From assembly GCA_905233765.1 (NCBI GenBank), contig CAJOCU010000002.1, positions 62,001 to 126,000 of the forward strand: a stretch of DNA of 64,000 bases, given 5' to 3'. Position numbers and translations under genes: made by a program. Below, in pieces: positions 1 through 64,000 of this stretch. Under the pieces are notes generated by a model, which worked only from the letters and a program-made list of their open reading frames with translations, was not told the origin of the DNA and did not search any database. Positions within the stretch are counted from its first letter, which is position 1; every line of letters begins with the position of its first letter. Source of the DNA: an uncultured Bacteroidaceae bacterium (lineage in GTDB: Bacteria > Bacteroidota > Bacteroidia > Bacteroidales > Bacteroidaceae).

Positions 1-538
1 ACCAGAAGATGTAGTCCTCGCCCATGCGTATGTCTGAAGGTACAGCAAACATCGCTGCGGTAAGTATTGCACGACGATAGAGACTTCCCCAAGGAAGTCC
101 GATGGCGCCTTCACCACGAACGGCCAAATGGCGAAAGTCGCTCATGGGGATTGTTGTTCGATGCTCGTTACGAAGGGTGTAGCCATTGCCTAATACAATG
201 TCCGTTGAATTATCCGCGGCGGCCAGGAGCGTTGCCAGAGCGTGAGAAGGGAGGGTGTCATCGGCATCGACGAAGGTAAGCCATGTGCCCGTGGCGGCGG
301 CTACACCCGTTGCTCGTGCGGGATTGGGACCTTGGTTTTCCTGATGGAGTACACGGATGCGCGAGTCGATAGAGGCTAGATGGTGACATAGAGAAAGGCT
401 GCTATCAGCGCTCCCATCGTCAACAAGTATCAGTTCAAAGGACGTCAGGGTCTGGGATAGGACACTGTTAACGCACTTCGTGAGTGTGTCTTCTGCCTGA
501 TAGACTGGAATAACGACTGATAGGATGGGGGATGTCAT
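1..538 (-). CDS. Family 2 glycosyltransferase, partial (3' end outside window)
   Basis: GT-A fold glycosyltransferase expected to transfer a nucleotide-activated sugar to a growing, lipid-linked exopolysaccharide or O-antigen unit at the cytoplasmic face of the inner membrane. Only the first 179 codons are present. I translated it from an ATG whose complement is at 536-538. Seen: SVVIPVYQAEDTL at residues 7-19 (first beta strand), VDDGS at 39-43 and VDADD at 90-94, the nucleotide- and metal-binding aspartates typical of GT2. It begins 13 bases after the end of the GT-B gene and continues that minus-strand operon. Acceptor and sugar cannot be told from the sequence. Confidence 0.9.
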   Translation of the reverse strand, partial: MTSPILSVVIPVYQAEDTLTKCVNSVLSQTLTSFELILVDDGSADSSLSLCHHLASIDSRIRVLHQENQGPNPARATGVAAATGTWLTFVDADDTLPSHALATLLAAADNSTDIVLGNGYTLRNEHRTTIPMSDFRHLAVRGEGAIGLPWGSLYRRAILTAAMFAVPSDIRMGEDYIFW

Positions 539-551
539 GTACCTCTGATGG

Positions 552-1700
552 TTACGCGTTCATATATAGACTTTCATATTGTTGAGCCACATGCAGATGA
601 TCATGATGACGACGGATGTACTCGATGCTTTCGGATTGAAGCCTCTTAATATTCTCGGGATGCTCAATCAGTGTATGACAAATCTGGTCATAAACATCTT
701 GCTCTGTTGGCTGAACATTGATAATAGGACGTAACGATTGTTCTCCCAATAGCTCGTACTGCTCTTCTTCGCCGCCTCCGACAAGAATCAGCCCCTTAGC
801 CATTGCAAGCAGTCCATTCATGCCTGGCGTATAGCTGTAGAGTTGGTCGAGAAGGACATGAGAGGTGTTCATCATCTGCTCATATTTCGCGTAAAGAACG
901 TTCTCTGCTTTTATTATATGAACGCGCGACGGATAGTCATGCTGCAGTCGCTCAAGGGCCGTGAGCATAATATCGGTGCCTTTGTAGGCAGAACGCTCTT
1001 TTTGAATGCCGATGAAGAAGTTGAGAGCCCCTTCCCGGCCTCCCCCCATAGGGGCAGAGACGTTCTGGACGGAAGCTGCGTTGATGGTTTGTGTGGGAGT
1101 GACAGCGGAGCGGTTGATAGGAAAAGGAATAAAATGGGCCTTTGACAGAAAGAAGGGACGATAGCACATCTCATACTCGTAGAGACCGGTGATGATTCCG
1201 TCACAATCCTCGGCGATGCGACGATTGAGTTCACCCTTGGGGCCATTGAGCCAATCGGCAATCATCGTATGCATGAAGGGGTAGTCGCGAAGCTGTGAAC
1301 CGAAGTTAAAGTCAGAGTAGCGGAAGGTCTTACAGTCCATGCCCACCTTCACCCAATAATGGTCGATGCCGAAAGCACCGAGGAAGACACGCCCGTTGTG
1401 ACGACGAAGGTAGCGATAGAACGGCCAGATGCGCTCGGCACGGAGGTCAAGGAAAACGGGATTGATGAGTTGGACGATGTCGTAACCGCGGAGACGGGGG
1501 AATGTCTTCGCGAGATCAACGATATAGTTGAGAGTAGAGCGTTTTGAGTTTAGAGATCCTCGCTGGAGGTTGATATCACGTGGATAATTCTTCCAGCCAT
1601 CTCCATTTGAAACGACAGTGACGTGATGTCCAAGGGCACGCAAGCCTTCGGCCAAGGTCCAATGGACGTTTGAATATTCTCCTATGAGAAGGATCTTCAT
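552..1700 (-). CDS. GT-B glycosyltransferase (GT4-like)
   Basis: Predicted cytoplasmic glycosyltransferase of 382 residues with a GT-B layout: N-terminal Rossmann half beginning KILLIGEYSNVHWTLAEGL with the usual GHHVTVVS strand, and a C-terminal nucleotide-sugar half (FFIGIQKERSAYKGTDIM near 230, then GMNGLLAMAKGL and a GGEEEQYELL stretch where GT4 enzymes carry their E(x7)E-type region). It belongs to the exopolysaccharide operon and lies 3 bases after the secreted glycoside hydrolase gene. Odd: residues about 201-225 form a Gly/Ala/Asn-rich insert between the two halves. Its DNA (about 1027-1062) is a G-tract hairpin resembling intergenic GC-rich repeats elsewhere in the window. Sugar specificity is unknown. 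Confidence 0.88.
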   Translation of the reverse strand: MKILLIGEYSNVHWTLAEGLRALGHHVTVVSNGDGWKNYPRDINLQRGSLNSKRSTLNYIVDLAKTFPRLRGYDIVQLINPVFLDLRAERIWPFYRYLRRHNGRVFLGAFGIDHYWVKVGMDCKTFRYSDFNFGSQLRDYPFMHTMIADWLNGPKGELNRRIAEDCDGIITGLYEYEMCYRPFFLSKAHFIPFPINRSAVTPTQTINAASVQNVSAPMGGGREGALNFFIGIQKERSAYKGTDIMLTALERLQHDYPSRVHIIKAENVLYAKYEQMMNTSHVLLDQLYSYTPGMNGLLAMAKGLILVGGGEEEQYELLGEQSLRPIINVQPTEQDVYDQICHTLIEHPENIKRLQSESIEYIRRHHDHLHVAQQYESLYMNA

Positions 1701-1703
1701 CCG

Positions 1704-4700
1704 CTATTTGATGAGAACTTTGCGGCCGTCAAGGATATAGATGCCTTTGCGCAAGTTACCCTTTGAGATACGACGACCGGATAGATCATAGATGTCGTTG
1801 GACTTGGACGTGGGGACGGATAAGGTGGGCTCTATGCCTGTGACTGCCTCAGGAACTTCAACGAGCGTAAGTGTGAAGTGGTCGGCACTCCACCAAGCGG
1901 TTTTAGATGCATCCATTTGCATGGAGATCGTAAGGGTCTCACCCGTTTTTACCTTGATAGGCTTGGTAACCACATCCTGCCATCCTTGCGGATATTTTGC
2001 GTCCTCGAGCGATTCTGCGCCAGTGCCGTTAAAGACTGTAGAGACCTGATTCGTGGGTGTCTTGGCCGTGAGTGTGAAGGTGGCGGCATCTTGACCGCGC
2101 AGGATGGCACCAAAGGTGTAAGTGCCCTCGGGTAGGCCCTGAATATCCTGTTCGAGAGAAGAGGTGAATGCGCTTCCCTTCCATATATTCCAGTATGTGT
2201 TAGTCGCAGCGCCATCATATGCTTCTGTATTGGTCTTATAGTCCACATTTGACGAAGTCCATCCATAACTACTCTTGCGATTGCAGTCTGGATTCACGAT
2301 GAAACAGCTGGCATCGCGGGGAGTAGAGTAGGGGGTGATGAGTTCAGGATCCGTATCGTCGGAAATGATAGGCGGCATGAGTGAGTAGAGATGGATGTCG
2401 TTCTCTATACGTGCTGTCTTGCTGTCTATCGAAGATAGGCTCCCAACATAGGTGAGCTGGAAGTTGTCGGCGCCAGCCCAGCGTCCGCCCATGGTGCCAA
2501 GGTTGCGAACACCTACACGTAGGTAGCCATCGTTCACAACGATGTTTTTCACTTCTGTGAGTGGGTACTCGCTAATGTCGAGGGCATCGGCATCGACGGT
2601 GGTCTCTTCTGTAATGGGGGTCGCGTAGAGTTGTGAAGATGACTGTGCATATAACATGACCGCTCCATTGACAGCTGCCCCTTCAACATTGTCTGCGGTG
2701 TTGAATACATTCGCCGAGAGTTGGTAAACGCCGTCATCAAGGTCCAGGATATCCTGATAGTAGTTAAAGTTGATGTTGGCTGCTGTTGGATCCCACACCT
2801 CAAAGTAGGTGTCGCCGGTGGACTTGGTAAAACCGTTCTGGGCGTCACGTGTGCAGGTCCATCCATCTACAGAAGACTGACTGGAGGACTCTATGCTGGC
2901 ATTCTTGATGTAACCTGCATCCGCCGTTGAGCTGTTAATCGTCTTTCCTGTGAGTGTGACAACGGTGACACGGAATTGATCGGTTTCCAGGTTCACATCC
3001 TCGGGATCGATGTTTGTTACAGTGATGGTTTCGTTATCGAAACGGTAACGGTCGCTGACCTCGTGGAAGGTGCTCCAGGTGCCGTCGGTATTCAGGCGTT
3101 CTATGATCAGCTGGTCTGTCATGTCCGTGTTGGGGTTTTGGATGGTGAAGGTCAGCTTGCCCGTGGATGCCGTCTGTTTTACATGAAGAGAGGGAACTTT
3201 TGTGGACGGTGAATACCAAACGGGGGTCTTGGCGTATTTAGCGTTATAAGCGAACGTGGAACGGTGGTCACGATAGACTTGTCCTGCTGGCGTGAGTCCC
3301 TTCGAGGGATTGTTGTCATAGAACATATACGTCTCCCATTTGTCTTCGAGATAAACGGCATAGCGCTCAATCCAGGGACATTCTTCTACCTTTTGCAGCA
3401 GTACCTGCATATATTTGCGGTGCTGCTCATAGCTAGTGATATTGTTGGTGTTCCATGAAGCGCTGATGTTGAACTCGCTAATCCACAATGGACGTCCAGT
3501 GTTGTCCCAAACGCTCTTACATTTAGTGTTGCAATACCAGTTGGCATAATCCGTTTCGTTCATTCCAGCTAAGTCCCAATAAGAATGTGTAACTGCAAAA
3601 TCGCAGCGCGCAGCCATATTGTCAACGTGCTTGAAGAATTGAGTAAGGTAGCTGAAGTCGGTAGGTTGTGGTGAGCCGATACGTCCTCCACTAGAGAGGA
3701 AGTTTTGATTAAACGTGTAGGCTGTCCAGGCATCGGTCGTTCCACCACAAGAACAGTTCGTATGTTGCTCACTGTGTTCTGGTTCGTTAAGCGACAAGGA
3801 GGCCGTTGCTGTCTTGTTGTTAACATCGCTGGCGGAGGGCCAGTAGCGATGCTGTAGGCAGGGAACATACTCGTAATCGGTGCCGGAACTGTAGCCGGCG
3901 CTCCATGTCCAATACCAACTAGCCCTTAGCAGATCCACACCACTTGAACCGTTCTTGTTTCCCATTCCTTTCTTGCTGAGATACGGCCAAGGCTTGATAT
4001 TTACGGAGCTAACACGCTTGGAGAGTGATGTTGGCAATGTCACCTCGAGGTCAGCATGGTCGGCAACAAAGACGCGACTGTAACCACTGCCTTTGGTGCC
4101 AGTAGCCACTGTTGCCATATATCCTCGACGGAGAGTGAACGAGATCATTGTGTTGTTTCTCTTGGAAAGGGTCGTGTTGTTGCTCGCTTTTAGAACGAAG
4201 TCCCCGGTCGTTCCCTTGCAACTCATGGGAGCCGAGGGTAGAGGAATGATAGCAGCACCATTTAGGAAGATGGCAATACGGCAGTTGGTGCCATTCACGG
4301 CCTTCTTGCCTGCAATGGTGACATACTTCAAATAACTCGAGGCTTTTGACGGAACGATATTGTCGAGGATGAGCCAGGTGCTGTCACTGCCCAGATTGAT
4401 GGTGGCGCTCCCTTGGATAGGCATCTCGTTGGCAGTAATATGAATGTCGATGGCATCGCTGCGGTCGATGTTGATGTTCTTGACAAGGCAGTAGTCAATC
4501 TCGCGGACACCTTGTGCATTCGTATATTCCTCGGAGACGAAAGCGGCACGAGCTTCATCCCAGGTGGAACCGACAACGGGAATCGCTGAGAACTGGGAAT
4601 GACTGCCTTTTGGCTTGTTATAGTACACGGCAACATAGTCGGAATTTTTGTTGGCACCATCTACTCCGAGATACTTGCTGTTCTTTTTGTTTATAAGATA

Positions 4701-5057
4701 GGTGTAAGTGCCTTCATCTATTTTCCAGCAGTAGCGATCTTCTGTTGATTGGTTGCTTTCGAAGACTGTTGTCCAGTCATTGGAAGAACTAGCTACCAGA
4801 TATTTGTTGCTGCTTTTCTGACGGAGTAATACATAACCGCTCTTTCCACAATCTTCAGCTACAAAAATGTAACTGTCAGCATTGCTGTTTTTATTGAATG
4901 CCGAGAGTGCAGGGCCATCGTCAGTATCGTTAGAGCCGAGGAGCTTCTCATAGATGTTGAGCCATAGGTAGTATTCGGTTCCTGGTGTAAGGGTTGCATG
5001 TGTTTGGCTGGCGAAGCCTAAAGAAAGCAGAAATGCTAATAGCAGATTCTTTTTCAT
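1704..5057 (-). CDS. Secreted GH128-like glycoside hydrolase with carbohydrate-binding regions
   Basis: Large secreted protein (1117 residues from the chosen start). The start at 5057 gives a clean signal peptide (MKKNLLLAFLLSLGFASQTHA); an ATG 36 bases upstream would add residues before it and overlap a likely -7 box. Order seen: a beta-trefoil-like N-terminal region (about 25-165), a beta-sandwich region, then a glycosyl hydrolase catalytic-core domain (about 340-600) with LNEPEH (E425) and WISEF (E528), which fit the acid/base and nucleophile of this clan. Two jelly-roll-like regions follow (FEVWDPTAANINF and YWNIWKGSAF), then a C-terminal tail (YDLSGRRIS...KGIYIL) like type IX secretion sorting tails. 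GH128 members known to me cut beta-1,3-glucan; the substrate here is inference. It sits between glycosyltransferase genes, so it may trim or release the polysaccharide made by this locus. Confidence 0.82.
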   Translation of the reverse strand: MKKNLLLAFLLSLGFASQTHATLTPGTEYYLWLNIYEKLLGSNDTDDGPALSAFNKNSNADSYIFVAEDCGKSGYVLLRQKSSNKYLVASSSNDWTTVFESNQSTEDRYCWKIDEGTYTYLINKKNSKYLGVDGANKNSDYVAVYYNKPKGSHSQFSAIPVVGSTWDEARAAFVSEEYTNAQGVREIDYCLVKNINIDRSDAIDIHITANEMPIQGSATINLGSDSTWLILDNIVPSKASSYLKYVTIAGKKAVNGTNCRIAIFLNGAAIIPLPSAPMSCKGTTGDFVLKASNNTTLSKRNNTMISFTLRRGYMATVATGTKGSGYSRVFVADHADLEVTLPTSLSKRVSSVNIKPWPYLSKKGMGNKNGSSGVDLLRASWYWTWSAGYSSGTDYEYVPCLQHRYWPSASDVNNKTATASLSLNEPEHSEQHTNCSCGGTTDAWTAYTFNQNFLSSGGRIGSPQPTDFSYLTQFFKHVDNMAARCDFAVTHSYWDLAGMNETDYANWYCNTKCKSVWDNTGRPLWISEFNISASWNTNNITSYEQHRKYMQVLLQKVEECPWIERYAVYLEDKWETYMFYDNNPSKGLTPAGQVYRDHRSTFAYNAKYAKTPVWYSPSTKVPSLHVKQTASTGKLTFTIQNPNTDMTDQLIIERLNTDGTWSTFHEVSDRYRFDNETITVTNIDPEDVNLETDQFRVTVVTLTGKTINSSTADAGYIKNASIESSSQSSVDGWTCTRDAQNGFTKSTGDTYFEVWDPTAANINFNYYQDILDLDDGVYQLSANVFNTADNVEGAAVNGAVMLYAQSSSQLYATPITEETTVDADALDISEYPLTEVKNIVVNDGYLRVGVRNLGTMGGRWAGADNFQLTYVGSLSSIDSKTARIENDIHLYSLMPPIISDDTDPELITPYSTPRDASCFIVNPDCNRKSSYGWTSSNVDYKTNTEAYDGAATNTYWNIWKGSAFTSSLEQDIQGLPEGTYTFGAILRGQDAATFTLTAKTPTNQVSTVFNGTGAESLEDAKYPQGWQDVVTKPIKVKTGETLTISMQMDASKTAWWSADHFTLTLVEVPEAVTGIEPTLSVPTSKSNDIYDLSGRRISKGNLRKGIYILDGRKVLIK

Positions 5058-5090
5058 TGTAAAATGAATTGATAAATGTGTTTCTGGCGA

Positions 5091-5118
5091 CAAAAGTAAT
5101 AAAATTATTTCACATCAA
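5091..5118 (-). promoter_or_regulatory. Possible promoter before the secreted hydrolase
   Basis: On the minus strand TACTTTTG (complement of 5091-5098) matches the Bacteroidetes -7 box TAnnTTTG. A TTG lies at the complement of 5116-5118 with a short 17-base spacer. It would give a leader of roughly 25-30 bases before the start at 5057 and let the hydrolase be transcribed apart from the upstream flippase and glycosyltransferase. Confidence 0.4.
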
Positions 5119-6146
5119 TAAAAAAAAGGAAAAATCTTAAACGATTTTTTCAATCCATTGACCCATAGATGTAGGTAGGCTTGTTGTTGGAAATGAAACA
5201 AGCGCGTGTTGAGCATGAGCCAATATCCTGGTTTCCAACGGGATCGTAGAGGAAGACGTGACGGCCTGAATGTATGAAGTATCGTGCGTAGTCGGGCCGA
5301 TATCTGGAGGATCGTCTGAGCATCCAGCTCAGCACGATGCTGCAAGAAGAGACGGTAACAGTGGATGTATGCCATCCAGCGATGACTTTCGTAGCGCCGA
5401 AGGATGGCAGATTGAACTGCTTCTTTCTTCAATTGAAAGAGTAGAGACAACATTGCCTCCATCTGGTCGAAGCGTAAAGGGCTGAAGGAGGTCGTAAGTG
5501 ATTGCAAATGACGGCGGTAGAAATATGTTCCCGTACAGGCTCTCACTTCGCGACTATGCAGATAATGAAGGCATGAGGTGTTGTCGTCACTATAGAGGCG
5601 AGTGCTAGTGTCAAAGGGGATTGCCTGGTAAAGGCTGCGACGCGTAAGGTAGAGGCCATGCAATTTCCAACCATCGATACATAATTCAAATGCTTCATTG
5701 CCACTTAGCGCTTCTCCCTTCACCAGCTTATCGGGCAAACCATAATCCTCTTCATGGTCATCTGTATCATCATGGATGATGAGTTGAAACATGACACAGT
5801 CAGTTCTCGGGTGTTGACGGAAACAGTCCATAGCCTTCTCTAATGTATCAGGTGAAAGCCAGTCGTCTGCATCAACCATACATATAAAAGAGGCCTGAAC
5901 ATGCTGCAAGGCGAGGTTGCGTGCGACAGCCTGTCCGCTGTTGCGTGGTGTCTGTAAGACTTTGATACGGGTGTCTTTATTAGCTCGTTCATGTAGGATC
6001 TCAAGTGTTACATCAGTAGAGCAGTCATCAACACAAATAATTTCAAGATTAGACATGGTCTGCCCACACAAAGAATCCAAGCAACGAGGCAGAGTCGCTG
6101 CGGCATTGTAAGCGGCTACAAGGACTGCAACAGACGGAATTGACAT
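5115..6146 (-). CDS. Family 2 glycosyltransferase
   Basis: A 343-residue GT-A glycosyltransferase. Seen: VAVLVAAYNAAATLPRCLDSL at the N-terminus, EIICVDDCSTD near 35-45 and CMVDADDWLSPDTL near 90-100, the usual GT2 aspartate motifs. The C-terminal third is Arg/Leu-rich and may hold amphipathic helices touching the membrane. It follows the flippase gene by 6 bases in the same operon, so it probably adds one sugar of the repeat unit that the flippase exports. Donor and acceptor are not predictable. Confidence 0.9.
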   Translation of the reverse strand: MSIPSVAVLVAAYNAAATLPRCLDSLCGQTMSNLEIICVDDCSTDVTLEILHERANKDTRIKVLQTPRNSGQAVARNLALQHVQASFICMVDADDWLSPDTLEKAMDCFRQHPRTDCVMFQLIIHDDTDDHEEDYGLPDKLVKGEALSGNEAFELCIDGWKLHGLYLTRRSLYQAIPFDTSTRLYSDDNTSCLHYLHSREVRACTGTYFYRRHLQSLTTSFSPLRFDQMEAMLSLLFQLKKEAVQSAILRRYESHRWMAYIHCYRLFLQHRAELDAQTILQISARLRTILHTFRPSRLPLRSRWKPGYWLMLNTRLFHFQQQAYLHLWVNGLKKSFKIFPFFY

Positions 6147-6152
6147 AAAAAA

Positions 6153-7652
6153 CTACTTTGATTTGAGTTGAAATCTCGTCAGCAACTTTTGTACAATGAC
6201 GGAATCGCTGCCAAGGCTGCGAAAAGTGAACCATAAAGACAGGGCAAGCAAGATGCAGCCGACTATGTATTTAATGATTGGAGGCAGGAGCAGACAGACG
6301 GCTACAGCACAAGCGACTAATATGGTCTGTACGGCGATAATGATAAGGGTATGGCTCTCGAATCGGATGTGATAACGCCAAAAGTAGCATGTAGAAATAA
6401 GAATAAGGTCAAAGAGTGCTGACGCAGATAATCCCACGCCAGCTCCGAAGAGCCCCCACAGATAATAACATCCGACAATGAGACAGAGTGATACGGCATC
6501 GTAAATCACTTCCATCGTCAAATACCAGCCGGAGTCTCCGTGGGCTAGTGCCATGTAGCTGATTGGAACGGATATAGCGCGGAAGAAGGTGTAAAACACT
6601 GCAGCCAGCGTCATTCTCTCGATAATACCAAACTCGCTGGCGAATAGGATGCTAAGCGCAATGGGCATAAACACAGCCAGCGCAATCATGAATGGCCCAA
6701 TAAGTGCAACACAGACTTGTATCTGTTGATTGATGATTTCATTGCGCCGGATGCGGTCGTTGTTGGCACTCGACAAACGAGGGAAATAGTCCGCTTCGAG
6801 GGCTGTGAATACGATGCCGGCATAACCAACCATCAGCGTATAGGCGGCGCGGTAGAAGCCGACATCGTCCAGTGAACCGTAGTAGAGAAGCAGCGCCGGT
6901 ACAGCCATCGCTGTGGTCGAACCCGCTATAGCAGCGAGGACATAAGGTATTCCGATGCGCACCATCTCCCATCCCTCTGTAAAGATGTTCCGTGAGAATA
7001 GCGAAACACGCCAGGGGAAGATGGGAAGTGTATAGGCCAGGTAAACACAAAGTGTTGCAACAGCTGTAATGTCCAGCGCTAATAGGATGCCACGTGTGCG
7101 CAACGCCCAGAAAATAGGAATCGTGATGCAAAGGAGGACGATGGCACTCAATAATGAGATGACAGCAACACGCTTCAAGTGCCGCAGGCCCTTGAGGATG
7201 CTGATTTCCCCTCCCATGACAGAGGCGGCCATCGCCATAGGAGCGACGAGTGCCGCCTGCCACCATGATGACATATTGCCATCAAAGAAAACAAGACATA
7301 AAATTGGCGAACAGACGATGCAGAAGAAGCCGGCAAGTAACGCAGTCCATAGGCTCCAAGTCCGTATAACGCGCACAAATTCATTTATGGCCGCTGGATC
7401 ATCGCTTTCAAACAACTCGGAGAGCCGTCGTACAGAAGAAAAGGGAATGCCCAAGTTGCTCACGCTTGACACGAACTCTGAGATGGCCAAATATATGCCC
7501 ATAAGTCCAATGCCAGCAGGACCAAGTAAGTGGGTTGCAAATTTATTTCGCACGACGCTCAAAAGGATGTTTAAGCCCTGTACACCGCCAAAGATGCCAG
7601 TGTACTTCAGGACATGATCTATTGATGCTTGTTGGTGCTTACTTGAAGACAT
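6153..7652 (-). CDS. wzx: Polysaccharide flippase, Wzx-type (MATE/PST superfamily)
   Basis: Integral inner-membrane protein of 499 residues made almost entirely of hydrophobic segments, about 12-14 predicted helices. It would move undecaprenyl-pyrophosphate-linked oligosaccharide to the periplasmic face. The N-terminus (FGGVQGLNILLSVVRNKFATHLLGPAGIGLMGIY) is the typical opening of O-antigen translocases of Bacteroidetes. It is the first gene of the minus-strand operon and is divergent from panB. A polymerase (Wzy) is not seen in the window; if there is one, it must lie beyond the left edge. Confidence 0.92.
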   Translation of the reverse strand: MSSSKHQQASIDHVLKYTGIFGGVQGLNILLSVVRNKFATHLLGPAGIGLMGIYLAISEFVSSVSNLGIPFSSVRRLSELFESDDPAAINEFVRVIRTWSLWTALLAGFFCIVCSPILCLVFFDGNMSSWWQAALVAPMAMAASVMGGEISILKGLRHLKRVAVISLLSAIVLLCITIPIFWALRTRGILLALDITAVATLCVYLAYTLPIFPWRVSLFSRNIFTEGWEMVRIGIPYVLAAIAGSTTAMAVPALLLYYGSLDDVGFYRAAYTLMVGYAGIVFTALEADYFPRLSSANNDRIRRNEIINQQIQVCVALIGPFMIALAVFMPIALSILFASEFGIIERMTLAAVFYTFFRAISVPISYMALAHGDSGWYLTMEVIYDAVSLCLIVGCYYLWGLFGAGVGLSASALFDLILISTCYFWRYHIRFESHTLIIIAVQTILVACAVAVCLLLPPIIKYIVGCILLALSLWFTFRSLGSDSVIVQKLLTRFQLKSK

Positions 7653-7680
7653 TTTATGCCATATTGGACAAATTTGCGTG

Positions 7681-7688
7681 CAAAGATA
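7681..7688 (-). promoter_or_regulatory. Possible -7 box for the flippase operon
   Basis: The complement of 7681-7688 reads TATCTTTG, a match to TAnnTTTG, 29 bases before the flippase start. No good -33 TTTG is found at the 19-21 base spacing, so the call rests on the -7 box and its position. Confidence 0.4.
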
Positions 7689-7710
7689 GTGTAAAATGTG
7701 GAGAATTATG

Positions 7711-7718
7711 TACTTTTG
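7711..7718 (+). promoter_or_regulatory. Possible -7 box for panB
   Basis: TACTTTTG followed by CGC, about 50 bases before the panB start, fits the Bacteroidetes -7 consensus. The -33 region is weak. Together with the minus-strand box at 7681-7688 it makes a compact divergent promoter region between flippase and panB. Confidence 0.45.
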
Positions 7719-7769
7719 CGCCCAAATTTTAGCAAATACCTATAAATACTCTCTTTTCAGAAACAAATT

Positions 7770-8591
7770 ATGGCAGGTTATTTAGTGGACGATACCCGTA
7801 AAGTGACGACGCATCGCCTGTTTGAAATGAAACAAAGCGGCAAGAAGATTGCTATGCTCACGTCCTATGACTATTCGATGGCACAGGTAGTAGATGGCGC
7901 AGGGGTTGATGTTATATTGGTAGGAGACAGCGCTTCCAATACAATGGCCGGCAATCTCACCACACTGCCAATCACCATCGACCAAATGATTTATCATGCT
8001 CGCAGCGTTGTGCGAGGTGTCAATCGTGCGTTGGTTGTCTGTGATATGCCTTTCGGAACATATCAAGTTGACCCTCAGGATGCTGTGCGTAATGCCATCC
8101 GTATTATGCAGGAGACCGGTTGTGACGCTTTGAAACTGGAGGGCGGGGTAGAGATTATCCCCGCTGTGAAACTTATCTTAGACGCAGGTATTCCCGTGAT
8201 GGGTCATCTGGGCTTAACACCGCAGAGCATCAACAAATTTGGGACCTATGCTGTTCGTGCGAAGGAAGCCGCCGAAGCTGAGAAACTTCGTTCCGACGCT
8301 TTGGCGCTGGCAGATGTCGGATGCTTTGGAATTGTCCTGGAGAAGATTCCTGCCAAGCTAGCTAATGAAGTTACCAAAAGCGTGAATATCCCCATTATAG
8401 GTATTGGTGCCGGTGGCGGATGTGACGGGCAGGTGCTTGTTGTTCATGATATGCTCGGAATGAACAAGGGTTTCTCACCCAAGTTTTTGCGTCGCTATGC
8501 CAACCTTTTTGAAGTGATGACTGATGCGATTGGCAACTACGTCTCCGACGTGAAGAACTGCAATTTCCCCAACGAGAACGAGCAGTATTAA
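7770..8591 (+). CDS. panB: 3-methyl-2-oxobutanoate hydroxymethyltransferase
   Basis: First step of pantothenate synthesis: transfers the methylene group of 5,10-methylene-THF to 2-oxoisovalerate, giving ketopantoate; cytoplasmic. The 273-residue protein has the usual family length and motifs: [11 protein letters not shown], the metal-binding [11 protein letters not shown] with [42 protein letters not shown] and [22 protein letters not shown]. It stands alone, without panC or panD beside it, and is closed by a hairpin terminator. The dihydrofolate-cofactor genes folK and the 5-formyl-THF ligase are elsewhere in the window and not in this transcript. Confidence 0.97.
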
Positions 8592-8613
8592 CGGTATTCA
8601 TTATAGACATGCT

Positions 8614-8657
8614 GAAGGGATGCATCCACGCATAAGATGGATGCATCCTTCTTTTTA
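8614..8657 (+). terminator. Rho-independent terminator after panB
   Basis: The arms GAAGGGATGCATCCA and TGGATGCATCCTTC pair over about 14 bases with one bulged G, around a short loop, and are followed by TTTTTAT. This separates panB from the downstream fasciclin/SusC operon. Confidence 0.85.
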
Positions 8658-8698
8658 TGTTATTGAACATGTTTTTAGAAAATTCTTTAACGAAAGTA

Positions 8699-8728
8699 TT
8701 GTGGTAGTTAATATTTGTTGTAACTTTG
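8699..8728 (+). promoter_or_regulatory. Promoter of the fasciclin/SusC/SusD operon
   Basis: TTG at 8699-8701, a 19-base spacer and TAACTTTG at 8721-8728 match the Bacteroidetes sigma factor consensus (-33 TTTG, -7 TAnnTTTG). It predicts a leader of about 95 bases before the start at 8829, containing a small GGGG-AAAT-CCCC hairpin at 8741-8752. No further promoter of this quality was found inside the seven-gene run, which supports a single transcript. Confidence 0.7.
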
Positions 8729-8828
8729 ACACCCAACAAAGGGGAAATCCCCATTCTTACATCATGATATGACGTCAAGCGGACGTTCTAACCAAAAGGA
8801 AATCAACAACTCAACAATTAATAACTGA

Positions 8829-11800
8829 ATGGAAAACAGTATTCTCAAACGAAGACTCGCAAAAGATGCGAGTTCAGCGTTTGCTGCTCTCTTGCTGCTT
8901 GGTAGCATGTTGAGCATTTCGTCGTGTAAGGACGAATTGCTGACAGGTATGCCTGAGTGGCTTGGTAGCAGCATCTATGAAGAGCTGGAGGAACGTGGTC
9001 AGTTCACGCAAACCCTTGCGCTGATTAATGACCCCGACCTCGCAGATGCACATTATCCGGAGTTGCTTCGTCTGACGGGTAGTATGACGGTCTTTGTGGC
9101 TGACGATGCCGCGTGGAGTCGCTTTTTGTCAAAGCGAGGCCTTTCATCTGTGTCGCAACTGTCAAAAGCTGAAAAGAAGACTTTGTTGAAAGCCTCAATG
9201 ATCAACAGCGCATATCTGATTGAACTTCTGGATAATGTACCCAACGGTTCTACCGACCCTTCAGAAGGTGCCTGTATGCGTCGTGAGTCTCGTATGGAGT
9301 TAGACGACTATATTCCAGTCATGAAAGCAGCAGATTTTCCTGTCGTCAACGAAAACCGTCGTACGGACGATGGAGCACAGATTGACTATTGGGCAGATGT
9401 TCGTGATAAGGAAAGCATAAAAATTTATAAAGATGCCACCGTTGCGCCGATGGTGCACTTTCTGCCTCAGTTCATGTCGCAGAATGGTATTACGGACGAT
9501 GATTTGTCGCGCATTACCAACGGAGCTTCCAATTCAACCGATCGCAGCTATATTAATGGTCAGCCCATTTCGGTGAATGATGGCCGCTGGTCTCAGGATG
9601 CAGGAAAAGCTTTTTTGCAGGATATCACTTGTCAGAATGGTTATATCCACGTTCTGGATGAGGTTCCGGAAGCCCTGCCTAATATGGCTGAAATTATTCA
9701 TTCCAAGCCTCAGTTCAGCATTTTCAGTGAACTGCTGGATCGTTTTAGCTATCCGCAACTCTACAATGTCATCACCAATGAAGATGGTACGCGCGATACA
9801 TTCTACACGAAACGTTACTTTAATTCCTCCCAGAACCATGGCCTTGCAGCCTATACTCCTAAAGGTGGTGTATCTACAGAGGTCATCAACCGCCTAGGCT
9901 CTTCTGGGTCGAGTGGTGGCTACGATCCAGGGTGGAATCAATATGTCCTCTATACTGGAGATGGTCATATCTCCATGTCTAATGATGCAGCAGCGATGTT
10001 TGTTCCCACCAACGAAAAAATGCAGGAGTACTTACATGGTGATGGTTCTGTTATTGGTGCCAAGTATGGCTACGATTGGACGAAAGTACCTGATAATCTC
10101 GTGATACCCTTCTTGGACAATTGTATGCAGACTAGTTTCCGCAGCACCGTTCCTAGTAAATTCAAGGGCGTTAAGAACACGGCTTCAGACGATATGGGCC
10201 TAACGACAGGCGATGTGGATAGCTGTTTCCTTGCATGCAATGGAGCTGTGTATGAGCTAACCAGTGTCTTTGCGGCGCCTAAGCACCAGTCTGTTAGTTT
10301 CCCCGCCCTGCTGTTTGCCGATGAGAAGGAAGAGGCGAAAAAGATGCAAATCGCTAATCGTATCATTACATACGACCCCACTGCAAATGAAGTCTCTTCA
10401 ACCGTAAAAGCAGCATGGAGGTTAAATGAGTTTGATGCTTATTTGAGCTCCATGAGCAGTACATATAGTTTCTTGCTCGGTACCGATAAGGCCTTTGGTT
10501 TTTATATTGACCCATATTCCTATCTGTCAGGAGAGACACACACTGCTTACGAATTCTATATAGATGGTAAGAAAACAGATCAGCCTTTATATGTATATGC
10601 TTGGGAACTTGACGAAGAGGATAATATGGTCAAGAAACTTAACAAGGCTCCTGATATTCATACATTCGCCAATCGCCTTTATGATATATTGGATAACAGC
10701 ATTGTCGTGCATGGGCAACGTCCCTCACAAGCTATGCATCCTGGTCAGACGGTCTATCAGACGAAGGCGGGTGGTCCCATCATTGCAGAGTTCTCAGGCA
10801 ATGCCGTCACAGGTCTCGCTGGTTCCTATCAATACAAGAAGGGAGTGTTCATTCCCGTTACACCTGAAATGACTTTTGACATGACAGATAAGGGTAACGG
10901 TATTACCTATGTTTTGAGTGCACTCCCTCAAAGTACAACAACAGCTCCTTATCAGTTGATGACTGATATTCTTGCTCATCCTGAATATACCTCTTTTGCT
11001 CGCCTGTTGACAGAAGCCTCTTTTGTGGAAGCAGACGAGATACTGGATGAGCATCCAACGATTGGCTATCCAATCACCCTTTTCGGTAACTACCATTACA
11101 CGGTGTACGTCCCAAAGAATTCTGAAATAGATGCATTGGTCAATGACGGCAAACTGCCCACTTCCGAACTGATGCAGGAATGGACTCTGTTCCAGAACGC
11201 ATTGTCTGAATACGCCAGCACCATCTTACCGACTATCATTGATGAAAAAGAGCAGGAAGAACGTCTGAAAGAAATTGAAGAATTGGATGCCTTGGCGACG
11301 AAACGCATTGGAGAAATGCAGGATGTTATCGACAATTTCCTTCGTTTCCACTTCCAAGATGGAGCCCTATACATTGGTGGTAATGACACTACAGGTGTTT
11401 TCGAGACATCTGCTCTCGATCCTCAACTGGATCGCTTCCGTCGTCTAAATGTTACGGTGAGTGGCAATTCCTACCATATTCAAGTTCCCGGGACAGGCCT
11501 GATGGCCAATGTTATCAACGATGGTTTGCACAGCAATCAGATGTCTCGCCAGTACCTGTTCGGCTCTACAGCCGTATTAAAAGACGATGGCTCTTTTGAC
11601 CATTGGTCATATCCTCGAGACATCTTCAGTTCGTCCTATGTCGTGACACATCTGATTGATAGGGCGCTGGTCTATTCTGATGACCAATTCCTGCCTAAAG
11701 GCTTCCCGGCACCCGAGTATCCGGAATGGCTGCCTGTTCCTGATGAGCCAGAGCCAGAACCGGATCCTGTGCCCGCCGGAGCAAAAAGGCGTACGTCCAA

Positions 11801-11831
11801 AGTCTCACCTAAAAAGTTCTATAGAAGATGA
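8829..11831 (+). CDS. Fasciclin-repeat (FAS1) surface lipoprotein, 1000 aa
   Basis: Predicted lipoprotein with an N-terminal signal and lipobox ending ISSC (C33), followed by KDE; acidic residues at this place are part of the surface-export signal in Bacteroidetes. The mature protein has about four FAS1-like segments: around 50-290 (TVFVADDAAWSRFL, closing YIHVLDEVP), 390-510 (AMFVPTNEKMQEYL), 540-700 and 735-960 (YTVYVPKNSEIDALV). Each shows the beta strand / FxPTxxA-like start and a closing strand. A Pro/Glu-rich stretch and a basic tail end it. FAS1 domains are adhesion or ligand-holding folds; no enzyme motif is seen. It is first in the operon and overlaps the following susC by ATGA, which suggests coupled translation and a shared complex. 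Ligand unknown. Confidence 0.85.
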   Translation: MENSILKRRLAKDASSAFAALLLLGSMLSISSCKDELLTGMPEWLGSSIYEELEERGQFTQTLALINDPDLADAHYPELLRLTGSMTVFVADDAAWSRFLSKRGLSSVSQLSKAEKKTLLKASMINSAYLIELLDNVPNGSTDPSEGACMRRESRMELDDYIPVMKAADFPVVNENRRTDDGAQIDYWADVRDKESIKIYKDATVAPMVHFLPQFMSQNGITDDDLSRITNGASNSTDRSYINGQPISVNDGRWSQDAGKAFLQDITCQNGYIHVLDEVPEALPNMAEIIHSKPQFSIFSELLDRFSYPQLYNVITNEDGTRDTFYTKRYFNSSQNHGLAAYTPKGGVSTEVINRLGSSGSSGGYDPGWNQYVLYTGDGHISMSNDAAAMFVPTNEKMQEYLHGDGSVIGAKYGYDWTKVPDNLVIPFLDNCMQTSFRSTVPSKFKGVKNTASDDMGLTTGDVDSCFLACNGAVYELTSVFAAPKHQSVSFPALLFADEKEEAKKMQIANRIITYDPTANEVSSTVKAAWRLNEFDAYLSSMSSTYSFLLGTDKAFGFYIDPYSYLSGETHTAYEFYIDGKKTDQPLYVYAWELDEEDNMVKKLNKAPDIHTFANRLYDILDNSIVVHGQRPSQAMHPGQTVYQTKAGGPIIAEFSGNAVTGLAGSYQYKKGVFIPVTPEMTFDMTDKGNGITYVLSALPQSTTTAPYQLMTDILAHPEYTSFARLLTEASFVEADEILDEHPTIGYPITLFGNYHYTVYVPKNSEIDALVNDGKLPTSELMQEWTLFQNALSEYASTILPTIIDEKEQEERLKEIEELDALATKRIGEMQDVIDNFLRFHFQDGALYIGGNDTTGVFETSALDPQLDRFRRLNVTVSGNSYHIQVPGTGLMANVINDGLHSNQMSRQYLFGSTAVLKDDGSFDHWSYPRDIFSSSYVVTHLIDRALVYSDDQFLPKGFPAPEYPEWLPVPDEPEPEPDPVPAGAKRRTSKVSPKKFYRR

Positions 11832-14800
11832 AAGCACTGAAATTATTTTTGACGATGGGCCTAATGCTAGTCTCTTCACTGGCTATGGCACAAATCAACC
11901 GCATCAGCGGTACGGTCAGTGACGACTTCGACGTTCTGCCAGGTGTGAATGTGGTGGAAATTGACGCATCGAACCGTATGGTCAATGCCACCGTGACAGA
12001 TATGAATGGTAACTTCGTTCTGCCTATCAAAAGCCAAAAGAACAAGGTGAAGTTCAGTTATATGGGCTTTGTGACGCAAGTGCTGCCCATTAATAAAAAC
12101 GTCTTCAAAATCAAGATGTCCGAGAATGCCAAGCAGTTGCAGACTGTAGAGGTAAAAGCAAAAAAGAAGCTGAAGACATCCGGATTGGCTATCCCCGAAC
12201 GTGAAATCAGTTTCTCGCAACAGAGTATTTCCGCGAAGGAGTTCGAGGGGCTCGGTATCACTTCTGTCGATGAAGCGTTGCAGGGGCGTATCGCAGGCCT
12301 GGACATTGTGCAGAACTCTGGTGACCTTGGCTCTGGTTCTTCCATGCGTCTGCGTGGTGCTTCAACAGTTTCTACGCTCACGAGCAATGAGCCGCTGATC
12401 GTGGTGAACGGCAATGTCTGGAATGTGGACATGAGTGATTTCGACACCGCTACGGCCAACGATGAGAAGTTCGCGCAGTTACTCAACGTGAACACCGAGG
12501 ATATTGAGGATATCAAAGTCTTAAAAGATGCTGCCGCAACAGCTATTTGGGGCTCTCAAGGTGCGAATGGCGTGATTGAGATTACCACGAAACGTGGTCG
12601 CAAGGGCGCACCGCAGGTGAGTTACTCCGGTAAGTTCACGATGACCCACCAGCCTAAAGGTATGGAACTGCTGACGGGTGATCAATATACCATGCTGCTG
12701 AAGGAAGCTTACTTCAATCCCACACAATCTACGCTCATCTCCAACATCCCGGAGTTGAACTATGTGGAGAGTGATTCCGAGTTCTTGATGTTCAACAAGA
12801 ACACCGACTGGGTGGATCTTGTGAGCCAGAACGGCTTGCGCCAGAATCACTACATCAGTGTATCTGGTGGTGATGACAAGACACTGTTCCGCATCTCCGG
12901 TGGTTACGACCACGAGACAGGTACAATCATCAAGCAGAAGTTGAACCGTTTCTCGACGCGCATGGCTCTCGACTATTATGTCAACGACCGCATCAAGATT
13001 ATGTCCAACTTCGCGTTGACCTACACAAAGAACAACCGTAACTACGATGGTCTGCTGGCTATCGCTCGAACGAAGATGCCTAACCTTTCTCCTTACCGAT
13101 ACGATTACAATGAGAATGGTGAAGAGTACAATACCGGCGAATACTACATTGTTCCCGACTACGCCTTTACGAATCATGGCGACGCTCGCATCGTGGGCGG
13201 CACAAGTCCTTTTGCCGATCGTTTTAAAGACCAGCGCGAGTCCCATAACCCGTTGGCATCTGCTGAATACGCGAAAAACGAGCAGACCACTTACGACATT
13301 ACGCCTGAGTTGGAACTGGAGTACAAGTTACTTGGCTTGGATGATAATTCTCACCAATTGCGCTATAACGGTCGTGTGGTGATGAACGTCTATAACGACT
13401 ATACCGACCAGAGTTTCCCTCGCTCTTTAGTAAGTACACCTTATTATAATAATGGTTCTGCCTATAGCTTTAGCCGTAAGAATCTAGCCTTCACGACCAC
13501 CCATACGCTGACCTTCCAGCCTCATTTCAAGAACGAGGATCACTACCTTGTGGCATTGGGCCGTTTCCAGCTGGTCAGCGGCAGCTCCAGCAGTCAGAGC
13601 ACCAATGTCTATCGTCTGCCTAGTTCGTTGGAGACGGTCACAGCAGGTGCATATCCCAGCGGCATGGGTAGCGGCTTCAACGAATGGCGTAGTCTCTATT
13701 ATACCTTCTCAACGCACTATTCTTATAAGAGTCGCTATAGTCTCGCTTTCTCTATGCGCCTGGATGCTACGACCAAGTTCGGCGAGAACAACCGTTGGGG
13801 ATGGTTCCCTGCCATCTCAGGTCGTTGGAATATCATTGACGAGCCTTGGATGAAGTGGATGCGTGATAAGGCTAAGATGACGATGCTCAGTGTCCGTCCA
13901 GGTTGGGGTTGGGTCGGTAATCCGCCTACTGCTGACTATCTCTATATGAACAGCTTCTCTTTGGGCGCTCCTTATTTGGGAACCTATGCGATGAACCCGA
14001 ATGGTCTGAAGCTGACTCAGCTGAAATGGGAGAACAAATTTACATGGAACATCGGTTTCGACATCGGTTTCTTTGAAGACCGCTTGAAATTCGTCTTGGA
14101 ACTCTATCATCAAACAACGAAAGACATGCTGATGGCAAGGGCGGGTATTCCCAGTTCCAATGGCTGGAGTAGCCTGAGCTATCGTAACGTTGGTGATATG
14201 GTCAATAAGGGTTGGGAGTTCCAAATCTTGGGTGAGCGCCTTCTGAAGAAGGGTAAGTTCTATCTCGATGTGAATGTGAACTTTGCCAACAACCGTAATG
14301 TGATTACAGAGATGGACCCCCTCATCCTGGAGACCTTGAACATTGACTGGGAAGAGAAAAACCGCAGTGTACTGCAACGTGTACAGGTGGACAATCCCTT
14401 TGGTTCCATCTACGGCTTCCGCAGCAAGGGAGTCTATCAGTATTCCTTTAAGACTGCTCAGGAGATTACCCGTGGCAAGATGCCCGCAGCTCTGAAAAAC
14501 CAAGGCTTCAACAATCTGCAAGACTGCCTTGATGCCGGTATCACCTTCCCTGTTGCTGTTAATGCTGACGGCCAATACATTAAGGATGCAGAGGGGAATC
14601 CCATCCAGCAACGCTTCGCATATAAGGATGGGAATCGTAAGGGCTATGGTTTCAAGGGCGGCGATGCCATTTACGAGGATGTGAATCACGATGGTAATAT
14701 CAACCAACTGGATATCGTGTATCTGGGTAACTCGCTACCCAAACTAACGGGCGGTTTTGGCTTCAAGTTGCATTACGACCGTTTGACACTGAATGCTCAG

Positions 14801-15241
14801 TTTAACTATCGTGTGGACTATGATATCTTGAATATGGCCCGTTTGGATATGGAGGCCATGACGAGCAACAACAACCAGAGCCAGGCCGTCAATTACCGTT
14901 GGCGTAAGGAGGGTGATGTCACTACAATACCCCGCGCCCTAAATGGCGGCGCAGAGAACTCCACGAACTACAACACCCTCGTTAGTGATCGTTTTGTGGA
15001 AGATGGCAGTTTCCTTCGCTTGAACTACCTGCAACTGAGCTATAGTTTCGACCCGAAGTTGTTGAAGAAATGGCACATGAAGCAGCTTAATATCTATGCC
15101 AGCGCAAACAACCTCTTCTGCCTGACGAAATACACGGGCGTGGATCCCGAGATAGGTTATGGCGGCTATGGTGTCACCACCGACAACAACAAGACTCCGC
15201 GTTCGAAATCCTACACTGTAGGTATCACCATTGGTTTCTAA
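11828..15241 (+). CDS. SusC/RagA-family TonB-dependent outer-membrane transporter (first copy)
   Basis: Outer-membrane beta-barrel of 1137 residues that, with SusD, imports oligomers using TonB energy. Seen: signal peptide ending AMAQ (about 22), a carboxypeptidase-D-like beta domain (about 25-100, GTVSDDFDVLPGVNVV...GNFVLPI), a TonB-box-like QTVEVKAKK, and the RagA plug signature SVDEALQGRIAGLDIVQNSG with VLKDAAATAIWGSQGANG. A 22-strand-type barrel region follows, ending in an aromatic terminal strand (SYTVGITIGF). Its ATG overlaps the stop of the fasciclin gene by 4 bases. Substrate is not predictable: no enzyme or regulator lies beside it. Confidence 0.95.
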   Translation: MKALKLFLTMGLMLVSSLAMAQINRISGTVSDDFDVLPGVNVVEIDASNRMVNATVTDMNGNFVLPIKSQKNKVKFSYMGFVTQVLPINKNVFKIKMSENAKQLQTVEVKAKKKLKTSGLAIPEREISFSQQSISAKEFEGLGITSVDEALQGRIAGLDIVQNSGDLGSGSSMRLRGASTVSTLTSNEPLIVVNGNVWNVDMSDFDTATANDEKFAQLLNVNTEDIEDIKVLKDAAATAIWGSQGANGVIEITTKRGRKGAPQVSYSGKFTMTHQPKGMELLTGDQYTMLLKEAYFNPTQSTLISNIPELNYVESDSEFLMFNKNTDWVDLVSQNGLRQNHYISVSGGDDKTLFRISGGYDHETGTIIKQKLNRFSTRMALDYYVNDRIKIMSNFALTYTKNNRNYDGLLAIARTKMPNLSPYRYDYNENGEEYNTGEYYIVPDYAFTNHGDARIVGGTSPFADRFKDQRESHNPLASAEYAKNEQTTYDITPELELEYKLLGLDDNSHQLRYNGRVVMNVYNDYTDQSFPRSLVSTPYYNNGSAYSFSRKNLAFTTTHTLTFQPHFKNEDHYLVALGRFQLVSGSSSSQSTNVYRLPSSLETVTAGAYPSGMGSGFNEWRSLYYTFSTHYSYKSRYSLAFSMRLDATTKFGENNRWGWFPAISGRWNIIDEPWMKWMRDKAKMTMLSVRPGWGWVGNPPTADYLYMNSFSLGAPYLGTYAMNPNGLKLTQLKWENKFTWNIGFDIGFFEDRLKFVLELYHQTTKDMLMARAGIPSSNGWSSLSYRNVGDMVNKGWEFQILGERLLKKGKFYLDVNVNFANNRNVITEMDPLILETLNIDWEEKNRSVLQRVQVDNPFGSIYGFRSKGVYQYSFKTAQEITRGKMPAALKNQGFNNLQDCLDAGITFPVAVNADGQYIKDAEGNPIQQRFAYKDGNRKGYGFKGGDAIYEDVNHDGNINQLDIVYLGNSLPKLTGGFGFKLHYDRLTLNAQFNYRVDYDILNMARLDMEAMTSNNNQSQAVNYRWRKEGDVTTIPRALNGGAENSTNYNTLVSDRFVEDGSFLRLNYLQLSYSFDPKLLKKWHMKQLNIYASANNLFCLTKYTGVDPEIGYGGYGVTTDNNKTPRSKSYTVGITIGF

Positions 15242-15253
15242 TCTCTCATCCTA

Positions 15254-17065
15254 ATGATACATCTATATATGAAATACATCGAACAATCCATTGTCCGTCT
15301 CGCGTGCATTGCATGTGTCGGACTATTCTTGGTCAGCTGTGGCGATTTCTTGGAAATCACGCCGCGCGACATGGTTACGGAGGATAATTTCTGGGATGAG
15401 AAAACCGACGTGGATCAAATGGTCACAGGTTGTTACACCGCCATGCAAGGTTACGATTTCATCTCTCGCTGTGTGGTGTGGGGTGACCTGCGTGGCACAG
15501 ATATTGATGGAGCTTCTAATATTGAGAATTATGACGATCTCTATCAGGCGCTTGTCAACAACTTGATGCCATCCAATCAGTTCACCAGCTGGTCTTCCTT
15601 CTATTATGTGATCAATAAGTGCAATACCATTATCCGTATGGCACCAGAGGTCCATGAGAAAGACCCCGCATACCGTCAAAGTGATTTACAGGCAACCATT
15701 GCTGAAATGACGGCCTTGCGTAGCCTTTGCTATTGGTATCTCATCCGTGCTTTTGATGCCGTTCCCTTCTATCGTGATGCGGTACAGCAAGAAGATGAAG
15801 TGAAGACTTTGCCGGTCACATCCTTTGAGACAGTACTGAACGAAATCATCTCTGACTTGGAGGCCGTGAAGCCCAATGCCCTGGATCATTATGCTGCGAT
15901 TTCTGGCGACGACGGTGATCTTGGCAGGTATAATAGCAATTGTAATCGTATCACACGTTCTGCCATTAATGCGATGTTGTGTGATATGTACCTATGGCGT
16001 GGCGACTATGACAAGGTCATTTCTTGTGCTGATGAGATTCTGGCAGTAAAGAAGAGTGACTATGAACGTAACTACGGGAAGTCTATGATGATGGGCACAT
16101 TTGCCCCGGAGCCGATAGCAGCTTCGTCTGGTAACTTTACTACATACCTGTATAAGAATACGCAAACCAATGGTAATATCGTTTTTAATGCAATTTTCGG
16201 GACTGGTAATAGCTTTGAAAGTATTTTTGAGCTATCATTCAACAACACAGGTATCGGTAGCCCTTATGTAACTAGCTTGGCCCTTGCAACCCTTTATGGA
16301 ACGGGTAATAAGAATTCGAAATATGGTCCGACCAGTGCAGACGGATTCTTAGTACCAACGACTGTCATCATGCAGGAAGCACGTGGAGACAATGGGAACT
16401 GGTCGATATTCCGTGGTTCGTCGGATACACGTTTCTATTGTAGCATGCATGCCACAGATAAGAACTACACGGAAGCCTCTATCCGTAAGTATGTAGCTTA
16501 CATATTCCAGGTCTCTGCTCAAAGTACTAAATATATCAATTATGAAGAATCCGGGAACTTCCTGCTTCCGGAAGCGATGAATCGCAATTGGATTTTCTAT
16601 CGTCTCACAGACATCATGCTGATGAAGGCTGAAGCCTATTTGATGAAGAGTGGAGCTGATGCATCGGATGCCAACAAGGCATTATGGGCAAAGGCTTTTG
16701 ATCTAATTGAGGTTGTGGCCAACCGCTCAGTTACTGCGACTTCCCAACAGTTGAAAAACACGGATGCCGCCGTTGCCAACCGCGAAAAGCTGCAGACGTT
16801 GTTACGCAACGAACGTCGTGCCGAGTTGTTGTTTGAGGGCAAGAGATGGTTTGACATGATTCGCTACAGCAAACAAGCCGGTGGAGATTTAAAGGACTTA
16901 AATGGCATCCCTGCGAAGTGTGGCTCACGCGGTTCCTCTAATCCCTTCCCCAGTTGGGCTCATCTATTCTGGCCTTACAACAAGCAGGAGATTAAGAAGA
17001 ATCCGAACATGAAGCAAAAGAGTATCTACAACAAAGATACGGAAGATATCAGTATCAACAACTAA
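15254..17065 (+). CDS. RagB/SusD-family surface lipoprotein (first copy)
   Basis: Lid and binding partner of the SusC just upstream (12-base gap), 603 residues. Seen: lipobox LVSC followed by GDFLE; the typical SusD opening LEITPRDMVTEDNFW; the N-terminal helical TPR-like part with ALRSLCYWYLIRAFDAVPFYRDA; and the C-terminal RagB/SusD segment with YRLTDIMLMKAEAYL and ERRAELLFEGKRWFDMIRY. The start at 15254 is the longest ATG; an ATG at 15269 gives an equally good signal (MKYIEQS) and cannot be excluded. It is followed 10 bases later by a fasciclin lipoprotein gene. Confidence 0.95.
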   Translation: MIHLYMKYIEQSIVRLACIACVGLFLVSCGDFLEITPRDMVTEDNFWDEKTDVDQMVTGCYTAMQGYDFISRCVVWGDLRGTDIDGASNIENYDDLYQALVNNLMPSNQFTSWSSFYYVINKCNTIIRMAPEVHEKDPAYRQSDLQATIAEMTALRSLCYWYLIRAFDAVPFYRDAVQQEDEVKTLPVTSFETVLNEIISDLEAVKPNALDHYAAISGDDGDLGRYNSNCNRITRSAINAMLCDMYLWRGDYDKVISCADEILAVKKSDYERNYGKSMMMGTFAPEPIAASSGNFTTYLYKNTQTNGNIVFNAIFGTGNSFESIFELSFNNTGIGSPYVTSLALATLYGTGNKNSKYGPTSADGFLVPTTVIMQEARGDNGNWSIFRGSSDTRFYCSMHATDKNYTEASIRKYVAYIFQVSAQSTKYINYEESGNFLLPEAMNRNWIFYRLTDIMLMKAEAYLMKSGADASDANKALWAKAFDLIEVVANRSVTATSQQLKNTDAAVANREKLQTLLRNERRAELLFEGKRWFDMIRYSKQAGGDLKDLNGIPAKCGSRGSSNPFPSWAHLFWPYNKQEIKKNPNMKQKSIYNKDTEDISINN

Positions 17066-17075
17066 ATCCTATACA

Positions 17076-19220
17076 ATGATGAAAAAGGTTTATTTATTCA
17101 AGATAAAGTCACTATTGATAGGCATAGCGCTGTTCGCATTAGGCGTGTCGTCCTGTAAAGACGACATGCCAGAGGATAGCCTCTATACTTATCAAGCAGA
17201 AATGTTGAGTGATTTCCTGCGCAACAACAATAATTTCTCTCAGTTCGCGCGAATCGTAGAGAAGGCTGGTAAGATGGATTTGTTCTCGGCCTATGGCACG
17301 TACACTTGCTTCGCCCCAACGAATGACGCGGTGAGCACTTATCTTGCAGGTCTCGGGAAGTCTTCTGTTGAAGAGCTCTCCAACGAGGAATGTGATACAC
17401 TGGTATGCACGATGACAATCGCGTCAAAAACAATGTCCTTGACCGACTTCGAAGGTTTTACCTTTATAGAGGAGAACAATATGTTGGGCCGTGCGTTGAA
17501 ACTTCAGGAAGTGCCCATGACAATTGATACCGAATATGGTAAGCAGGCTGTTTCCACCTTTATTGTCAACGGATCGGGTCAGGTGATTTATGAGCTGGCC
17601 AACGACTCGGTGGAGAATGGTATTGTACATCCTGTCAGCGGTGTCGTTCGTGCCTCTAGCGACCTCCTTCCCGATGTCATTCGTCGCGATCCGACCCTCA
17701 AGATTTTCGCACAAGCATTGGTGCTTACGGGACTCTATAATCAGATTGTCCGTCGCGAGGATGCGTCCTACAACTATCATGATTATGAAGAAATGCAGGG
17801 TAAGTACCACTCTGACAACCATGATAATTACTGCTGGGTTCCAAGAACTCGCCGGTATGGTTATACTGCGTTCTGCGTCCCCGATGACGTGCTTAATCAT
17901 TACAGCGAATATGAGGATGTAGATTATGACAAGAATATCTATACATGGGAAGACCTTTATGACTATGCTTGCACCGTCTATCCTGAAGGTAAGGGGCAGG
18001 GCTACTATGGAAAGAGCACAAGCGCATTGCAAGACGAGCGCAATCCCTTACACAAACTCATTGCATATCATTTGTTGGATCGATTGGGTGTTTACGAGAA
18101 ACTCTATACTAACTGTACAATCCTAAAAGACATTATCAATCCCACAGAGTGGTATTCGACGATGAATCCACATTCAACAATGAAAGTGGAATGTGTCTAT
18201 CCAGATAACGACTTCCATAATAAGGGCGTAGATAAAACGGCTCAAAATGGAGTTGTTTATTTGAACCACATGTATGATCCTAAACGTCCTGGCTTGTATG
18301 AGCGTGGCGCTATCGTTTCAAAGGATGTCGTGGAAGAGATGATCAATTACCAGAGTTGCGTAAACGGTATCTATTATTATATCGATCGTCTTATCGACTA
18401 TGGCCAGGATACCCGTGATCATGTATTCAATACACGCATGCGCATGGACCTTTATACATTCTGGCCCGAATTGATGAATAATGATATTCGAACGACAGAA
18501 ACCCATTTGACGAAAGCGGCTTGCCCAACAGAAAGTGATGACTGGAATTCAAAATGCAAAAGCTACATTTTTCCGCAAGGATATCTTGACAATGTAGAAT
18601 CTACGGCAGATGGCGACTTCATCTATCAAGGTTGTCGCAACTACTACTGGAGTTATGAAGGCGATGAATTTAATCTTCGTTCTGATCAAGGCCTATATGA
18701 TATGACTTTCCAGTTGCCTTCTGTTCCTACGGGTCAATACCAGATTCGTCTGGGCTTCGCGCTCATTCCGAGTCGTGGTATCGGTCAGTTCTATGTCGAT
18801 GGAAAGCCCCAGGGCATTCCGCTTGATATGCGTTCGACGGGGTGGCAGGCAAAAACAGGTTGGCAGAAGCTATATACCGGAGATGACAATGACACTTATA
18901 CACCGACGGCCGAGCAGAACAAGAAAGACTTACACAACCAAGGTTGGTATCACGGACCGGCAGGGATCCGTTGTATCCATGGGGAAGGGAATCCTGACAG
19001 CCAATTGAAGAAGTCTAACTCCACACCATTCTGTAATATTATGAATACCATTCGACGCGTTATCTACACGGGACCGCTGGATGGCGATAAAACTCACTCC
19101 GTTCGCATCCGGAGTGTGTGGTCAGAAGGTGGTGCCGAGCTAATGTTTGACTATATCGAAATCGTTCCAAAGAGTGTCTATGGTATTGACACTGAAGGTG
19201 CAGGCGAGGACGATTTGTAA
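17076..19220 (+). CDS. Fasciclin-domain surface lipoprotein, 714 aa
   Basis: Lipoprotein with lipobox VSSC (C27) followed by KDDM, a strong surface-export type sequence. Two FAS1 segments are visible: about 45-200 (TYTCFAPTNDAVSTYL, closing IVHPVSGVVRA) and about 200-450 (YTAFCVPDDVLNHYSEY, closing NGIYYYIDRLIDY). A C-terminal all-beta region (about 500-700, with DMTFQLPSVPTGQYQIRLGF and a closing FDYIEIVPK) looks like a carbohydrate-binding jelly roll. This layout is found in fasciclin proteins beside SusC/SusD pairs in Bacteroidetes. Two ATGs lie in tandem at 17076 and 17079. Function inferred: ligand capture or scaffold on the cell surface. Confidence 0.82.
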   Translation: MMKKVYLFKIKSLLIGIALFALGVSSCKDDMPEDSLYTYQAEMLSDFLRNNNNFSQFARIVEKAGKMDLFSAYGTYTCFAPTNDAVSTYLAGLGKSSVEELSNEECDTLVCTMTIASKTMSLTDFEGFTFIEENNMLGRALKLQEVPMTIDTEYGKQAVSTFIVNGSGQVIYELANDSVENGIVHPVSGVVRASSDLLPDVIRRDPTLKIFAQALVLTGLYNQIVRREDASYNYHDYEEMQGKYHSDNHDNYCWVPRTRRYGYTAFCVPDDVLNHYSEYEDVDYDKNIYTWEDLYDYACTVYPEGKGQGYYGKSTSALQDERNPLHKLIAYHLLDRLGVYEKLYTNCTILKDIINPTEWYSTMNPHSTMKVECVYPDNDFHNKGVDKTAQNGVVYLNHMYDPKRPGLYERGAIVSKDVVEEMINYQSCVNGIYYYIDRLIDYGQDTRDHVFNTRMRMDLYTFWPELMNNDIRTTETHLTKAACPTESDDWNSKCKSYIFPQGYLDNVESTADGDFIYQGCRNYYWSYEGDEFNLRSDQGLYDMTFQLPSVPTGQYQIRLGFALIPSRGIGQFYVDGKPQGIPLDMRSTGWQAKTGWQKLYTGDDNDTYTPTAEQNKKDLHNQGWYHGPAGIRCIHGEGNPDSQLKKSNSTPFCNIMNTIRRVIYTGPLDGDKTHSVRIRSVWSEGGAELMFDYIEIVPKSVYGIDTEGAGEDDL

Positions 19221-19265
19221 TTCGTAATATTTACTATTCAATAGATTCTATTTATTTACCAGAAT

Positions 19266-21218
19266 ATGAAAGCCAAGCAATATTTTAAAACATTAGCCGT
19301 GCTTGCAACCCTTCCGTTTTGGTCGCTGTCGTGTACAGATGCATGGGAGGACCACTACGGCGACGGTTCTACCGCAGGCACGACGGCAGACGCTCCTTCC
19401 TTACTAGAGCACTTGCAGGCCGATGCCGAGTTAGCAGAGTTCCTGCGAGTGGTAAAACATGTGGGGTATGACGCTGTTTTGACATCACCACAATCGCTCA
19501 CCTTGTGGGCTCCAGTCATTACTAAGGCACAGGCCGATAGTGTCATCGCCGTCTATGAAGCCCAAAAGCACGAGGTTGACAACAATGGCAACTTGCGCAA
19601 GGACAAGGACAACTATGCTATCACACAGTTCTTACAGAACCACATCGCACTAGCTGGGCGTTCTTGCAGTTCGCTGACCAACGAGTCCGTCCGCATGTGG
19701 AACGGGAAGTATATGACAATGACCGACAAGGACTTGGACGGTGTACCGTATGTAGCGAAAAACATTGTTGCTCGCAACGGCATCATGTATAAGTTGAAAG
19801 GAAAGGAAACGTTCTTCCCCAATGTGCGTGAAGCGTTGGAGCTGCAGGAAGAGTTGGACAGCGCCTCGCATTTCTTTAAGATGTTTGATGTTTACACGTT
19901 GGATGAGCAATCCTCAGTGATGCAGGACATCGTGGATGGCGAAATTGTCTATGCCGATTCTGTGATGACTCTTTCCAACGCCCTCTATGCTCGTTTGGGG
20001 TATATCCAGCGCGAGGACAGTTCCTATATCTATCTGGCAGCGAACGATGATGTCTGGAAACAGGAGTACGATAAATACCTTACGTGGTTCACCTATATCA
20101 ATGATAGCAAGATGGCCAATCGCGACTCATTGATTCAGCTGAATGCCCGCTATGCCATAGCCCGTGGACGTTTCTTCAATATCAACGACCAGAAGAACGA
20201 ATACAATGACTCCATCATCAATACACACCATGTGAACTCAAAGGATTATTATGGCCTGAACGTTTTCCAGAAGCCCAAACAAGAGAAGGGTATTCTGGCA
20301 GGGCTGACGCCTATTAAGTGCTCTAATGGCCTTCTCTACAAAGATGCAACTGGACGAATCGATGATTCCCTCACATTTACATACAAGCGTTACATCTCCC
20401 CGCTGAACAGGAATAACTATAAGTCTCGCTTGATTAAAACGGAATCATCAGGATCAAATGACACGTATAGTCCTCAGGTAGCTGTAACCACCCGTAACAT
20501 TGTAGAATCGACAATCCTCTATGGAGACCCCATAGTCGAGATTGACCCAGAGACAGGTGAGGAAGTAGTTTCCTATCCTCAAACAGTGGTGAAGTTCCCG
20601 GAGTTAAAAGACAAGCAATATGCTGAAATTCGTCCCGCCTCCTATCAAGGCGTCACCAACAACAAAACCAACCTCTACTTTTATTTACAAAACACGTTCT
20701 CTGGACTATACTACAATGTATATATGGTAATGGTTCCGGAATATGCCCGAGAGAATTACGATCCTGATGAGGTGTTGCCTTGTCCTTTCAAGGTTTATTA
20801 TAGTGAACGTGCACTCAATCCGACGACTGGTAAAATTGAGAAGGCAGACCCGGAATCCGGCGATTTCACTGCTGAAGAGAGTGTGAACGTACCGACCGGC
20901 GAGACGCATAGCTCCAACGCAACTACATTCTTGGCGTCGGGCACGGATGTCGATCTGATTTGTATCCAGAAGGCGGTTCCCACAGCAAAACACGGGCCTT
21001 TCAAGTATGCCTCGTATAACAGCTTTGCTTCCGTCAGCCCCACACAACGTTATCGAATTGAGACGACAGCAACCCCTATACAGCTGAAGAACAAGACGTA
21101 CACCAACGCTTTGCGCATTAACCGAATCATCTACATTCCGTTTGCCACAAAGGAAGAGGCTGAAGCGTTTGAACTGAATCCCTCTGATTTGTCTAACCTG
21201 AAAGAATACAAAGAATGA
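19266..21218 (+). CDS. Fasciclin-domain surface lipoprotein, 650 aa
   Basis: Lipoprotein with lipobox LSC (C23) followed by TDAWEDHYG, an opening common in Bacteroidetes fasciclin lipoproteins. One clear FAS1 domain (about 38-185, SLTLWAPVITKAQADSV, closing NGIMYKLKG) and a second, weaker one (about 190-360). The C-terminal 280 residues are beta-rich and end with an IYIPFATKEEAE strand; I do not recognise that part. The gene overlaps the second susC by ATGA, exactly as the first fasciclin gene overlaps the first susC. The 45-base gap before it is the longest in the operon apart from the leader, and I see no promoter in it. Confidence 0.8.
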   Translation: MKAKQYFKTLAVLATLPFWSLSCTDAWEDHYGDGSTAGTTADAPSLLEHLQADAELAEFLRVVKHVGYDAVLTSPQSLTLWAPVITKAQADSVIAVYEAQKHEVDNNGNLRKDKDNYAITQFLQNHIALAGRSCSSLTNESVRMWNGKYMTMTDKDLDGVPYVAKNIVARNGIMYKLKGKETFFPNVREALELQEELDSASHFFKMFDVYTLDEQSSVMQDIVDGEIVYADSVMTLSNALYARLGYIQREDSSYIYLAANDDVWKQEYDKYLTWFTYINDSKMANRDSLIQLNARYAIARGRFFNINDQKNEYNDSIINTHHVNSKDYYGLNVFQKPKQEKGILAGLTPIKCSNGLLYKDATGRIDDSLTFTYKRYISPLNRNNYKSRLIKTESSGSNDTYSPQVAVTTRNIVESTILYGDPIVEIDPETGEEVVSYPQTVVKFPELKDKQYAEIRPASYQGVTNNKTNLYFYLQNTFSGLYYNVYMVMVPEYARENYDPDEVLPCPFKVYYSERALNPTTGKIEKADPESGDFTAEESVNVPTGETHSSNATTFLASGTDVDLICIQKAVPTAKHGPFKYASYNSFASVSPTQRYRIETTATPIQLKNKTYTNALRINRIIYIPFATKEEAEAFELNPSDLSNLKEYKE

Positions 21219-24200
21219 AAGCGCTGAATTTATATTGTCTCTCTCTCCTTCTTATATTGCCTGCGGCCACGTTCGCCCAGGACGATATAACCGAGGATAC
21301 AGATACCGCAGTCGTACGGCATATCCGAAAGACGGCGAAGAAGCAGGAACCCACGCGCGAAATCAAAGGCCGAGTGGTCTGTCAACAAGGACATACTCCT
21401 CTAGCCGGTGTGCTGGTGCAGTCAATCATCGGCGAAGGCTATTCAACCCTCACCGATGAGAATGGCGATTTCACCATGAAGGTACCCCTTTACAGTTCTG
21501 CTGTGAACGTGACACTCCCTGGGTACAACACGGTTCGTGTTGGCTTGAATAAGAGTGGCGTGCTGCACGACATTGTCCTCCATAGCGAAGCAGCCCCCGC
21601 TTTCTATGTTGAAGATGATAACATCTTGAATGTGGCTCGCGCCACTGATTTTGAGTTTTCTAACGCTGTCAATATAGCCTCTGAGATTCAGAACCAGTTG
21701 GGAGCAGATGTGCTCGTCAACCAGCGCAGCGGCCTGTCAGGTGCTGGCAGCTATATGCAGGTGAGCGGCGTTGGTAGCTATATGGTCAACGCCCAGCCAC
21801 TGGTGGTGATAGACGGTGTGATCACAGACATGCAATACGGCCGTGAGATGCTCCACTCAGGCTTCTACAATGATGTACTGTCCAACATCAATGTCAACGA
21901 CATCAAAAGCGTGGAAGTTCTTAAGAACGGGACTGCTCTGTATGGTGCCAAAGGCGCCAATGGTGTGATTATCATCAACACCAAGCGTAACACGTCCTTG
22001 GCAACGCGCATTGCTGCGACGGCAAACGTAGGTGTAGAGATGGTTCCACGACACTATAGCATGATGGATGGCACACAGTTCAAGACTTATGCCAGTGATC
22101 TGCTAAGCACGACAGGAACAAAGCTGCAGACCTTCAAATTCCTTCGGTCTGACGATCCGAACTATTATTGGATAAATAAATACAACAATAACACAGATTG
22201 GACCGATGGCATTTTCCAAACTGCCATTAAGCAGAGTTATGGGTTGAGCGTTCAAGGTGGTGGCGAAGTGGCCAACTACATGCTTTCTATTGGATACAAC
22301 CATGGAACAGAGACCATTGAAGAGGCCAACTTCAACCGCTTGAATATTCGTTTTAACACGGATATTAAACTGTCCGATTGGGTTGGAGTACGCTTTGACG
22401 CATCGTTTAGCAACACCACACGCAAGCTCTACGATACAGGAACGCCTACAGACTACAACAACGGTACAATCACCTCTCTTAACTTCCTCAGCTATGCGAA
22501 AGCCCCCATGTTGAGCCCGTATAGCTTTGTGGCTGGAACCAATGGCCCTGGCGTGATTAGCGAAGCCCACTTAGATATTGAGCAGGAGGATTATCTTGCT
22601 GAGGTCTCGCAGATTAAGAACGACAACTATGAGCTAGCAAACCCGTTCGCAATCTTGGAATATGGTACAGCCCAGAATAAGAACTATTTTGACAACTCGT
22701 ATCTGAACCTTTCCATCACACCCTCTTGGAAGCCGAACAAGCACCTCTCATTCTCATCTCTTTTCAGCTACTCTTTGGTTAACACGAATGAGAAGTATTA
22801 CATTCCTACGAATGGTGTTCCAAATTTCCGTGTAGCTTCTCTCAATACCGGGTCTGAAAAGATGCAAAACATGATTGGCTCGCTTTACAGCAAACAAAAT
22901 AGCATCCTGAGCGACACCAAGATAGAATGGAAGAACCGCTATGATGGTCATAGCATTGACATCCTAGGAGGTTTTCGCTACATGAACGAGAGTTACTCGC
23001 TTACTCGCCAGACCGGTTTCAATACAGGTAACGACAAAACCCCGCTCATTTCCAGCACGGAGGAACGCTACCGTCGTGTGTTGGGCTCTGTCGAGAATTG
23101 GGCCTCAATGACGTGGTATGCCCAGGCCAAGTACAACTTCTCGAATCGCTACTATCTGCAGGCGGATATGTCAATGGACACGAGTTCACAGTTCGGCCAT
23201 AATGCCAAGAGCGGCCTGAAGCTATTCGGCGTCGCATGGGGTCTCTTCCCGAGCATTCAGGCAGGATGGGTGATGAGCAACGAGAAGTGGTTCGACGTGA
23301 AAGGCATCGACTACGTGAAGATCACCGCCGGCTACGGCCTTAGCGGTAACGATGCGTTGCCCTATGATGCTTCGCACAGCTACTTCAAGAGCAACCTCTT
23401 CCTTGGGCAGATTCCAGGCTTAAGCCTTGAGAACATCGGTAACACAGAGCTACAGTGGGAGACCACCCGCCGCCTCAACTCAGGTCTCGAAGCTCATTTC
23501 TGGAACAACCGCATCTCTGCTTCAATCAACTACTTCTACAGTTGGACTAACAATCTTCTCACCCTGCGCAGTCTGAACTTCCTCTCCGGTATCGACCAGA
23601 GCTGGAGCAACGGCGGAAGTCTCGAGAACAACGGCTTCGACGCTCACGTTGCAGCCCACCTCTATTCCAGCAATGACTGGAACTGGAGCCTTGGCGGAAG
23701 TGTCGGTCACTACGTCAACACGCTCACCGAGTTGCCTGACGGTGCGACCTACGAGGATCACCAGATTCTCGGTGCCACAATCCGCAGCGAAGTGGGACGC
23801 AGCATCAATAGCTTCTATGGCTTGCAGACGGCAACCACCAGTAATGGTACCATTGTTTATGCAACAGCTGAGGAAGCCGCTCGTGACGGTCTCTATCGTC
23901 TGCGCGCCGATGGTGTTACTAAGGACTATTTCACCAGCGGCGACGTGAAGTACGTGGATCAGAACCGCGACGGAAAGATTGACGACAACGACCGTGTCTT
24001 TATCGGCGATGCCAATCCCATCATTTATGGTAACCTTTGGACGAGCCTCAGCTACAAGCGTCTCACGCTCGACATCGGCTTCAACTACAGCCTCGGCGGA
24101 GACATCTACAACTACACTCGCCAGCAGCTCGAGAGCGGCAGTCGCTTCATGAACCAGACCACAGCTATGCTCACGCGCTGGAACCACGAAGGACAAGTCA

Positions 24201-24505
24201 GCGATATGCCACGTGCCGTCTATGGTGATCCCATGGGCAACAATGCCTTTAGCGACCGCTGGATCGAGGATGGCAGCTACCTGCGACTGAAGACTGTTAC
24301 ACTCAGCTACAAGCTCCCCATCAACAACACCTATATTCAGGGTATTACTGTGTGGGCCCAGGGCACGAATCTGCTCACCTTCACCAATTATCTGGGCTCC
24401 GACCCGGAGATGTCGATGGGCAATAGTGTCTTCTATCAAGGTATCGACCGTGGCTACTTGAGTTCCGGACGTATGTTCAACGTAGGTTTGAGAATCAACC
24501 TCTAA
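21215..24505 (+). CDS. SusC/RagA-family TonB-dependent outer-membrane transporter (second copy)
   Basis: TonB-dependent barrel of 1096 residues. Seen: signal peptide ending TFAQ, a charged stretch, a carboxypeptidase-D-like domain (about 50-125, IKGRVVCQQGHTPLAGVLV...GDFTMKVPL), a plug with NQRSGLSGAGSYMQVSGVGSY and VEVLKNGTALYGAKGANGV, and a barrel ending RMFNVGLRINL. It differs from the first copy through the plug and N-terminal domain, so it is not a recent tandem duplicate. Odd: from about 23100 to the end, codons become markedly C- and G-ending (ctc, agc, ggc, aac) compared with the AT-richer first two thirds, which suggests a mosaic gene. Partner: the SusD 39 bases downstream. Confidence 0.95.
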   Translation: MKALNLYCLSLLLILPAATFAQDDITEDTDTAVVRHIRKTAKKQEPTREIKGRVVCQQGHTPLAGVLVQSIIGEGYSTLTDENGDFTMKVPLYSSAVNVTLPGYNTVRVGLNKSGVLHDIVLHSEAAPAFYVEDDNILNVARATDFEFSNAVNIASEIQNQLGADVLVNQRSGLSGAGSYMQVSGVGSYMVNAQPLVVIDGVITDMQYGREMLHSGFYNDVLSNINVNDIKSVEVLKNGTALYGAKGANGVIIINTKRNTSLATRIAATANVGVEMVPRHYSMMDGTQFKTYASDLLSTTGTKLQTFKFLRSDDPNYYWINKYNNNTDWTDGIFQTAIKQSYGLSVQGGGEVANYMLSIGYNHGTETIEEANFNRLNIRFNTDIKLSDWVGVRFDASFSNTTRKLYDTGTPTDYNNGTITSLNFLSYAKAPMLSPYSFVAGTNGPGVISEAHLDIEQEDYLAEVSQIKNDNYELANPFAILEYGTAQNKNYFDNSYLNLSITPSWKPNKHLSFSSLFSYSLVNTNEKYYIPTNGVPNFRVASLNTGSEKMQNMIGSLYSKQNSILSDTKIEWKNRYDGHSIDILGGFRYMNESYSLTRQTGFNTGNDKTPLISSTEERYRRVLGSVENWASMTWYAQAKYNFSNRYYLQADMSMDTSSQFGHNAKSGLKLFGVAWGLFPSIQAGWVMSNEKWFDVKGIDYVKITAGYGLSGNDALPYDASHSYFKSNLFLGQIPGLSLENIGNTELQWETTRRLNSGLEAHFWNNRISASINYFYSWTNNLLTLRSLNFLSGIDQSWSNGGSLENNGFDAHVAAHLYSSNDWNWSLGGSVGHYVNTLTELPDGATYEDHQILGATIRSEVGRSINSFYGLQTATTSNGTIVYATAEEAARDGLYRLRADGVTKDYFTSGDVKYVDQNRDGKIDDNDRVFIGDANPIIYGNLWTSLSYKRLTLDIGFNYSLGGDIYNYTRQQLESGSRFMNQTTAMLTRWNHEGQVSDMPRAVYGDPMGNNAFSDRWIEDGSYLRLKTVTLSYKLPINNTYIQGITVWAQGTNLLTFTNYLGSDPEMSMGNSVFYQGIDRGYLSSGRMFNVGLRINL

Positions 24506-24508
24506 TAC

Positions 24509-24536
24509 TAAACGTTAAACGAGAAACGTTAAACGA
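24509..24536 (+). repeat. Four tandem heptamers of the AAACG type before susD2
   Basis: TAAACGT, TAAACGA, GAAACGT, TAAACGA in perfect 7-base phase, ending 8 bases before the ATG of the second SusD gene, where a ribosome-binding site would lie. Similar heptamers precede pheT, yebC and ettA. Confidence 0.85.
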
Positions 24537-24544
24537 CATAAGAT

Positions 24545-26800
24545 ATGAGACACTTCAAATATATCCTACCTTCCATGCTGATGGCCTGCGGCGCCACAGC
24601 TTTCGTGTCGTGCGATGATATGCTCGACCTCGGCAATGAAAACATTCTCTATACCAGCGACCACACACTACAAAGTGCAAACGACACCGTCAACACCTTT
24701 GTGGGCATTCTAGCGCAGTTGCAAAAAGTGGGTGTTCGCACCAACTTGTTCGGAGAGTTGCGTGGCGACCTGGTCGCTGTGACCTCAACGGCCAATAGCA
24801 ACCTTAAAGCAATTGCAGATTTCGAAGTGACGGACGACAACCCGTACAACAATCCACGTGACTACTACGCTGTCATCAACAACTGTAACTACTTCCTGGC
24901 AAAAGCCAACACTGATCTTTCAGAAAAACGCTATCAGAACGGAACCGCACAGGCGTACTTCGTTCTTCGTGCTGAAGCACTTGCTGTACGCAGCATTCGC
25001 GCTTGGCTTTACTTGCAGCTTGGACAGATTTATGGAACGAATATTCCGGTAGTTAAAGACCCCATCTTGTCCATGGAGGATGCTGATGAGCAGTTGACGA
25101 ATGCCAAGAAGATGGATTTGCGCCAAATCTGCGATGAATTCATTGCTGACTTGGAGCCCTACATTGATTGGGCTCGAGAGTATCTTTATCCCTATCACGG
25201 AAATCCTGGCCGTGAAGGCTACAACGGCACGATGCCGTCTCGTATGAGTGTAATCCCCATTCAGCTTGTGCTGGGCGACCTTTACTTGTGGAAGGCGTCT
25301 TTAGAACAGAATCCCGATATGGCGTTCCAGGCTGCGAAGTACTACTACGACTACCTCATCTGGACGCCCAATGCTCAGGGAAATACCATTGTCAACAGCG
25401 GTTATAAGCGCGTCAATATGACGGCGCCGTATCGCGACCGTTGGGAATTCACAGGTGGCAACTTTAACACCGATTCATGGTACAGCCAGGGCTCTATATG
25501 GTACCAGACCGGCGCCAACAGCTTTGGTGGTGCAGGTGACGAAGTCATATCTGCCATCGCAATGGACTCCGTTGTGAATGAGGGCCATTACAACGAACTT
25601 CTGCAGCTGTACTGCGTCAACGAGGAAACACAGGAGCCCGCCAGCTTCGTACCCTCACAGCCTTGTATCAACTACAGTAAGAGTCAGGTCTATGGCGACA
25701 TCTATCGGCCGGCAGGAACTAATGAGCCTCAGTTTATTAGGCTAGCACCCGAAGCCATTAGTGAGACCCTGCGCCAGCGCTATTTCGAAGGCGATATGCG
25801 TCTGGGCTGCAGCTATTCAAGCATAACGGCCGAAGGAACGGAGTACAAGGGCATCACCAAGTTCGCCAACATCTACCGTGAAGATGGTCGCATGAGGATC
25901 AGTTCCACGACCCGTGATATCATTGTATATCGAACCGGTGATATATACCTTCGTATGGCCGAAGCTCTCAATTATGCTGGCATGAATCATCCTGGCTATC
26001 AGAAGATGGCTTATTACATCCTCGCGTTAGGACTGGATGAATACGTCATGGAAGATTTAGTGAAACCTAATTGTAGCAAGGCGGACTCTACTGCTATTAG
26101 TTATTTCCGTTTCCCACGGGGTATCTTTACAACTCAGCTTTCGTCGCTGACTACAGAGAATCATCCTAATATAGATTATTACAGTGACCAGCGAACCTTC
26201 TATAACAGCGTTAACCAAATAGGTATTCATCAACGTGGTAGCGGTTTCCCCTTCTCCAATCCAGATTACTATCCCACGGATGCTGATCCCGATACCAGTG
26301 TAGATAGTTATCCAGAACAGCCAGCCAAATATGTGACTTGTTCTGGTACGGGTACGACCCTATTGAACAACCTCAAGAAGAACAATCCCACGCTTGTTGA
26401 CTCTCTTGAGACACGTGAGGGGATTCCTGCGCCTGAAACAGCAGGCTTAGCACCAGCCGTGATTATTGAATTGGTGAACACGTACAATGCCCTCATGATG
26501 GAATATAGCGATAAGTACCAGCGTAACTGGAAAGCACGTGAGAAGGGTTGGTATCAGAATCAGACCGTGCAGCTCAAGGAGCGCCAGTACGAGGTCGTTG
26601 ATAGTCTGCTTGACATTGAGTCTGCTTTGGAGACTTGTTTCGAAGGCTTCCGCTTTGGCTACTTGATGCGTGCAGCATATCGCCACAACGATCCCACCTA
26701 TCTGGCTAATCGAGTAGGTGAACGCAATCCCGCCCTTGTAGGCAAACTCACCAACAAGGACAATTGGTTCATCCGCTGGAAGGGACTGATAGGCAAGTAA
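24545..26800 (+). CDS. RagB/SusD-family surface lipoprotein (second copy, long form)
   Basis: Surface lipoprotein partner of the second SusC. Lipobox FVSC (C23) followed by DDMLD. SusD-like helical region with RAEALAVRSIRAWLYLQLGQIYG and a C-terminal part with YRTGDIYLRMAEALNYAG and a closing FRFGYLMRAAYRHNDPTYL. At 751 residues it is longer than usual SusD proteins (about 500-650); extra sequence sits between the two SusD parts and near the end (about 570-680). Last gene of the operon, closed by a strong terminator 24 bases on. Confidence 0.92.
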   Translation: MRHFKYILPSMLMACGATAFVSCDDMLDLGNENILYTSDHTLQSANDTVNTFVGILAQLQKVGVRTNLFGELRGDLVAVTSTANSNLKAIADFEVTDDNPYNNPRDYYAVINNCNYFLAKANTDLSEKRYQNGTAQAYFVLRAEALAVRSIRAWLYLQLGQIYGTNIPVVKDPILSMEDADEQLTNAKKMDLRQICDEFIADLEPYIDWAREYLYPYHGNPGREGYNGTMPSRMSVIPIQLVLGDLYLWKASLEQNPDMAFQAAKYYYDYLIWTPNAQGNTIVNSGYKRVNMTAPYRDRWEFTGGNFNTDSWYSQGSIWYQTGANSFGGAGDEVISAIAMDSVVNEGHYNELLQLYCVNEETQEPASFVPSQPCINYSKSQVYGDIYRPAGTNEPQFIRLAPEAISETLRQRYFEGDMRLGCSYSSITAEGTEYKGITKFANIYREDGRMRISSTTRDIIVYRTGDIYLRMAEALNYAGMNHPGYQKMAYYILALGLDEYVMEDLVKPNCSKADSTAISYFRFPRGIFTTQLSSLTTENHPNIDYYSDQRTFYNSVNQIGIHQRGSGFPFSNPDYYPTDADPDTSVDSYPEQPAKYVTCSGTGTTLLNNLKKNNPTLVDSLETREGIPAPETAGLAPAVIIELVNTYNALMMEYSDKYQRNWKAREKGWYQNQTVQLKERQYEVVDSLLDIESALETCFEGFRFGYLMRAAYRHNDPTYLANRVGERNPALVGKLTNKDNWFIRWKGLIGK

Positions 26801-26823
26801 AGAAAAGACATACACACCTCAAA

Positions 26824-26860
26824 GACATCGGGCACCTGTAAAAGTGCCCGATGTCGTTTT
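26824..26860 (+). terminator. Rho-independent terminator of the fasciclin/SusC/SusD operon
   Basis: Perfect 12-base arms GACATCGGGCAC and GTGCCCGATGTC with an 8-base loop, followed by GTTTTCTT. It lies between convergent susD2 and glyA; on the minus strand it is followed by a weaker T-run, so it may stop both transcripts. Confidence 0.92.
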
Positions 26861-26920
26861 CTTGATAATGATGCGCGCAGCGGTGTGCACTCCATTATTT
26901 TTCGTAAAAAACTTTATAAA

Positions 26921-28201
26921 TTAGTAAGCGAAGAGGGGGTAATCCTTCATGATGCCGTTCACTTCGGTGCGGACAGCGGCGATGACCTGCTCGTTCTCAG
27001 GATCGTTGAGCACGCGCTCGATGAGTTCTGCAATCTTCACCATGAGGTCTTCCTTGGCGCCGCGCGTAGTGATGGCGGGAGTGCCGAGACGGATGCCAGA
27101 GGTCTGGAATGCGCTGCGGCTGTCAAAAGGAACCATATTCTTGTTCACGGTGATGTCGGCTGCCACAAGGGCCTTCTCGGCGACCTTACCCGTGAGGTCG
27201 GGGTACTTCGTGCGCAGGTCAACGAGCATCGAGTGGTTGTCGGTGCCGCCGCTGACGATGTGGAAGCCACGTTTGATGAGCTCGTCAGCCAACACAGCAG
27301 CGTTCTTCTTCACCTGTGCGGCCCACTCCTTGAATTCGGGTTGCAACGCTTCGCCGAAGGCCACAGCCTTAGCTGCGATGACGTGTTCGAGCGGTCCGCC
27401 CTGGATGCCTGGGAAGACTGCGCTATTGAGAAGCGCGGACATCTTCTTCACCTCGCCCTTCGGGGTCTTCTTTCCCCAGGGATTGTCGAAGTCCTTACCC
27501 ATGAGAATGATGCCACCACGCGGACCACGCAGGGTCTTGTGGGTGGTAGAGGTGACGATGTGAGCATACTTGAGCGGGTTGTCGAGCAGACCTGCAGCGA
27601 TGAGACCTGCGGGGTGGGCCATATCCACCATGAAGAGGGCGCCGACCTTGTCTGCAATCTCACGCATACGCTTATAGTCCCATTCGCGGCTGTAAGCGGA
27701 TCCGCCGCCGATGATGAGCTTGGGCTTGTGCTCAAGGGCGAGTTGCTCCATCTCATCATAATCCACGCGCCCCGTCTCCTTGTTGAGGTTGTAACCCACA
27801 GGGCGATAGATGATGCCGCTGGTGTTCACGAGGGAACCGTGGGAAAGGTGACCGCCGTGATCCAAGTTCAGACCCATGAAGGTGTCACCGGGATTCAGGC
27901 ATGCGAGGAAGACGGCTGCGTTGGCCTGTGCGCCTGAGTGGGGCTGCACGTTGGCATACTCAGCGCCGAAGAGTTCGCAGACGCGGTCGATGGCCAGCTG
28001 TTCCACTTCGTCAACAACCTGACAGCCGCCATAGTAGCGGTGGCCAGGGTAGCCTTCTGCGTATTTGTTGGTGAGGGGCGAGCCCATGGCCTCCATGACC
28101 TGCTGACTCACAAAGTTCTCGGATGCGATGAGCTCAATGCCGCGCTCCTGACGGGCGCGCTCTTTCTGGATGAGCTCGAAGATGGTGTTGTCTCTTTTCA
28201 T
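26921..28201 (-). CDS. glyA: Serine hydroxymethyltransferase
   Basis: PLP enzyme converting serine and THF to glycine and 5,10-methylene-THF; main source of one-carbon units, cytoplasmic. The 426-residue protein has the family length and motifs: [58 protein letters not shown] and [12 protein letters not shown] with the Schiff-base lysine K222. It is the third gene of a pyrB-pyrI-glyA operon, its ATG directly abutting the pyrI stop. The pairing joins pyrimidine synthesis with the supply of methylene-THF for thymidylate. Confidence 0.98.
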
Positions 28202-28657
28202 TTATACTAGTTTAACTTGTTTGATATCTTGTTCGTGGTTGCAGTAGTGGCAACGGATGATGCCCTGCTGCTTGTTCGTGACGTGGAACAGGGTCTGCAT
28301 CGGCTCATTGTTGGTGATGCATTTGGGGTTGTCGCAGTGTACGATGCCCTTAAGCTCATCGGGCAGTTCTACCGCACGTTTCTCCACGACCTCATAATCA
28401 CGGATAATGGTGAGGGTGACATTGGGAGCTACCACGGAGAGTTGGTTAAGTTCCTCGTCGGTGAAGAAGCGGTCAGCAATCTTGATGATGCTCTTCGTCC
28501 CCATCTTATTGGACTTAAGATTGAAACCGATAGTGACTTTGCTTGTCATCTGATCAAGATGCAGAAGGCTGATGACCTCAAAGAGTCGGTCACAGGGAAT
28601 ATGGTCAATGACGGTGCCGTGGTCCAGTGCGGACACAATCAATTCTTGTCGTTTCAT
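28202..28657 (-). CDS. pyrI: Aspartate carbamoyltransferase regulatory subunit
   Basis: Regulatory chain (151 residues) that binds CTP or ATP and couples catalytic trimers into a feedback-controlled holoenzyme. Seen: N-terminal allosteric fold ([13 protein letters not shown]), and a C-terminal zinc site of four cysteines, CDNPKCITN and RCHYCNHEQ. It overlaps the end of pyrB by 4 bases (ATGA) and abuts glyA, as expected for equal expression of both chains. Confidence 0.97.
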
Positions 28658-29598
28658 GGGATGATGGTTGAATCGTTCTGAATTTGTTCGAAGGAAATTC
28701 CCAGCGCATCGCAGATGAGGGCCTGACGTGCGAAGAGACCGTTGCGAGCCTGCTGGAAGTAGTAGGCGTGTGGATCGTCGTCAATGCTATACTCGATCTC
28801 GTTGACACGGGGTAGGGGATGCAGGATTCGCATGTTGTCCTTGGCCTTAGAGAGCATGTCTAGTTTCAGCAGGTAACGGTCCTTGACACGTTCATACTCC
28901 ATGAGGTCTGTGAAGCGCTCGCGTTGCACGCGCGTCATATATAAAATGTCCGCGCCCGCGATGACATCAGCATCGAAATCTTGATGCTCCACGTACTGAA
29001 TATTGTGTTGCTTGCAGTACTCCTTATAGGTGTCTGGCATCGCTAGCTCATCAGGGGCAATGAAATGGAACGTCGGATGGAAGTGGCGCATCGCCATCAG
29101 CAGACTGTGCACTGTGCGGCCATACTTCAGGTCGCCGACGAGGTAGATGTTAAGGTTGTCTAGGGTGCCTTGTGTCTGGTAAATGGTGTAGAGGTCAAGC
29201 ATCGTCTGTGAGGGATGCTGGTTGGCTCCGTCGCCAGCATTGATGATGGGAACGGGAGCTATCTCGCTGGCATAGCGGGCCGCTCCTTCTAGATGATGGC
29301 GCATCACGATGACATCAGCATAATTCGACACCATCATGATGGTATCCTTGAGCGTTTCGCCTTTTGTGCCACTGGTTACCTTCGGGTCAGCAAAACCGAT
29401 AACCCTTGCGCCTAGACGATTTGCGGCTGTTTCAAAACTAAGGCGAGTGCGCGTGCTGGGCTCGAAGAACAGCGTAGCAACAACACGTCCTTGAAGGAGA
29501 AGACGGTTCGGGCTCTTCTCAAATTCCTGCGCCATTCGTATGAGGTATTCAATCTTTTCACGCGAATGATCTGCAATGGTAACGAGACTTCTATTCAT
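28654..29598 (-). CDS. pyrB: Aspartate carbamoyltransferase catalytic subunit
   Basis: Condenses carbamoyl phosphate with aspartate, the committed step of pyrimidine synthesis. 314 residues, normal length. Seen: the carbamoyl-phosphate motif [55 protein letters not shown] and the HPLPRVNEI aspartate loop. It is first in the operon with pyrI and glyA. A likely -7 box (TACATTTG on the minus strand, complement of 29624-29631) lies 26 bases upstream. Confidence 0.98.
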
Positions 29599-29623
29599 AC
29601 GTGGGGTTTACATATTCTTTCGG

Positions 29624-29631
29624 CAAATGTA
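29624..29631 (-). promoter_or_regulatory. Possible -7 box for pyrB-pyrI-glyA
   Basis: Minus-strand TACATTTG fits TAnnTTTG and is well placed for pyrB. I do not see a -33 TTTG at the expected distance. No attenuator-like leader is visible in the short untranslated region. Confidence 0.4.
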
Positions 29632-29737
29632 GTATAAAAGATTGGAATAGACATGCGCGAAAGGGTGAATAGTTATAAAGAACATGTAAAAAAACAACTT
29701 TTCATCATTTCTGCACGTTCATATGAGAGAAATCCAT

Positions 29738-29745
29738 TATATTTG
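29738..29745 (+). promoter_or_regulatory. Likely -7 box for the class A PBP gene
   Basis: TATATTTG followed by CAA is a very good -7 element 26 bases before the ATG at 29771. Because it lies downstream of an in-frame ATG at 29723, it argues that the gene starts at 29771. The -33 element is poor. Confidence 0.55.
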
Positions 29746-29770
29746 CAACCCATTTCCACCATATGGAGAT

Positions 29771-32113
29771 ATGCGAAAGAAGTTCTTTATCACAATTTGG
29801 ACCATTTTCTTTGCGGTCATCCTTTTTGTGGTGATTGCCTTTTGGGCGATTGCCAAAGGGTATATAGGCTATATGCCGGACTTAAATCAGTTAGAGAACC
29901 CTGTGAACAAGTTCGCTTCACAGGTCCTCACTGCTGATGGTAAACTATTGGGCACATGGAGTTACCAGCGTGCTAATCGTATCTTTGTTGACTATAACGA
30001 TATTGCCCCATCAACAGTTCAGGCATTGGTCGCAACAGAGGACGTCCGCTTCTACGAACATTCCGGCATTGATTTCAAAGCCCTGTTGCGCGCCATCGTT
30101 AAACGTGGACTGCTGCGACAGAAAAATGCTGGTGGTGGCAGCACCATCACACAGCAGCTAGCCAAGCAGTTGTATTCCGAGACAGCTCACTCAACGGGAG
30201 AACGAATGCTGCAGAAGCCTATTGAATGGGTGATAGCAGTGCAGCTGGAACGATTTTACACGAAGGATGAAATTGTTTCGATGTACCTCAACTACTTCGA
30301 CTTCCTGCACAATGCAGTAGGCTTGAAGACGGCAGCAAAGACCTATTTTGGTAAAGAGCCTAAGGACCTGACCATCAACGAGAGCGCCCTGCTCATAGGG
30401 CTCTGTAAGAATCCCTCCTATTTCAATCCCGTACGTTTCCCTGAGCGGGCATTGAATCGACGCAATGTGGTCCTTGCTCAGATGGTGAAAGCTGGCTACC
30501 TCACCCAAGTGGAGATGGATACTTTGTCAGTCGAAGGCCTCAATCTCAACTTCCACCGTGTTGATCATAAGGAAGGCGAGGGGACTTATGTCCGCGAATA
30601 CCTTCGCACGATTCTCATGGCCAATAAGCCCGATCGCAGCAAGTATGCATCGTGGCAGTATCAGAAGTTCTACGAAGACAGCCTTTCATGGGAGGACAAT
30701 CCGCTATATGGCTGGTGCAATAAGAACCACAAAAAGGATGGTAGCAACTACAACATTTACACCGACGGACTGAAGATTTACACCACCATCGATAGCCGCA
30801 TGCAACGCTATGCTGAAGAGGCTATGTTCAACCACGTTGCTAAGAACCTGCAACCACTCTTTGATGCCGAGCGTAAGGGCAAAGCGAATGCGCCCTATGC
30901 CGCAAGCATCCCGATGGACAAGGTAAAGCAGAACCTGCAACGTGCCGTGCATCAGAGCGAACGCTACATGATGATGCATCAAGCCGGAGCTTCTGATCAA
31001 GAAATTGAGAAGGCGTTCAATACGCCAGTGGAGATGACCGTCTATAGTTCCGATGGTGATGTTGACACCACAATGACCCCGATGGATAGCATCAAGTACT
31101 ATAAGAGTTTCCTTCGCTCGGGGTTTGTGTGTATGGACACGCGCAACGGGCAAGTGAAAGCCTACGTGGGCGGACTTGACTATCGCCACTTCCAGTATGA
31201 TATGGCTGGCATGGGTCGCCGTCAGGTGGGTTCAACCATCAAGCCCTATCTCTATGCCCTTGCGATGGAAAATGGCTGGACGCCCTGCGATGTAGCTCCT
31301 AATGTACAGCAAACCTATCAGGTTGGTAACCAGACGTGGACACCTCGCAATGGCAGCCGAGCGCGCTATGGTGAGATGGTAACACTCAAGTGGGGTCTGG
31401 CGACATCCAACAACTGGATATCTGCCTATCTGATGAGCCAGCTCAATCCGCGGGCTTTCGTGCGTCTGTTGCACGAGTTCGGCATCTTGAATCAGGACAT
31501 ACATCCCTCGATGTCGTTGTGCTTAGGTCCGTGCGACATCTCTGTCATAGAGATGGTCTCGGCCTACACCGCCTTTGCCAATCGCGGCATCCGCACGGCA
31601 CCACTCTTCGTAACCCGTATCGAAGACAGCGATGGAAATATCGTTGGAGAATTCGTACCTCGAATGAACGAGGTCATCAACGAGGAGAGTGCTGCTAAAA
31701 TGATTGTGCTCATGCGTGGCGTCATGGATGGTGGTACTGGTTCTCGTATGCGTTTCCGCTACAATGTGACAGCTCCTATGGGAGGCAAGACCGGAACGAC
31801 CAATGACAACTCTGATGGTTGGTTCGTGGGCTACACGCCTTCTCTTGCCTTTGGCGCATGGGTTGGCGGTGACGAGCGCGATGTGCACTTCAACAGCATG
31901 GCCTATGGCCAAGGCGCATCTGCAGCTCTTCCCATCTGCGCAGCATTCATAAAGAATGTACTAACAGACAGCTCTCTAGGATACTCTGATAAGGAGCAGT
32001 TCGACATGCCCGATGGCTTTGACCCATGCGGCACAACATTGGAAATAGGTGAAGAAGTTGATGGAGGCATTGGGCTTGACAACTTGGAGACCGATGCACC
32101 CCTGGTACCATAA
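29771..32113 (+). CDS. mrcA: Class A penicillin-binding protein (PBP1a type)
   Basis: Bifunctional peptidoglycan synthase of 780 residues: polymerises lipid II and cross-links peptides at the outer face of the inner membrane. Seen: one N-terminal transmembrane helix (about 5-30), a GT51 transglycosylase domain with EDVRFYEHSG (catalytic E90) and GGGSTITQQLAKQLY, and a transpeptidase domain with GSTIKP (S488, K491), SNN and GGKTGTTNDNSDGWFVGYTP. The start at 29771 is preferred: it has GGAGAT just upstream and a good -7 box between it and the earlier ATG at 29723. Convergent with folK, 7-base gap. Confidence 0.95.
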   Translation: MRKKFFITIWTIFFAVILFVVIAFWAIAKGYIGYMPDLNQLENPVNKFASQVLTADGKLLGTWSYQRANRIFVDYNDIAPSTVQALVATEDVRFYEHSGIDFKALLRAIVKRGLLRQKNAGGGSTITQQLAKQLYSETAHSTGERMLQKPIEWVIAVQLERFYTKDEIVSMYLNYFDFLHNAVGLKTAAKTYFGKEPKDLTINESALLIGLCKNPSYFNPVRFPERALNRRNVVLAQMVKAGYLTQVEMDTLSVEGLNLNFHRVDHKEGEGTYVREYLRTILMANKPDRSKYASWQYQKFYEDSLSWEDNPLYGWCNKNHKKDGSNYNIYTDGLKIYTTIDSRMQRYAEEAMFNHVAKNLQPLFDAERKGKANAPYAASIPMDKVKQNLQRAVHQSERYMMMHQAGASDQEIEKAFNTPVEMTVYSSDGDVDTTMTPMDSIKYYKSFLRSGFVCMDTRNGQVKAYVGGLDYRHFQYDMAGMGRRQVGSTIKPYLYALAMENGWTPCDVAPNVQQTYQVGNQTWTPRNGSRARYGEMVTLKWGLATSNNWISAYLMSQLNPRAFVRLLHEFGILNQDIHPSMSLCLGPCDISVIEMVSAYTAFANRGIRTAPLFVTRIEDSDGNIVGEFVPRMNEVINEESAAKMIVLMRGVMDGGTGSRMRFRYNVTAPMGGKTGTTNDNSDGWFVGYTPSLAFGAWVGGDERDVHFNSMAYGQGASAALPICAAFIKNVLTDSSLGYSDKEQFDMPDGFDPCGTTLEIGEEVDGGIGLDNLETDAPLVP

Positions 32114-32120
32114 GGGAATG

Positions 32121-32504
32121 CTAGCAGCCCAATTCTGCCAACGCTGCCTGCACGTAGTCACGTTGCCAGTCTTCGGGCTTCAACACTTGGCCGTCCATAC
32201 ATAACAAGTCGAGGTCAATCTTCACGATACCCTCCTGAACATCTTCGGGCTTTCGGCCCAATTCGCGCTCAAGTCCTTTAAGTAATGAGCGTACGAGGGT
32301 AGGGGGTACAGATGTCTCAATGACTGCCAGTTGATTGGTAAACATCCGCTTAGAGGACATGCCTACAGGAGCCGTCTTAACCAGTTCGCTGAAACGCTGC
32401 TCACCACGAAAGGCGATACCCAACTTGCGACGGGCAGATTGCAGCAGCAAAGAACCGTATTCGGCATTCGTGCCTAACCCTATATATATAACATGCTTGC
32501 TCAT
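32121..32504 (-). CDS. folK: 2-amino-4-hydroxy-6-hydroxymethyldihydropteridine pyrophosphokinase, short form
   Basis: Pyrophosphorylates 6-hydroxymethyl-dihydropterin in folate synthesis. The 127-residue protein keeps the HPPK opening YIGLGTNAEYGSLLLQSARRKLG, FTNQLAVIETS and the magnesium aspartates in VKIDLDLLCMDG. It is clearly shorter than the usual roughly 160 residues: the arginine-rich loop that normally precedes the DID/DLD motif is reduced (KPEDVQEGIVKIDLD), and the C-terminal part is short. It may be a lineage-specific small form or a weaker enzyme. Convergent with the PBP gene and divergent from kdsB. Confidence 0.82.
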   Translation of the reverse strand: MSKHVIYIGLGTNAEYGSLLLQSARRKLGIAFRGEQRFSELVKTAPVGMSSKRMFTNQLAVIETSVPPTLVRSLLKGLERELGRKPEDVQEGIVKIDLDLLCMDGQVLKPEDWQRDYVQAALAELGC

Positions 32505-32560
32505 TTTGCTTGCGAAGGTACAACATTTTCATCAACAGACCAAAAAAATTAATAAAAAAT

Positions 32561-33334
32561 ATGAAAAAAAAATCGTTTGTGGGCATAATCCCTGCCAGAT
32601 ACGCCTCAACACGCTTCCCTGCGAAGCCGTTGGCGCGTCTTGGAGGTCTCACTGTCATCGAAAGAGTCTATCGTCAAGTGGAGGGTCAAATGGATGATGC
32701 CATTGTGGCCACTGACGATGTTCGAATCTATGATACAGTGGTTGCTTTTGGAGGCAAGGCGATTATGACAGGTACGCACCATAAAAGTGGCACGGATCGC
32801 GTACGTGAAGCCTATGAAAAATGTGACGGTGAATTCGATGTCATCGTGAACATTCAGGGCGACGAGCCTTTCATCCAGCCAGAGCAGCTGCAAGCAATCA
32901 AAGCGTGCTTCGATGCGCCCGAGACGCAGATAGCGACGCTCGTAAAACCTTTCACGCCTGCCGACAGCCTCGCGGCACTGCAGAACCCTAACAGTCCCAA
33001 GGTCGTGGTGGATGACCAGATGCGCGCACTCTACTTCAGCCGCAGTGTGATTCCTTACTTGCGTGGCGTAGAACCTGAGAATTGGCTGTCCCAGCACACC
33101 TTCTACAAACACATCGGCCTCTATGCCTATCTGCCTGAAGTGCTGAAGCAAATCACTTCGTTGCCACAGTCACCGCTGGAGAAGGCCGAGAGCCTGGAAC
33201 AACTGCGCTGGCTACAGGCAGGCTACCGCATCCAAGTCGGCATCTCCAACATCGAGACTATCGGTATTGACACCCCCGAAGATTTACAACGAGCAGAAGA
33301 ATTCTTGAAGACAACCAATTATGCCAACAAATAG
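32561..33334 (+). CDS. kdsB: 3-deoxy-manno-octulosonate cytidylyltransferase
   Basis: Activates Kdo as CMP-Kdo for the inner core of lipopolysaccharide; cytoplasmic. 257 residues from the ATG at 32561 (MKKKSFVGIIPARYASTRFPAKPL); an upstream in-frame ATG at 32510 would add an unrelated basic stretch. Seen: the nucleotide-binding IIPARYASTRFPAKPL, ATDDVRIYDTV, THHKSGTDRVREAYEK, VNIQGDEPFIQPEQL and the C-terminal ETIGIDTPEDLQRAEEFL. Its end overlaps the start of dnaB by 14 bases in another frame. Confidence 0.97.
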   Translation: MKKKSFVGIIPARYASTRFPAKPLARLGGLTVIERVYRQVEGQMDDAIVATDDVRIYDTVVAFGGKAIMTGTHHKSGTDRVREAYEKCDGEFDVIVNIQGDEPFIQPEQLQAIKACFDAPETQIATLVKPFTPADSLAALQNPNSPKVVVDDQMRALYFSRSVIPYLRGVEPENWLSQHTFYKHIGLYAYLPEVLKQITSLPQSPLEKAESLEQLRWLQAGYRIQVGISNIETIGIDTPEDLQRAEEFLKTTNYANK

Positions 33335-34886
33335 AAAGCCCAATAACAGAACGCGTCAGGTGGCCATTCCCACTGAAGACGCTTTTGGCCGTCAGCAGCC
33401 GCAGAACCTTGAGATGGAGCGTGCTGTCATCGGTGCCTTAATGATTGAACAGGACGCCTACTCACAGGTAAGCGAACTGCTGCGCCCCGAGAGCTTCTAC
33501 GACCATCGACATCAGATAATCTTTGATGCCGTGCGCTCGCTCAGTGCCCAGCAGCGACCTGTAGATATCCTGACCGTTCAGGACTACCTGGAGTCGCAGA
33601 ATACGTTGGAGGATGCCGGCGGCGTTGCGTACCTGCTGCAGCTTTCGGCCAACGTCACCTCGTCGGCACACATTGAGTACCACGCTCGTATCATCGCCCA
33701 GAAGTTCCTGGCACGCGAGCTGATTACCTTTGCCAGCCAAGTGTCGCAGCAGGCCTTTGACACCACCATCGATGTTGATGACCTGATGAATGAAGCAGAA
33801 GGCAAGCTCTTTGCCATCTCGCAGCAGAATCTAAAAAAGGATTATACGCAGATTAACCCTGTCATTCATGAAGCCTATTTGATGCTGCAAAAGGCTGCCG
33901 CGCGGCAGGATGGTCTGTCGGGTCTCTCGAGTGGCTTCAACAAAATCGACAAGATCACCAGCGGCTGGCAGAACAGTGATCTCATCATCATCGCTGCCCG
34001 CCCGGCTATGGGTAAGACGGCTTTCGTGCTGTCGATGGCCAAGAAGATCGCCGTGGATGCGAAGGTACCATGTGCCATGTTCTCGTTGGAAATGAGTAAT
34101 GTTCAGCTGGTGAACCGTTTGATTGTTAACGTCTGCGAGCTGCCTGGCGAAAAGATCAAGAGCGGACAGCTGTTGCCCTACGAGTGGGGGCAACTGGACA
34201 ACCGCATCCGACAGCTTTATGACGCGCCTTTCTACATCGATGACACCCCTTCGCTCTCCGTCTTCGAACTGCGTACAAAGGCACGCAGGCTTGTTCGCGA
34301 ACACGGTGTGAAGATCATCCTCATCGACTATTTGCAGCTGATGAATGCATCGGGCATGAGCTTTGGTTCGCGCCAAGAAGAGGTGTCCAACATCAGCCGC
34401 TCGCTGAAGGGCCTGGCCAAGGAGTTGAACATCCCTATCATCGCCTTGTCACAGCTCAACCGTAGTGTGGAGAAACGTGAAGGCGAAGAGGGCAAGCGCC
34501 CACAACTCAGCGACCTGCGCGAATCAGGTGCCATCGAGCAGGACGCCGACATGGTCTGCTTCATCCATCGTCCGGAGTACTATAAGATCTTTCAGGATGA
34601 AAAAGGTCGCAACCTGCGTGGAATGGCTGAGTTCATCATTGCCAAGCATCGTAATGGCGCTGTCGATACAGTGCTCTTACGTTTCCGCAACGAGTACGCC
34701 CGCTTCCAGGACCCCGACGAGGATGTCTATATCCCGGCACCTGGCGAGAGCTTCTCCTACGATTCGTCAATCAATGCCGATGCCCCTGATGCATCTACTG
34801 CGCCAACACCCGAAGCGCCGCCCGTCGTAAACGATGCCGACACGCCCTTCGGAGCGCCTCCGCCATCCAATGATATGCCTTTCTAA
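33321..34886 (+). CDS. dnaB: Replicative DNA helicase
   Basis: Hexameric 5'-3' helicase at the replication fork, 521 residues. Seen: N-terminal primase-binding domain (about 25-125, QPQNLEMERAVIGALMIEQDAY), a linker, and the RecA-like core with Walker A ARPAMGKTAF, the Walker B region VKIILIDYLQLM, and the DnaB-specific SQLNRSVEKR and LSDLRESGAIEQDADMVCFI. The C-terminal about 50 residues are Ala/Pro/Asp-rich and probably disordered. No intein interrupts the P-loop. Overlap of 14 bases with kdsB suggests one transcript. Confidence 0.98.
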   Translation: MPTNRKPNNRTRQVAIPTEDAFGRQQPQNLEMERAVIGALMIEQDAYSQVSELLRPESFYDHRHQIIFDAVRSLSAQQRPVDILTVQDYLESQNTLEDAGGVAYLLQLSANVTSSAHIEYHARIIAQKFLARELITFASQVSQQAFDTTIDVDDLMNEAEGKLFAISQQNLKKDYTQINPVIHEAYLMLQKAAARQDGLSGLSSGFNKIDKITSGWQNSDLIIIAARPAMGKTAFVLSMAKKIAVDAKVPCAMFSLEMSNVQLVNRLIVNVCELPGEKIKSGQLLPYEWGQLDNRIRQLYDAPFYIDDTPSLSVFELRTKARRLVREHGVKIILIDYLQLMNASGMSFGSRQEEVSNISRSLKGLAKELNIPIIALSQLNRSVEKREGEEGKRPQLSDLRESGAIEQDADMVCFIHRPEYYKIFQDEKGRNLRGMAEFIIAKHRNGAVDTVLLRFRNEYARFQDPDEDVYIPAPGESFSYDSSINADAPDASTAPTPEAPPVVNDADTPFGAPPPSNDMPF

Positions 34887-34889
34887 ATG

Positions 34890-34908
34890 CCAGGAATTAA
34901 ATTCCTGG
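34890..34908. repeat. Near-perfect palindrome after dnaB
   Basis: CCAGGAATT and AATTCCTGG are separated by one A, 4 bases after the dnaB stop. A GGGGAAAAAC stretch follows rather than a T-run, so it is a poor intrinsic terminator; it may be a protein site or an RNA 3'-end stabiliser. Confidence 0.6.
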
Positions 34909-34940
34909 GGAAAAACGACGCTCGATTCAAAGTTTTTTTG

Positions 34941-34948
34941 TATTTTTG
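34941..34948 (+). promoter_or_regulatory. Possible -7 box for pheT
   Basis: TATTTTTG followed by CGCCCGC matches TAnnTTTG, about 43 bases before the pheT start. The -33 element is not obvious. The leader that would follow contains the AAACG heptamers at 34973-34986. Confidence 0.5.
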
Positions 34949-34972
34949 CGCCCGCAAATTAAAAGCTCAACA

Positions 34973-34986
34973 TTAAACGATAAACG
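34973..34986 (+). repeat. Two AAACG heptamers before pheT
   Basis: TTAAACG and ATAAACG in 7-base phase, preceded by a weaker CTCAACA unit and ending 4 bases before the pheT ATG. Same class as the repeats before susD2, yebC and ettA. Confidence 0.7.
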
Positions 34987-34990
34987 ATAG

Positions 34991-37498
34991 ATGAATATAT
35001 CCTACAAATGGCTTCGTGAGTATGTCGACACCGACCTGTCGGCTCAGGAAGTGGCAGCGGCACTTACTTCGGGCGGTCTCGAGGTTGATGGCGTTGAAGA
35101 AGTACAGACCATCAAGGGCGGCCTCCAGGGACTTGTAGTCGCTGAGGTCCTCACCTGCGAACCCCATCCCAATAGCGATCACATGCATGTCTGCACTGTG
35201 AACATCGGTACCCCCGAGATCCAGCAGATTGTCTGCGGTGCGCCCAACGTGGCTGCCGGCCAGAAGGTCATCGTGGCCACCCTCGGCACCAAGCTCTACG
35301 ACGGCGACCAGGAGTTCGTCATCAAGAAGAGCAAGCTGCGCGGCATCGAGAGCAACGGCATGATCTGCGCTGAGGATGAGATCGGCATCGGCACCAGCCA
35401 CGATGGCATCATCGTGCTGCCCGCCGATGCTGTTGTGGGCACGCCCGCTGCTGAATACTACGGCCTCGAGAGCGACTGGCTCATCGAGGTGGATATCACT
35501 GCCAACCGCGCCGACGCCTGCTCGCACTACGGTGTGGCTCGCGACCTCTACGCCTGGCTCGTGCAGAACGGCTACAAGACAGCCCTCCACCGTCCCAGCG
35601 TCGAGGACTTCAAGGTCGATAACCACTCCCTCGAGATTCCCATCCGCGTGGAGAACGCCGAGGCTTGTCCGCGCTACGCTGCCGTTACCGTCACGGATTG
35701 CGAAGTCAAGGAGAGCCCGCAGTGGCTGAAGGACCACCTCACCACCATCGGACTGCGTCCTATCAACAACATCGTCGATATCACCAACTACATCATGATG
35801 GCTTTCGGTCAGCCCCTGCACTGCTTCGATGCAGACATGATCACAGGCGGCGAAGTCATCGTGAAGACAATGCCCGAGGGCACACCCTTCCAGACGCTTG
35901 ACGGCGTGGGTCGCAAGCTCAGCGACCACGACCTGATGATCTGCAATGCCCAGGAGCCCATGTGCATCGGTGGCGTCTATGGCGGCAAAGGCAGCGGCAC
36001 CTATGAGACCACGAAGAACGTGCTCCTCGAGAGCGCCTACTTCAATCCCACATGGATTCGCAAGAGCGCCCGTCGCCACAGCTTGCAGACTGACGCCAGC
36101 TTCCGCTTCGAGCGCGGCATCGACCCCAACGGTCAGATCTATGCCCTGAAGCTGGCGGCCAAGATGTGCCAGGAGCTTGCAGGCGGCAAGGTCAGCATGG
36201 AGATTGTGGATGTCTATCCGCAGCCCATGAGCGACTTCCCCGTCGATCTCAAGTACGACTACGTGGATAACCTCATCGGCAAGCACATCCCCGCCGAGAC
36301 CGTCAAGAGCATCGTCACCTCGCTGGAGATGAAGATCCAGAAGGAGACCGCCGAGGGCCTGCAGCTCCTCGTGCCTGCCTACCGCGTCGATGTGCAGCGT
36401 CCCTGCGACGTTGTTGAGGACATCCTCCGCATCTACGGATATAATAATGTGGAGATCCCGCTCTCGCTGAATTCCACCATCGCCATCAAGGGTGACGTGG
36501 ATAAGAGTTTCAAGCTGCAGAATATTGTCTCTGAGCAGCTTGTGGGTGCTGGCTTCAACGAAATCTTGAACAACTCGCTCACGAAGGCAGCCTACTACGA
36601 CGATGAGCCCTCCTACAAGGCCGAGAACTGTGTGCGCCTGCTGAATCCGCTCTCACAGGATCTCGCCGTGCTGCGCCAGACGCTCCTCTTCGGAGGCTTG
36701 GAGAGCATCAGCCGCAATGTCAACCGTCGCCGCGGCGACCTGCAGTTCTTCGAGTTCGGCAATTGCTACTACTTCCATGCTGAGCAGAAGTGTGCCGACA
36801 TCATTCCGGGCGTCAGCTCCAGCCGCGACCCCGAGGTCATCAAGCATGTGCTTGATGCCTACAGCGAGGACTACCACCTCGGCCTCTGGATGACTGGCCA
36901 GCGCGTCAGCGGCTCGTGGGCACACCCCGACGAGGACCAGACATTCTACGCCCTCAAAGCCAACGTCCTCAACATCTTCTCGCGCTTGGGCGTGCCCTTC
37001 GGTGCCCTCGTGTTCAAAGAAGGCTCGAACAGCATTTTCTCCAAGAGCATCCTCATCGAGAATCGTGGCGGCAAGGTGATCGCCCAGCTCGGCATCGTCG
37101 CCAAGCGTCTGCAGGCAGCCTTCGACATCCCCACCGAGGTCTATTTCGCTGACATCGCCTGGCAGCAAGTCATGCGTCTCATCCGCAAGGAGAAGGTCAG
37201 CTACACCGAACTGCCCAAGTTCCCCGCTGTCAGCCGCGACCTCGCCCTGCTCGTGGATAAGAGCGTGGAGTTCGCACAGATCGAGGCCATCGCCTACCAG
37301 AGCGAGCGTAAGCTCCTGCGTGACGTCCGCCTCTTCGATGTCTATGAAGGCAAGAACCTGCCCGCCGGCAAGAAGTCATATGCCGTCAACTTCATCCTGC
37401 AGGACGAGACCAAGACCCTCAACGACAAGGCCATTGACGCCATCATGCAGAAACTGATCAATAACATCAAGAATCAGCTCGGCGCCGAACTTCGTTAA
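34991..37498 (+). CDS. pheT: Phenylalanine--tRNA ligase beta subunit
   Basis: Beta chain of the alpha2beta2 PheRS, with editing and tRNA-binding roles; 835 residues, close to the usual 800-820. Seen in order: the N-terminal MNISYKWLREYVDTDL, an EMAP-type tRNA-binding domain (about 40-150), the B3/B4 editing domain, the B5 domain (VVEDILRIYGYNNVEIP), a catalytic-like core, and the C-terminal FDX-ACB domain (KFPAVSRDLALLVDK ... DETKTLNDKAIDAIM). pheS is not in the window. Codons are strongly C- and G-ending, as in yebC, consistent with high expression. Confidence 0.98.
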   Translation: MNISYKWLREYVDTDLSAQEVAAALTSGGLEVDGVEEVQTIKGGLQGLVVAEVLTCEPHPNSDHMHVCTVNIGTPEIQQIVCGAPNVAAGQKVIVATLGTKLYDGDQEFVIKKSKLRGIESNGMICAEDEIGIGTSHDGIIVLPADAVVGTPAAEYYGLESDWLIEVDITANRADACSHYGVARDLYAWLVQNGYKTALHRPSVEDFKVDNHSLEIPIRVENAEACPRYAAVTVTDCEVKESPQWLKDHLTTIGLRPINNIVDITNYIMMAFGQPLHCFDADMITGGEVIVKTMPEGTPFQTLDGVGRKLSDHDLMICNAQEPMCIGGVYGGKGSGTYETTKNVLLESAYFNPTWIRKSARRHSLQTDASFRFERGIDPNGQIYALKLAAKMCQELAGGKVSMEIVDVYPQPMSDFPVDLKYDYVDNLIGKHIPAETVKSIVTSLEMKIQKETAEGLQLLVPAYRVDVQRPCDVVEDILRIYGYNNVEIPLSLNSTIAIKGDVDKSFKLQNIVSEQLVGAGFNEILNNSLTKAAYYDDEPSYKAENCVRLLNPLSQDLAVLRQTLLFGGLESISRNVNRRRGDLQFFEFGNCYYFHAEQKCADIIPGVSSSRDPEVIKHVLDAYSEDYHLGLWMTGQRVSGSWAHPDEDQTFYALKANVLNIFSRLGVPFGALVFKEGSNSIFSKSILIENRGGKVIAQLGIVAKRLQAAFDIPTEVYFADIAWQQVMRLIRKEKVSYTELPKFPAVSRDLALLVDKSVEFAQIEAIAYQSERKLLRDVRLFDVYEGKNLPAGKKSYAVNFILQDETKTLNDKAIDAIMQKLINNIKNQLGAELR

Positions 37499-37507
37499 TC
37501 AATCCTC

Positions 37508-37535
37508 ATTAAACTTTAAACATTAAACTATAAAC
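37508..37535 (+). repeat. Four AAAC heptamers before yebC
   Basis: ATTAAAC, TTTAAAC, ATTAAAC, TATAAAC in exact 7-base phase, ending 8 bases before the ATG. No Shine-Dalgarno sequence is seen; the repeat occupies its place. Confidence 0.88.
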
Positions 37536-37543
37536 TCCAAAAT

Positions 37544-38272
37544 ATGGGAAGAGCATTTGAATACCGTAAGGCCGCCAAGCTGAAGCGCTGGGGCCACATG
37601 GCAAAAACATTCACCAAGTTGGGCAAGCAAATCGCCATCGCCGTGAAGGCTGGCGGCCCAGACCCCGACATGAACCCCACGCTGCGTGGTATCATCGCCA
37701 CCTGCAAGCGCGAGAACATGCCGAAGGACAACATCGACCGCGCCATTAAGAACGCGATGGGCAAGGACCAGAGCGACTACAAGGGCATGACCTACGAAGG
37801 CTATGGCCCCCACGGCGTCGCCGTCTTCGTGGATACCCTCACCGACAACCCCACGCGCACCGTGGCTGACGTCCGCAGCGTCTTCAACAAGTTCGGCGGC
37901 AACCTTGGCACGATGGGCTCCCTCGCTTTCCTCTTCGACCACAAGTGTGTGTTCACCTTCAAGAAGAAGGACGGCATCGACATGGACGAACTCATTCTGG
38001 ATCTCATCGACTACGGCGTGGAAGATGAGTACGATGAGGACGAAGAAGAGGGCACACTGACCATCTACGGCGATCCCAAGTCCTACGGTGCCATCCAGAA
38101 GCACCTTGAAGAACAGGGCTTCGAGGATGTCGGTGGCGAGTTCACCTACATCCCCAACGACCTCAAGGACGTCACCGCCGACGAGCGCGCCAGCATCGAC
38201 AAGATGGTCGAGCGCCTCGAGGAGTTCGACGATGTCCAGACCGTTTATACGAACATGAAGCCTGAGGAATAA
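37544..38272 (+). CDS. YebC/PmpR-family regulator or translation factor
   Basis: Cytoplasmic protein of 242 residues, normal length for the family. Seen: the N-terminal signature MGRAFEYRKAAKLKRWGHMAKTFTK (given here only by its core, GRAFEYRKAAK), PTLRGIIATCKRENMPKDNI, YEGYGPHGVAVFVDTLTDN and a highly acidic loop near 165-175 (EYDEDEEE). Members were long taken as DNA-binding repressors; some act on translation of proline-rich stretches. It follows pheT by 45 bases and shares its biased codon use. A hairpin overlaps its stop codon. Confidence 0.93.
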   Translation: MGRAFEYRKAAKLKRWGHMAKTFTKLGKQIAIAVKAGGPDPDMNPTLRGIIATCKRENMPKDNIDRAIKNAMGKDQSDYKGMTYEGYGPHGVAVFVDTLTDNPTRTVADVRSVFNKFGGNLGTMGSLAFLFDHKCVFTFKKKDGIDMDELILDLIDYGVEDEYDEDEEEGTLTIYGDPKSYGAIQKHLEEQGFEDVGGEFTYIPNDLKDVTADERASIDKMVERLEEFDDVQTVYTNMKPEE

Positions 38273-38293
38273 CCCCAGGCTTCATGCTCTTTT
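38255..38293 (+). terminator. Terminator overlapping the yebC stop
   Basis: Arms ATGAAGCCTG (38255-38264) and CAGGCTTCAT (38276-38285) form a 10-base stem whose left arm encodes the last sense codons of yebC; GCTCTTTT follows. It separates yebC from the CotH gene 27 bases on. Confidence 0.72.
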
Positions 38294-38319
38294 ACAGAAC
38301 TTCAAAGTAACGAGCAGGA

Positions 38320-40455
38320 ATGAAGTCATTTCTATTTATCTTTACGCTCTTCCTGCCTCTCTCTCCTTTGTTGGCGCAGGATTCAACAGAGGGTGATGAG
38401 ATAGATTCCTCTATCAAAGAGGTACATCGTCTCACGAATCTGCCGCATCTTTATATCAACACGTTTTCAGGTCAGTCCATCACTAGTAAGACAGAGTATG
38501 TCTATGCAAGGATGTGGTATGTCTCTGAGGATGATGAGATCACATTCTTTGACTCACTACAGATACGTGGTCGTGGGAACTCTACGTGGGGACTTGCCAA
38601 GAAACCCTATAAACTAAAATTCCTTCATAAGGAGAAACTGCTCGGAAAAGGTTTCGCTAAAGCAAAGAAATGGACACTCTTAGCTAATCACGCAGACAAG
38701 TCGCTGATTCGCAACGCCCTCACAAGCCTAATGGGAGATACCGTTGGATTGCCGTTCAGCCCAGCTGCCAAATTTGTAGATTTAACCCTAAATGACTCCT
38801 ATGTTGGGAACTATCAAATCTCTGATCAGATCGATGTTCGCGCCCATCGAGTCAATATCAGTGAGCAGGATGTACCTCTTATAGAAACAAGTGACATCTC
38901 TGGGGGATATCTGCTAGAGTCGGATGGGTTTCGTGATTTCCATACAGGGTCACTTTGGGATAACGAGTCTCAACGCTATCTTGCTCCTAACGGATTTAAT
39001 ACAAGAAAAAACATTCCTATCCGCATTCATTACCCAGATGATGAGGACCTAGAAGTGCAACAGACCAACTATATCCAAGATTTTATCAACCAATTCGAAC
39101 AACGATTATTTGCTGATGATTTCACAGACCCTGAAAAGGGCTATCGCCAGAATGTGGATTCTGCGTCATTGGCCAACTGGTATTTATGCACAGAAATGTC
39201 GGGGAATGTAGATGGTTTCTTTTCGCTCTATTTCTATAAGGAGCAACAGGATGACCACTTATATTGGGGCCCTTTATGGGATTATGATATTGCCTACAAT
39301 AACGACAATCGTACGGATCGCGGCGGCAATACAAGCGATACTAGCCGCCAGCTCATGGTGGAGCATAGTTATGGTGCTGCTAAAATATGGCTACAACGTA
39401 TGTGGCAAGACCCTTGGTTTGCACGCCTCGTTAACCGGCGATATGCAGAGTTGCTAGATGCAGGCATTGAAGAACATCTAAGCCTCCAAATCGACAGCCT
39501 ATATCATTTACTTACCGAGTCGGCAGGGCTTAATTACCAACGTTGGGGTATCAGCACAAGCACCTTGCGTGAACGTGTGCTTTATTCCTCGTACGGGCAA
39601 TATATAAGTGACCTACGCAGCTACCTCCGTCGTCATCTTCCTTATTTGAAGACTGCTTTTGAAGCCCTTTTGCCTGAGGAGCCTGCTCCCATTGAACCAG
39701 ACGAACCTAAGATACCCGATTTCGCTGCTGACCCTACGGTTTATTATGTGCTTTTGAATGCTGGCACGGGAACGGCAATGGATATAGATATTGAGCATGG
39801 TACAGTATGCTCTAATGCTCGCGACGAAATGGCTGAAAGTCAACAATGGCAAATTATCCCCTTGCAGAATGGCTATTGCTACATCGTCAATCGAGCTACC
39901 GGTTACGCGCTCAACGATCCAACAGAGGGAGAGCCCACTGCCACCACACTTGTTGGCGCACAGTTAAACGTCATTGAGGGTGATTCTTTAGATTTGCGAC
40001 AACAATGGGATTTAGTGGCTCAGTCCAATGAGCGCTATAACATTATCAATTCCTTCAGTCAGCATGGGGCCAACCTCTCGGGAGGAAGCACAGCCAATGG
40101 GACAGCGATTCTCAGCTATACCAGCAACGAAAAGGATGCGACCTCTAACAATCGTATGTGGAACATTCAGGCTGTCGCCCATCTAAATGATCCCGACGAC
40201 CCGATTGTCGGCATAGGCTACCCAGGTATCTATGAGTACGCTTTGGCTTATGATGTACAAAGTGATCGTTTACATTTTGGGAGTGACGACCTCTCGGCTT
40301 TACGATTCCCTGTACGCGTGTATGACCGGGGAGGAAGACTCGTGCGCTCGTTCCGTGCTTCCGATGGCGCAATCCTTACTGGCCTCCCGCGCGGACTGTA
40401 CATTGTTACCTGGATAGAGTCCGGACGTCAACGCACTGTTAAATTTACTAGATAG
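38320..40455 (+). CDS. Secreted CotH-kinase-family protein with ricin-like domain
   Basis: Exported protein of 711 residues with signal peptide ending LLAQ. Seen: a CotH domain (about 45-430) with the ATP-lid type motif GRGNSTWGLAKKPYKLKF, WTLLANHADKSLIRNAL and the metal-binding GPLWDYDIAYNND. A beta-trefoil lectin-like region follows (about 475-620) with three QxW-like turns (SQQWQI, RQQWDL, NRMWNI). The C-terminus (VYDRGGRLVRSF...LPRGLYIVTW) resembles a type IX sorting tail. CotH of Bacillus is a protein kinase of the spore coat; in this lineage the target is unknown and surface glycoprotein or cell-envelope phosphorylation is only a guess. Preceded by AGCAGGA as ribosome site; followed by mutS2 after one base. 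Confidence 0.86.
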   Translation: MKSFLFIFTLFLPLSPLLAQDSTEGDEIDSSIKEVHRLTNLPHLYINTFSGQSITSKTEYVYARMWYVSEDDEITFFDSLQIRGRGNSTWGLAKKPYKLKFLHKEKLLGKGFAKAKKWTLLANHADKSLIRNALTSLMGDTVGLPFSPAAKFVDLTLNDSYVGNYQISDQIDVRAHRVNISEQDVPLIETSDISGGYLLESDGFRDFHTGSLWDNESQRYLAPNGFNTRKNIPIRIHYPDDEDLEVQQTNYIQDFINQFEQRLFADDFTDPEKGYRQNVDSASLANWYLCTEMSGNVDGFFSLYFYKEQQDDHLYWGPLWDYDIAYNNDNRTDRGGNTSDTSRQLMVEHSYGAAKIWLQRMWQDPWFARLVNRRYAELLDAGIEEHLSLQIDSLYHLLTESAGLNYQRWGISTSTLRERVLYSSYGQYISDLRSYLRRHLPYLKTAFEALLPEEPAPIEPDEPKIPDFAADPTVYYVLLNAGTGTAMDIDIEHGTVCSNARDEMAESQQWQIIPLQNGYCYIVNRATGYALNDPTEGEPTATTLVGAQLNVIEGDSLDLRQQWDLVAQSNERYNIINSFSQHGANLSGGSTANGTAILSYTSNEKDATSNNRMWNIQAVAHLNDPDDPIVGIGYPGIYEYALAYDVQSDRLHFGSDDLSALRFPVRVYDRGGRLVRSFRASDGAILTGLPRGLYIVTWIESGRQRTVKFTR

Positions 40456-40456
40456 T

Positions 40457-43000
40457 ATGATATATCCACATTCGTTCGAGGATAAAATAGGAATGACAGA
40501 CGTTCGAGCAATGCTCAAGAAGTATTGCTTGAGCACCATGGGTGAAGATCGTGTGGAATCCTTGACATTCACTGCCGATGTGGAACTTGTGACGGAATGG
40601 CATCGTCAAGTTGGCGAATTCAACCGTTTGCTAGAAGAACGCGACTTTCCCGACCAGGGCTATTATGATTTACGGCCTGTCCTCACACGCATCCGTATTG
40701 AGGGGACCTATATGGAAGTTGAAGAGTTCTTTGCACTGAAACGCTCTCTGGAAACCATCGCATCCATTGTCAATATCCTACAAAAGACGGATGAAGAGGA
40801 CAATCAATATCCAGCCCTATCACGAATGGTTGGCGATGCCGATGCTTTTCCTCTAATCGCGCGTCGAATCGATAACGTCTTGGACAAATTCGGTCATGTA
40901 AAGGATTCTGCTTCTACGGAGCTGCAGCGCATCCGCCGTGAGCTAGCTTCTACAGAAGGGAGTATTGGGCGTGTGCTCAACGGCATTCTCCGCTCTGCAC
41001 AATCCGATGGTACCGTGGCATCTGATGTGACACCTACGATACGCGATGGTCGTCTGGTTATTCCCGTCGTACCCGCTATGAAGCGCAAACTCAAAGGGAT
41101 TGTTCACGACGAGAGTGCCACAGGGAAGACGGTATATATTGAGCCTCAAGAGGTGGTGGAAGCCAACAATCGCGTACGTGAACTTGCAGCTGAAGAGCGC
41201 CGCGAGATTATCCGCATTCTACGCGAACTCACAGACATCGTGCGTCCGCTGTGCTCGCAAATGTTAGAAAGTTTCGAGATGCTGTCCGACGTGGAACTGG
41301 TGCGTGCCAAAACCTATCTCGCACGCGAAATGAAAGCCTTCATGAGCACCGATCCACAGATAGCAGCCCATCCACTCATTGACTGGACATTGGCCATACA
41401 CCCCTTACTGCAACGCTCTCTGGTAAAACATGGAAAAAAGGTGGTGCCACTGGATATTGAACTTACACGACACCAGCGAATCCTTCTTATTTCAGGACCA
41501 AATGCGGGCGGAAAAAGTGTCTGCCTAAAGACCGTCGGACTTTTACAGTACATGCTCCAGTGTGGCTTACCCATCACCATCGGTGAACGGTCGCACGTGG
41601 GCATTTTCGAGCATATCATGATAGACATTGGTGATGAACAGAGTATCGAAGATGAACTCTCAACCTATAGTTCTCACCTTCTGAATATGAAGCAAATGAT
41701 GCGTAACGCAGATCCCTCAACGCTTCTTCTCATTGATGAATTCGGCGGTGGAACAGAGCCCCAAATCGGCGGCGCAATGGCTGAAGCAATCTTGAAGCGT
41801 TTCGTACGGCAAGGCACCTTTGGCATCATCACCACACACTATCAGAACCTCAAGCATTTTGCAGAAGATACTGAGGGTGTCGTGAATGGAGCAATGCTAT
41901 ATGATCGCCACATGATGCAACCCCTCTTCCAACTCCAGATAGGTCAGCCTGGCTCTTCCTTTGCTGTTGAGATTGCTCGCAAGATAGGTATTCCCGAAGA
42001 TGTCATATCGGACGCCTCAGAAATTGTTGGACGCGACTATATCAATGCAGACAAATGGTTGCAGGACATCGTTCGTGATCGTCGCTATTGGCAGCAGAAA
42101 CGCGAGACGATCCATGATCAGGAGAAAAAGATGGAGAAAACCATCGACCGTTACGAGACGGAGATGGAGGACCTACAGCGCCAACGAAAGGAGATATTGC
42201 GTAAAGCCCGTGAGGAGGCAAAACAACTGCTACAAGACTCGAATGCTCGTATCGAGAATACAATCCGCGAAATTCGCGAGTCACAGGCTGAAAAAGAAGA
42301 AACACGACGCGCTCGCCAACAACTTGATGACTTTAAAATCAAGAACATAGAGTCTATAGACGACACTACTGACGATGAGATAGAGCGCAAGATGGAGAAA
42401 ATCAGAAGGCGTCAGGAAAGAAAGAAAAGAACAGGCTCTCCCACCATCCTCTCTGTACGTGAGGGAGCTAATTCCTCTGAGAACGAGAAGCTATTAGCAG
42501 CAAAACATTCTGCTCCATCCCATATAGGGATGGCGGAAGGAGAGTCTGTTTATGTTCGCTTGAAAGGCCAAAGTTCCGTAGGGCGTCTTCTCTCTATTGA
42601 TGGAAAAAACGCAACAGTTCTTTTCGGACAGATGCGAACAACGGTAAAAGTGGAGCGGTTGGTGCCGGCACAAGCACCGAAAAAGGAAGAACCTGTGAAT
42701 AGCTTCACGTTCCTTGGACGTGAGACGCAACACGAGATGCGTGAAAAGAGTCTGAATTTCAGGCAGGATATTGATGTTCGCGGTATGCGTGCCGAGGAAG
42801 CTTTAAATGCAGTGACACATTTCATCGATGACGCCATACAAGTGGGTGTCGCACGTGTCCGCATCCTCCACGGAACCGGTACAGGAGCGCTTAGACAAAT
42901 TATCCGTCAGTACCTACGCACTGTCCCCAACGTTCTAGAAGCGCGCGATGAACATGTACAGTTCGGTGGCGCCGGCATCACGATTGTGGATCTAGACTAA
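40457..43000 (+). CDS. mutS2: MutS2 family protein with Smr nuclease domain
   Basis: MutS paralogue of 847 residues, lacking the mismatch-binding domain. Known members suppress homologous recombination or rescue collided ribosomes. Seen: core and lever helices, Walker A GPNAGGKSVCLKTVG, Walker B LLLIDEFGGGTEP, a long charged coiled coil (about 530-660), a KOW-like segment and the C-terminal Smr domain (VRGMRAEEALNAVTHFID ... RILHGTGTGALRQ). Only one base separates it from the stop of the CotH gene, so it is likely translated from the same message. Its last 23 bases overlap the convergent cyclo-ligase gene. Confidence 0.96.
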   Translation: MIYPHSFEDKIGMTDVRAMLKKYCLSTMGEDRVESLTFTADVELVTEWHRQVGEFNRLLEERDFPDQGYYDLRPVLTRIRIEGTYMEVEEFFALKRSLETIASIVNILQKTDEEDNQYPALSRMVGDADAFPLIARRIDNVLDKFGHVKDSASTELQRIRRELASTEGSIGRVLNGILRSAQSDGTVASDVTPTIRDGRLVIPVVPAMKRKLKGIVHDESATGKTVYIEPQEVVEANNRVRELAAEERREIIRILRELTDIVRPLCSQMLESFEMLSDVELVRAKTYLAREMKAFMSTDPQIAAHPLIDWTLAIHPLLQRSLVKHGKKVVPLDIELTRHQRILLISGPNAGGKSVCLKTVGLLQYMLQCGLPITIGERSHVGIFEHIMIDIGDEQSIEDELSTYSSHLLNMKQMMRNADPSTLLLIDEFGGGTEPQIGGAMAEAILKRFVRQGTFGIITTHYQNLKHFAEDTEGVVNGAMLYDRHMMQPLFQLQIGQPGSSFAVEIARKIGIPEDVISDASEIVGRDYINADKWLQDIVRDRRYWQQKRETIHDQEKKMEKTIDRYETEMEDLQRQRKEILRKAREEAKQLLQDSNARIENTIREIRESQAEKEETRRARQQLDDFKIKNIESIDDTTDDEIERKMEKIRRRQERKKRTGSPTILSVREGANSSENEKLLAAKHSAPSHIGMAEGESVYVRLKGQSSVGRLLSIDGKNATVLFGQMRTTVKVERLVPAQAPKKEEPVNSFTFLGRETQHEMREKSLNFRQDIDVRGMRAEEALNAVTHFIDDAIQVGVARVRILHGTGTGALRQIIRQYLRTVPNVLEARDEHVQFGGAGITIVDLD

Positions 43001-43523
43001 TCACTTCATCCATGGGATAATCGTGAGGTTCTGTTGGGATGTCTCCCACAAGCTGGAAGGGCCAGCATAGGCCGACTTTATAATTATCTGTGATGTGTGT
43101 AAGAAGACGGTCGTAGTAGCCACGACCGCGACCGAGTCGACGACCATCCTGAGTAAAGGCAACACCTGGTATGACGGCTAGGTCGATGGCAGCATAGTCT
43201 GTGAAAGGTTCACCGGTGGGTTCCATGATGTGGAAGGTGCCCTCGCGGAGGTCGCCAGGGGCATGGTAGTCACGGAGCTCGAGGTCGTCGCCCACGACAA
43301 CGGGCAGCAGGACACGCTTGCCTGTGGCGAGGGCTTCGCTGATGAGGTCGTGCGTCGCGACTTCATCGGGTAGGGAGTGGTAGAGGAGCACGGTGTGGGC
43401 CTGCTGCCACTGTGGGGTGGCCACGAGCTTGGCAGTCACTTGGCGCGACAGCAGCGCCCGCTCCTCTGCTGAGCAGGCTGCCTTGCGGCGACGAATCTCC
43501 TGTCGGACTTCAGACTTGGTCAT
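42978..43523 (-). CDS. 5-formyltetrahydrofolate cyclo-ligase
   Basis: ATP-dependent conversion of 5-formyl-THF to 5,10-methenyl-THF, 181 residues. Seen: the basic N-terminus KSEVRQEIRRRKAA, LLYHSLPDEVATHDLI, and the ATP/folate motif PGVAFTQDGRRLGRGRGYYDRLL. The start is placed at the ATG at 43523 rather than a GTG seven codons upstream; AGAAGAG lies before the ATG. It overlaps mutS2 by 23 bases tail to tail. A triple ACGAATT-type repeat lies just upstream. Confidence 0.93.
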   Translation of the reverse strand: MTKSEVRQEIRRRKAACSAEERALLSRQVTAKLVATPQWQQAHTVLLYHSLPDEVATHDLISEALATGKRVLLPVVVGDDLELRDYHAPGDLREGTFHIMEPTGEPFTDYAAIDLAVIPGVAFTQDGRRLGRGRGYYDRLLTHITDNYKVGLCWPFQLVGDIPTEPHDYPMDEVISLDPQS

Positions 43524-43545
43524 GTGAACACTCTTCTTTCTCACA

Positions 43546-43572
43546 ACGAATTTTACGAATTATACGAATTCT
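43546..43572. repeat. Three 9-base repeats (ACGAATTNN)
   Basis: ACGAATTTT, ACGAATTAT, ACGAATTCT in 9-base phase between the cyclo-ligase start and the small membrane-protein gene. An array of the inverted unit (AATTCGTGT) lies on the far side of that gene at 44008-44038. Confidence 0.8.
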
Positions 43573-43602
43573 TCATTGCAAATAGGAATATAGGATTATG
43601 TC

Positions 43603-43950
43603 TTAGTTATATTGAAACAATTTCTTATAATCACTATCCCATTTACGGAAAAAGTCTGTTTGTTCAAATGGTATATTGTTGGATTGTTCTTGCACTAACT
43701 TCATTCTCATAAACTCGGCAAATTCTTCGGAAGTATTATTGTGGTTAAGCATATTGAACGCTTCTTCATAGGATTTGGGGTTAGAGGGGCTTTTGGTATC
43801 TTCTATAAATTCGTTTGTAGCCTTTATTGCCGATTCTATTTTTTTTTGCTGTTTTGCTTTGTATTCATTGATTCCCAAATATACAGCAAGGCATACACCA
43901 ACACCCAGAACAGCAAGCAACACACGGCTTATTATTACTTTATTTTTCAT
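43603..43950 (-). CDS. Small single-pass membrane protein, unknown
   Basis: I do not recognise this 115-residue protein. It has a short basic start (MKNKVIISR), one transmembrane helix (about 7-27, RVLLAVLGVGVCLAVYLGI), then a soluble, charged, probably helical region with many Lys, Glu and Asn and no cysteine. The ATG at 43950 is used because the upstream in-frame alternative is TTG. The start codon lies inside a 16-base palindrome, TTTTCATATATGAAAA (43944-43959). The gene is clearly AT-richer than its neighbours and is bracketed by inverted 9-base repeat arrays, so it may be a recent arrival. Confidence 0.65.
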   Translation of the reverse strand: MKNKVIISRVLLAVLGVGVCLAVYLGINEYKAKQQKKIESAIKATNEFIEDTKSPSNPKSYEEAFNMLNHNNTSEEFAEFMRMKLVQEQSNNIPFEQTDFFRKWDSDYKKLFQYN

Positions 43951-44007
43951 ATATGAAAATGCTTGATAATTCAATCTGTTTATTTCTGAATTGCAACGAC
44001 AGCATTT

Positions 44008-44038
44008 AATTCGTGTAATTCGTGTAATTCGTGTAATT
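44008..44038. repeat. AATTCGTGT tandem repeat, about 3.4 copies
   Basis: Three perfect 9-base units at 44008-44034 and a final AATT. It lies between the small membrane-protein gene and the stop of the S41 protease gene. In the opposite orientation it matches the array at 43546-43572. It has no spacers, so it is not a CRISPR array. Confidence 0.88.
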
Positions 44039-44052
44039 AGTTGTCCTATAAA

Positions 44053-45672
44053 TTATTCTTCGCTGGGCAGGGTGGGCACGGATTCGCCTGCTTCGAAGAG
44101 TTGGAGGGCGCGCTGGATGACGGGGTCGCTCTTGCTGAGGTACTGCAGGCGCCACTGCTGGTCCTGGGCATTGTAGATGATGTTGGCGAAGAGGCTACGC
44201 TCAAAGAGGGGCGCGCTGCGCTGCAGCATCAGGTTGCGACGCTTGAGGCCGTGTTCCTCGCCGTAGCGGGCGAACTTCTCCAGCAGGTTTTGGTGCTTGA
44301 GCCAGTTCTCCATCTCGCCGACATTCTTCATACGCTGAAGCTGTGTGCGGTTCAGGTCGTTGAAGAGGAAGGCGTACTGGATGACAAGGCCGCTGAAGAG
44401 GGCATCCTTATAATAAGAGGTGTAAAGTGTGGTGTCCTCTGGGATAAAGATGTCGGGCATAATGCCGCCACCGCCATAGACGGTGCGACCGATGCGGGTC
44501 TTGTACTCGGGACCGTCCTGATGGATGCTATCGGCAGAGAAGAACTCGCCGCGCGCGTAGCGTGCCATGAGGTCGTTCTCGTACTCCTCGCCCTTGCCTT
44601 TCTCGTAGGGCTTCTGGATGCAGCGGCCGGAGGGCGTGTAGTAACGGGCGATGGTGAGGCGCACGACGCTACCGTCCTTGAACTCGATGGGCTGCTGCAC
44701 AAGGCCTTTGCCGAAGCTGCGGCGACCGATGATGGTGCCGCGGTCGTTGTCCTGGATGGCACCGGCGAAGATTTCGGAGGCGGAGGCGGAGCCCTCATCC
44801 ACAAGCACGATGAGGGGCAGGTGCTGGAAGGTGCCACGGCCATCGGTGCGGTACTCCTCGCGCGGTGACTTGCGGCCTTCGGTATAGACCACGAGCTGTC
44901 CGGCTGGCAGAAACTCATTGACCATCATGATAGCGGTCTGCATATAACCGCCTCGGTTGCCGCGTAGGTCAATGACAAGGTTTTTCATGCCGCGAACGTT
45001 GAGCTGTGCCAATGCCGTGAGCATCTCGGGATAGGTGTTCTCGCCGAAGCTCTCGATGGAGATGTAGCCTGTTTGCTTGTCAAGCATGAAATAGCTATCG
45101 ACGCTCTCCACGGGCACATCGCCGCGCACGACGGTGATGGTCAGCGGCTTCTTATGCCCATGGCGGCAGATGGTGAGCTTGACCTTGGAGCTCTTGGGGC
45201 CGCGCAGGCGCTTCATGATGTCGCGACTTTCCATGCCGATGAGGGTGCTGTCGTCGGCAGCGATGATACGGTCGCCGGCGAGCACGCCGACTTTCTCCGA
45301 CGGGCCGCCCTTGATGACGTTCATCACGTTGACGGTGTCCTTCTGCACGGTGAAGCGCACGCCGATGCCTGAGAAGCTGCCTTTGAGTTCCTCTGTACTC
45401 TCCTCGGCGTCCGAAGCGCTAATGTAGCTGGAGTGGGGGTCGAGCTCTGAGAGGATAGTGGGCATAGCATCCTCGACAAGGTCGTTGACATTGATGGTAT
45501 CAACGTAATTGTTGTCGATAATCTGCAACAGGTAGTTCAGCTTGTTACTGCCTGTGTTGATGATATTCAAGCGGTTGCCCGAGAAATGATTGGCATAGAA
45601 AAGGCCTATGCCAATGCCTAAGATGACGGACAACGCAAGGAGTAGGGGAACGAGGCGGGAACGGGTGTTCAT
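44053..45672 (-). CDS. S41-family C-terminal processing peptidase
   Basis: Periplasmic serine protease (CtpA/Prc type) of 539 residues that trims or degrades envelope proteins. Seen: N-terminal membrane anchor (about 8-28), a PDZ domain (about 80-170, GIGVRFTVQKDTVNV...GDRIIAAD), and the S41 core with LVIDLRGNRGGYMQTA, LVDEGSASASEI (catalytic S297 by alignment with Prc) and SFGKGLVQ (K322). The start is the ATG at 45672; a TTG two codons upstream is less likely. It follows the deaminase gene in the minus-strand group after 93 bases that hold degenerate 9-base repeats. Confidence 0.95.
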   Translation of the reverse strand: MNTRSRLVPLLLALSVILGIGIGLFYANHFSGNRLNIINTGSNKLNYLLQIIDNNYVDTINVNDLVEDAMPTILSELDPHSSYISASDAEESTEELKGSFSGIGVRFTVQKDTVNVMNVIKGGPSEKVGVLAGDRIIAADDSTLIGMESRDIMKRLRGPKSSKVKLTICRHGHKKPLTITVVRGDVPVESVDSYFMLDKQTGYISIESFGENTYPEMLTALAQLNVRGMKNLVIDLRGNRGGYMQTAIMMVNEFLPAGQLVVYTEGRKSPREEYRTDGRGTFQHLPLIVLVDEGSASASEIFAGAIQDNDRGTIIGRRSFGKGLVQQPIEFKDGSVVRLTIARYYTPSGRCIQKPYEKGKGEEYENDLMARYARGEFFSADSIHQDGPEYKTRIGRTVYGGGGIMPDIFIPEDTTLYTSYYKDALFSGLVIQYAFLFNDLNRTQLQRMKNVGEMENWLKHQNLLEKFARYGEEHGLKRRNLMLQRSAPLFERSLFANIIYNAQDQQWRLQYLSKSDPVIQRALQLFEAGESVPTLPSEE

Positions 45673-45713
45673 ATTCAAATGAATAATGAAAAATGGAAAG
45701 TGAAGAATGAAGA

Positions 45714-45740
45714 TTCTTAAACTTTTTGAACTATTTAAAT
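45714..45740. repeat. Three degenerate 9-base repeats (NNNTTNAAC)
   Basis: TTCTTAAAC, TTTTTGAAC, TATTTAAAT in 9-base phase upstream of the S41 gene. A separate AATGAA-rich purine stretch (about 45678-45713) lies between them and the gene. Similar to the array at 54519-54554 before the phosphohexomutase. Confidence 0.65.
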
Positions 45741-45765
45741 GCGAATCGATTCAACGCTAAACGAA

Positions 45766-46191
45766 CTACTCAAACCCCTCCAAGGGCAGGTGTTCGACTT
45801 CGATGCCGGCACGACTGAGGAGGTCAATACCATCGGTGAGGCGGTAGTCGCGTGCATAGACCACACGGCGGATGCCGGCCTGGATGATGAGTTTGGAGCA
45901 TTCGATACAAGGCGAATCGGTGACGTAGAGCGTGGCACCCTCAGAGTTGTTGCCCGAGCGAGCAATCTTCGTGATGGCGTTGGCCTCGGCGTGGAGGACA
46001 TAGGGTTTGGTGACACCGTCCTCCTCACAGACGTTCTCGAAGCCAGAGGGCGTGCCATTGTAGCCATCGCTGATGATCATTTTGTCTTTAACGATGAGTG
46101 CGCCGACCTGGCGACGAACACAGTAGCTGTTCTCGCTCCAAATGCGTGCCATGCGCAGGTAGCGACGGTCGAGTTTGTTATTTGATTCCAT
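45766..46191 (-). CDS. Deoxycytidylate-deaminase-type zinc enzyme
   Basis: Cytoplasmic zinc deaminase of 141 residues, most likely dCMP to dUMP for thymidylate supply. Seen: HAEANAITKIARSG (zinc His and catalytic Glu) and DSPCIECSKLIIQAG (zinc cysteines). The N-terminus LDRRYLRMARIWSENSYC is typical of the dCMP/ComEB family. Its start overlaps the end of the M3 peptidase gene by 14 bases, so it is translated from the same message. Confidence 0.93.
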   Translation of the reverse strand: MESNNKLDRRYLRMARIWSENSYCVRRQVGALIVKDKMIISDGYNGTPSGFENVCEEDGVTKPYVLHAEANAITKIARSGNNSEGATLYVTDSPCIECSKLIIQAGIRRVVYARDYRLTDGIDLLSRAGIEVEHLPLEGFE

Positions 46192-48367
46192 TTCTTTTTA
46201 ATAAAGCATCTATGGTTGGTTCGCTTCCTCGGAAGCGTTTGTAGAGGGTCATGGGATGTTCTGTGCCGCCACGCGAGAGAATGCAGTCGCGGAAGCGCTG
46301 AGCGGTAGTGCGGTCGAAGATGCCATGCTCCTTGAAGACGGAGAAGGCGTCGGCGTCAAGCACTTCAGCCCACTTGTAGCTATAGTAGCCGGCCGCATAG
46401 CCGCCCGACATAATGTGCCCGAATTGAACCGTCATGCAGGTACCAGGTACTTCTTCAAACAGCAATGCACGCTGCCACGCTTCGTGCTCGAAGGACTGAA
46501 CATCGTCCGTGAAGGGCTCGGTGAGAGTGTAGTAAGCCATATCGAGTAGTCCGAAGCTCACCTGACGGATGCATGCATAGGCCACGTTGAAGTTGCGACT
46601 GTCGATAATACGCTGGATGAGGTCATCGGGCATCGGCTCACCCGTCTCGTAGTGGCGGGCGAAGGTGTTGAGGAAATCTGGCTCGACGGCGAAGTTCTCC
46701 ATCAACTGCGACGGCAACTCCACGAAGTCCCAATAAACGCTGGTGCCAGAGAGACTTGCAAAACGCGTGTTGGCGAAGATGCCGTGCAGAGCGTGGCCGA
46801 ACTCGTGGAGGAAGGTCTCCACCTCGCCGAGCGTCAGCAGGGCGGGCTTCGTCTCGGTGGGCTTAGTGAAATTCATCACCAGCGAGACGTGCGGACGGCT
46901 GTTTTTCCATGTAGAGGGGTCTGTCGGGGGGATGAGAACTGGCTTTCCCTTCGCGATGGTATCGCGGAGCACAGGGTCAGCGAGGTCACTTTCGTCGAGA
47001 TCGGGCCCAATCCATTGTTCCTTGAACGAGGTCATCCAAGCACCGCTCTGCTTGCCCTTGCGTGGGTGGAAGTCGGTGTATAGCACGGCTAGGAAACTGC
47101 CATCCTGATCAAGAACCTCATAGGCCTGCACGTCAGGGTGATAGACAGGGATGTCCTTGTTCTCGCGGAAGGTGATGCCGTAGAGGCGTGTGGCGAGAGC
47201 AAAGACTCCCTCCTTCACGCGCGCGAGTTCTAAATATGGTCGGAGCATCTCGGCGTCGATGTTGAAGCGTTCCATCTTCAATTTATGCCCGTAGTAGGAG
47301 AAATCCCAGGGCTTCAGCTCGAAGTCTGCACCTTCCAACTTACAAGCTATTGCCTCAATCTCAGCCACCTCTTTACGCGCTGGCTCAATGTAGGCATCGA
47401 GCAGTTGGTCAAGCAAGTGATAGACATTCTCTGCCGACTCAGCCATGCGCTCTTTCAACACGTAGTCAGCAAAGGTCTTGTAGCCCAGCAGCTGCGCACG
47501 TTCACGACGCAGGTTAACAATGCGGTGGACGATATCCTCGTTGTTCAGCTCGTTCTTCTCGATGCAGATGGTATTCTTGGCCATATACATCTGGCGGCGC
47601 AGCTCGCGCTTGTCGGCGTAGGTCATGAAGGGACCGTAGGAGGGGGCGTGGAGGGTGAAAAGCCAGCCGTCCTTGCCACGTTCCTTAGCAGCAAGAGCTG
47701 CTGCGTCACAAGCTGACTCGGGTAGGCCTGCAAGATCTGCCTCGTTGGTCAGATAGAGCTCGTAGGCATTAGTGGCCTTGAGGTTATTCTGCGAAAACTG
47801 AAGAGTGAGCAAGCTCATCTCGTTGTTGATTTCGCGTAAACGGGCCTGATGTTCGTCATCAAGGGCTACCCCCGCTCGGATAAAGCCGTCATAGGACTTT
47901 TCCAACAACATCTGTTCCTCGGGCGTCAGCGGGCGAGGGGAGGAGGAAGGGCTCGCGGGCGAAGCGCTCGCCGCACTTCTTGAGGCAGGGGCTGCGGGGT
48001 GGTATTGTTGATAGACGGCCTGAATGCGTTGAAAGTGGCGCTTGTTGAAGAGGATGTTGTTAGCGTGCTCTGTGAGAACAGGAGAGAGCTTCTGTGCCAA
48101 TGCATCCATCTCGTCGTTCGTTTCGGCCGAGAGCAGATTGAAGAACACCTTGGTAACACGTTCCAACATGTCGTCGAGCGTTGTGACGGCGATGGTGTTG
48201 TCGAAGGTCGGCGGCTCAGGATTGTCGATGATGCATTGGATGAAAGCATCATCCTGGCGAATACCTTCAAGGATGGCCGGCTCGTAGTCCTCGAGTTGAA
48301 TACGGTCGAACGGCGCGGTGTTATGCGGCGTTTTGTAATCTCTGTTAAAGAAAGGATTATCTCTCAT
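46178..48367 (-). CDS. dcp: M3-family metallopeptidase (peptidyl-dipeptidase Dcp / oligopeptidase A type)
   Basis: Zinc peptidase of 729 residues that degrades short peptides. Seen: the catalytic HEFGHALHGIFA with an upstream VETFL, the distal glutamate helix region SQLMENFAVEPDF, and the family N-terminal helices. No signal peptide, so cytoplasmic action is likely. Odd: residues about 121-145 form a Ser/Ala/Pro-rich low-complexity insert (AAPASRSAASASPASP) before the LTPEEQMLL helix where relatives have a short loop. It lies 3 bases after the Crp-type regulator gene. Confidence 0.93.
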   Translation of the reverse strand: MRDNPFFNRDYKTPHNTAPFDRIQLEDYEPAILEGIRQDDAFIQCIIDNPEPPTFDNTIAVTTLDDMLERVTKVFFNLLSAETNDEMDALAQKLSPVLTEHANNILFNKRHFQRIQAVYQQYHPAAPASRSAASASPASPSSSPRPLTPEEQMLLEKSYDGFIRAGVALDDEHQARLREINNEMSLLTLQFSQNNLKATNAYELYLTNEADLAGLPESACDAAALAAKERGKDGWLFTLHAPSYGPFMTYADKRELRRQMYMAKNTICIEKNELNNEDIVHRIVNLRRERAQLLGYKTFADYVLKERMAESAENVYHLLDQLLDAYIEPARKEVAEIEAIACKLEGADFELKPWDFSYYGHKLKMERFNIDAEMLRPYLELARVKEGVFALATRLYGITFRENKDIPVYHPDVQAYEVLDQDGSFLAVLYTDFHPRKGKQSGAWMTSFKEQWIGPDLDESDLADPVLRDTIAKGKPVLIPPTDPSTWKNSRPHVSLVMNFTKPTETKPALLTLGEVETFLHEFGHALHGIFANTRFASLSGTSVYWDFVELPSQLMENFAVEPDFLNTFARHYETGEPMPDDLIQRIIDSRNFNVAYACIRQVSFGLLDMAYYTLTEPFTDDVQSFEHEAWQRALLFEEVPGTCMTVQFGHIMSGGYAAGYYSYKWAEVLDADAFSVFKEHGIFDRTTAQRFRDCILSRGGTEHPMTLYKRFRGSEPTIDALLKRNGIK

Positions 48368-48370
48368 TGA

Positions 48371-49048
48371 TTAAAGTGTTTCTTTGATGATATTCTCAAA
48401 AGCAGGCACCTCGATGAAACGACGGCCGAGACGCAGAAATCCCTTGTCCTGCAGAGCGTGGAGGGCACGCGAGACATAGCGGTAGTCCTCGCCGAGATAG
48501 GCTCCTAAGATACGCAGTGTAATATCAAAGTGTTTGTTGCCGGCAGGACGCTGCACGTGGTGGCGTAGGAAGCGAACGATGCGACCTTCCAGCGTGGCCG
48601 GGGCTGGCATCCATTGAAGTTGCCGTTGGCGTGCACTGAGGGTAGAGAGGGCATTCAGCACATTGATGCGGAAGACCTCGAAGTAGCCTGTCAGCGCAGC
48701 GATGGTGCGCTTATCTACGCACAGTATGTGCGCGCTGGTAGCCGTCGTACAGGTAGCCTGATAGACGCGTGAGCTGCCGTAAAGCGAATCCAGGCCGATG
48801 GCCATGGGCGCAGGGAGGTGCTCAGTGACACTCCATGAGTGGTCTGCCGACTGTGTGGAGAATTCAATGTCGCCATCCATCACAAAAACCACGGTGTTGC
48901 ACAAGTCGTCTTGTCGTACCAGGACGGTCTGCGGCACGGCTGTCTCGAAGGTCAGATGCGTTGACTCGAGGATGCGGGTGAGGTCGTTCTGTCCAAGCCC
49001 CTGAAACAACGGCAGCGAGAGCAGTTTATCGTACATGGATTGTTCCAT
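48371..49048 (-). CDS. Crp/Fnr-family transcription regulator
   Basis: 225 residues: N-terminal cyclic-nucleotide-binding beta roll (about 15-125, LFQGLGQNDLTRILEST ... VVFVMDGDIEFST) and a C-terminal winged helix (about 150-215, LRILGAYLGEDYRYVSRALHALQDKGFLR). No Fnr-type N-terminal cysteine cluster. The residues that bind cAMP phosphate in Crp are not preserved, so the effector is unknown. It heads the minus-strand group with the M3 peptidase, deaminase and perhaps the S41 protease, and is divergent from the second CotH gene, a possible target. Confidence 0.9.
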   Translation of the reverse strand: MEQSMYDKLLSLPLFQGLGQNDLTRILESTHLTFETAVPQTVLVRQDDLCNTVVFVMDGDIEFSTQSADHSWSVTEHLPAPMAIGLDSLYGSSRVYQATCTTATSAHILCVDKRTIAALTGYFEVFRINVLNALSTLSARQRQLQWMPAPATLEGRIVRFLRHHVQRPAGNKHFDITLRILGAYLGEDYRYVSRALHALQDKGFLRLGRRFIEVPAFENIIKETL

Positions 49049-49065
49049 AACTGTCTATGAGCGTG

Positions 49066-49097
49066 CAAAAGTACGACGAAAACATGTCAAAAACAAA
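49066..49097 (-). promoter_or_regulatory. Promoter of the Crp/Fnr gene
   Basis: On the minus strand TTTG (complement of 49094-49097), a 20-base spacer and TACTTTTG (complement of 49066-49073) form a near-consensus Bacteroidetes promoter 18 bases before the start codon. Confidence 0.65.
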
Positions 49098-49135
49098 AAA
49101 TTAGTATTCTTTTTACGATTAATTGGTTGAAAGAG

Positions 49136-49166
49136 TTGCAAGAACATCGATTACGCTCTATATTTG
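49136..49166 (+). promoter_or_regulatory. Promoter of the second CotH gene
   Basis: TTG at 49136-49138, a 20-base spacer and TATATTTG at 49159-49166. It lies downstream of an in-frame ATG at 49127 and 32 bases before the ATG at 49199, which fixes the start of the CotH gene at 49199. Confidence 0.65.
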
Positions 49167-49198
49167 CAGCGGAAATAATGATAAATGCATATCTGGAT

Positions 49199-51817
49199 AT
49201 GAAAACCATATATAGATTTTCAATCACTTGCGTGACGTTGCTTGCCCTCTCATCTCTCTCCCTTGACGTGAAAGCAGCACAAAATGAGATCACCCCTTCC
49301 GACACGGTGTTCGTATATCTCTCGCCTGAACGTCTGGATGTCTATCCTCCTGCTTTCATAGAGAACATCGAGCAGTCGGCTACACGCTTTATCATCACCA
49401 CCACGGACGGTGCTGAGCACCGCTATCGGCTGACGCTGATAGACTCTGTCTCCACCTGTCCTCCCGACAGCCTGCCCCGTTTCGCGTCGTTTAAATTCAA
49501 TAATAAATTCAATGACCAGGTATATACAGATGTGGTAGCCAATATTGAAGGTGATAGCCTTATCACAGCTTCCGTTGGTGCCATCGGCAAATACCTGACA
49601 CCTTCTTTCCAGTTGTGGGACCCTCTGGCAAAAGTGTACGTGGATGGCATACAGCAGCACAGCAAAAAGACGCGCCGCAGTTTTCACGAGCCTGTATATT
49701 ACACGGTGATGCGTCCCGGATGGCAAATCATAGGAAAGGCTCCATCCAAAGCGGACGAAGAAGAGGAAGTCCCCGACGCCCCCACACCCGAAGAGCCAGT
49801 TATCACTCCCACGGAGAATGTGACCGAGGTGGAGCTGACCGCAGACATGCTCTCCACGAATGCGCCAAGCAACGATCCAGGAAATGAGGGTTTAGACAAA
49901 TTGCTGGATGGAGACGTTTATACTATCTTCCATAGCACATGGGGTACAGGCGCATATGAGAAACTTCCGTTAGACCAATCTCCTTATATCACAGTCGCTC
50001 TGCCTGAGCCCCTGCACAATATGCAGTTCAGCTACACCACCCGCAATACCGCCGGTCGCCATCCGACTGCACTGCGCATCTATGCCAGCCATGACGGAAC
50101 TAACTGGAGGACGATTCGTGATTTCACCCTGGAGGATGACAATCTCCCAACTGGTACGCTGGCTAAATATCAGTCGCCAACGATTGACTTGGAGGACGAC
50201 TATGAGTATCTACGTGTTGAACAGACAGCTTGTGCTTACAAGAATTATCTGGCATGGGCCGAGTTCTCGCTTTACAGCGTTGAAATATTGGAGCCTGAAC
50301 CTACACCTGATCCTGAACCGGAGCCCGAGCCCGAACCAGAACCCGTTCCCGAACCTACGGAGCAGGAAGAGTTACAGTGGTATCCCTTTGGTCGCACGTA
50401 CAGGGCCACCATCGACTGGCCCACAGACCGCGCTGTGATGACGCCAACCATCTACATCCAAACAGAGACGGGTGAGTTCGTGACCAGCAAATACTACTAT
50501 CTCAATGCTACCATCAGCATAGATGGCGCAGGAGTGTTTCCCGACATGGATCCTACCTTCGTCATGATCAAAGGTCGCGGCAACAGCAGTTGGAACTATT
50601 CAAAGAAGCCATACCGGTTGAAATTCAATGAGAAGCAGAAGCCCTTTGGAATGAAAGCCGGAAAGAGCTGGGTGCTGCAGGCCAATGCACAGACAGGATC
50701 CATGATGGTTAATGCCATCGGCATGAAAATTGCTAATCTCATGGGTGCGGTTGCCGCCAATCACGTGGTGCCTGTCGAACTGTATATGAACGACACCTAT
50801 ATGGGCAGCTATATCTTTAACGAGAAAGTTGGATTCTCGAACAATAGTGTGGATATTGACGATGAAACAGCTGCCGCATTTATAGAATTAGACAGCTATT
50901 ATGAGACAGGACAATTCAGGACAGAATCTTTCAATATGCCTGTCAATATCAAGGAACCTGATTTCACTGATGCAACCACTAACACAAGACTTACGAAGGA
51001 GGAAGTCGAAGAGGATATCAATGCGTTCATGGATGCCGTCTTGAACAATGCGTATATCTCTGATTGGGTGGACCTGAATTATCTGGCACCCTTCCTCTCG
51101 GTGAATGAGATGGTCGGCAACTACGAGTTGATGCATCCCAAGAGCACGTTCCTCTATAAAGAAAACTTCTTTGGTGACAGCAAGTATATCTTTGGCCCTG
51201 TTTGGGATTTGGACTGGGCTTATGGATATGAAGGCTCCGGCACATATTGCCAACAATTTGCTACGGACAACTTCTATAGTTCCCCCCGTGTGACATTCCA
51301 TGGCGACTCTAACGCCACAGATGCTCATATCTTCTGGAAGAACCTGAGGAACTGTTCGGAAGAATTGGATCGGACCTACTATGTGCTGTGGACGAGGTTT
51401 ATGAATGAGGGTGGTATAGACGAGGTAATAGCGTTCTGCGACGATTATTACCAATATGCCAATCCATCGTTCCTGCACAATGCACAATCTTGGAATGACG
51501 GCAGAAACTATTCTGGCAATGTCACCAATGCCAAGCGATGGCTGAAGCAGAGAGCTCAATATATCTATAGCCAGCTGACACCTTATGAGATTTCCACGGA
51601 TAGCAATATTCCATGGGAATCATCGGTGGCAGAATTAGATAATGATGATCCCGATGTGCCCGTTGGCATTCAACGCCCAATGCCCCAACCAACGCGTTTC
51701 AGCGTGTACGACCTTAGAGGCATACTTCTGAAGCGGGATGCCTCCTTCAACAATTGGCGCGAGGGTTTGGCCCCCGGGCTTTACATCGTGAACGGAAAGA
51801 AAGTGTTGGTGCGTTGA
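49199..51817 (+). CDS. Secreted CotH-kinase-family protein with discoidin domain
   Basis: Exported protein of 872 residues; the start at 49199 gives the signal peptide MKTIYRFSITCVTLLALSSL and lies just after a good promoter. Seen: a beta-rich N-terminal region (about 30-175), an F5/8 type C (discoidin) domain (about 205-355, LDKLLDGDVYTIFHSTWG ... RIYASHDGTNWRTI), a Pro/Glu repeat linker, and a CotH domain (about 385-790) with KGRGNSSWNYSKKPYRLKF, WVLQANAQTGSMMVNA and GPVWDLDWAYGYE. It ends in a sorting-like tail (VYDLRGILLK ... GLYIVNGKKVLVR). Discoidin domains bind glycans; the kinase-like part suggests modification of a surface glycoconjugate or protein. Divergent from a Crp-type regulator. 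Confidence 0.86.
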   Translation: MKTIYRFSITCVTLLALSSLSLDVKAAQNEITPSDTVFVYLSPERLDVYPPAFIENIEQSATRFIITTTDGAEHRYRLTLIDSVSTCPPDSLPRFASFKFNNKFNDQVYTDVVANIEGDSLITASVGAIGKYLTPSFQLWDPLAKVYVDGIQQHSKKTRRSFHEPVYYTVMRPGWQIIGKAPSKADEEEEVPDAPTPEEPVITPTENVTEVELTADMLSTNAPSNDPGNEGLDKLLDGDVYTIFHSTWGTGAYEKLPLDQSPYITVALPEPLHNMQFSYTTRNTAGRHPTALRIYASHDGTNWRTIRDFTLEDDNLPTGTLAKYQSPTIDLEDDYEYLRVEQTACAYKNYLAWAEFSLYSVEILEPEPTPDPEPEPEPEPEPVPEPTEQEELQWYPFGRTYRATIDWPTDRAVMTPTIYIQTETGEFVTSKYYYLNATISIDGAGVFPDMDPTFVMIKGRGNSSWNYSKKPYRLKFNEKQKPFGMKAGKSWVLQANAQTGSMMVNAIGMKIANLMGAVAANHVVPVELYMNDTYMGSYIFNEKVGFSNNSVDIDDETAAAFIELDSYYETGQFRTESFNMPVNIKEPDFTDATTNTRLTKEEVEEDINAFMDAVLNNAYISDWVDLNYLAPFLSVNEMVGNYELMHPKSTFLYKENFFGDSKYIFGPVWDLDWAYGYEGSGTYCQQFATDNFYSSPRVTFHGDSNATDAHIFWKNLRNCSEELDRTYYVLWTRFMNEGGIDEVIAFCDDYYQYANPSFLHNAQSWNDGRNYSGNVTNAKRWLKQRAQYIYSQLTPYEISTDSNIPWESSVAELDNDDPDVPVGIQRPMPQPTRFSVYDLRGILLKRDASFNNWREGLAPGLYIVNGKKVLVR

Positions 51818-51825
51818 TGCACCTC

Positions 51826-52674
51826 TCATTTAGCGTTCTCCACCCAATCATCTATGAGCCGGCGTGCAATAGAGGCCTTGCCTGGAATGGCAGGTAGGTT
51901 GTTGCGCGTGAACCATCCACCAGAGGAGAGCTCAGACCGTTGAAGGTGCAGCCCTCCTTCTTTGTAGTCGGCCGTGAAACCGACCATCAATCCACAGGGG
52001 TAGGGCCAGGGCTGTGAGCCAAAGTAGCGGATGTTCTCTATCTCCATGCCCGTCTCCTCGCACACTTCACGGCGCACAGCTTCCTCCAATGTTTCTCCTG
52101 TCTCCACAAAGCCTGCAACGAGGCCGTAATAAGGGCGACGGAAGTTCTTGGCGTGAACGAGGAGAATTGCCTCTTCACCGACTTCAGGCGACGGGCCTTT
52201 TGTCACCCTCACAATCACAGCGGTTGCCAACTGCGGCCAAAGTTCTTTGCCACAGTTGGTGCAGCGTTTCGAAATCTCCGTTTCCCATCGCATCGGGGCA
52301 CCACAACAGCCACAGAACTTACTGTTCTGGTCCCAGTATATGAGCTCTGCAGCTTTGCCTGCCAAGTTGTATTCATCTGCGGAAAGGACATCGAAGGAAG
52401 AGCGTAAGTTCATCATCTCAAATCCTTCAATACCTACGGCAGGGTTGTCGAGGCGAACGACTACAACCGCCTCGTCCCCGACACGTTCACTGTTCATTAA
52501 GCGTGAAACATCGCTTTGCGCCGAGTGAGGGAGGGAAGAGAGGGTGGTCACAATGTTCCAAGGTTTCAGTGAGATTGGTGCCTCTTCGCCTACAGGAAGA
52601 GAGAAAGCGCCGTCAGCGCCCTCTCTCCGTAGTAATATGTCGCCTGCACAAAGGCAAGCCCAAACCTTTTTCAT
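51826..52674 (-). CDS. nudC: NAD(H) pyrophosphatase, Nudix family
   Basis: Hydrolyses NADH or NAD to NMN(H) and AMP; relatives also remove NAD caps from RNA. 282 residues. Seen: zinc ribbon CGCCGAPMRWET ... CTNCGKELWP, the Nudix box GFVETGETLEEAVRREVCEE with ETGMEI, and the NudC-specific SQPWPYPCGLMVGF just after it. Convergent with the CotH gene (8 bases apart). Upstream of its start lie three 22-base dyad repeats. Confidence 0.95.
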   Translation of the reverse strand: MKKVWACLCAGDILLRREGADGAFSLPVGEEAPISLKPWNIVTTLSSLPHSAQSDVSRLMNSERVGDEAVVVVRLDNPAVGIEGFEMMNLRSSFDVLSADEYNLAGKAAELIYWDQNSKFCGCCGAPMRWETEISKRCTNCGKELWPQLATAVIVRVTKGPSPEVGEEAILLVHAKNFRRPYYGLVAGFVETGETLEEAVRREVCEETGMEIENIRYFGSQPWPYPCGLMVGFTADYKEGGLHLQRSELSSGGWFTRNNLPAIPGKASIARRLIDDWVENAK

Positions 52675-52685
52675 AGTGAAGTGTT

Positions 52686-52751
52686 GATCATTCCATCACG
52701 ATTGAACAATCATTCCATCATGATTGAATAATCATTCCATGATGATGGAAT
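52686..52751. repeat. Three tandem 22-base dyad repeats
   Basis: Units at 52686-52707, 52708-52729 and 52730-52751, each of the form ATCATTCCATCATGATTGAA plus two bases. Each unit is itself an imperfect palindrome centred on CATGAT. They fill the gap between the phosphohexomutase stop and the nudC start, 11 bases from that start codon. Confidence 0.9.
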
Positions 52752-52759
52752 AATGGGAA

Positions 52760-54505
52760 CTATATGCCGAGATCAGCACAAACAGCCTTCACCTTGGCCA
52801 TACCTTCCTCACAAGCGCTGGGATAGCACTTGGGGCATTGCATGGTGGCAGGCGCCTCGATGTAGAACTTAATCTTGGGCTCTGTGCCGGAAGGACGCAC
52901 GCTGATCTTGGTGCCGTCCTCAGTGAACCACTGCAGCACATTGCTCTTAGCAGGCATATCAAGCGGGGTGACCTTGCCCTCAGCATCGGTGGCGGTCAGC
53001 GCCTGATAGTCCTTGGTGCAGATGACCTTGGAGCCTGCGAGCATCTTAGGAGCTTTTGTGCCGCGGAAGTCAACCATCATCTGCTTGATCTCATCGGCAC
53101 CGGTCTTGCCCGGACGCACAACGTTGACGGTGTGATTCAGCGTGTAGCCGTACTCGAGATAGATATCCATCAGCAGGTCGTAGAGCGTCTTACCGTTGTC
53201 CTTAGCCCAGGCTGCAATCTCGCATATGAGACAGATGCTAGCGGGGCTATCCTTATCGCGAACCTTGTCGAAGGGCAGGAAACCGAAGCTCTCCTCGCCG
53301 CCGCCGATGTACTTCTTGATGCCTTCGTTCTCACGGATAAGGGCTGCAATCCACTTGAAGCCAGTGTAGCAGTCCATCATCTCCACTCCATTCTTGTCTG
53401 CGATGCGCTTGATGAGCTCTGTGGTAACGATTGTCTTGACAAGGAACTCGTTGCCCTTCAGCTGACCGAGCTTCTTCTTGTTGGCGATGATGTACCAGGC
53501 GAACATCATGCAGGTCTGGTTGCCGTTCAGGATTTCCCATTCACCCTTCGGGTTGCGGCAGACGATGGCCAGACGGTCTGCGTCGGGATCACTGGCGATG
53601 ACCAGGTCAGCATTGAGCTTCGTGCCGAGTTTCATGCCGAGGGTCATTGCCTCTGAGTTCTCAGGATTCGGGCTGACGACGGTAGGGAAGTTGCCGTCGA
53701 TGACCATCTGCTCGGGCACCACGTGGATGTTCTGGAAGCCCCATGAACGCAGTGCCTCGGGAATGATGACGCGGCCAGTGCCGTGCAGCGGAGTATAGAC
53801 GATGTTCAAGTCCTTCTGGCGCAGGATAACATCCTGATCGACCATCGCTTCCTTGACAGCCTGCAGGTAGTCCCAGTCCATCTCGCCGCCGATGATCTGG
53901 ATGAGGTCCGGGTTACCCTCCCATTTCACGTCATCCACGCTGACCTTGTTCACTTCATCGATGATACCTGTGTCATGCGGAGAGAGCACCTGAGCGCCGT
54001 CATCCCAGTAGGCCTTGTAGCCGTTGTACTCCTTGGGGTTGTGCGAAGCGGTGACGTTGACGCCAGCCTGTGCCTTCAGCTGACGGATGGCGAAGCTGAT
54101 TTCCGGGGTGGGGCGGAGGCTCTCGAAGAGATACACCTTGATGCCGTTGGCCGAGAAAATGTTAGCCACCGTCTCAGCGAACTCGCGGCCGTGGTTGCGG
54201 CAGTCATGACCCACAACGACAGCGATGTCCTTCTTGCCAGCAAAGGCTTTGTTAATATAGTTGGCGAAGCCCTGTGTAGCTGCGCCTACGATGTACTTGT
54301 TCATACGATTGGTGCCAGCGCCCATGATGCCACGCAGACCACCGGTACCAAATTCGAGGCTCTGGTAGAAAGCATCCACGAGGGCCGTCTTGTCCTCGGC
54401 ATCGAGCAATGCCTTCACCTCGGCCTTCGTCTGTTCGTCATAAACGGGGGAGGAGAGCCACTCCTGGGCTTTGGCCTCACAGGATTTAATCAATTCTATA
54501 TCCAT
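52760..54505 (-). CDS. Phosphoglucomutase/phosphomannomutase family enzyme
   Basis: Alpha-D-phosphohexomutase of 581 residues (PgcA-like). Interconverts hexose 1- and 6-phosphates, feeding glycogen or nucleotide-sugar synthesis. Seen: [18 protein letters not shown], the active serine loop [17 protein letters not shown], the metal loop [10 protein letters not shown], the sugar loop GGGEESFGF and the phosphate loop [12 protein letters not shown]. Which hexose is used is not predictable; the length suits glucose or mannose mutases of Bacteroidetes. Upstream lie 9-base NNNTTNAAC repeats. Confidence 0.94.
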
Positions 54506-54518
54506 ATTCTTTTTTAAC

Positions 54519-54554
54519 TTCTTAAACTGTTTAAACCACTTGAACTTATCGAAC
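54519..54554. repeat. Four 9-base repeats before the phosphohexomutase
   Basis: TTCTTAAAC, TGTTTAAAC, CACTTGAAC, TTATCGAAC in 9-base phase on the plus strand. On the coding (minus) strand they read GTTYRANNN and end 13 bases before the start codon. Confidence 0.78.
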
Positions 54555-54558
54555 TCTT

Positions 54559-55080
54559 TTATTTCACTTTAGCAGCAGCTTTGCGAGCAGCTTGTTCTGC
54601 TTTTTCAGCCTTAATACGGGCTTTCTCTGCCTTCTCTTGTGCCTTCAGTCGTTTGGCTTCTTCCTTGTGTGCCTTCTGCGCATCGGAAGCATCCTTCTTG
54701 GCTTGCTTTTCTGCCTTCTCAATTTCTTTCTGTTGTTTCTTTAAATCCTTGATTTTCTGCTTCGCATTTTTTTCTGTCTGCTTCGCGTTCTTGAGAGCCT
54801 GTTGTGCATCCTTGACGCCTTGTGATGCGTCCTTCTGTGCCTGCTCAGCATTCTTCAAATCCTGTTTGATAGCACTGAGGTCTGCTTTGGTGTCTTTGTG
54901 TGCCTGTTGCATCTGCGCCACATTCTGCTTGGCGCTTTCAACATTAGCTTTCATCTCGGCTGTACGTTGCTGTGCGGACTCTACTGTCGAGTTAACAATC
55001 ACTGAAGGATTAACATCCTGAGCATTCATAACCATCGGCATTACTATTGCCGAGGCAGCAATCATCAAAAATCTTTTCAT
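54559..55080 (-). CDS. Secreted Lys/Ala-rich coiled-coil protein, unknown
   Basis: Protein of 173 residues with a signal peptide ([21 protein letters not shown]); two codons upstream is another ATG (55086). The mature part is almost one continuous coiled coil (about 40-150, for example [20 protein letters not shown]) with rising Lys and Ala content, ending in TolA-like [17 protein letters not shown]. No cysteine and no lipobox. It is preceded by a textbook promoter and seems to be its own transcription unit or head of one with the mutase. Function unknown: candidates are a periplasmic spacer, chaperone of Skp type or envelope-binding protein. Confidence 0.75.
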
Positions 55081-55130
55081 AGTCATTTGATTCTTGTTAA
55101 AGGGTTAGGTTTTTTTATGCATTTCTGCCG

Positions 55131-55161
55131 CAAAGATAGTCAACCTATTTGTTTTAGCAAA
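55131..55161 (-). promoter_or_regulatory. Promoter of the coiled-coil protein gene
   Basis: Minus-strand TTTG (complement of 55158-55161) and TATCTTTG (complement of 55131-55138) with 19 bases between the TTG and the -7 box: a full match to the Bacteroidetes consensus. Leader length about 45 bases. Confidence 0.8.
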
Positions 55162-55178
55162 ATTTTCTTGCCAATTTA

Positions 55179-55210
55179 TTTGGTGGAGTGGCAGAAAAGG
55201 CGTAATTTCG
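55179..55210 (+). promoter_or_regulatory. Possible promoter of the serine operon
   Basis: TTTG at 55179-55182, a 20-base spacer and TAATTTCG at 55203-55210, one base off the -7 consensus. It lies 39 bases before the serC ATG at 55249 and is back to back with the coiled-coil promoter. Confidence 0.5.
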
Positions 55211-55248
55211 CGGCATCATTTGTAAAACCACACATTATATTTATTATT

Positions 55249-56316
55249 ATGAAGAAGTATAATTTCAATGCTGGTCCCAGTAAGCTTCCCCGCGAAGTGA
55301 TGGAGGCCACCGCTGCTGCATGTCTCGAATTCGAGGGTAGCGGCCTCTCCCTGATGGAAATGAGCCATCGTGCAAAGAACTTCCAGCCCGTTGTTGACGA
55401 GACGGTAGCTTTGTTCAAGGAACTCCTGGATATCCCCGAAGGCTACAGCGTCATCTTCCTCGGAGGTGGTGCCAGCCTGCAGTTCTGCATGGTCCCCTAC
55501 AACCTTCTCGAGAAGAAGGCTGCCTATCTGAATACTGGCGTTTGGGCTACCAAGGCCGAGAAGGAGGCAAAGCTCTTCGGCGAAGTCGTAGAGGTGGCTT
55601 CCAGCAAGGACAAGAACTTCACCTATATCCCCAAGGAGTTCACGATTCCCACAGATGCCGACTACTTCCACATCACCACTAACAACACCATCTATGGCAC
55701 AGAGATTCTGAAGGACTTCGACAGCCCCGTACCCATGGTGGCAGATATGAGCTCCGACATCTTCTCCCGTCCCATCGACGTGAGCAAGTACGGCCTCATC
55801 TATGGCGGTGCTCAAAAGAACCTCTCTATGGCTGGTGTCACCTTTGTCATCATCAAGGAAGACCTGCTGGGCAAGGTGAGCCGTCCTATCCCAACGATGC
55901 TGAACTACCAGACACACGTCAGCAAGGGCAGTATGTTCAACACACCTCCTACAGTGCCTATCTACTGCGCGCTGCAGAACCTCAAGTGGATCAAGAAGCA
56001 GGGTGGCGTGGCAGCTATGGAGAAGCTGGCCATCCAGCGTGCAGATATCGTCTATGGCGAAATCGACCGCAACAAGCTCTTCGTCGGCACAGCCGAGGAG
56101 GACAGCCGTTCACGCATGAACATCACCTTCGTTCTCAAGCCCGAATACCAGGATCTGCAGGACGAGTTCATGGCCTTCGCTACGAGCAAGGGTATGGTCG
56201 GCGTGAAGGGTCACCGCGATGTCGGTGGTTTCCGCGCCAGCTGTTACAACGCAATGGACATCGAAGGCTGCGAGGCTCTCGTGGCTTGCATGCAAGAGTT
56301 TGAGAAGCAACACTAA
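55249..56316 (+). CDS. serC: Phosphoserine aminotransferase
   Basis: PLP enzyme turning 3-phosphohydroxypyruvate and glutamate into phosphoserine (also used in pyridoxal synthesis). 355 residues from the ATG at 55249 ([18 protein letters not shown]). Seen: [34 protein letters not shown] and the Schiff-base lysine K190 in [12 protein letters not shown]. An open frame continues upstream but contains the promoter and no family sequence. First gene of serC-serA-DUF1015-yigZ. Confidence 0.97.
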
Positions 56317-56439
56317 GACCCCCTCCACCCTCGGAGGGTGGTCACCTTCAAGAATAGTAACCATTAAAATAATGACCCTATAACCTCTGCCGCCCATAAG
56401 ATTCTACTCTCCCCATTGAGGGGGAGCGGGGAGGGGGTC
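56317..56439. repeat. GC-rich inverted-repeat element between serC and serA
   Basis: Outer arms GACCCCCTCC (56317-56326) and GGAGGGGGTC (56430-56439) are perfect inverted repeats. Inside are two hairpins: CCACCCTC/GAGGGTGG at 56325-56341 and CTCCCC/GGGGAG at 56409-56426. The rest is AT-rich. It looks like a REP pair or small MITE inserted exactly between the serC stop and the serA start. Confidence 0.75.
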
Positions 56440-56443
56440 CAGT

Positions 56444-57364
56444 ATGATGAAAGTTTTAATTGCAACAGAGAAGCCTTTCAGCGGTGTGGCCGTGAAAGGT
56501 ATAAAGGAAGTGTTCGATGCCGCTGGCTACGAGGTGGCACTGCTCGAGAAATACACTGAGAAGTCACAGCTCTTGGAAGCCGTCGCTGATGTCGATGCTA
56601 TGATCATTCGCTCGGATAAGGTCGATGCAGAAGTGCTCGATGCTGCCAAGCAACTGAAGATCGTGGTTCGTGCCGGTGCCGGCTACGACAATATTGACCT
56701 CGAGGCTGCTACAGCTCACAAGGTGGTAGCTATGAACACGCCTGGGCAAAATGCCAACAGCGTGGCGGAGCTCGTCTTCGGTCTCCTCGTCTATGCAAAG
56801 CGCAACTTCTTCAACGGCACCAGCGGCACCGAGCTGAAGGCCAAGCGTCTCGGTATCCTTGCCTTCGGCGCTGTGGGTCGCAACGTAGCTCGCATCGCCA
56901 AGGGCTTCGACATGGAAGTGTTGGCCTACGATGCTTACTGCCCCGCAGACGTCATCGAGGCCGCCGGCGTGAAAGCTGTCGGTTCTGCTGCCGAACTTTT
57001 CGAGCAGAGCGACATCGTCAGCCTCCACATCCCTGCAACGGCTGAGACCAAGCAGAGCATCAACCGCGAGCTCGTCAACAAGCTCCCGAAGGGTGGCATC
57101 CTCGTGAACACAGCCCGCAAGGAAGTCATCAACGAGCCCGAACTTCTGGCTCTCCTCGCCGAGCGTGAGGACCTGAAGTATGTCACAGACATCATGCCCG
57201 ATGCCAACGCTGACTTCGCCAAGTTCGAAGGCCGCTACTTCACCACTCCCAAGAAGATGGGTGCTCAGACCGCCGAGGCCAACGTCAATGCCGGCATCGC
57301 TGCCGCCCATCAGATTGTTGGATTTCTGGAAGAAGGGATTACGAAGTTCCAAGTGAATAAATAA
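56444..57364 (+). CDS. serA: D-3-phosphoglycerate dehydrogenase, short form
   Basis: NAD-dependent oxidation of 3-phosphoglycerate, first step of serine synthesis. 306 residues: catalytic and nucleotide-binding domains only, with no ACT or ASB regulatory domain, so no classic serine feedback site. Seen: VRAGAGYDNIDLEAA, the Rossmann loop LGILAFGAVGRNVARIA and VNTARKEVINEPEL with the substrate arginine. Odd: where most relatives have the catalytic TPH, this one has TPKKMGAQT (K270 in place of His), as I recall for the Bacteroides/Entamoeba lysine-type enzymes. Two ATGs stand in tandem at the start. Confidence 0.95.
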   Translation: MMKVLIATEKPFSGVAVKGIKEVFDAAGYEVALLEKYTEKSQLLEAVADVDAMIIRSDKVDAEVLDAAKQLKIVVRAGAGYDNIDLEAATAHKVVAMNTPGQNANSVAELVFGLLVYAKRNFFNGTSGTELKAKRLGILAFGAVGRNVARIAKGFDMEVLAYDAYCPADVIEAAGVKAVGSAAELFEQSDIVSLHIPATAETKQSINRELVNKLPKGGILVNTARKEVINEPELLALLAEREDLKYVTDIMPDANADFAKFEGRYFTTPKKMGAQTAEANVNAGIAAAHQIVGFLEEGITKFQVNK

Positions 57365-57365
57365 T

Positions 57366-58613
57366 ATGGCTAAGATAAAACCTTTCCGCGGTTTACGTCC
57401 GCCGAAGAATCTCGTTGAGCAAGTGGAGAGCCGTCCATACGACGTGCTCGACAGCGAGGAGGCAAGGGCCGAAGCAGGCGACAACGAGAAGTCGCTCTAC
57501 CATATCATCAAGCCGGAGATAGACTTCCCCGTTGGCACGAGCGAGTACGACCCCGCCGTCTATGAGCGCGCTGCCGACAACTTCCTGTACTTCCAGAAGA
57601 AAGGCTGGCTCGTGCAGGACAAGGATGAGCACTACTACATCTATGCCCAGACGATGAATGGCAAGACGCAGTACGGCCTCGTCATCGGCGCCTACGTGGA
57701 TGACTACATGAACGGCACCATCAAGAAGCACGAGCTGACGCGTCGCGACAAGGAAGAGGACCGCATGAAGCACGTTCGCGTGAACGATGCCAACATGGAG
57801 CCCGTCTTCTTCGCCTATCCCGATAATGCCGTTCTCGATGCCCTGCTGAAGCGCTATGCAGCCACAGAGCCTGAGTACGACTTCATCGCGCCCATCGACG
57901 GCTTCCGTCATCAGTTCTGGGTCATCAGCGACGCAGCCGATATCGCCACCATCACTGAGGAGTTCCGCAAGATGCCGTCGCTCTACATCGCTGACGGCCA
58001 CCACCGCTCCGCAGCTGCCGCCCTCGTGGGTGCAGAGAAGGCACGGATGAATCCCAACCACCGTGGCGACGAGGAGTACAACTACTTCATGGCCGTTGCT
58101 TTCCAGGCTTCACAGCTCACCATCCTCGACTACAACCGCGTGGTGAAGGATCTCAACGGCCTTACCAGCGAGCAGTTCCTGGAAGCCCTCCGCAAGAACT
58201 TCACCGTGGAGGACAAGGGCACCGAGATCTACAAGCCTTCACGCCTTCATGAGTTCTCGCTCTACCTCGACGGCCACTGGTTCTCGCTCGTGGCAAAGGA
58301 GGGTACCTACGACAACAACGACCCTATCGGCGTCCTCGACGTGGATATCTCCAGCCGCCTCATCCTTCAGGACATCCTGAATATCGGCGACCTGCGCAGC
58401 AGCAACCGCATCGACTTCGTCGGCGGTCTACGCGGCTTGGGCGAGCTGAAGCGTCGCGTGGATAGTGGTGAGATGCGAGCAGCACTCGCTCTCTATCCCG
58501 TCTCGATGCAGCAGATCATGGACATCGCCGACAGCGGTAAGATTATGCCGCCTAAGGCTACATGGTTTGAGCCGAAGCTCCGCAGCGGTCTTGTCGTGCA
58601 TAAACTTTCATGA
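57366..58613 (+). CDS. DUF1015 family protein
   Basis: 415-residue cytoplasmic protein of a widespread family without settled function. Seen: the opening KPFRGLRPPKNLVEQVESRPYD, YHIIKPEIDFPVGTSEYD, the central YIADGHHRSAAAALVG and MAVAFQASQLTILDYNRVVKDL. The gene follows serA by one base and precedes yigZ with an ATGA overlap. Families with this domain are often next to serA/serC, and no serB is present here, so a part in serine or phosphoserine metabolism is a fair guess but not shown. Confidence 0.92.
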   Translation: MAKIKPFRGLRPPKNLVEQVESRPYDVLDSEEARAEAGDNEKSLYHIIKPEIDFPVGTSEYDPAVYERAADNFLYFQKKGWLVQDKDEHYYIYAQTMNGKTQYGLVIGAYVDDYMNGTIKKHELTRRDKEEDRMKHVRVNDANMEPVFFAYPDNAVLDALLKRYAATEPEYDFIAPIDGFRHQFWVISDAADIATITEEFRKMPSLYIADGHHRSAAAALVGAEKARMNPNHRGDEEYNYFMAVAFQASQLTILDYNRVVKDLNGLTSEQFLEALRKNFTVEDKGTEIYKPSRLHEFSLYLDGHWFSLVAKEGTYDNNDPIGVLDVDISSRLILQDILNIGDLRSSNRIDFVGGLRGLGELKRRVDSGEMRAALALYPVSMQQIMDIADSGKIMPPKATWFEPKLRSGLVVHKLS

Positions 58614-59203
58614 TCGACAGCTACAAGACGATACAATCCAAAAGCGAGGGCACTTATTCTGAACTCAGGAGTAAGTTCCTCGCTTTTGCTCATCCTGTCA
58701 CTGCCGTCGATGAGGCGATGGCGCTCGTGGAGCAGTATCAGAAAAAGTACTACGATGCCCGTCATGTCTGCTATGCCTATATGCTGGGCCATGAGCGGCT
58801 GGTGTTTCGTGCCAACGATAACGGTGAACCCAGCGGCACAGCTGGCAAGCCCATCCTCGGGCAGATCAACAGCAACGAGCTCACGGACATTCTCATTATC
58901 GTCGTCCGTTATTTCGGCGGCGTGAAGCTAGGCACCAGCGGACTCATCCAGGCATATAAAGCTGCTGCCGCCGAGGCCATTGCTGCCGCCACCATCATCG
59001 AGAAAACAGTAGATGAACAAATCGCCATCACCTTTGAATACACATTGATGAATCAGGTGATGCGTGTTGTGAAGGAAGAGGAACCCGCCATCCTGTCGCA
59101 GTCCTTCGACAACGACTGCCAGATGACGCTCGCCATCCGCGCCTCCCTGATGCCACGTCTTCGGGACCGTCTAGCGAAGATCGAAGGCCTCAGGTTCTCC
59201 TAA
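58610..59203 (+). CDS. YigZ/IMPACT family protein
   Basis: 197-residue protein with the IMPACT N-terminal domain (about 15-125): SKFLAFAHPVTAVDEAMALV, RHVCYAYMLGHERLVFRANDNGEPSGTAGKPIL and IIVVRYFGGVKLGTSGLIQAY, then a DUF1949-like ferredoxin-type C-terminus. Related eukaryotic proteins regulate Gcn2; the bacterial role is unclear. Last gene of the serine operon, its stop directly abutting the stop of the convergent GH25 gene. Confidence 0.94.
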   Translation: MIDSYKTIQSKSEGTYSELRSKFLAFAHPVTAVDEAMALVEQYQKKYYDARHVCYAYMLGHERLVFRANDNGEPSGTAGKPILGQINSNELTDILIIVVRYFGGVKLGTSGLIQAYKAAAAEAIAAATIIEKTVDEQIAITFEYTLMNQVMRVVKEEEPAILSQSFDNDCQMTLAIRASLMPRLRDRLAKIEGLRFS

Positions 59204-60019
59204 TTATTTTGCTAACAGGATATCTGATAGGGTGTAGTTGTCCATTAGACAACTGCGATCCACATTGCCTCGAATCCCTTGTATGCGGCTCGTGGCGGAA
59301 TACTGCCACATCACGAAAGGTGCGTTATCACGCAGCTCGGGAATATCTGTGTGATAGCGCGCGATCATATATTTATAATGTGTGAACGGCCCCGACAGGT
59401 ATTTGTTATAAAAGTCGCGCGAGGTGTAAAGGATGGGACGCACACCATAAAACTCTTCCACCAGTCTGAGAAATAGTTTAAGGCGACTCTGGAACTGTTG
59501 GAGCGATGCTTTACCGCGATGTTCGATGTCGATGATTGGGATGAGGTCGTGCTCCTTGAGTTTCACGACAGAGGTGAAATTCTTGAATTGGTCACGCACA
59601 TCGGCCGTGGGACTATAGAAATGGTAGCAGCCTACTTTCAGTCCAGCGCGTCGAGCACCTTTCAGATTGGTGTGATAGGTGTCATCAATCAGCTTGGCAC
59701 CTTCTGTGGCTTTGATATAGACGTAGGTAATATCTGCATGACGAGCCACCTCTGTCCAATTGATATTTCCTTGATAATGTGAGACATCAATGCCACCCAA
59801 ACGATGATTGGCAATATGCAGGCTCTGCTGCTCATAAATCACTTCACCCGTTGCCAGCGTCGGCTGCGGGTTGAGAGGAAGCATTATAGCATCGGGCTGT
59901 GGGAGGGAAGCATCATAGTTCTCCACCTCTTTCTTCTTCTTTTTCTTACGGCCATACGCCTCCGTCGTGACGGCAAAACACATCGTCACCATCAACACCA
60001 AGAGAAGGAGTTTCCTCAT
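59204..60019 (-). CDS. GH25 lysozyme (muramidase)
   Basis: Exported peptidoglycan hydrolase of 271 residues, cutting MurNAc-GlcNAc bonds. The start at 60019 gives the signal peptide MRKLLLLVLMVTMCFAVTTEA and makes an ATGA overlap with cdd; a longer frame upstream lies inside cdd. Seen: a KKKKKK basic patch after the signal, then the GH25 barrel with GGIDVSHYQGNINW (catalytic Asp region), YIKATEGAKLID, GCYHFYSP, IIDIEHRG (catalytic Asp-x-Glu) and MWQYSATSRIQGI. Likely house-keeping wall turnover rather than phage lysis: there is no holin or phage gene nearby. Confidence 0.93.
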   Translation of the reverse strand: MRKLLLLVLMVTMCFAVTTEAYGRKKKKKKEVENYDASLPQPDAIMLPLNPQPTLATGEVIYEQQSLHIANHRLGGIDVSHYQGNINWTEVARHADITYVYIKATEGAKLIDDTYHTNLKGARRAGLKVGCYHFYSPTADVRDQFKNFTSVVKLKEHDLIPIIDIEHRGKASLQQFQSRLKLFLRLVEEFYGVRPILYTSRDFYNKYLSGPFTHYKYMIARYHTDIPELRDNAPFVMWQYSATSRIQGIRGNVDRSCLMDNYTLSDILLAK

Positions 60020-60495
60020 GATAGCTGGGAACCGTCGAAGGTGAGGGGGAGCAGGTCGCGAACGTTGGAAGCAACGAAAATGTTTTTCGTGCCGTAAAGA
60101 ATCACGCGGATAGGCTCTTGGTATCGCACTTCGGCTTCCAGCAAGGCCTGACGGCAGGAGCCACACGGTGCCACAGGTGTCTCAATAAACTGTCCACCTG
60201 TTTGCGCCGCGATGGCGATGCTCACGGGCGGCACCTCAGGGGCATTGGCACCAGCTGCGAAGAACGCTGTACGCTCAGCACAGAGACCTACGGGGTAAGC
60301 TGCATTCTCCTGATTGCTGCCCTTGAAGATCCGTCCGTCCTTCAAACGGAGCGCTGCGCCCACCTGAAAGTGCGAGTACGGTGAGTAGCTGGTTTTAGTC
60401 ATTGCCTTCGCGATTTCTACGAGTTCGCGGTCTGCCTCCGGCAGTTCCTCCAGCGAAAAGACCTGTATGTGAATAGGTATTTGTAGCTCTTGCAT
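60016..60495 (-). CDS. cdd: Cytidine deaminase
   Basis: Pyrimidine salvage enzyme, cytidine or deoxycytidine to uridine forms; 159 residues, homotetramer type. Seen: SPYSHFQVGAALRLKDG, the zinc site LCAERTAFFAAGA (Cys and catalytic Glu) and APCGSCRQALLE. Preceded by a consensus promoter and followed with a 4-base overlap by the GH25 gene. Confidence 0.97.
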   Translation of the reverse strand: MQELQIPIHIQVFSLEELPEADRELVEIAKAMTKTSYSPYSHFQVGAALRLKDGRIFKGSNQENAAYPVGLCAERTAFFAAGANAPEVPPVSIAIAAQTGGQFIETPVAPCGSCRQALLEAEVRYQEPIRVILYGTKNIFVASNVRDLLPLTFDGSQLS

Positions 60496-60519
60496 ACGAT
60501 TATTACATGAAATATGTCA

Positions 60520-60549
60520 CAAAAGTACTACTTTTCTCGCGTATCTCAA
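60520..60549 (-). promoter_or_regulatory. Promoter of cdd-GH25
   Basis: Minus-strand TTG (complement of 60547-60549), a 19-base spacer and TACTTTTG (complement of 60520-60527), 25 bases before the cdd start. Overlaps the region of the divergent muramidase promoter. Confidence 0.68.
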
Positions 60550-60559
60550 CAAAAAAAAC

Positions 60560-60567
60560 TACTTTTG
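60560..60567 (+). promoter_or_regulatory. Likely -7 box for the LysM muramidase gene
   Basis: TACTTTTG followed by TGC, 27 bases before the ATG at 60594; no clear -33 TTTG. It supports the start at 60594, because the longer open frame from 60507 would begin upstream of it. Confidence 0.5.
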
Positions 60568-60593
60568 TGCGCGAAATACATTATATTTATTTC

Positions 60594-61517
60594 ATGAAGC
60601 TCCGTTTTATTGCATTTTTTTCTTTTTGCGCGCTCTTTATGAGCCTCTATGCGCAGTCTGGGCAGTCAGCACAGTGGCGCTATATTGAGAACTACAAAGA
60701 TATGGCTGTCAATCAGATGCATCGCTACAAGATTCCAGCCTCTATCACACTGGCGCAAGGGCTTTGTGAGAGTGGGGCAGGGCAGAGCCGTCTGGCACGC
60801 GAAGCCCACAACCATTTTGGCATCAAGGTCGGAATGAACTGGACTGGCCCCTATATGATCATGAGCGACGACCGTCCCGATGACCGTTTCCGTAAATACC
60901 GCACTGACGATGAGAGCTACGAGGACCATTCCAAGTTTCTTGCTACAGGTCAGCGCTACCGTCCGCTCTTCAATCTTAAGATTACCGACTACAAAGGCTG
61001 GGCACACGGCCTGAAGAATGCTGGCTATGCCACGAATCCACGCTATGCTGAGATGCTCATCGGAGTCATAGAACGCTTCAACCTACAGCAGTTTGACTCC
61101 TACACTCATGGCCGCTATCATGCTCGTTCAAAGACAAACAAAGACACCAGCGCAGAGAGCGATTTCTTTGCACGTCATATTGTCTATAAGATCAACCGCA
61201 ACTACATGATTATTGCCGTCATAGGCGACACCTGGGAAAGCGTATCGCGAGAGACGGGCGTTAGTGTACGTAAACTATTGAAATACAACGATCGCCCGAA
61301 AGGATCACCTCTCCAGTTGGGCGACATTGTCTATCTCCAGAAGAAGCGAACCAAGGCCGACAAAGCATACAAGGGAATACCGCATATGGTGCAGCCCGGC
61401 GAGTCGCTTTACGACATTTCGCAGCGCTATGCCATCCGTCTGAAATCCCTCTACACGCTGAATGCACTATCACCTGACTACGTTCCTGAACCAGGGGATC
61501 TCATCTGGCTGCGATAA
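60594..61517 (+). CDS. Secreted glucosaminidase/muramidase with two LysM domains
   Basis: Exported peptidoglycan hydrolase of 307 residues. Signal peptide MKLRFIAFFSFCALFMSLYAQ. Seen: a GH73-type domain (about 30-180) with ITLAQGLCESGAGQSRLARE (catalytic Glu), HFGIKVG and KFLATGQRYRPLF. Two LysM repeats follow: a weaker one (about 190-255, TWESVSRETGVSVRKLLKYN) and a clear C-terminal one (about 263-307, GESLYDISQRYAIRLKSLYTLN). LysM holds the enzyme on glycan strands. Divergent from cdd-GH25, so two wall hydrolases share one control region. Confidence 0.92.
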   Translation: MKLRFIAFFSFCALFMSLYAQSGQSAQWRYIENYKDMAVNQMHRYKIPASITLAQGLCESGAGQSRLAREAHNHFGIKVGMNWTGPYMIMSDDRPDDRFRKYRTDDESYEDHSKFLATGQRYRPLFNLKITDYKGWAHGLKNAGYATNPRYAEMLIGVIERFNLQQFDSYTHGRYHARSKTNKDTSAESDFFARHIVYKINRNYMIIAVIGDTWESVSRETGVSVRKLLKYNDRPKGSPLQLGDIVYLQKKRTKADKAYKGIPHMVQPGESLYDISQRYAIRLKSLYTLNALSPDYVPEPGDLIWLR

Positions 61518-61525
61518 AGACTCAC

Positions 61526-61561
61526 CCCGCTCATACGGGCACCCCTCTCTTTCAAAGAGGG
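61526..61561. repeat. Double hairpin, REP-like, after the muramidase gene
   Basis: CCCG/CGGG with a 6-base loop (61526-61539) and CCCTCT/AGAGGG with a 7-base loop (61543-61561), 9 bases after the stop. No T-run follows. Base composition and spacing resemble the GC-rich element between serC and serA. Confidence 0.55.
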
Positions 61562-61577
61562 ACTTGCACAGGGCCTT

Positions 61578-61624
61578 CATTAAACTCTCGAACCCTTAAA
61601 CCCTTTAAACCTTAAACTTTAAAC
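61578..61624 (+). repeat. Six AAAC repeats of 7-9 bases before ettA
   Basis: CATTAAAC, TCTCGAAC, CCTTAAAC, CCTTTAAAC, CTTAAAC, TTTAAAC; the last ends 6 bases before the ettA ATG. The phase tightens from 8-9 to 7 bases toward the start codon. No Shine-Dalgarno motif is seen. Confidence 0.85.
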
Positions 61625-61630
61625 TAAAAA

Positions 61631-63322
61631 ATGGCCGACGATAAAAAAATAATCTTCTCGATGGTTGGCGTCAGCAAAACCATCCAACAAACTCAGAAAC
61701 AAGTCCTCAAGAACATCTATCTCAGCTTCTTCTATGGAGCTAAGATAGGCATTATTGGTCTCAATGGCTCTGGCAAATCCACGCTGTTGAAGATCATCGC
61801 CGGCCTCGACCAACGCTATCAGGGCAACGTCGTCTTCTCGCCTGGCTACTCCGTTGGCTACCTGCCACAGGAACCGCAACTCGACGATGATAAGACCGTG
61901 CGTCAAGTTGTTGAAGAAGGCGTACAGCACATCGTTGACGCGCTGAAGGAATATGAAGACATCAACCTGAAGTTTGGTCTCCCCGAATACTACGAAGACG
62001 AGGACAAGATGAACGCCCTCTTCGCTCGTCAGGGAGAACTGCAGGACATCATCGATGCCACCGATGCTTGGAATCTCGATACTAAGCTTGCACGTGCGAT
62101 GGATGCCCTACGTTGTCCGCCACAGGACCAGCTCTGTGGCCAACTCTCTGGCGGTGAGCGCCGTCGCGTGGCTCTCTGTCGTCTGCTGTTGCAAAAGCCC
62201 GATGTACTGCTGCTCGACGAGCCTACCAACCACCTTGATGCCGAGAGTATCGACTGGCTCGAGCAACACCTGAACCAATACGAGGGCACCGTCATCGCCG
62301 TCACCCACGACCGCTATTTCCTCGACGACGTAGCTGGTTGGATACTCGAGCTCGATCGCGGCGAAGGTATCCCCTGGCAGGGTAACTACAGCTCGTGGCT
62401 GGAGCAGAAGACCAAGCGTCTGGAGATGGAGGAAAAGGTGGAGTCGAAGCGTCGCAAAACGCTGCAGCGTGAGTTGGAATGGGTTCGGATGGCGCCCAAG
62501 GCGCGTCAGGCCAAGGGTAAGGCGCGTCTGAGCAACTACGAACGGATGCTCAACGAGGACCAGAAAGAGAAGGAGCAGAAGCTGGAGATCTACATCCCCA
62601 GTGGCCCGCGCCTCGGCAACAAGGTCATTGAGGCTCACGGCCTCTGCAAGGCCTTCGGCGAGAAAGTACTGTTCAAGGATCTCGACTTCACGCTGCCCCC
62701 CAACGGCATCGTCGGTGTCATCGGTCCCAACGGTGCCGGCAAGACCACACTCTTCCGCCTGATTATGGGCCTTGAGCAACCCGATGCAGGCTCGTTCGAA
62801 GTCGGTGAGACCGTGAAGCTGGCCTATGTGGATCAGAGCCATCGTGACATCAAAGCCGACGAGACCGTCTATCAGATTGTCTCGCAGGGCAACGAGCTCA
62901 TCCGCATGGGCGGTCGCGACATCAACGCCCGTGCCTATCTCTCGCGTTTCAACTTCACCGGCGCAGATCAGGAGAAGAAGTGCGGTGTGCTCTCCGGTGG
63001 TGAACGTAACCGTCTTCATCTGGCGATGGCCTTAAAGGAAGAGGGTAACGTCTTGCTGCTCGACGAACCTACCAATGACATCGATGTCAACACCCTTCGT
63101 GCGCTTGAAGAAGGACTTGAATCATTTGCCGGTTGCGCGGTGGTAATCAGCCATGACCGTTGGTTCCTCGACCGCATTTGCACCCATATCCTCGCCTTCG
63201 AGGGTGAGGGCAATGTCGTCTTCTTCGAAGGCTCCTACACCGACTACGAAGTCAACAAACTCAAGCGCCTCGGACTCGAAGAGCCTCGTCGCATTCGCTA
63301 TCGCAAGCTCACAGACGACTAG
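61631..63322 (+). CDS. ettA: ABC-F ATPase, EttA type (translation factor)
   Basis: Soluble ABC-F protein of 563 residues that binds the ribosomal E site and gates early elongation by energy state. Seen: two ABC domains with Walker A GLNGSGKSTLLK and GPNGAGKTTLFR, signatures LSGGERRRVALCRLL and LSGGERNRLHLAMAL, and Walker B LLLDEPTNHLDAESIDWL and LLLDEPTNDIDVNTL, all with catalytic Glu. The arm insert (about 90-150) and the charged interdomain linker (about 245-325) match EttA rather than Uup or antibiotic-resistance members. No membrane domain. Tail-to-tail with the TonB receptor gene, the two TAG stops sharing CTAG. Confidence 0.96.
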   Translation: MADDKKIIFSMVGVSKTIQQTQKQVLKNIYLSFFYGAKIGIIGLNGSGKSTLLKIIAGLDQRYQGNVVFSPGYSVGYLPQEPQLDDDKTVRQVVEEGVQHIVDALKEYEDINLKFGLPEYYEDEDKMNALFARQGELQDIIDATDAWNLDTKLARAMDALRCPPQDQLCGQLSGGERRRVALCRLLLQKPDVLLLDEPTNHLDAESIDWLEQHLNQYEGTVIAVTHDRYFLDDVAGWILELDRGEGIPWQGNYSSWLEQKTKRLEMEEKVESKRRKTLQRELEWVRMAPKARQAKGKARLSNYERMLNEDQKEKEQKLEIYIPSGPRLGNKVIEAHGLCKAFGEKVLFKDLDFTLPPNGIVGVIGPNGAGKTTLFRLIMGLEQPDAGSFEVGETVKLAYVDQSHRDIKADETVYQIVSQGNELIRMGGRDINARAYLSRFNFTGADQEKKCGVLSGGERNRLHLAMALKEEGNVLLLDEPTNDIDVNTLRALEEGLESFAGCAVVISHDRWFLDRICTHILAFEGEGNVVFFEGSYTDYEVNKLKRLGLEEPRRIRYRKLTDD

Positions 63323-64000
63323 AATTGTAAAGGGAAGATCAGCTTAATGGTGAAGTTGCGACCGGGGTTGAAGATGCCGCGTCGTCCGGTGACATTGTTG
63401 ATGTCGGCGTACTTCAGGCGGCTGAGATGACTCTGGTAGGCGCAGTTGAGGAGGTTATCGGCGATGAGATAGAGTTCGCAGAGCTTACGTCCGTTCTTTA
63501 GAAGGATATCGGTGCCGGCTGAGACGTTCAGGAGCGTGTAGGCCGGTGTCGCTGTCTCTGTCCCTTCGGCCATATAATAATGATTCTGGCGGAAATACTG
63601 CTCAATGCCAACGCTGACGTAGGCGTTGTCAAAGACGTGGTCAAGTCGATGGTGATGTTCGCTTTCGCCCTGATGGTGAGGGGCGGAGGTGTGATGGTCG
63701 CCGTTGTGCGTGAACTCCCATTTCACCTCGGCCGTCAGACGTGGGGCTGGGGTGAGGGGCAAGTAGCGCGTTTCGAGCGGTTGGTTGAGTTGGCGTGCAT
63801 CGACCATCGAGAAGGTGGAACCGATATGCAGCTGGTGAATGGGATGCAGGTCGAAGCCAGCCTCAAAACCTTTCAGAAGAGCATTGCCCTGAGTGTAATG
63901 GAAAAGACGATAGGCCGTGTCCTCGACGGGTGCATTCTCGAGCGCATTGTCTGCAAGGGCTTCGGCGAAGATGTAGTTGTCGATATGATTGAGGAACAGG
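63319..64000 (-). CDS. TonB-dependent outer-membrane receptor, C-terminal part
   Basis: Only the last 226 codons are present; the frame is open to the right edge. Seen: outer-membrane barrel strands typical of receptor C-termini (KGFEAGFDLHPIHQLHIGST, VSVGIEQYFRQNHYY, PAYTLLNVSAG, LYLIADNLLNCAYQSHL, GRRGIFNPGRNFTIKLIF) ending in a terminal aromatic residue. It lacks SusC-type motifs and resembles siderophore, cobalamin or metal receptors. A loop with nine histidines (coded by 63637-63708) lies between two barrel strands and suggests metal binding. Gene ends on the CTAG shared with ettA. Confidence 0.88.
   Translation of the reverse strand, partial: LFLNHIDNYIFAEALADNALENAPVEDTAYRLFHYTQGNALLKGFEAGFDLHPIHQLHIGSTFSMVDARQLNQPLETRYLPLTPAPRLTAEVKWEFTHNGDHHTSAPHHQGESEHHHRLDHVFDNAYVSVGIEQYFRQNHYYMAEGTETATPAYTLLNVSAGTDILLKNGRKLCELYLIADNLLNCAYQSHLSRLKYADINNVTGRRGIFNPGRNFTIKLIFPLQF

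Follow-up and report, generated by a model that had tools for sequence, protein, structure and literature searches.

A seven-gene uptake cassette of a gut bacterium probably uses fasciclin (FAS1) proteins to capture fragments of plant pectin, which it imports through two outer-membrane gates. It lies in a window of 64,000 nucleotides, the whole stretch of DNA analysed here. The explanation that fits best as a whole, held with even confidence, is an enzyme-free importer of plant cell-wall oligosaccharides, most likely of the rhamnogalacturonan-I (RG-I) pectic type, with enzymes acting in trans. That the cassette is a glycan importer using FAS1 proteins as its binding proteins is likely; an RG-I-type ligand for the window's clade is an evenly weighted proposal drawn from genomic context.

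Organization of the Cassette

Seven packed genes occupy positions 8829-26800 in the order FAS1a-SusC1-SusD1-FAS1b-FAS1c-SusC2-SusD2 (Table 1). A reading made earlier from the sequence alone had reported this order, a perfect terminator after the operon, and a locus lacking enzymes and regulators, and all three observations stand. Among the window neighbours scanned around the cassette, neither the degradative enzymes of a canonical polysaccharide utilization locus (PUL) nor a local regulator (HTCS, ECF, or other) is found; HTCS-type genes adjoin members of a related clade (clade II, see below). The candidate promoter is a pattern match to a consensus that we take to be of the Bacteroidota type, and the seven genes would be co-transcribed as one operon. 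Both pairs classify as SusCD, the SusC proteins by TIGR04056 and both SusD proteins by scores above the SusD_RagB or SusD-like_3 cut-off.

Table 1. Features of the cassette, in coordinates of the window.
Feature	Position	Strand	Evidence
Candidate Bacteroidota-type promoter, TTG-N19-TAACTTTG	8699..8728	+	pattern only
FAS1a lipoprotein, 1000 aa	8829..11831	+	Pfam Fasciclin 5.7e-8
SusC1, TonB-dependent transporter	11828..15241	+	TIGR04056 673 bits
SusD1 lid lipoprotein	15254..17065	+	Pfam SusD_RagB 2.2e-20
FAS1b lipoprotein, 714 aa	17076..19220	+	Pfam Fasciclin 7.7e-9
FAS1b residues 39-443, two FAS1 domains (predicted)	17190..18404	+	
FAS1b residues 452-703, CBM35-like beta-sandwich (predicted)	18429..19184	+	
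FAS1c lipoprotein, 650 aa	19266..21218	+	no Pfam match of its own; alignment and fold
FAS1c residues 372-633, CBM35-like beta-sandwich (predicted)	20379..21164	+	
SusC2, TonB-dependent transporter	21215..24505	+	TIGR04056 546 bits
SusD2 lid lipoprotein	24545..26800	+	Pfam SusD-like_3 3.3e-8, SusD_RagB 3.6e-5
Terminator-like element, perfect 12-bp stem	26824..26855	+	

Conservation

A search for the ordered cluster in relatives, as the earlier reading had proposed, finds all seven genes in order in 65 of the 80 named loci, and the window's own genome harbors a second copy. In two other families, f4 and f6, complete cassettes occur at 17 of the 19 places checked, a single one of these 17 carrying an additional FAS1b; f4 itself shows the full set at 9 of the 11 places checked for all genes, out of 31 FAS1a places in total. 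The seven-gene set is a conserved cassette. Chance clustering of the genes was ruled out by this order together with dN/dS, dS being saturated in five of the seven genes.

The SusC1 tree comprises 93 rows, identical duplicates included (88 are different). Its clades I (43 rows, including the window) and II (39 rows) are sisters, f4 being more distant from the window than clade II. Clade II includes the cassettes of Paraprevotella xylaniphila (L111) and Prevotella communis (L119), both cultured relatives. Among the 80 record titles, 30 refer to a ruminant, to its rumen, or to a horse, and RUG or RUI names, presumably of rumen series, appear in another 21. The literature searched gives no description of the cassette; its traces there are the FAS1 label drawn for one Gramella PUL in a figure legend and rhamnogalacturonan-induced "unk" PULs (see below).

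The FAS1 Proteins

FAS1a and FAS1b are assigned to the FAS1 domain by Pfam, and FAS1c by alignment and predicted fold. Fasciclin is matched by 27 of the 34 members of the FAS1c alignment, though not by the window's copy; the notion that FAS1c is not a fasciclin, which arose from that missing match, was ruled out by the alignment and the fold. Conserved alignment columns of FAS1a hold NG-Y/H motifs at 270, 471, and 690, plus H941, which suggests four FAS1 repeats. AlphaFold models of FAS1b and FAS1c (mean pLDDT 81.8 and 86.6) predict tandem FAS1 domains followed by a CBM35-like module, a match that concerns the fold alone and that, in FAS1c, lies close to the common level. In f4 and f6, FAS1b is a shorter protein (555-597 aa) with a weak match to the C-terminal module, which may therefore occur in the window's family alone. 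Beside the FAS1 and CBM-like rows, the VIA tables contain phycobilisome, viral p15, Cry toxin domains, and similar entries.

A lipobox, read as SSC-KDE in the translation of FAS1a, is present in 50/71 FAS1a, 74/82 FAS1b, and 58/77 FAS1c ORFs. Acidic residues after the lipoprotein cysteine are a mark of surface export. At least two of them directly follow this cysteine in 32 FAS1a, 52 FAS1b, and 29 FAS1c ORFs, and in none of 76 SusD1 ORFs but 31 of 71 SusD2 ORFs.

Linkage to RG-I Genes

Genetic linkage to RG-I is seen in family f4. RG-I or rhamnose genes lie in the flanks (each of at most 20 kb; four places with one flank only, one with a 1.3-kb upstream flank) at 24 of the 31 FAS1a places, and at least two kinds at 20 of them. 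Control region pairs, random and placed by hand in 10 genomes, contain SusC in 5 of 10, at least two kinds of RG-I/rhamnose genes in 0/10, and any such gene in 2/10, both times through a RhaD query that can match ordinary dehydrogenases. Profile tests within 25 kb place PL11 at 8 of the 31 places (0.40 expected) and RhaT at 10 (0.46 expected); among the matches listed, GH88/105 occurs at 12 or more (0.95 expected) and the control family GH92 at one or more (1.16 expected). In G207, a PL4-type RG lyase directly follows SusD2; G233 has RhaT, an aldolase, an isomerase-like protein, and a kinase as neighbours, and G451 has GH106, PL22, GH88, and GH95. In f6, PL11 and RhaT are found within 25 kb of 0/8 places, with GH88 at no fewer than one and the control GH92 at no fewer than two of the eight among the matches listed.

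Such linkage is not seen beside clade I cassettes, where the RG-I, GH43, GH3, GH92, GH95, and GH10/28 query proteins match none of the 183 flank ORFs from 43 loci. GH, PL, and HTCS families are likewise absent among the best 25 of 75 Pfam families (103 flank ORFs); the one exception seen in this clade is a GH16 in L083. A constant company of CAZymes, which would have counted against the sequence-only reading, is thus not the rule. The enzyme numbers given for clades I and II are minimum values, since the flanks of the named loci extend about 2 kb upstream and about 3 kb downstream of the cassette; Pfam flank scans left out ORFs with unknown bases.

The window's genome encodes two PL11 (RGL11_C), one PcRGLX-type protein, and RhaA, and the stretches around these RG-I lyase and RhaA genes (L177-L182) give no SusC-like match. 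Seven SusC of this genome exceed the cut-off, four of which belong to its two FAS1 cassettes. G038, a 96% complete genome of the same family, has three, two of them in the cassette. Three other own-family genomes possess 10 to 14 SusC, with a cassette share of 2/10 to 2/14, and therefore have other importers. The PF18370 RG-I lyase domain occurs in each of the 13 genomes of the window's own family that were searched (a cassette is present in 12 of them and a lone FAS1b in G030), as does GH88/105. RhaA is absent from 4/13, including G188 and G146 with their panB-linked cassettes, and RhaT from 11/13.

Proposed Function

FAS1a, FAS1b, and FAS1c would be surface-exposed lipoproteins acting like surface glycan-binding proteins. 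FAS1a would be a longer FAS1 chain; in FAS1b and FAS1c, the tandem FAS1 domains could form a stalk or docking scaffold, with the modelled CBM35-like module holding the glycan. In complex with two different TonB-driven SusC/SusD "pedal-bin" transporters, they would pass chains on to them. Cutting enzymes encoded at other sites (PL11 and PcRGLX-type RG lyases, GH88/105, GH2, and a GDSL esterase) would work in trans, and so would an L-rhamnose isomerase, likewise encoded away from the cassette. The earlier suggestion that FAS1 proteins replace the usual surface enzymes and glycan-binding proteins survives in part: these lipoproteins do stand at the usual SGBP place, but the claim that no glycan-binding protein is present is doubtful in view of the CBM35-like modules predicted at the C-termini of FAS1b and FAS1c.

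Alternative Ligands

The same machine might serve other plant glycans, clades I and II importing arabinan, arabinogalactan, or hemicellulose fragments and f4 alone RG-I; we consider this rather unlikely. Clade II has GH or HTCS neighbours in 20 of its 39 rows and DUF6055 in nine more. Among the best 25 of 68 families in its 96 flank ORFs are GH43 (6), GH3 (2), GH10/28 (1), and HTCS-type Reg_prop (8), and GH51 and GH2 also adjoin cassettes in part of the clade. Linkage to GH43, GH51, GH3, and DUF6055 may indicate another glycan for clade II, the sister of clade I; in the window's genome, GH2 follows the second copy, and the missing RhaA of four genomes points the same way. GH43 and GH51 could, however, act on RG-I side chains, and both the f4 context and the universal presence of PF18370 and GH88/105 in the own-family genomes searched favor RG-I. 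Read as an intrinsically enzyme-free system, the earlier idea is not supported, given these GH and HTCS-type genes beside part of clade II and the RG-I genes of f4.

Capture of a peptide, glycoprotein, or host matrix component by FAS1 was the proposal of the sequence-only reading; such a system, comparable to RagAB-type peptide uptake, appears improbable. FAS1 proteins are described, in the accessible portion of PMC6032426, as mediating interactions between the cell surface and its exterior. In part of clade II, neighbouring DUF6055 proteins carry an HE[IL]GH motif (19/19 ORFs) and upstream proteins HEGIH (14/16), and these neighbours are possibly metallopeptidases. Peptidases are, however, absent among the best 25 of 75 clade I flank families, and the closest PDB sequence to SusC1 is 8aa4, the SusC of the dextran utilisome according to the excerpted text of PMC7618045. 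RagA and BT_2264 score lower than it, RagA also falling below the levan SusC. With the predicted CBM35-like modules and the pectin linkage in f4, a plant pectic glycan fits better, and nothing in the window's clade speaks positively for a peptide or matrix ligand.

A slightly less probable reading still takes acidic glycans such as sialic or uronic acids to be the general target of the cassette family, with the context setting the ligand. A related FAS1-SusC-SusD-FAS1-SusC-SusD set in G467 adjoins a BNR sialidase, a DHDPS-family lyase, and NanM; SusD1 weakly matches NanU (42.8 bits against a cut-off of 425), and uronic-acid complexes are among the CBM35 matches. The SusC branch of G467 and G202, the only two such loci seen, is nevertheless long and distant (1.57 in the tree). 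A cassette dedicated to pantothenate or another cofactor, after the panB-like ORF directly upstream in 18 loci, was rejected as highly improbable, since ileS neighbours the cassette in 10 loci (two with both), neither gene is found in the covered flank of 18 of the 43 clade I rows, and panB occurs in no clade II row, so that the linkage looks positional.

Relation to Known Systems

The pectic importer proposed here shares SusC/SusD pairs and surface lipoproteins with Sus-type PULs, and its relatives sit with CAZymes and HTCS-type regulators. The window's cassette differs in lacking enzyme and regulator, in having FAS1 instead of SusE/F-type proteins, and in the fixed order of its seven genes, which include two SusCD pairs unlike each other. 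RagAB is also a SusCD-type transporter; its cargo is peptide, its RagA ranks below the glycan SusC sequences noted above, and we know of no FAS1 partners for it. The levan and dextran utilisomes of Bacteroides thetaiotaomicron, as the available sections of PMC7618045 describe them, likewise join SusC-SusD to accessory surface lipoproteins, one of them glycan-binding. Those accessories are a GH and an SGBP, whereas the cassette encodes three FAS1 proteins, no GH, and two SusCD pairs.

That a locus with SusD can also encode a protein with a FAS1 domain has already been published for a cellulose/hemicellulose-like PUL of Gramella portivictoriae (PMC4891872); in the available part of that paper, the FAS label stands in a figure legend, alongside GH5, GH9, and GH26, and neither the cassette nor its function is described. 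The "unk" PULs of Segatella bryantii TF1-3 and Xylanibacter ruminicola KHP1 were missed by prediction and were most induced on rhamnogalacturonan, and a SusCD pair without co-localised CAZymes is also mentioned in the same excerpts (PMC11107044). Both loci come from rumen Prevotellaceae and are possible counterparts of the cassette.

Significance

PUL prediction relies on CAZymes beside SusCD and can therefore easily miss an uptake system whose seven genes are conserved together but apart from enzymes. In two of the five genomes examined, these cassettes account for over half of all SusC (4/7 and 2/3). Tentatively, FAS1 domains may form a class of surface glycan receptors in Bacteroidota, each operon contributing as many as eight FAS1 domains along with two CBM35-like modules to a flexible capture array for two SusCD gates, for instance for RG-I backbone and side-chain fragments. 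In one Prevotellaceae lineage, such an array would have become detached from its PUL and been retained as a core importer, itself free of enzymes, for scattered lyases acting in trans, supplying two of the three SusC in the 96% complete genome. Bacterial FAS1 proteins would thereby gain a concrete, testable role in nutrient capture, with pectin as the ligand to which the evidence points.

The cassette and its surroundings

The window covers positions 62001-126000 of contig C2 in a genome of 2.63 Mb (52 contigs, listed as 87% complete) and encodes a cassette of three fasciclin lipoproteins (FAS1a-c) and two SusC/SusD pairs, outer-membrane transporters with their lids. Both SusC, both SusD and two of the fasciclins are supported by Pfam and NCBIfam. 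FAS1c of the window has no Pfam match; of the 34 proteins aligned for it, 27 match the Pfam Fasciclin family, and its predicted model (mean pLDDT 86.6) resembles FAS1 structures. With intergenic spacings of -4 to 45 nt, these assignments bear out the tightly packed order FAS1-SusC-SusD-FAS1-FAS1-SusC-SusD claimed by the sequence-only reading. The upstream neighbour is panB; SHMT, pyrI, pyrB and a PBP gene lie downstream, convergent. No degrading-type CAZyme or regulator occurs among the neighbours scanned in the window, as that reading had also stated. A CotH-like ORF, of the kind present twice in the window, was also seen by eye close to a cassette of clade II (see below) in genome G053.

Coordinates of the cassettes and of other features
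Sequence	Position	Strand	Feature
Window	1704-5093	-	1129-aa ORF without Pfam family, flanked by glycosyltransferase-like genes and a flippase-like gene
Window	8829-26800	+	FAS1a, SusC1, SusD1, FAS1b, FAS1c, SusC2, SusD2
Window	34991-54505		Six more ORFs: PheT, two CotH proteins, MutS2, peptidase M3, phosphomutase
Window	38320-40455 and 49127-51817	+	Two CotH-kinase proteins, carrying a ricin-type lectin domain in one case and an F5/8 type C domain in the other
Same genome, contig C1	about 127773-146427 (L004/L005)		Second seven-gene FAS1/SusCD cassette, divergent
Locus L099	19129-20370		Protein flanking a clade II cassette (DUF6055 or upstream HEGIH family)
Locus L102	1-2298		Protein flanking a clade II cassette (DUF6055 or upstream HEGIH family)

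Conservation of the seven-gene unit

The seven-gene cassette is a conserved unit. The search for the ordered cluster among relatives, proposed in the earlier reading, recovered exactly the seven genes, in order, at 61 of 80 named loci, the seven with a second FAS1b at three, and the seven with a called ORF breaking in at one. Fifteen loci are partial: ten are contig pieces below 18 kb with several cassette genes, and two (L085, L091) hold a lone FAS1b; at L081, L088 and L089, one or two genes are missing as called ORFs. Median gaps across the named loci are -1 to 38 nt. The window and its nearest named relative, L057, share 63-88% identity over the seven proteins, with dN/dS of 0.049 for SusC1 and 0.064 for SusC2, dS being saturated for the other five genes.

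A FAS1b protein search matched 144 of 201 family genomes, many of the matches being paralogues, and a FAS1b profile matched 46 of 395 phylum genomes. With the FAS1a profile, matches came from 9 of 395 class genomes (a count that includes the window's own family), from 25 of 146 genomes in another family, f4 (31 places), and from 6 of 199 in a further one, f6. Full cassettes were found at 9 of the 11 f4 places checked, the exceptions lacking FAS1b (G982) or being ended by a contig edge (G963), and at all eight f6 places checked, one with an extra FAS1b.

Tandem FAS1b pairs are found in L112, L115, L106 and L273 (f6, genome G1175). The stretches covered at L085 and L091 contain no SusCD, and L091 has a GH31 gene 52 bp after FAS1b. 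At L081, and likewise at the corresponding site in G146, FAS1a and SusC1 are not recovered as ORFs; their position holds a called minus-strand ORF of 1519 aa, and they may therefore be broken or misassembled. Genomes G467 (L169/L170) and G202 (L171/L172) carry a related set, FAS1-SusC-SusD-FAS1-SusC-SusD, adjoining in G467 a BNR sialidase, a DHDPS-family lyase and NanM, and in G202 similar genes (by eye). This set may serve sialic acid uptake.

Two lineages and their neighbours

In the SusC1 tree, built by a quick method under LG+G4 with its long branches flagged, 88 of the 93 rows are distinct and f3, f4 and f6 rows serve as outgroup; the family's cassettes separate into clade I (43 rows, including the window) and clade II (39 rows). 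Flanks of about 2 kb upstream and 3 kb downstream were covered, and enzyme counts are thus lower bounds. In clade I, panB and/or ileS lie in the examined flank of 25 rows, and neither in 18; among 103 flank ORFs scanned by Pfam, 13 are PanB and 8 IleS-type, and no GH, PL or HTCS family is found among the best 25 of 75 families. Query proteins for rhamnogalacturonan-I (RG-I) genes and other GHs matched none of 183 clade I flank ORFs, so the cassette is not always beside a CAZyme set; a constant CAZyme neighbourhood would have spoken against the earlier reading. Exceptions seen are a GH16 upstream in L083 and, downstream in L080, an ORF from a repeat/CBM-like cluster without Pfam family.

Of the 39 clade II rows, sorted by ORF clusters, a GH gene lies next to the cassette in 12, an HTCS-type gene in 8 further rows and a DUF6055 gene in another 9; 8 have a repeat/CBM-like cluster ORF only, one a HEGIH protein only, and one nothing. 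The 96 flank ORFs scanned include DUF6055 (16), Reg_prop (8), GH43 (6), HisKA (4), CBM6 (3), GH3 (2) and GH10 (1), and single scans also gave GH51, GH2 and an HTCS-type protein directly after SusD2. Two other GH neighbours, GH76 at L122 and GH31 at L091, come from loci outside the tree. Since the clade I flanks are nearly devoid of GH and HTCS genes and part of clade II has them, the enzyme-free state marks one lineage, and the cassette as such can belong to a PUL. The claim of an enzyme-free system fits the clade I flanks covered, L083 apart, but is not supported for the cassette in general.

All 19 DUF6055 ORFs beside clade II cassettes carry an HE[IL]GH motif, and the upstream family at those cassettes has HEGIH in 14 of 16 members, the remaining two being short pieces; both are possibly metallopeptidases.

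Neither clade contains the second cassette of the window's genome, whose placement is unsure; downstream of it lie a GH2 beta-galactosidase, at 147 bp, and, at about 11 kb, a GH88 domain.

RG-I and rhamnose genes

Near f4 cassettes, Pfam identifies a PL4-type RG lyase directly after SusD2, followed by GH2 (G207); RhaT, a class II aldolase/dehydrogenase, an isomerase-like TIM barrel and an FGGY kinase (G233); a SASA/GDSL esterase (G350); and GH106, PL22, GH88, GH95, a GDSL protein, an FGGY kinase and an isomerase-like protein (G451). Within 25 kb of FAS1a, PL11 domains occur at 8 of the 31 f4 places (0.40 expected), RhaT at 10 (0.46) and, among the matches listed, GH88/105 at 12 at least (0.95) and the control GH92 at one at least (1.16); these expectations assume uniform placement, and other SusCD loci would be a stricter control. 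In flanks of up to 20 kb per side, query proteins found at least one RG-I/rhamnose gene at 24 of 31 places and at least two kinds at 20. Random region pairs from ten f4 genomes gave 2/10 and 0/10, both matches being RhaD-type only, with SusC present in five pairs. In f6, the RG-I link is weak: within 25 kb, PL11 and RhaT occur at none of eight places and, among the matches listed, GH88 at one or more and GH92 at two or more; G1208, the sole f6 place with flanks fetched, has GH106, PL22 and GH88-type genes.

The RG-I genes of the window's genome are sited away from any SusC: two PL11 proteins with RGL11_C (next to GH97 on contig C23, and a GDSL protein and GH2 on C34), a PcRGLX-type protein (C5) and, on C16, the L-rhamnose isomerase RhaA accompanied by a class II aldolase and an MFS transporter; cassette profiles, SusC included, gave no match on the stretches around these genes. 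Counted as profile rows over the cut-off, its SusC number seven, and its two FAS1 cassettes account for four; in G038 (96% complete) the cassette supplies two of three, and G110, G078 and G188 have 12, 14 and 10. Among 13 own-family genomes searched (12 with the cassette, and G030 with a lone FAS1b), PF18370 and GH88 occur in all, RhaA in nine and RhaT in two. The distribution of RhaA argues against rhamnose use being an invariable component of the cassette system, because the four genomes without it include two panB-linked cassettes.

Relation to known systems

FAS1 has been drawn earlier in a PUL-like locus (PMC4891872). PMC11107044 reports that prediction missed loci of two rumen Prevotellaceae which are induced by rhamnogalacturonan; it also notes a SusCD pair that has no co-localised CAZymes. 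In the literature we found no description of the seven-gene FAS1/SusCD cassette, and named FAS1c relatives, among the matches listed, are annotated as hypothetical. A canonical PUL holds enzymes and a regulator in its locus, whereas the window cassette was tested for both and has neither among the neighbours scanned; it is therefore classed as a variant of the SusCD/PUL type and not as a canonical PUL.
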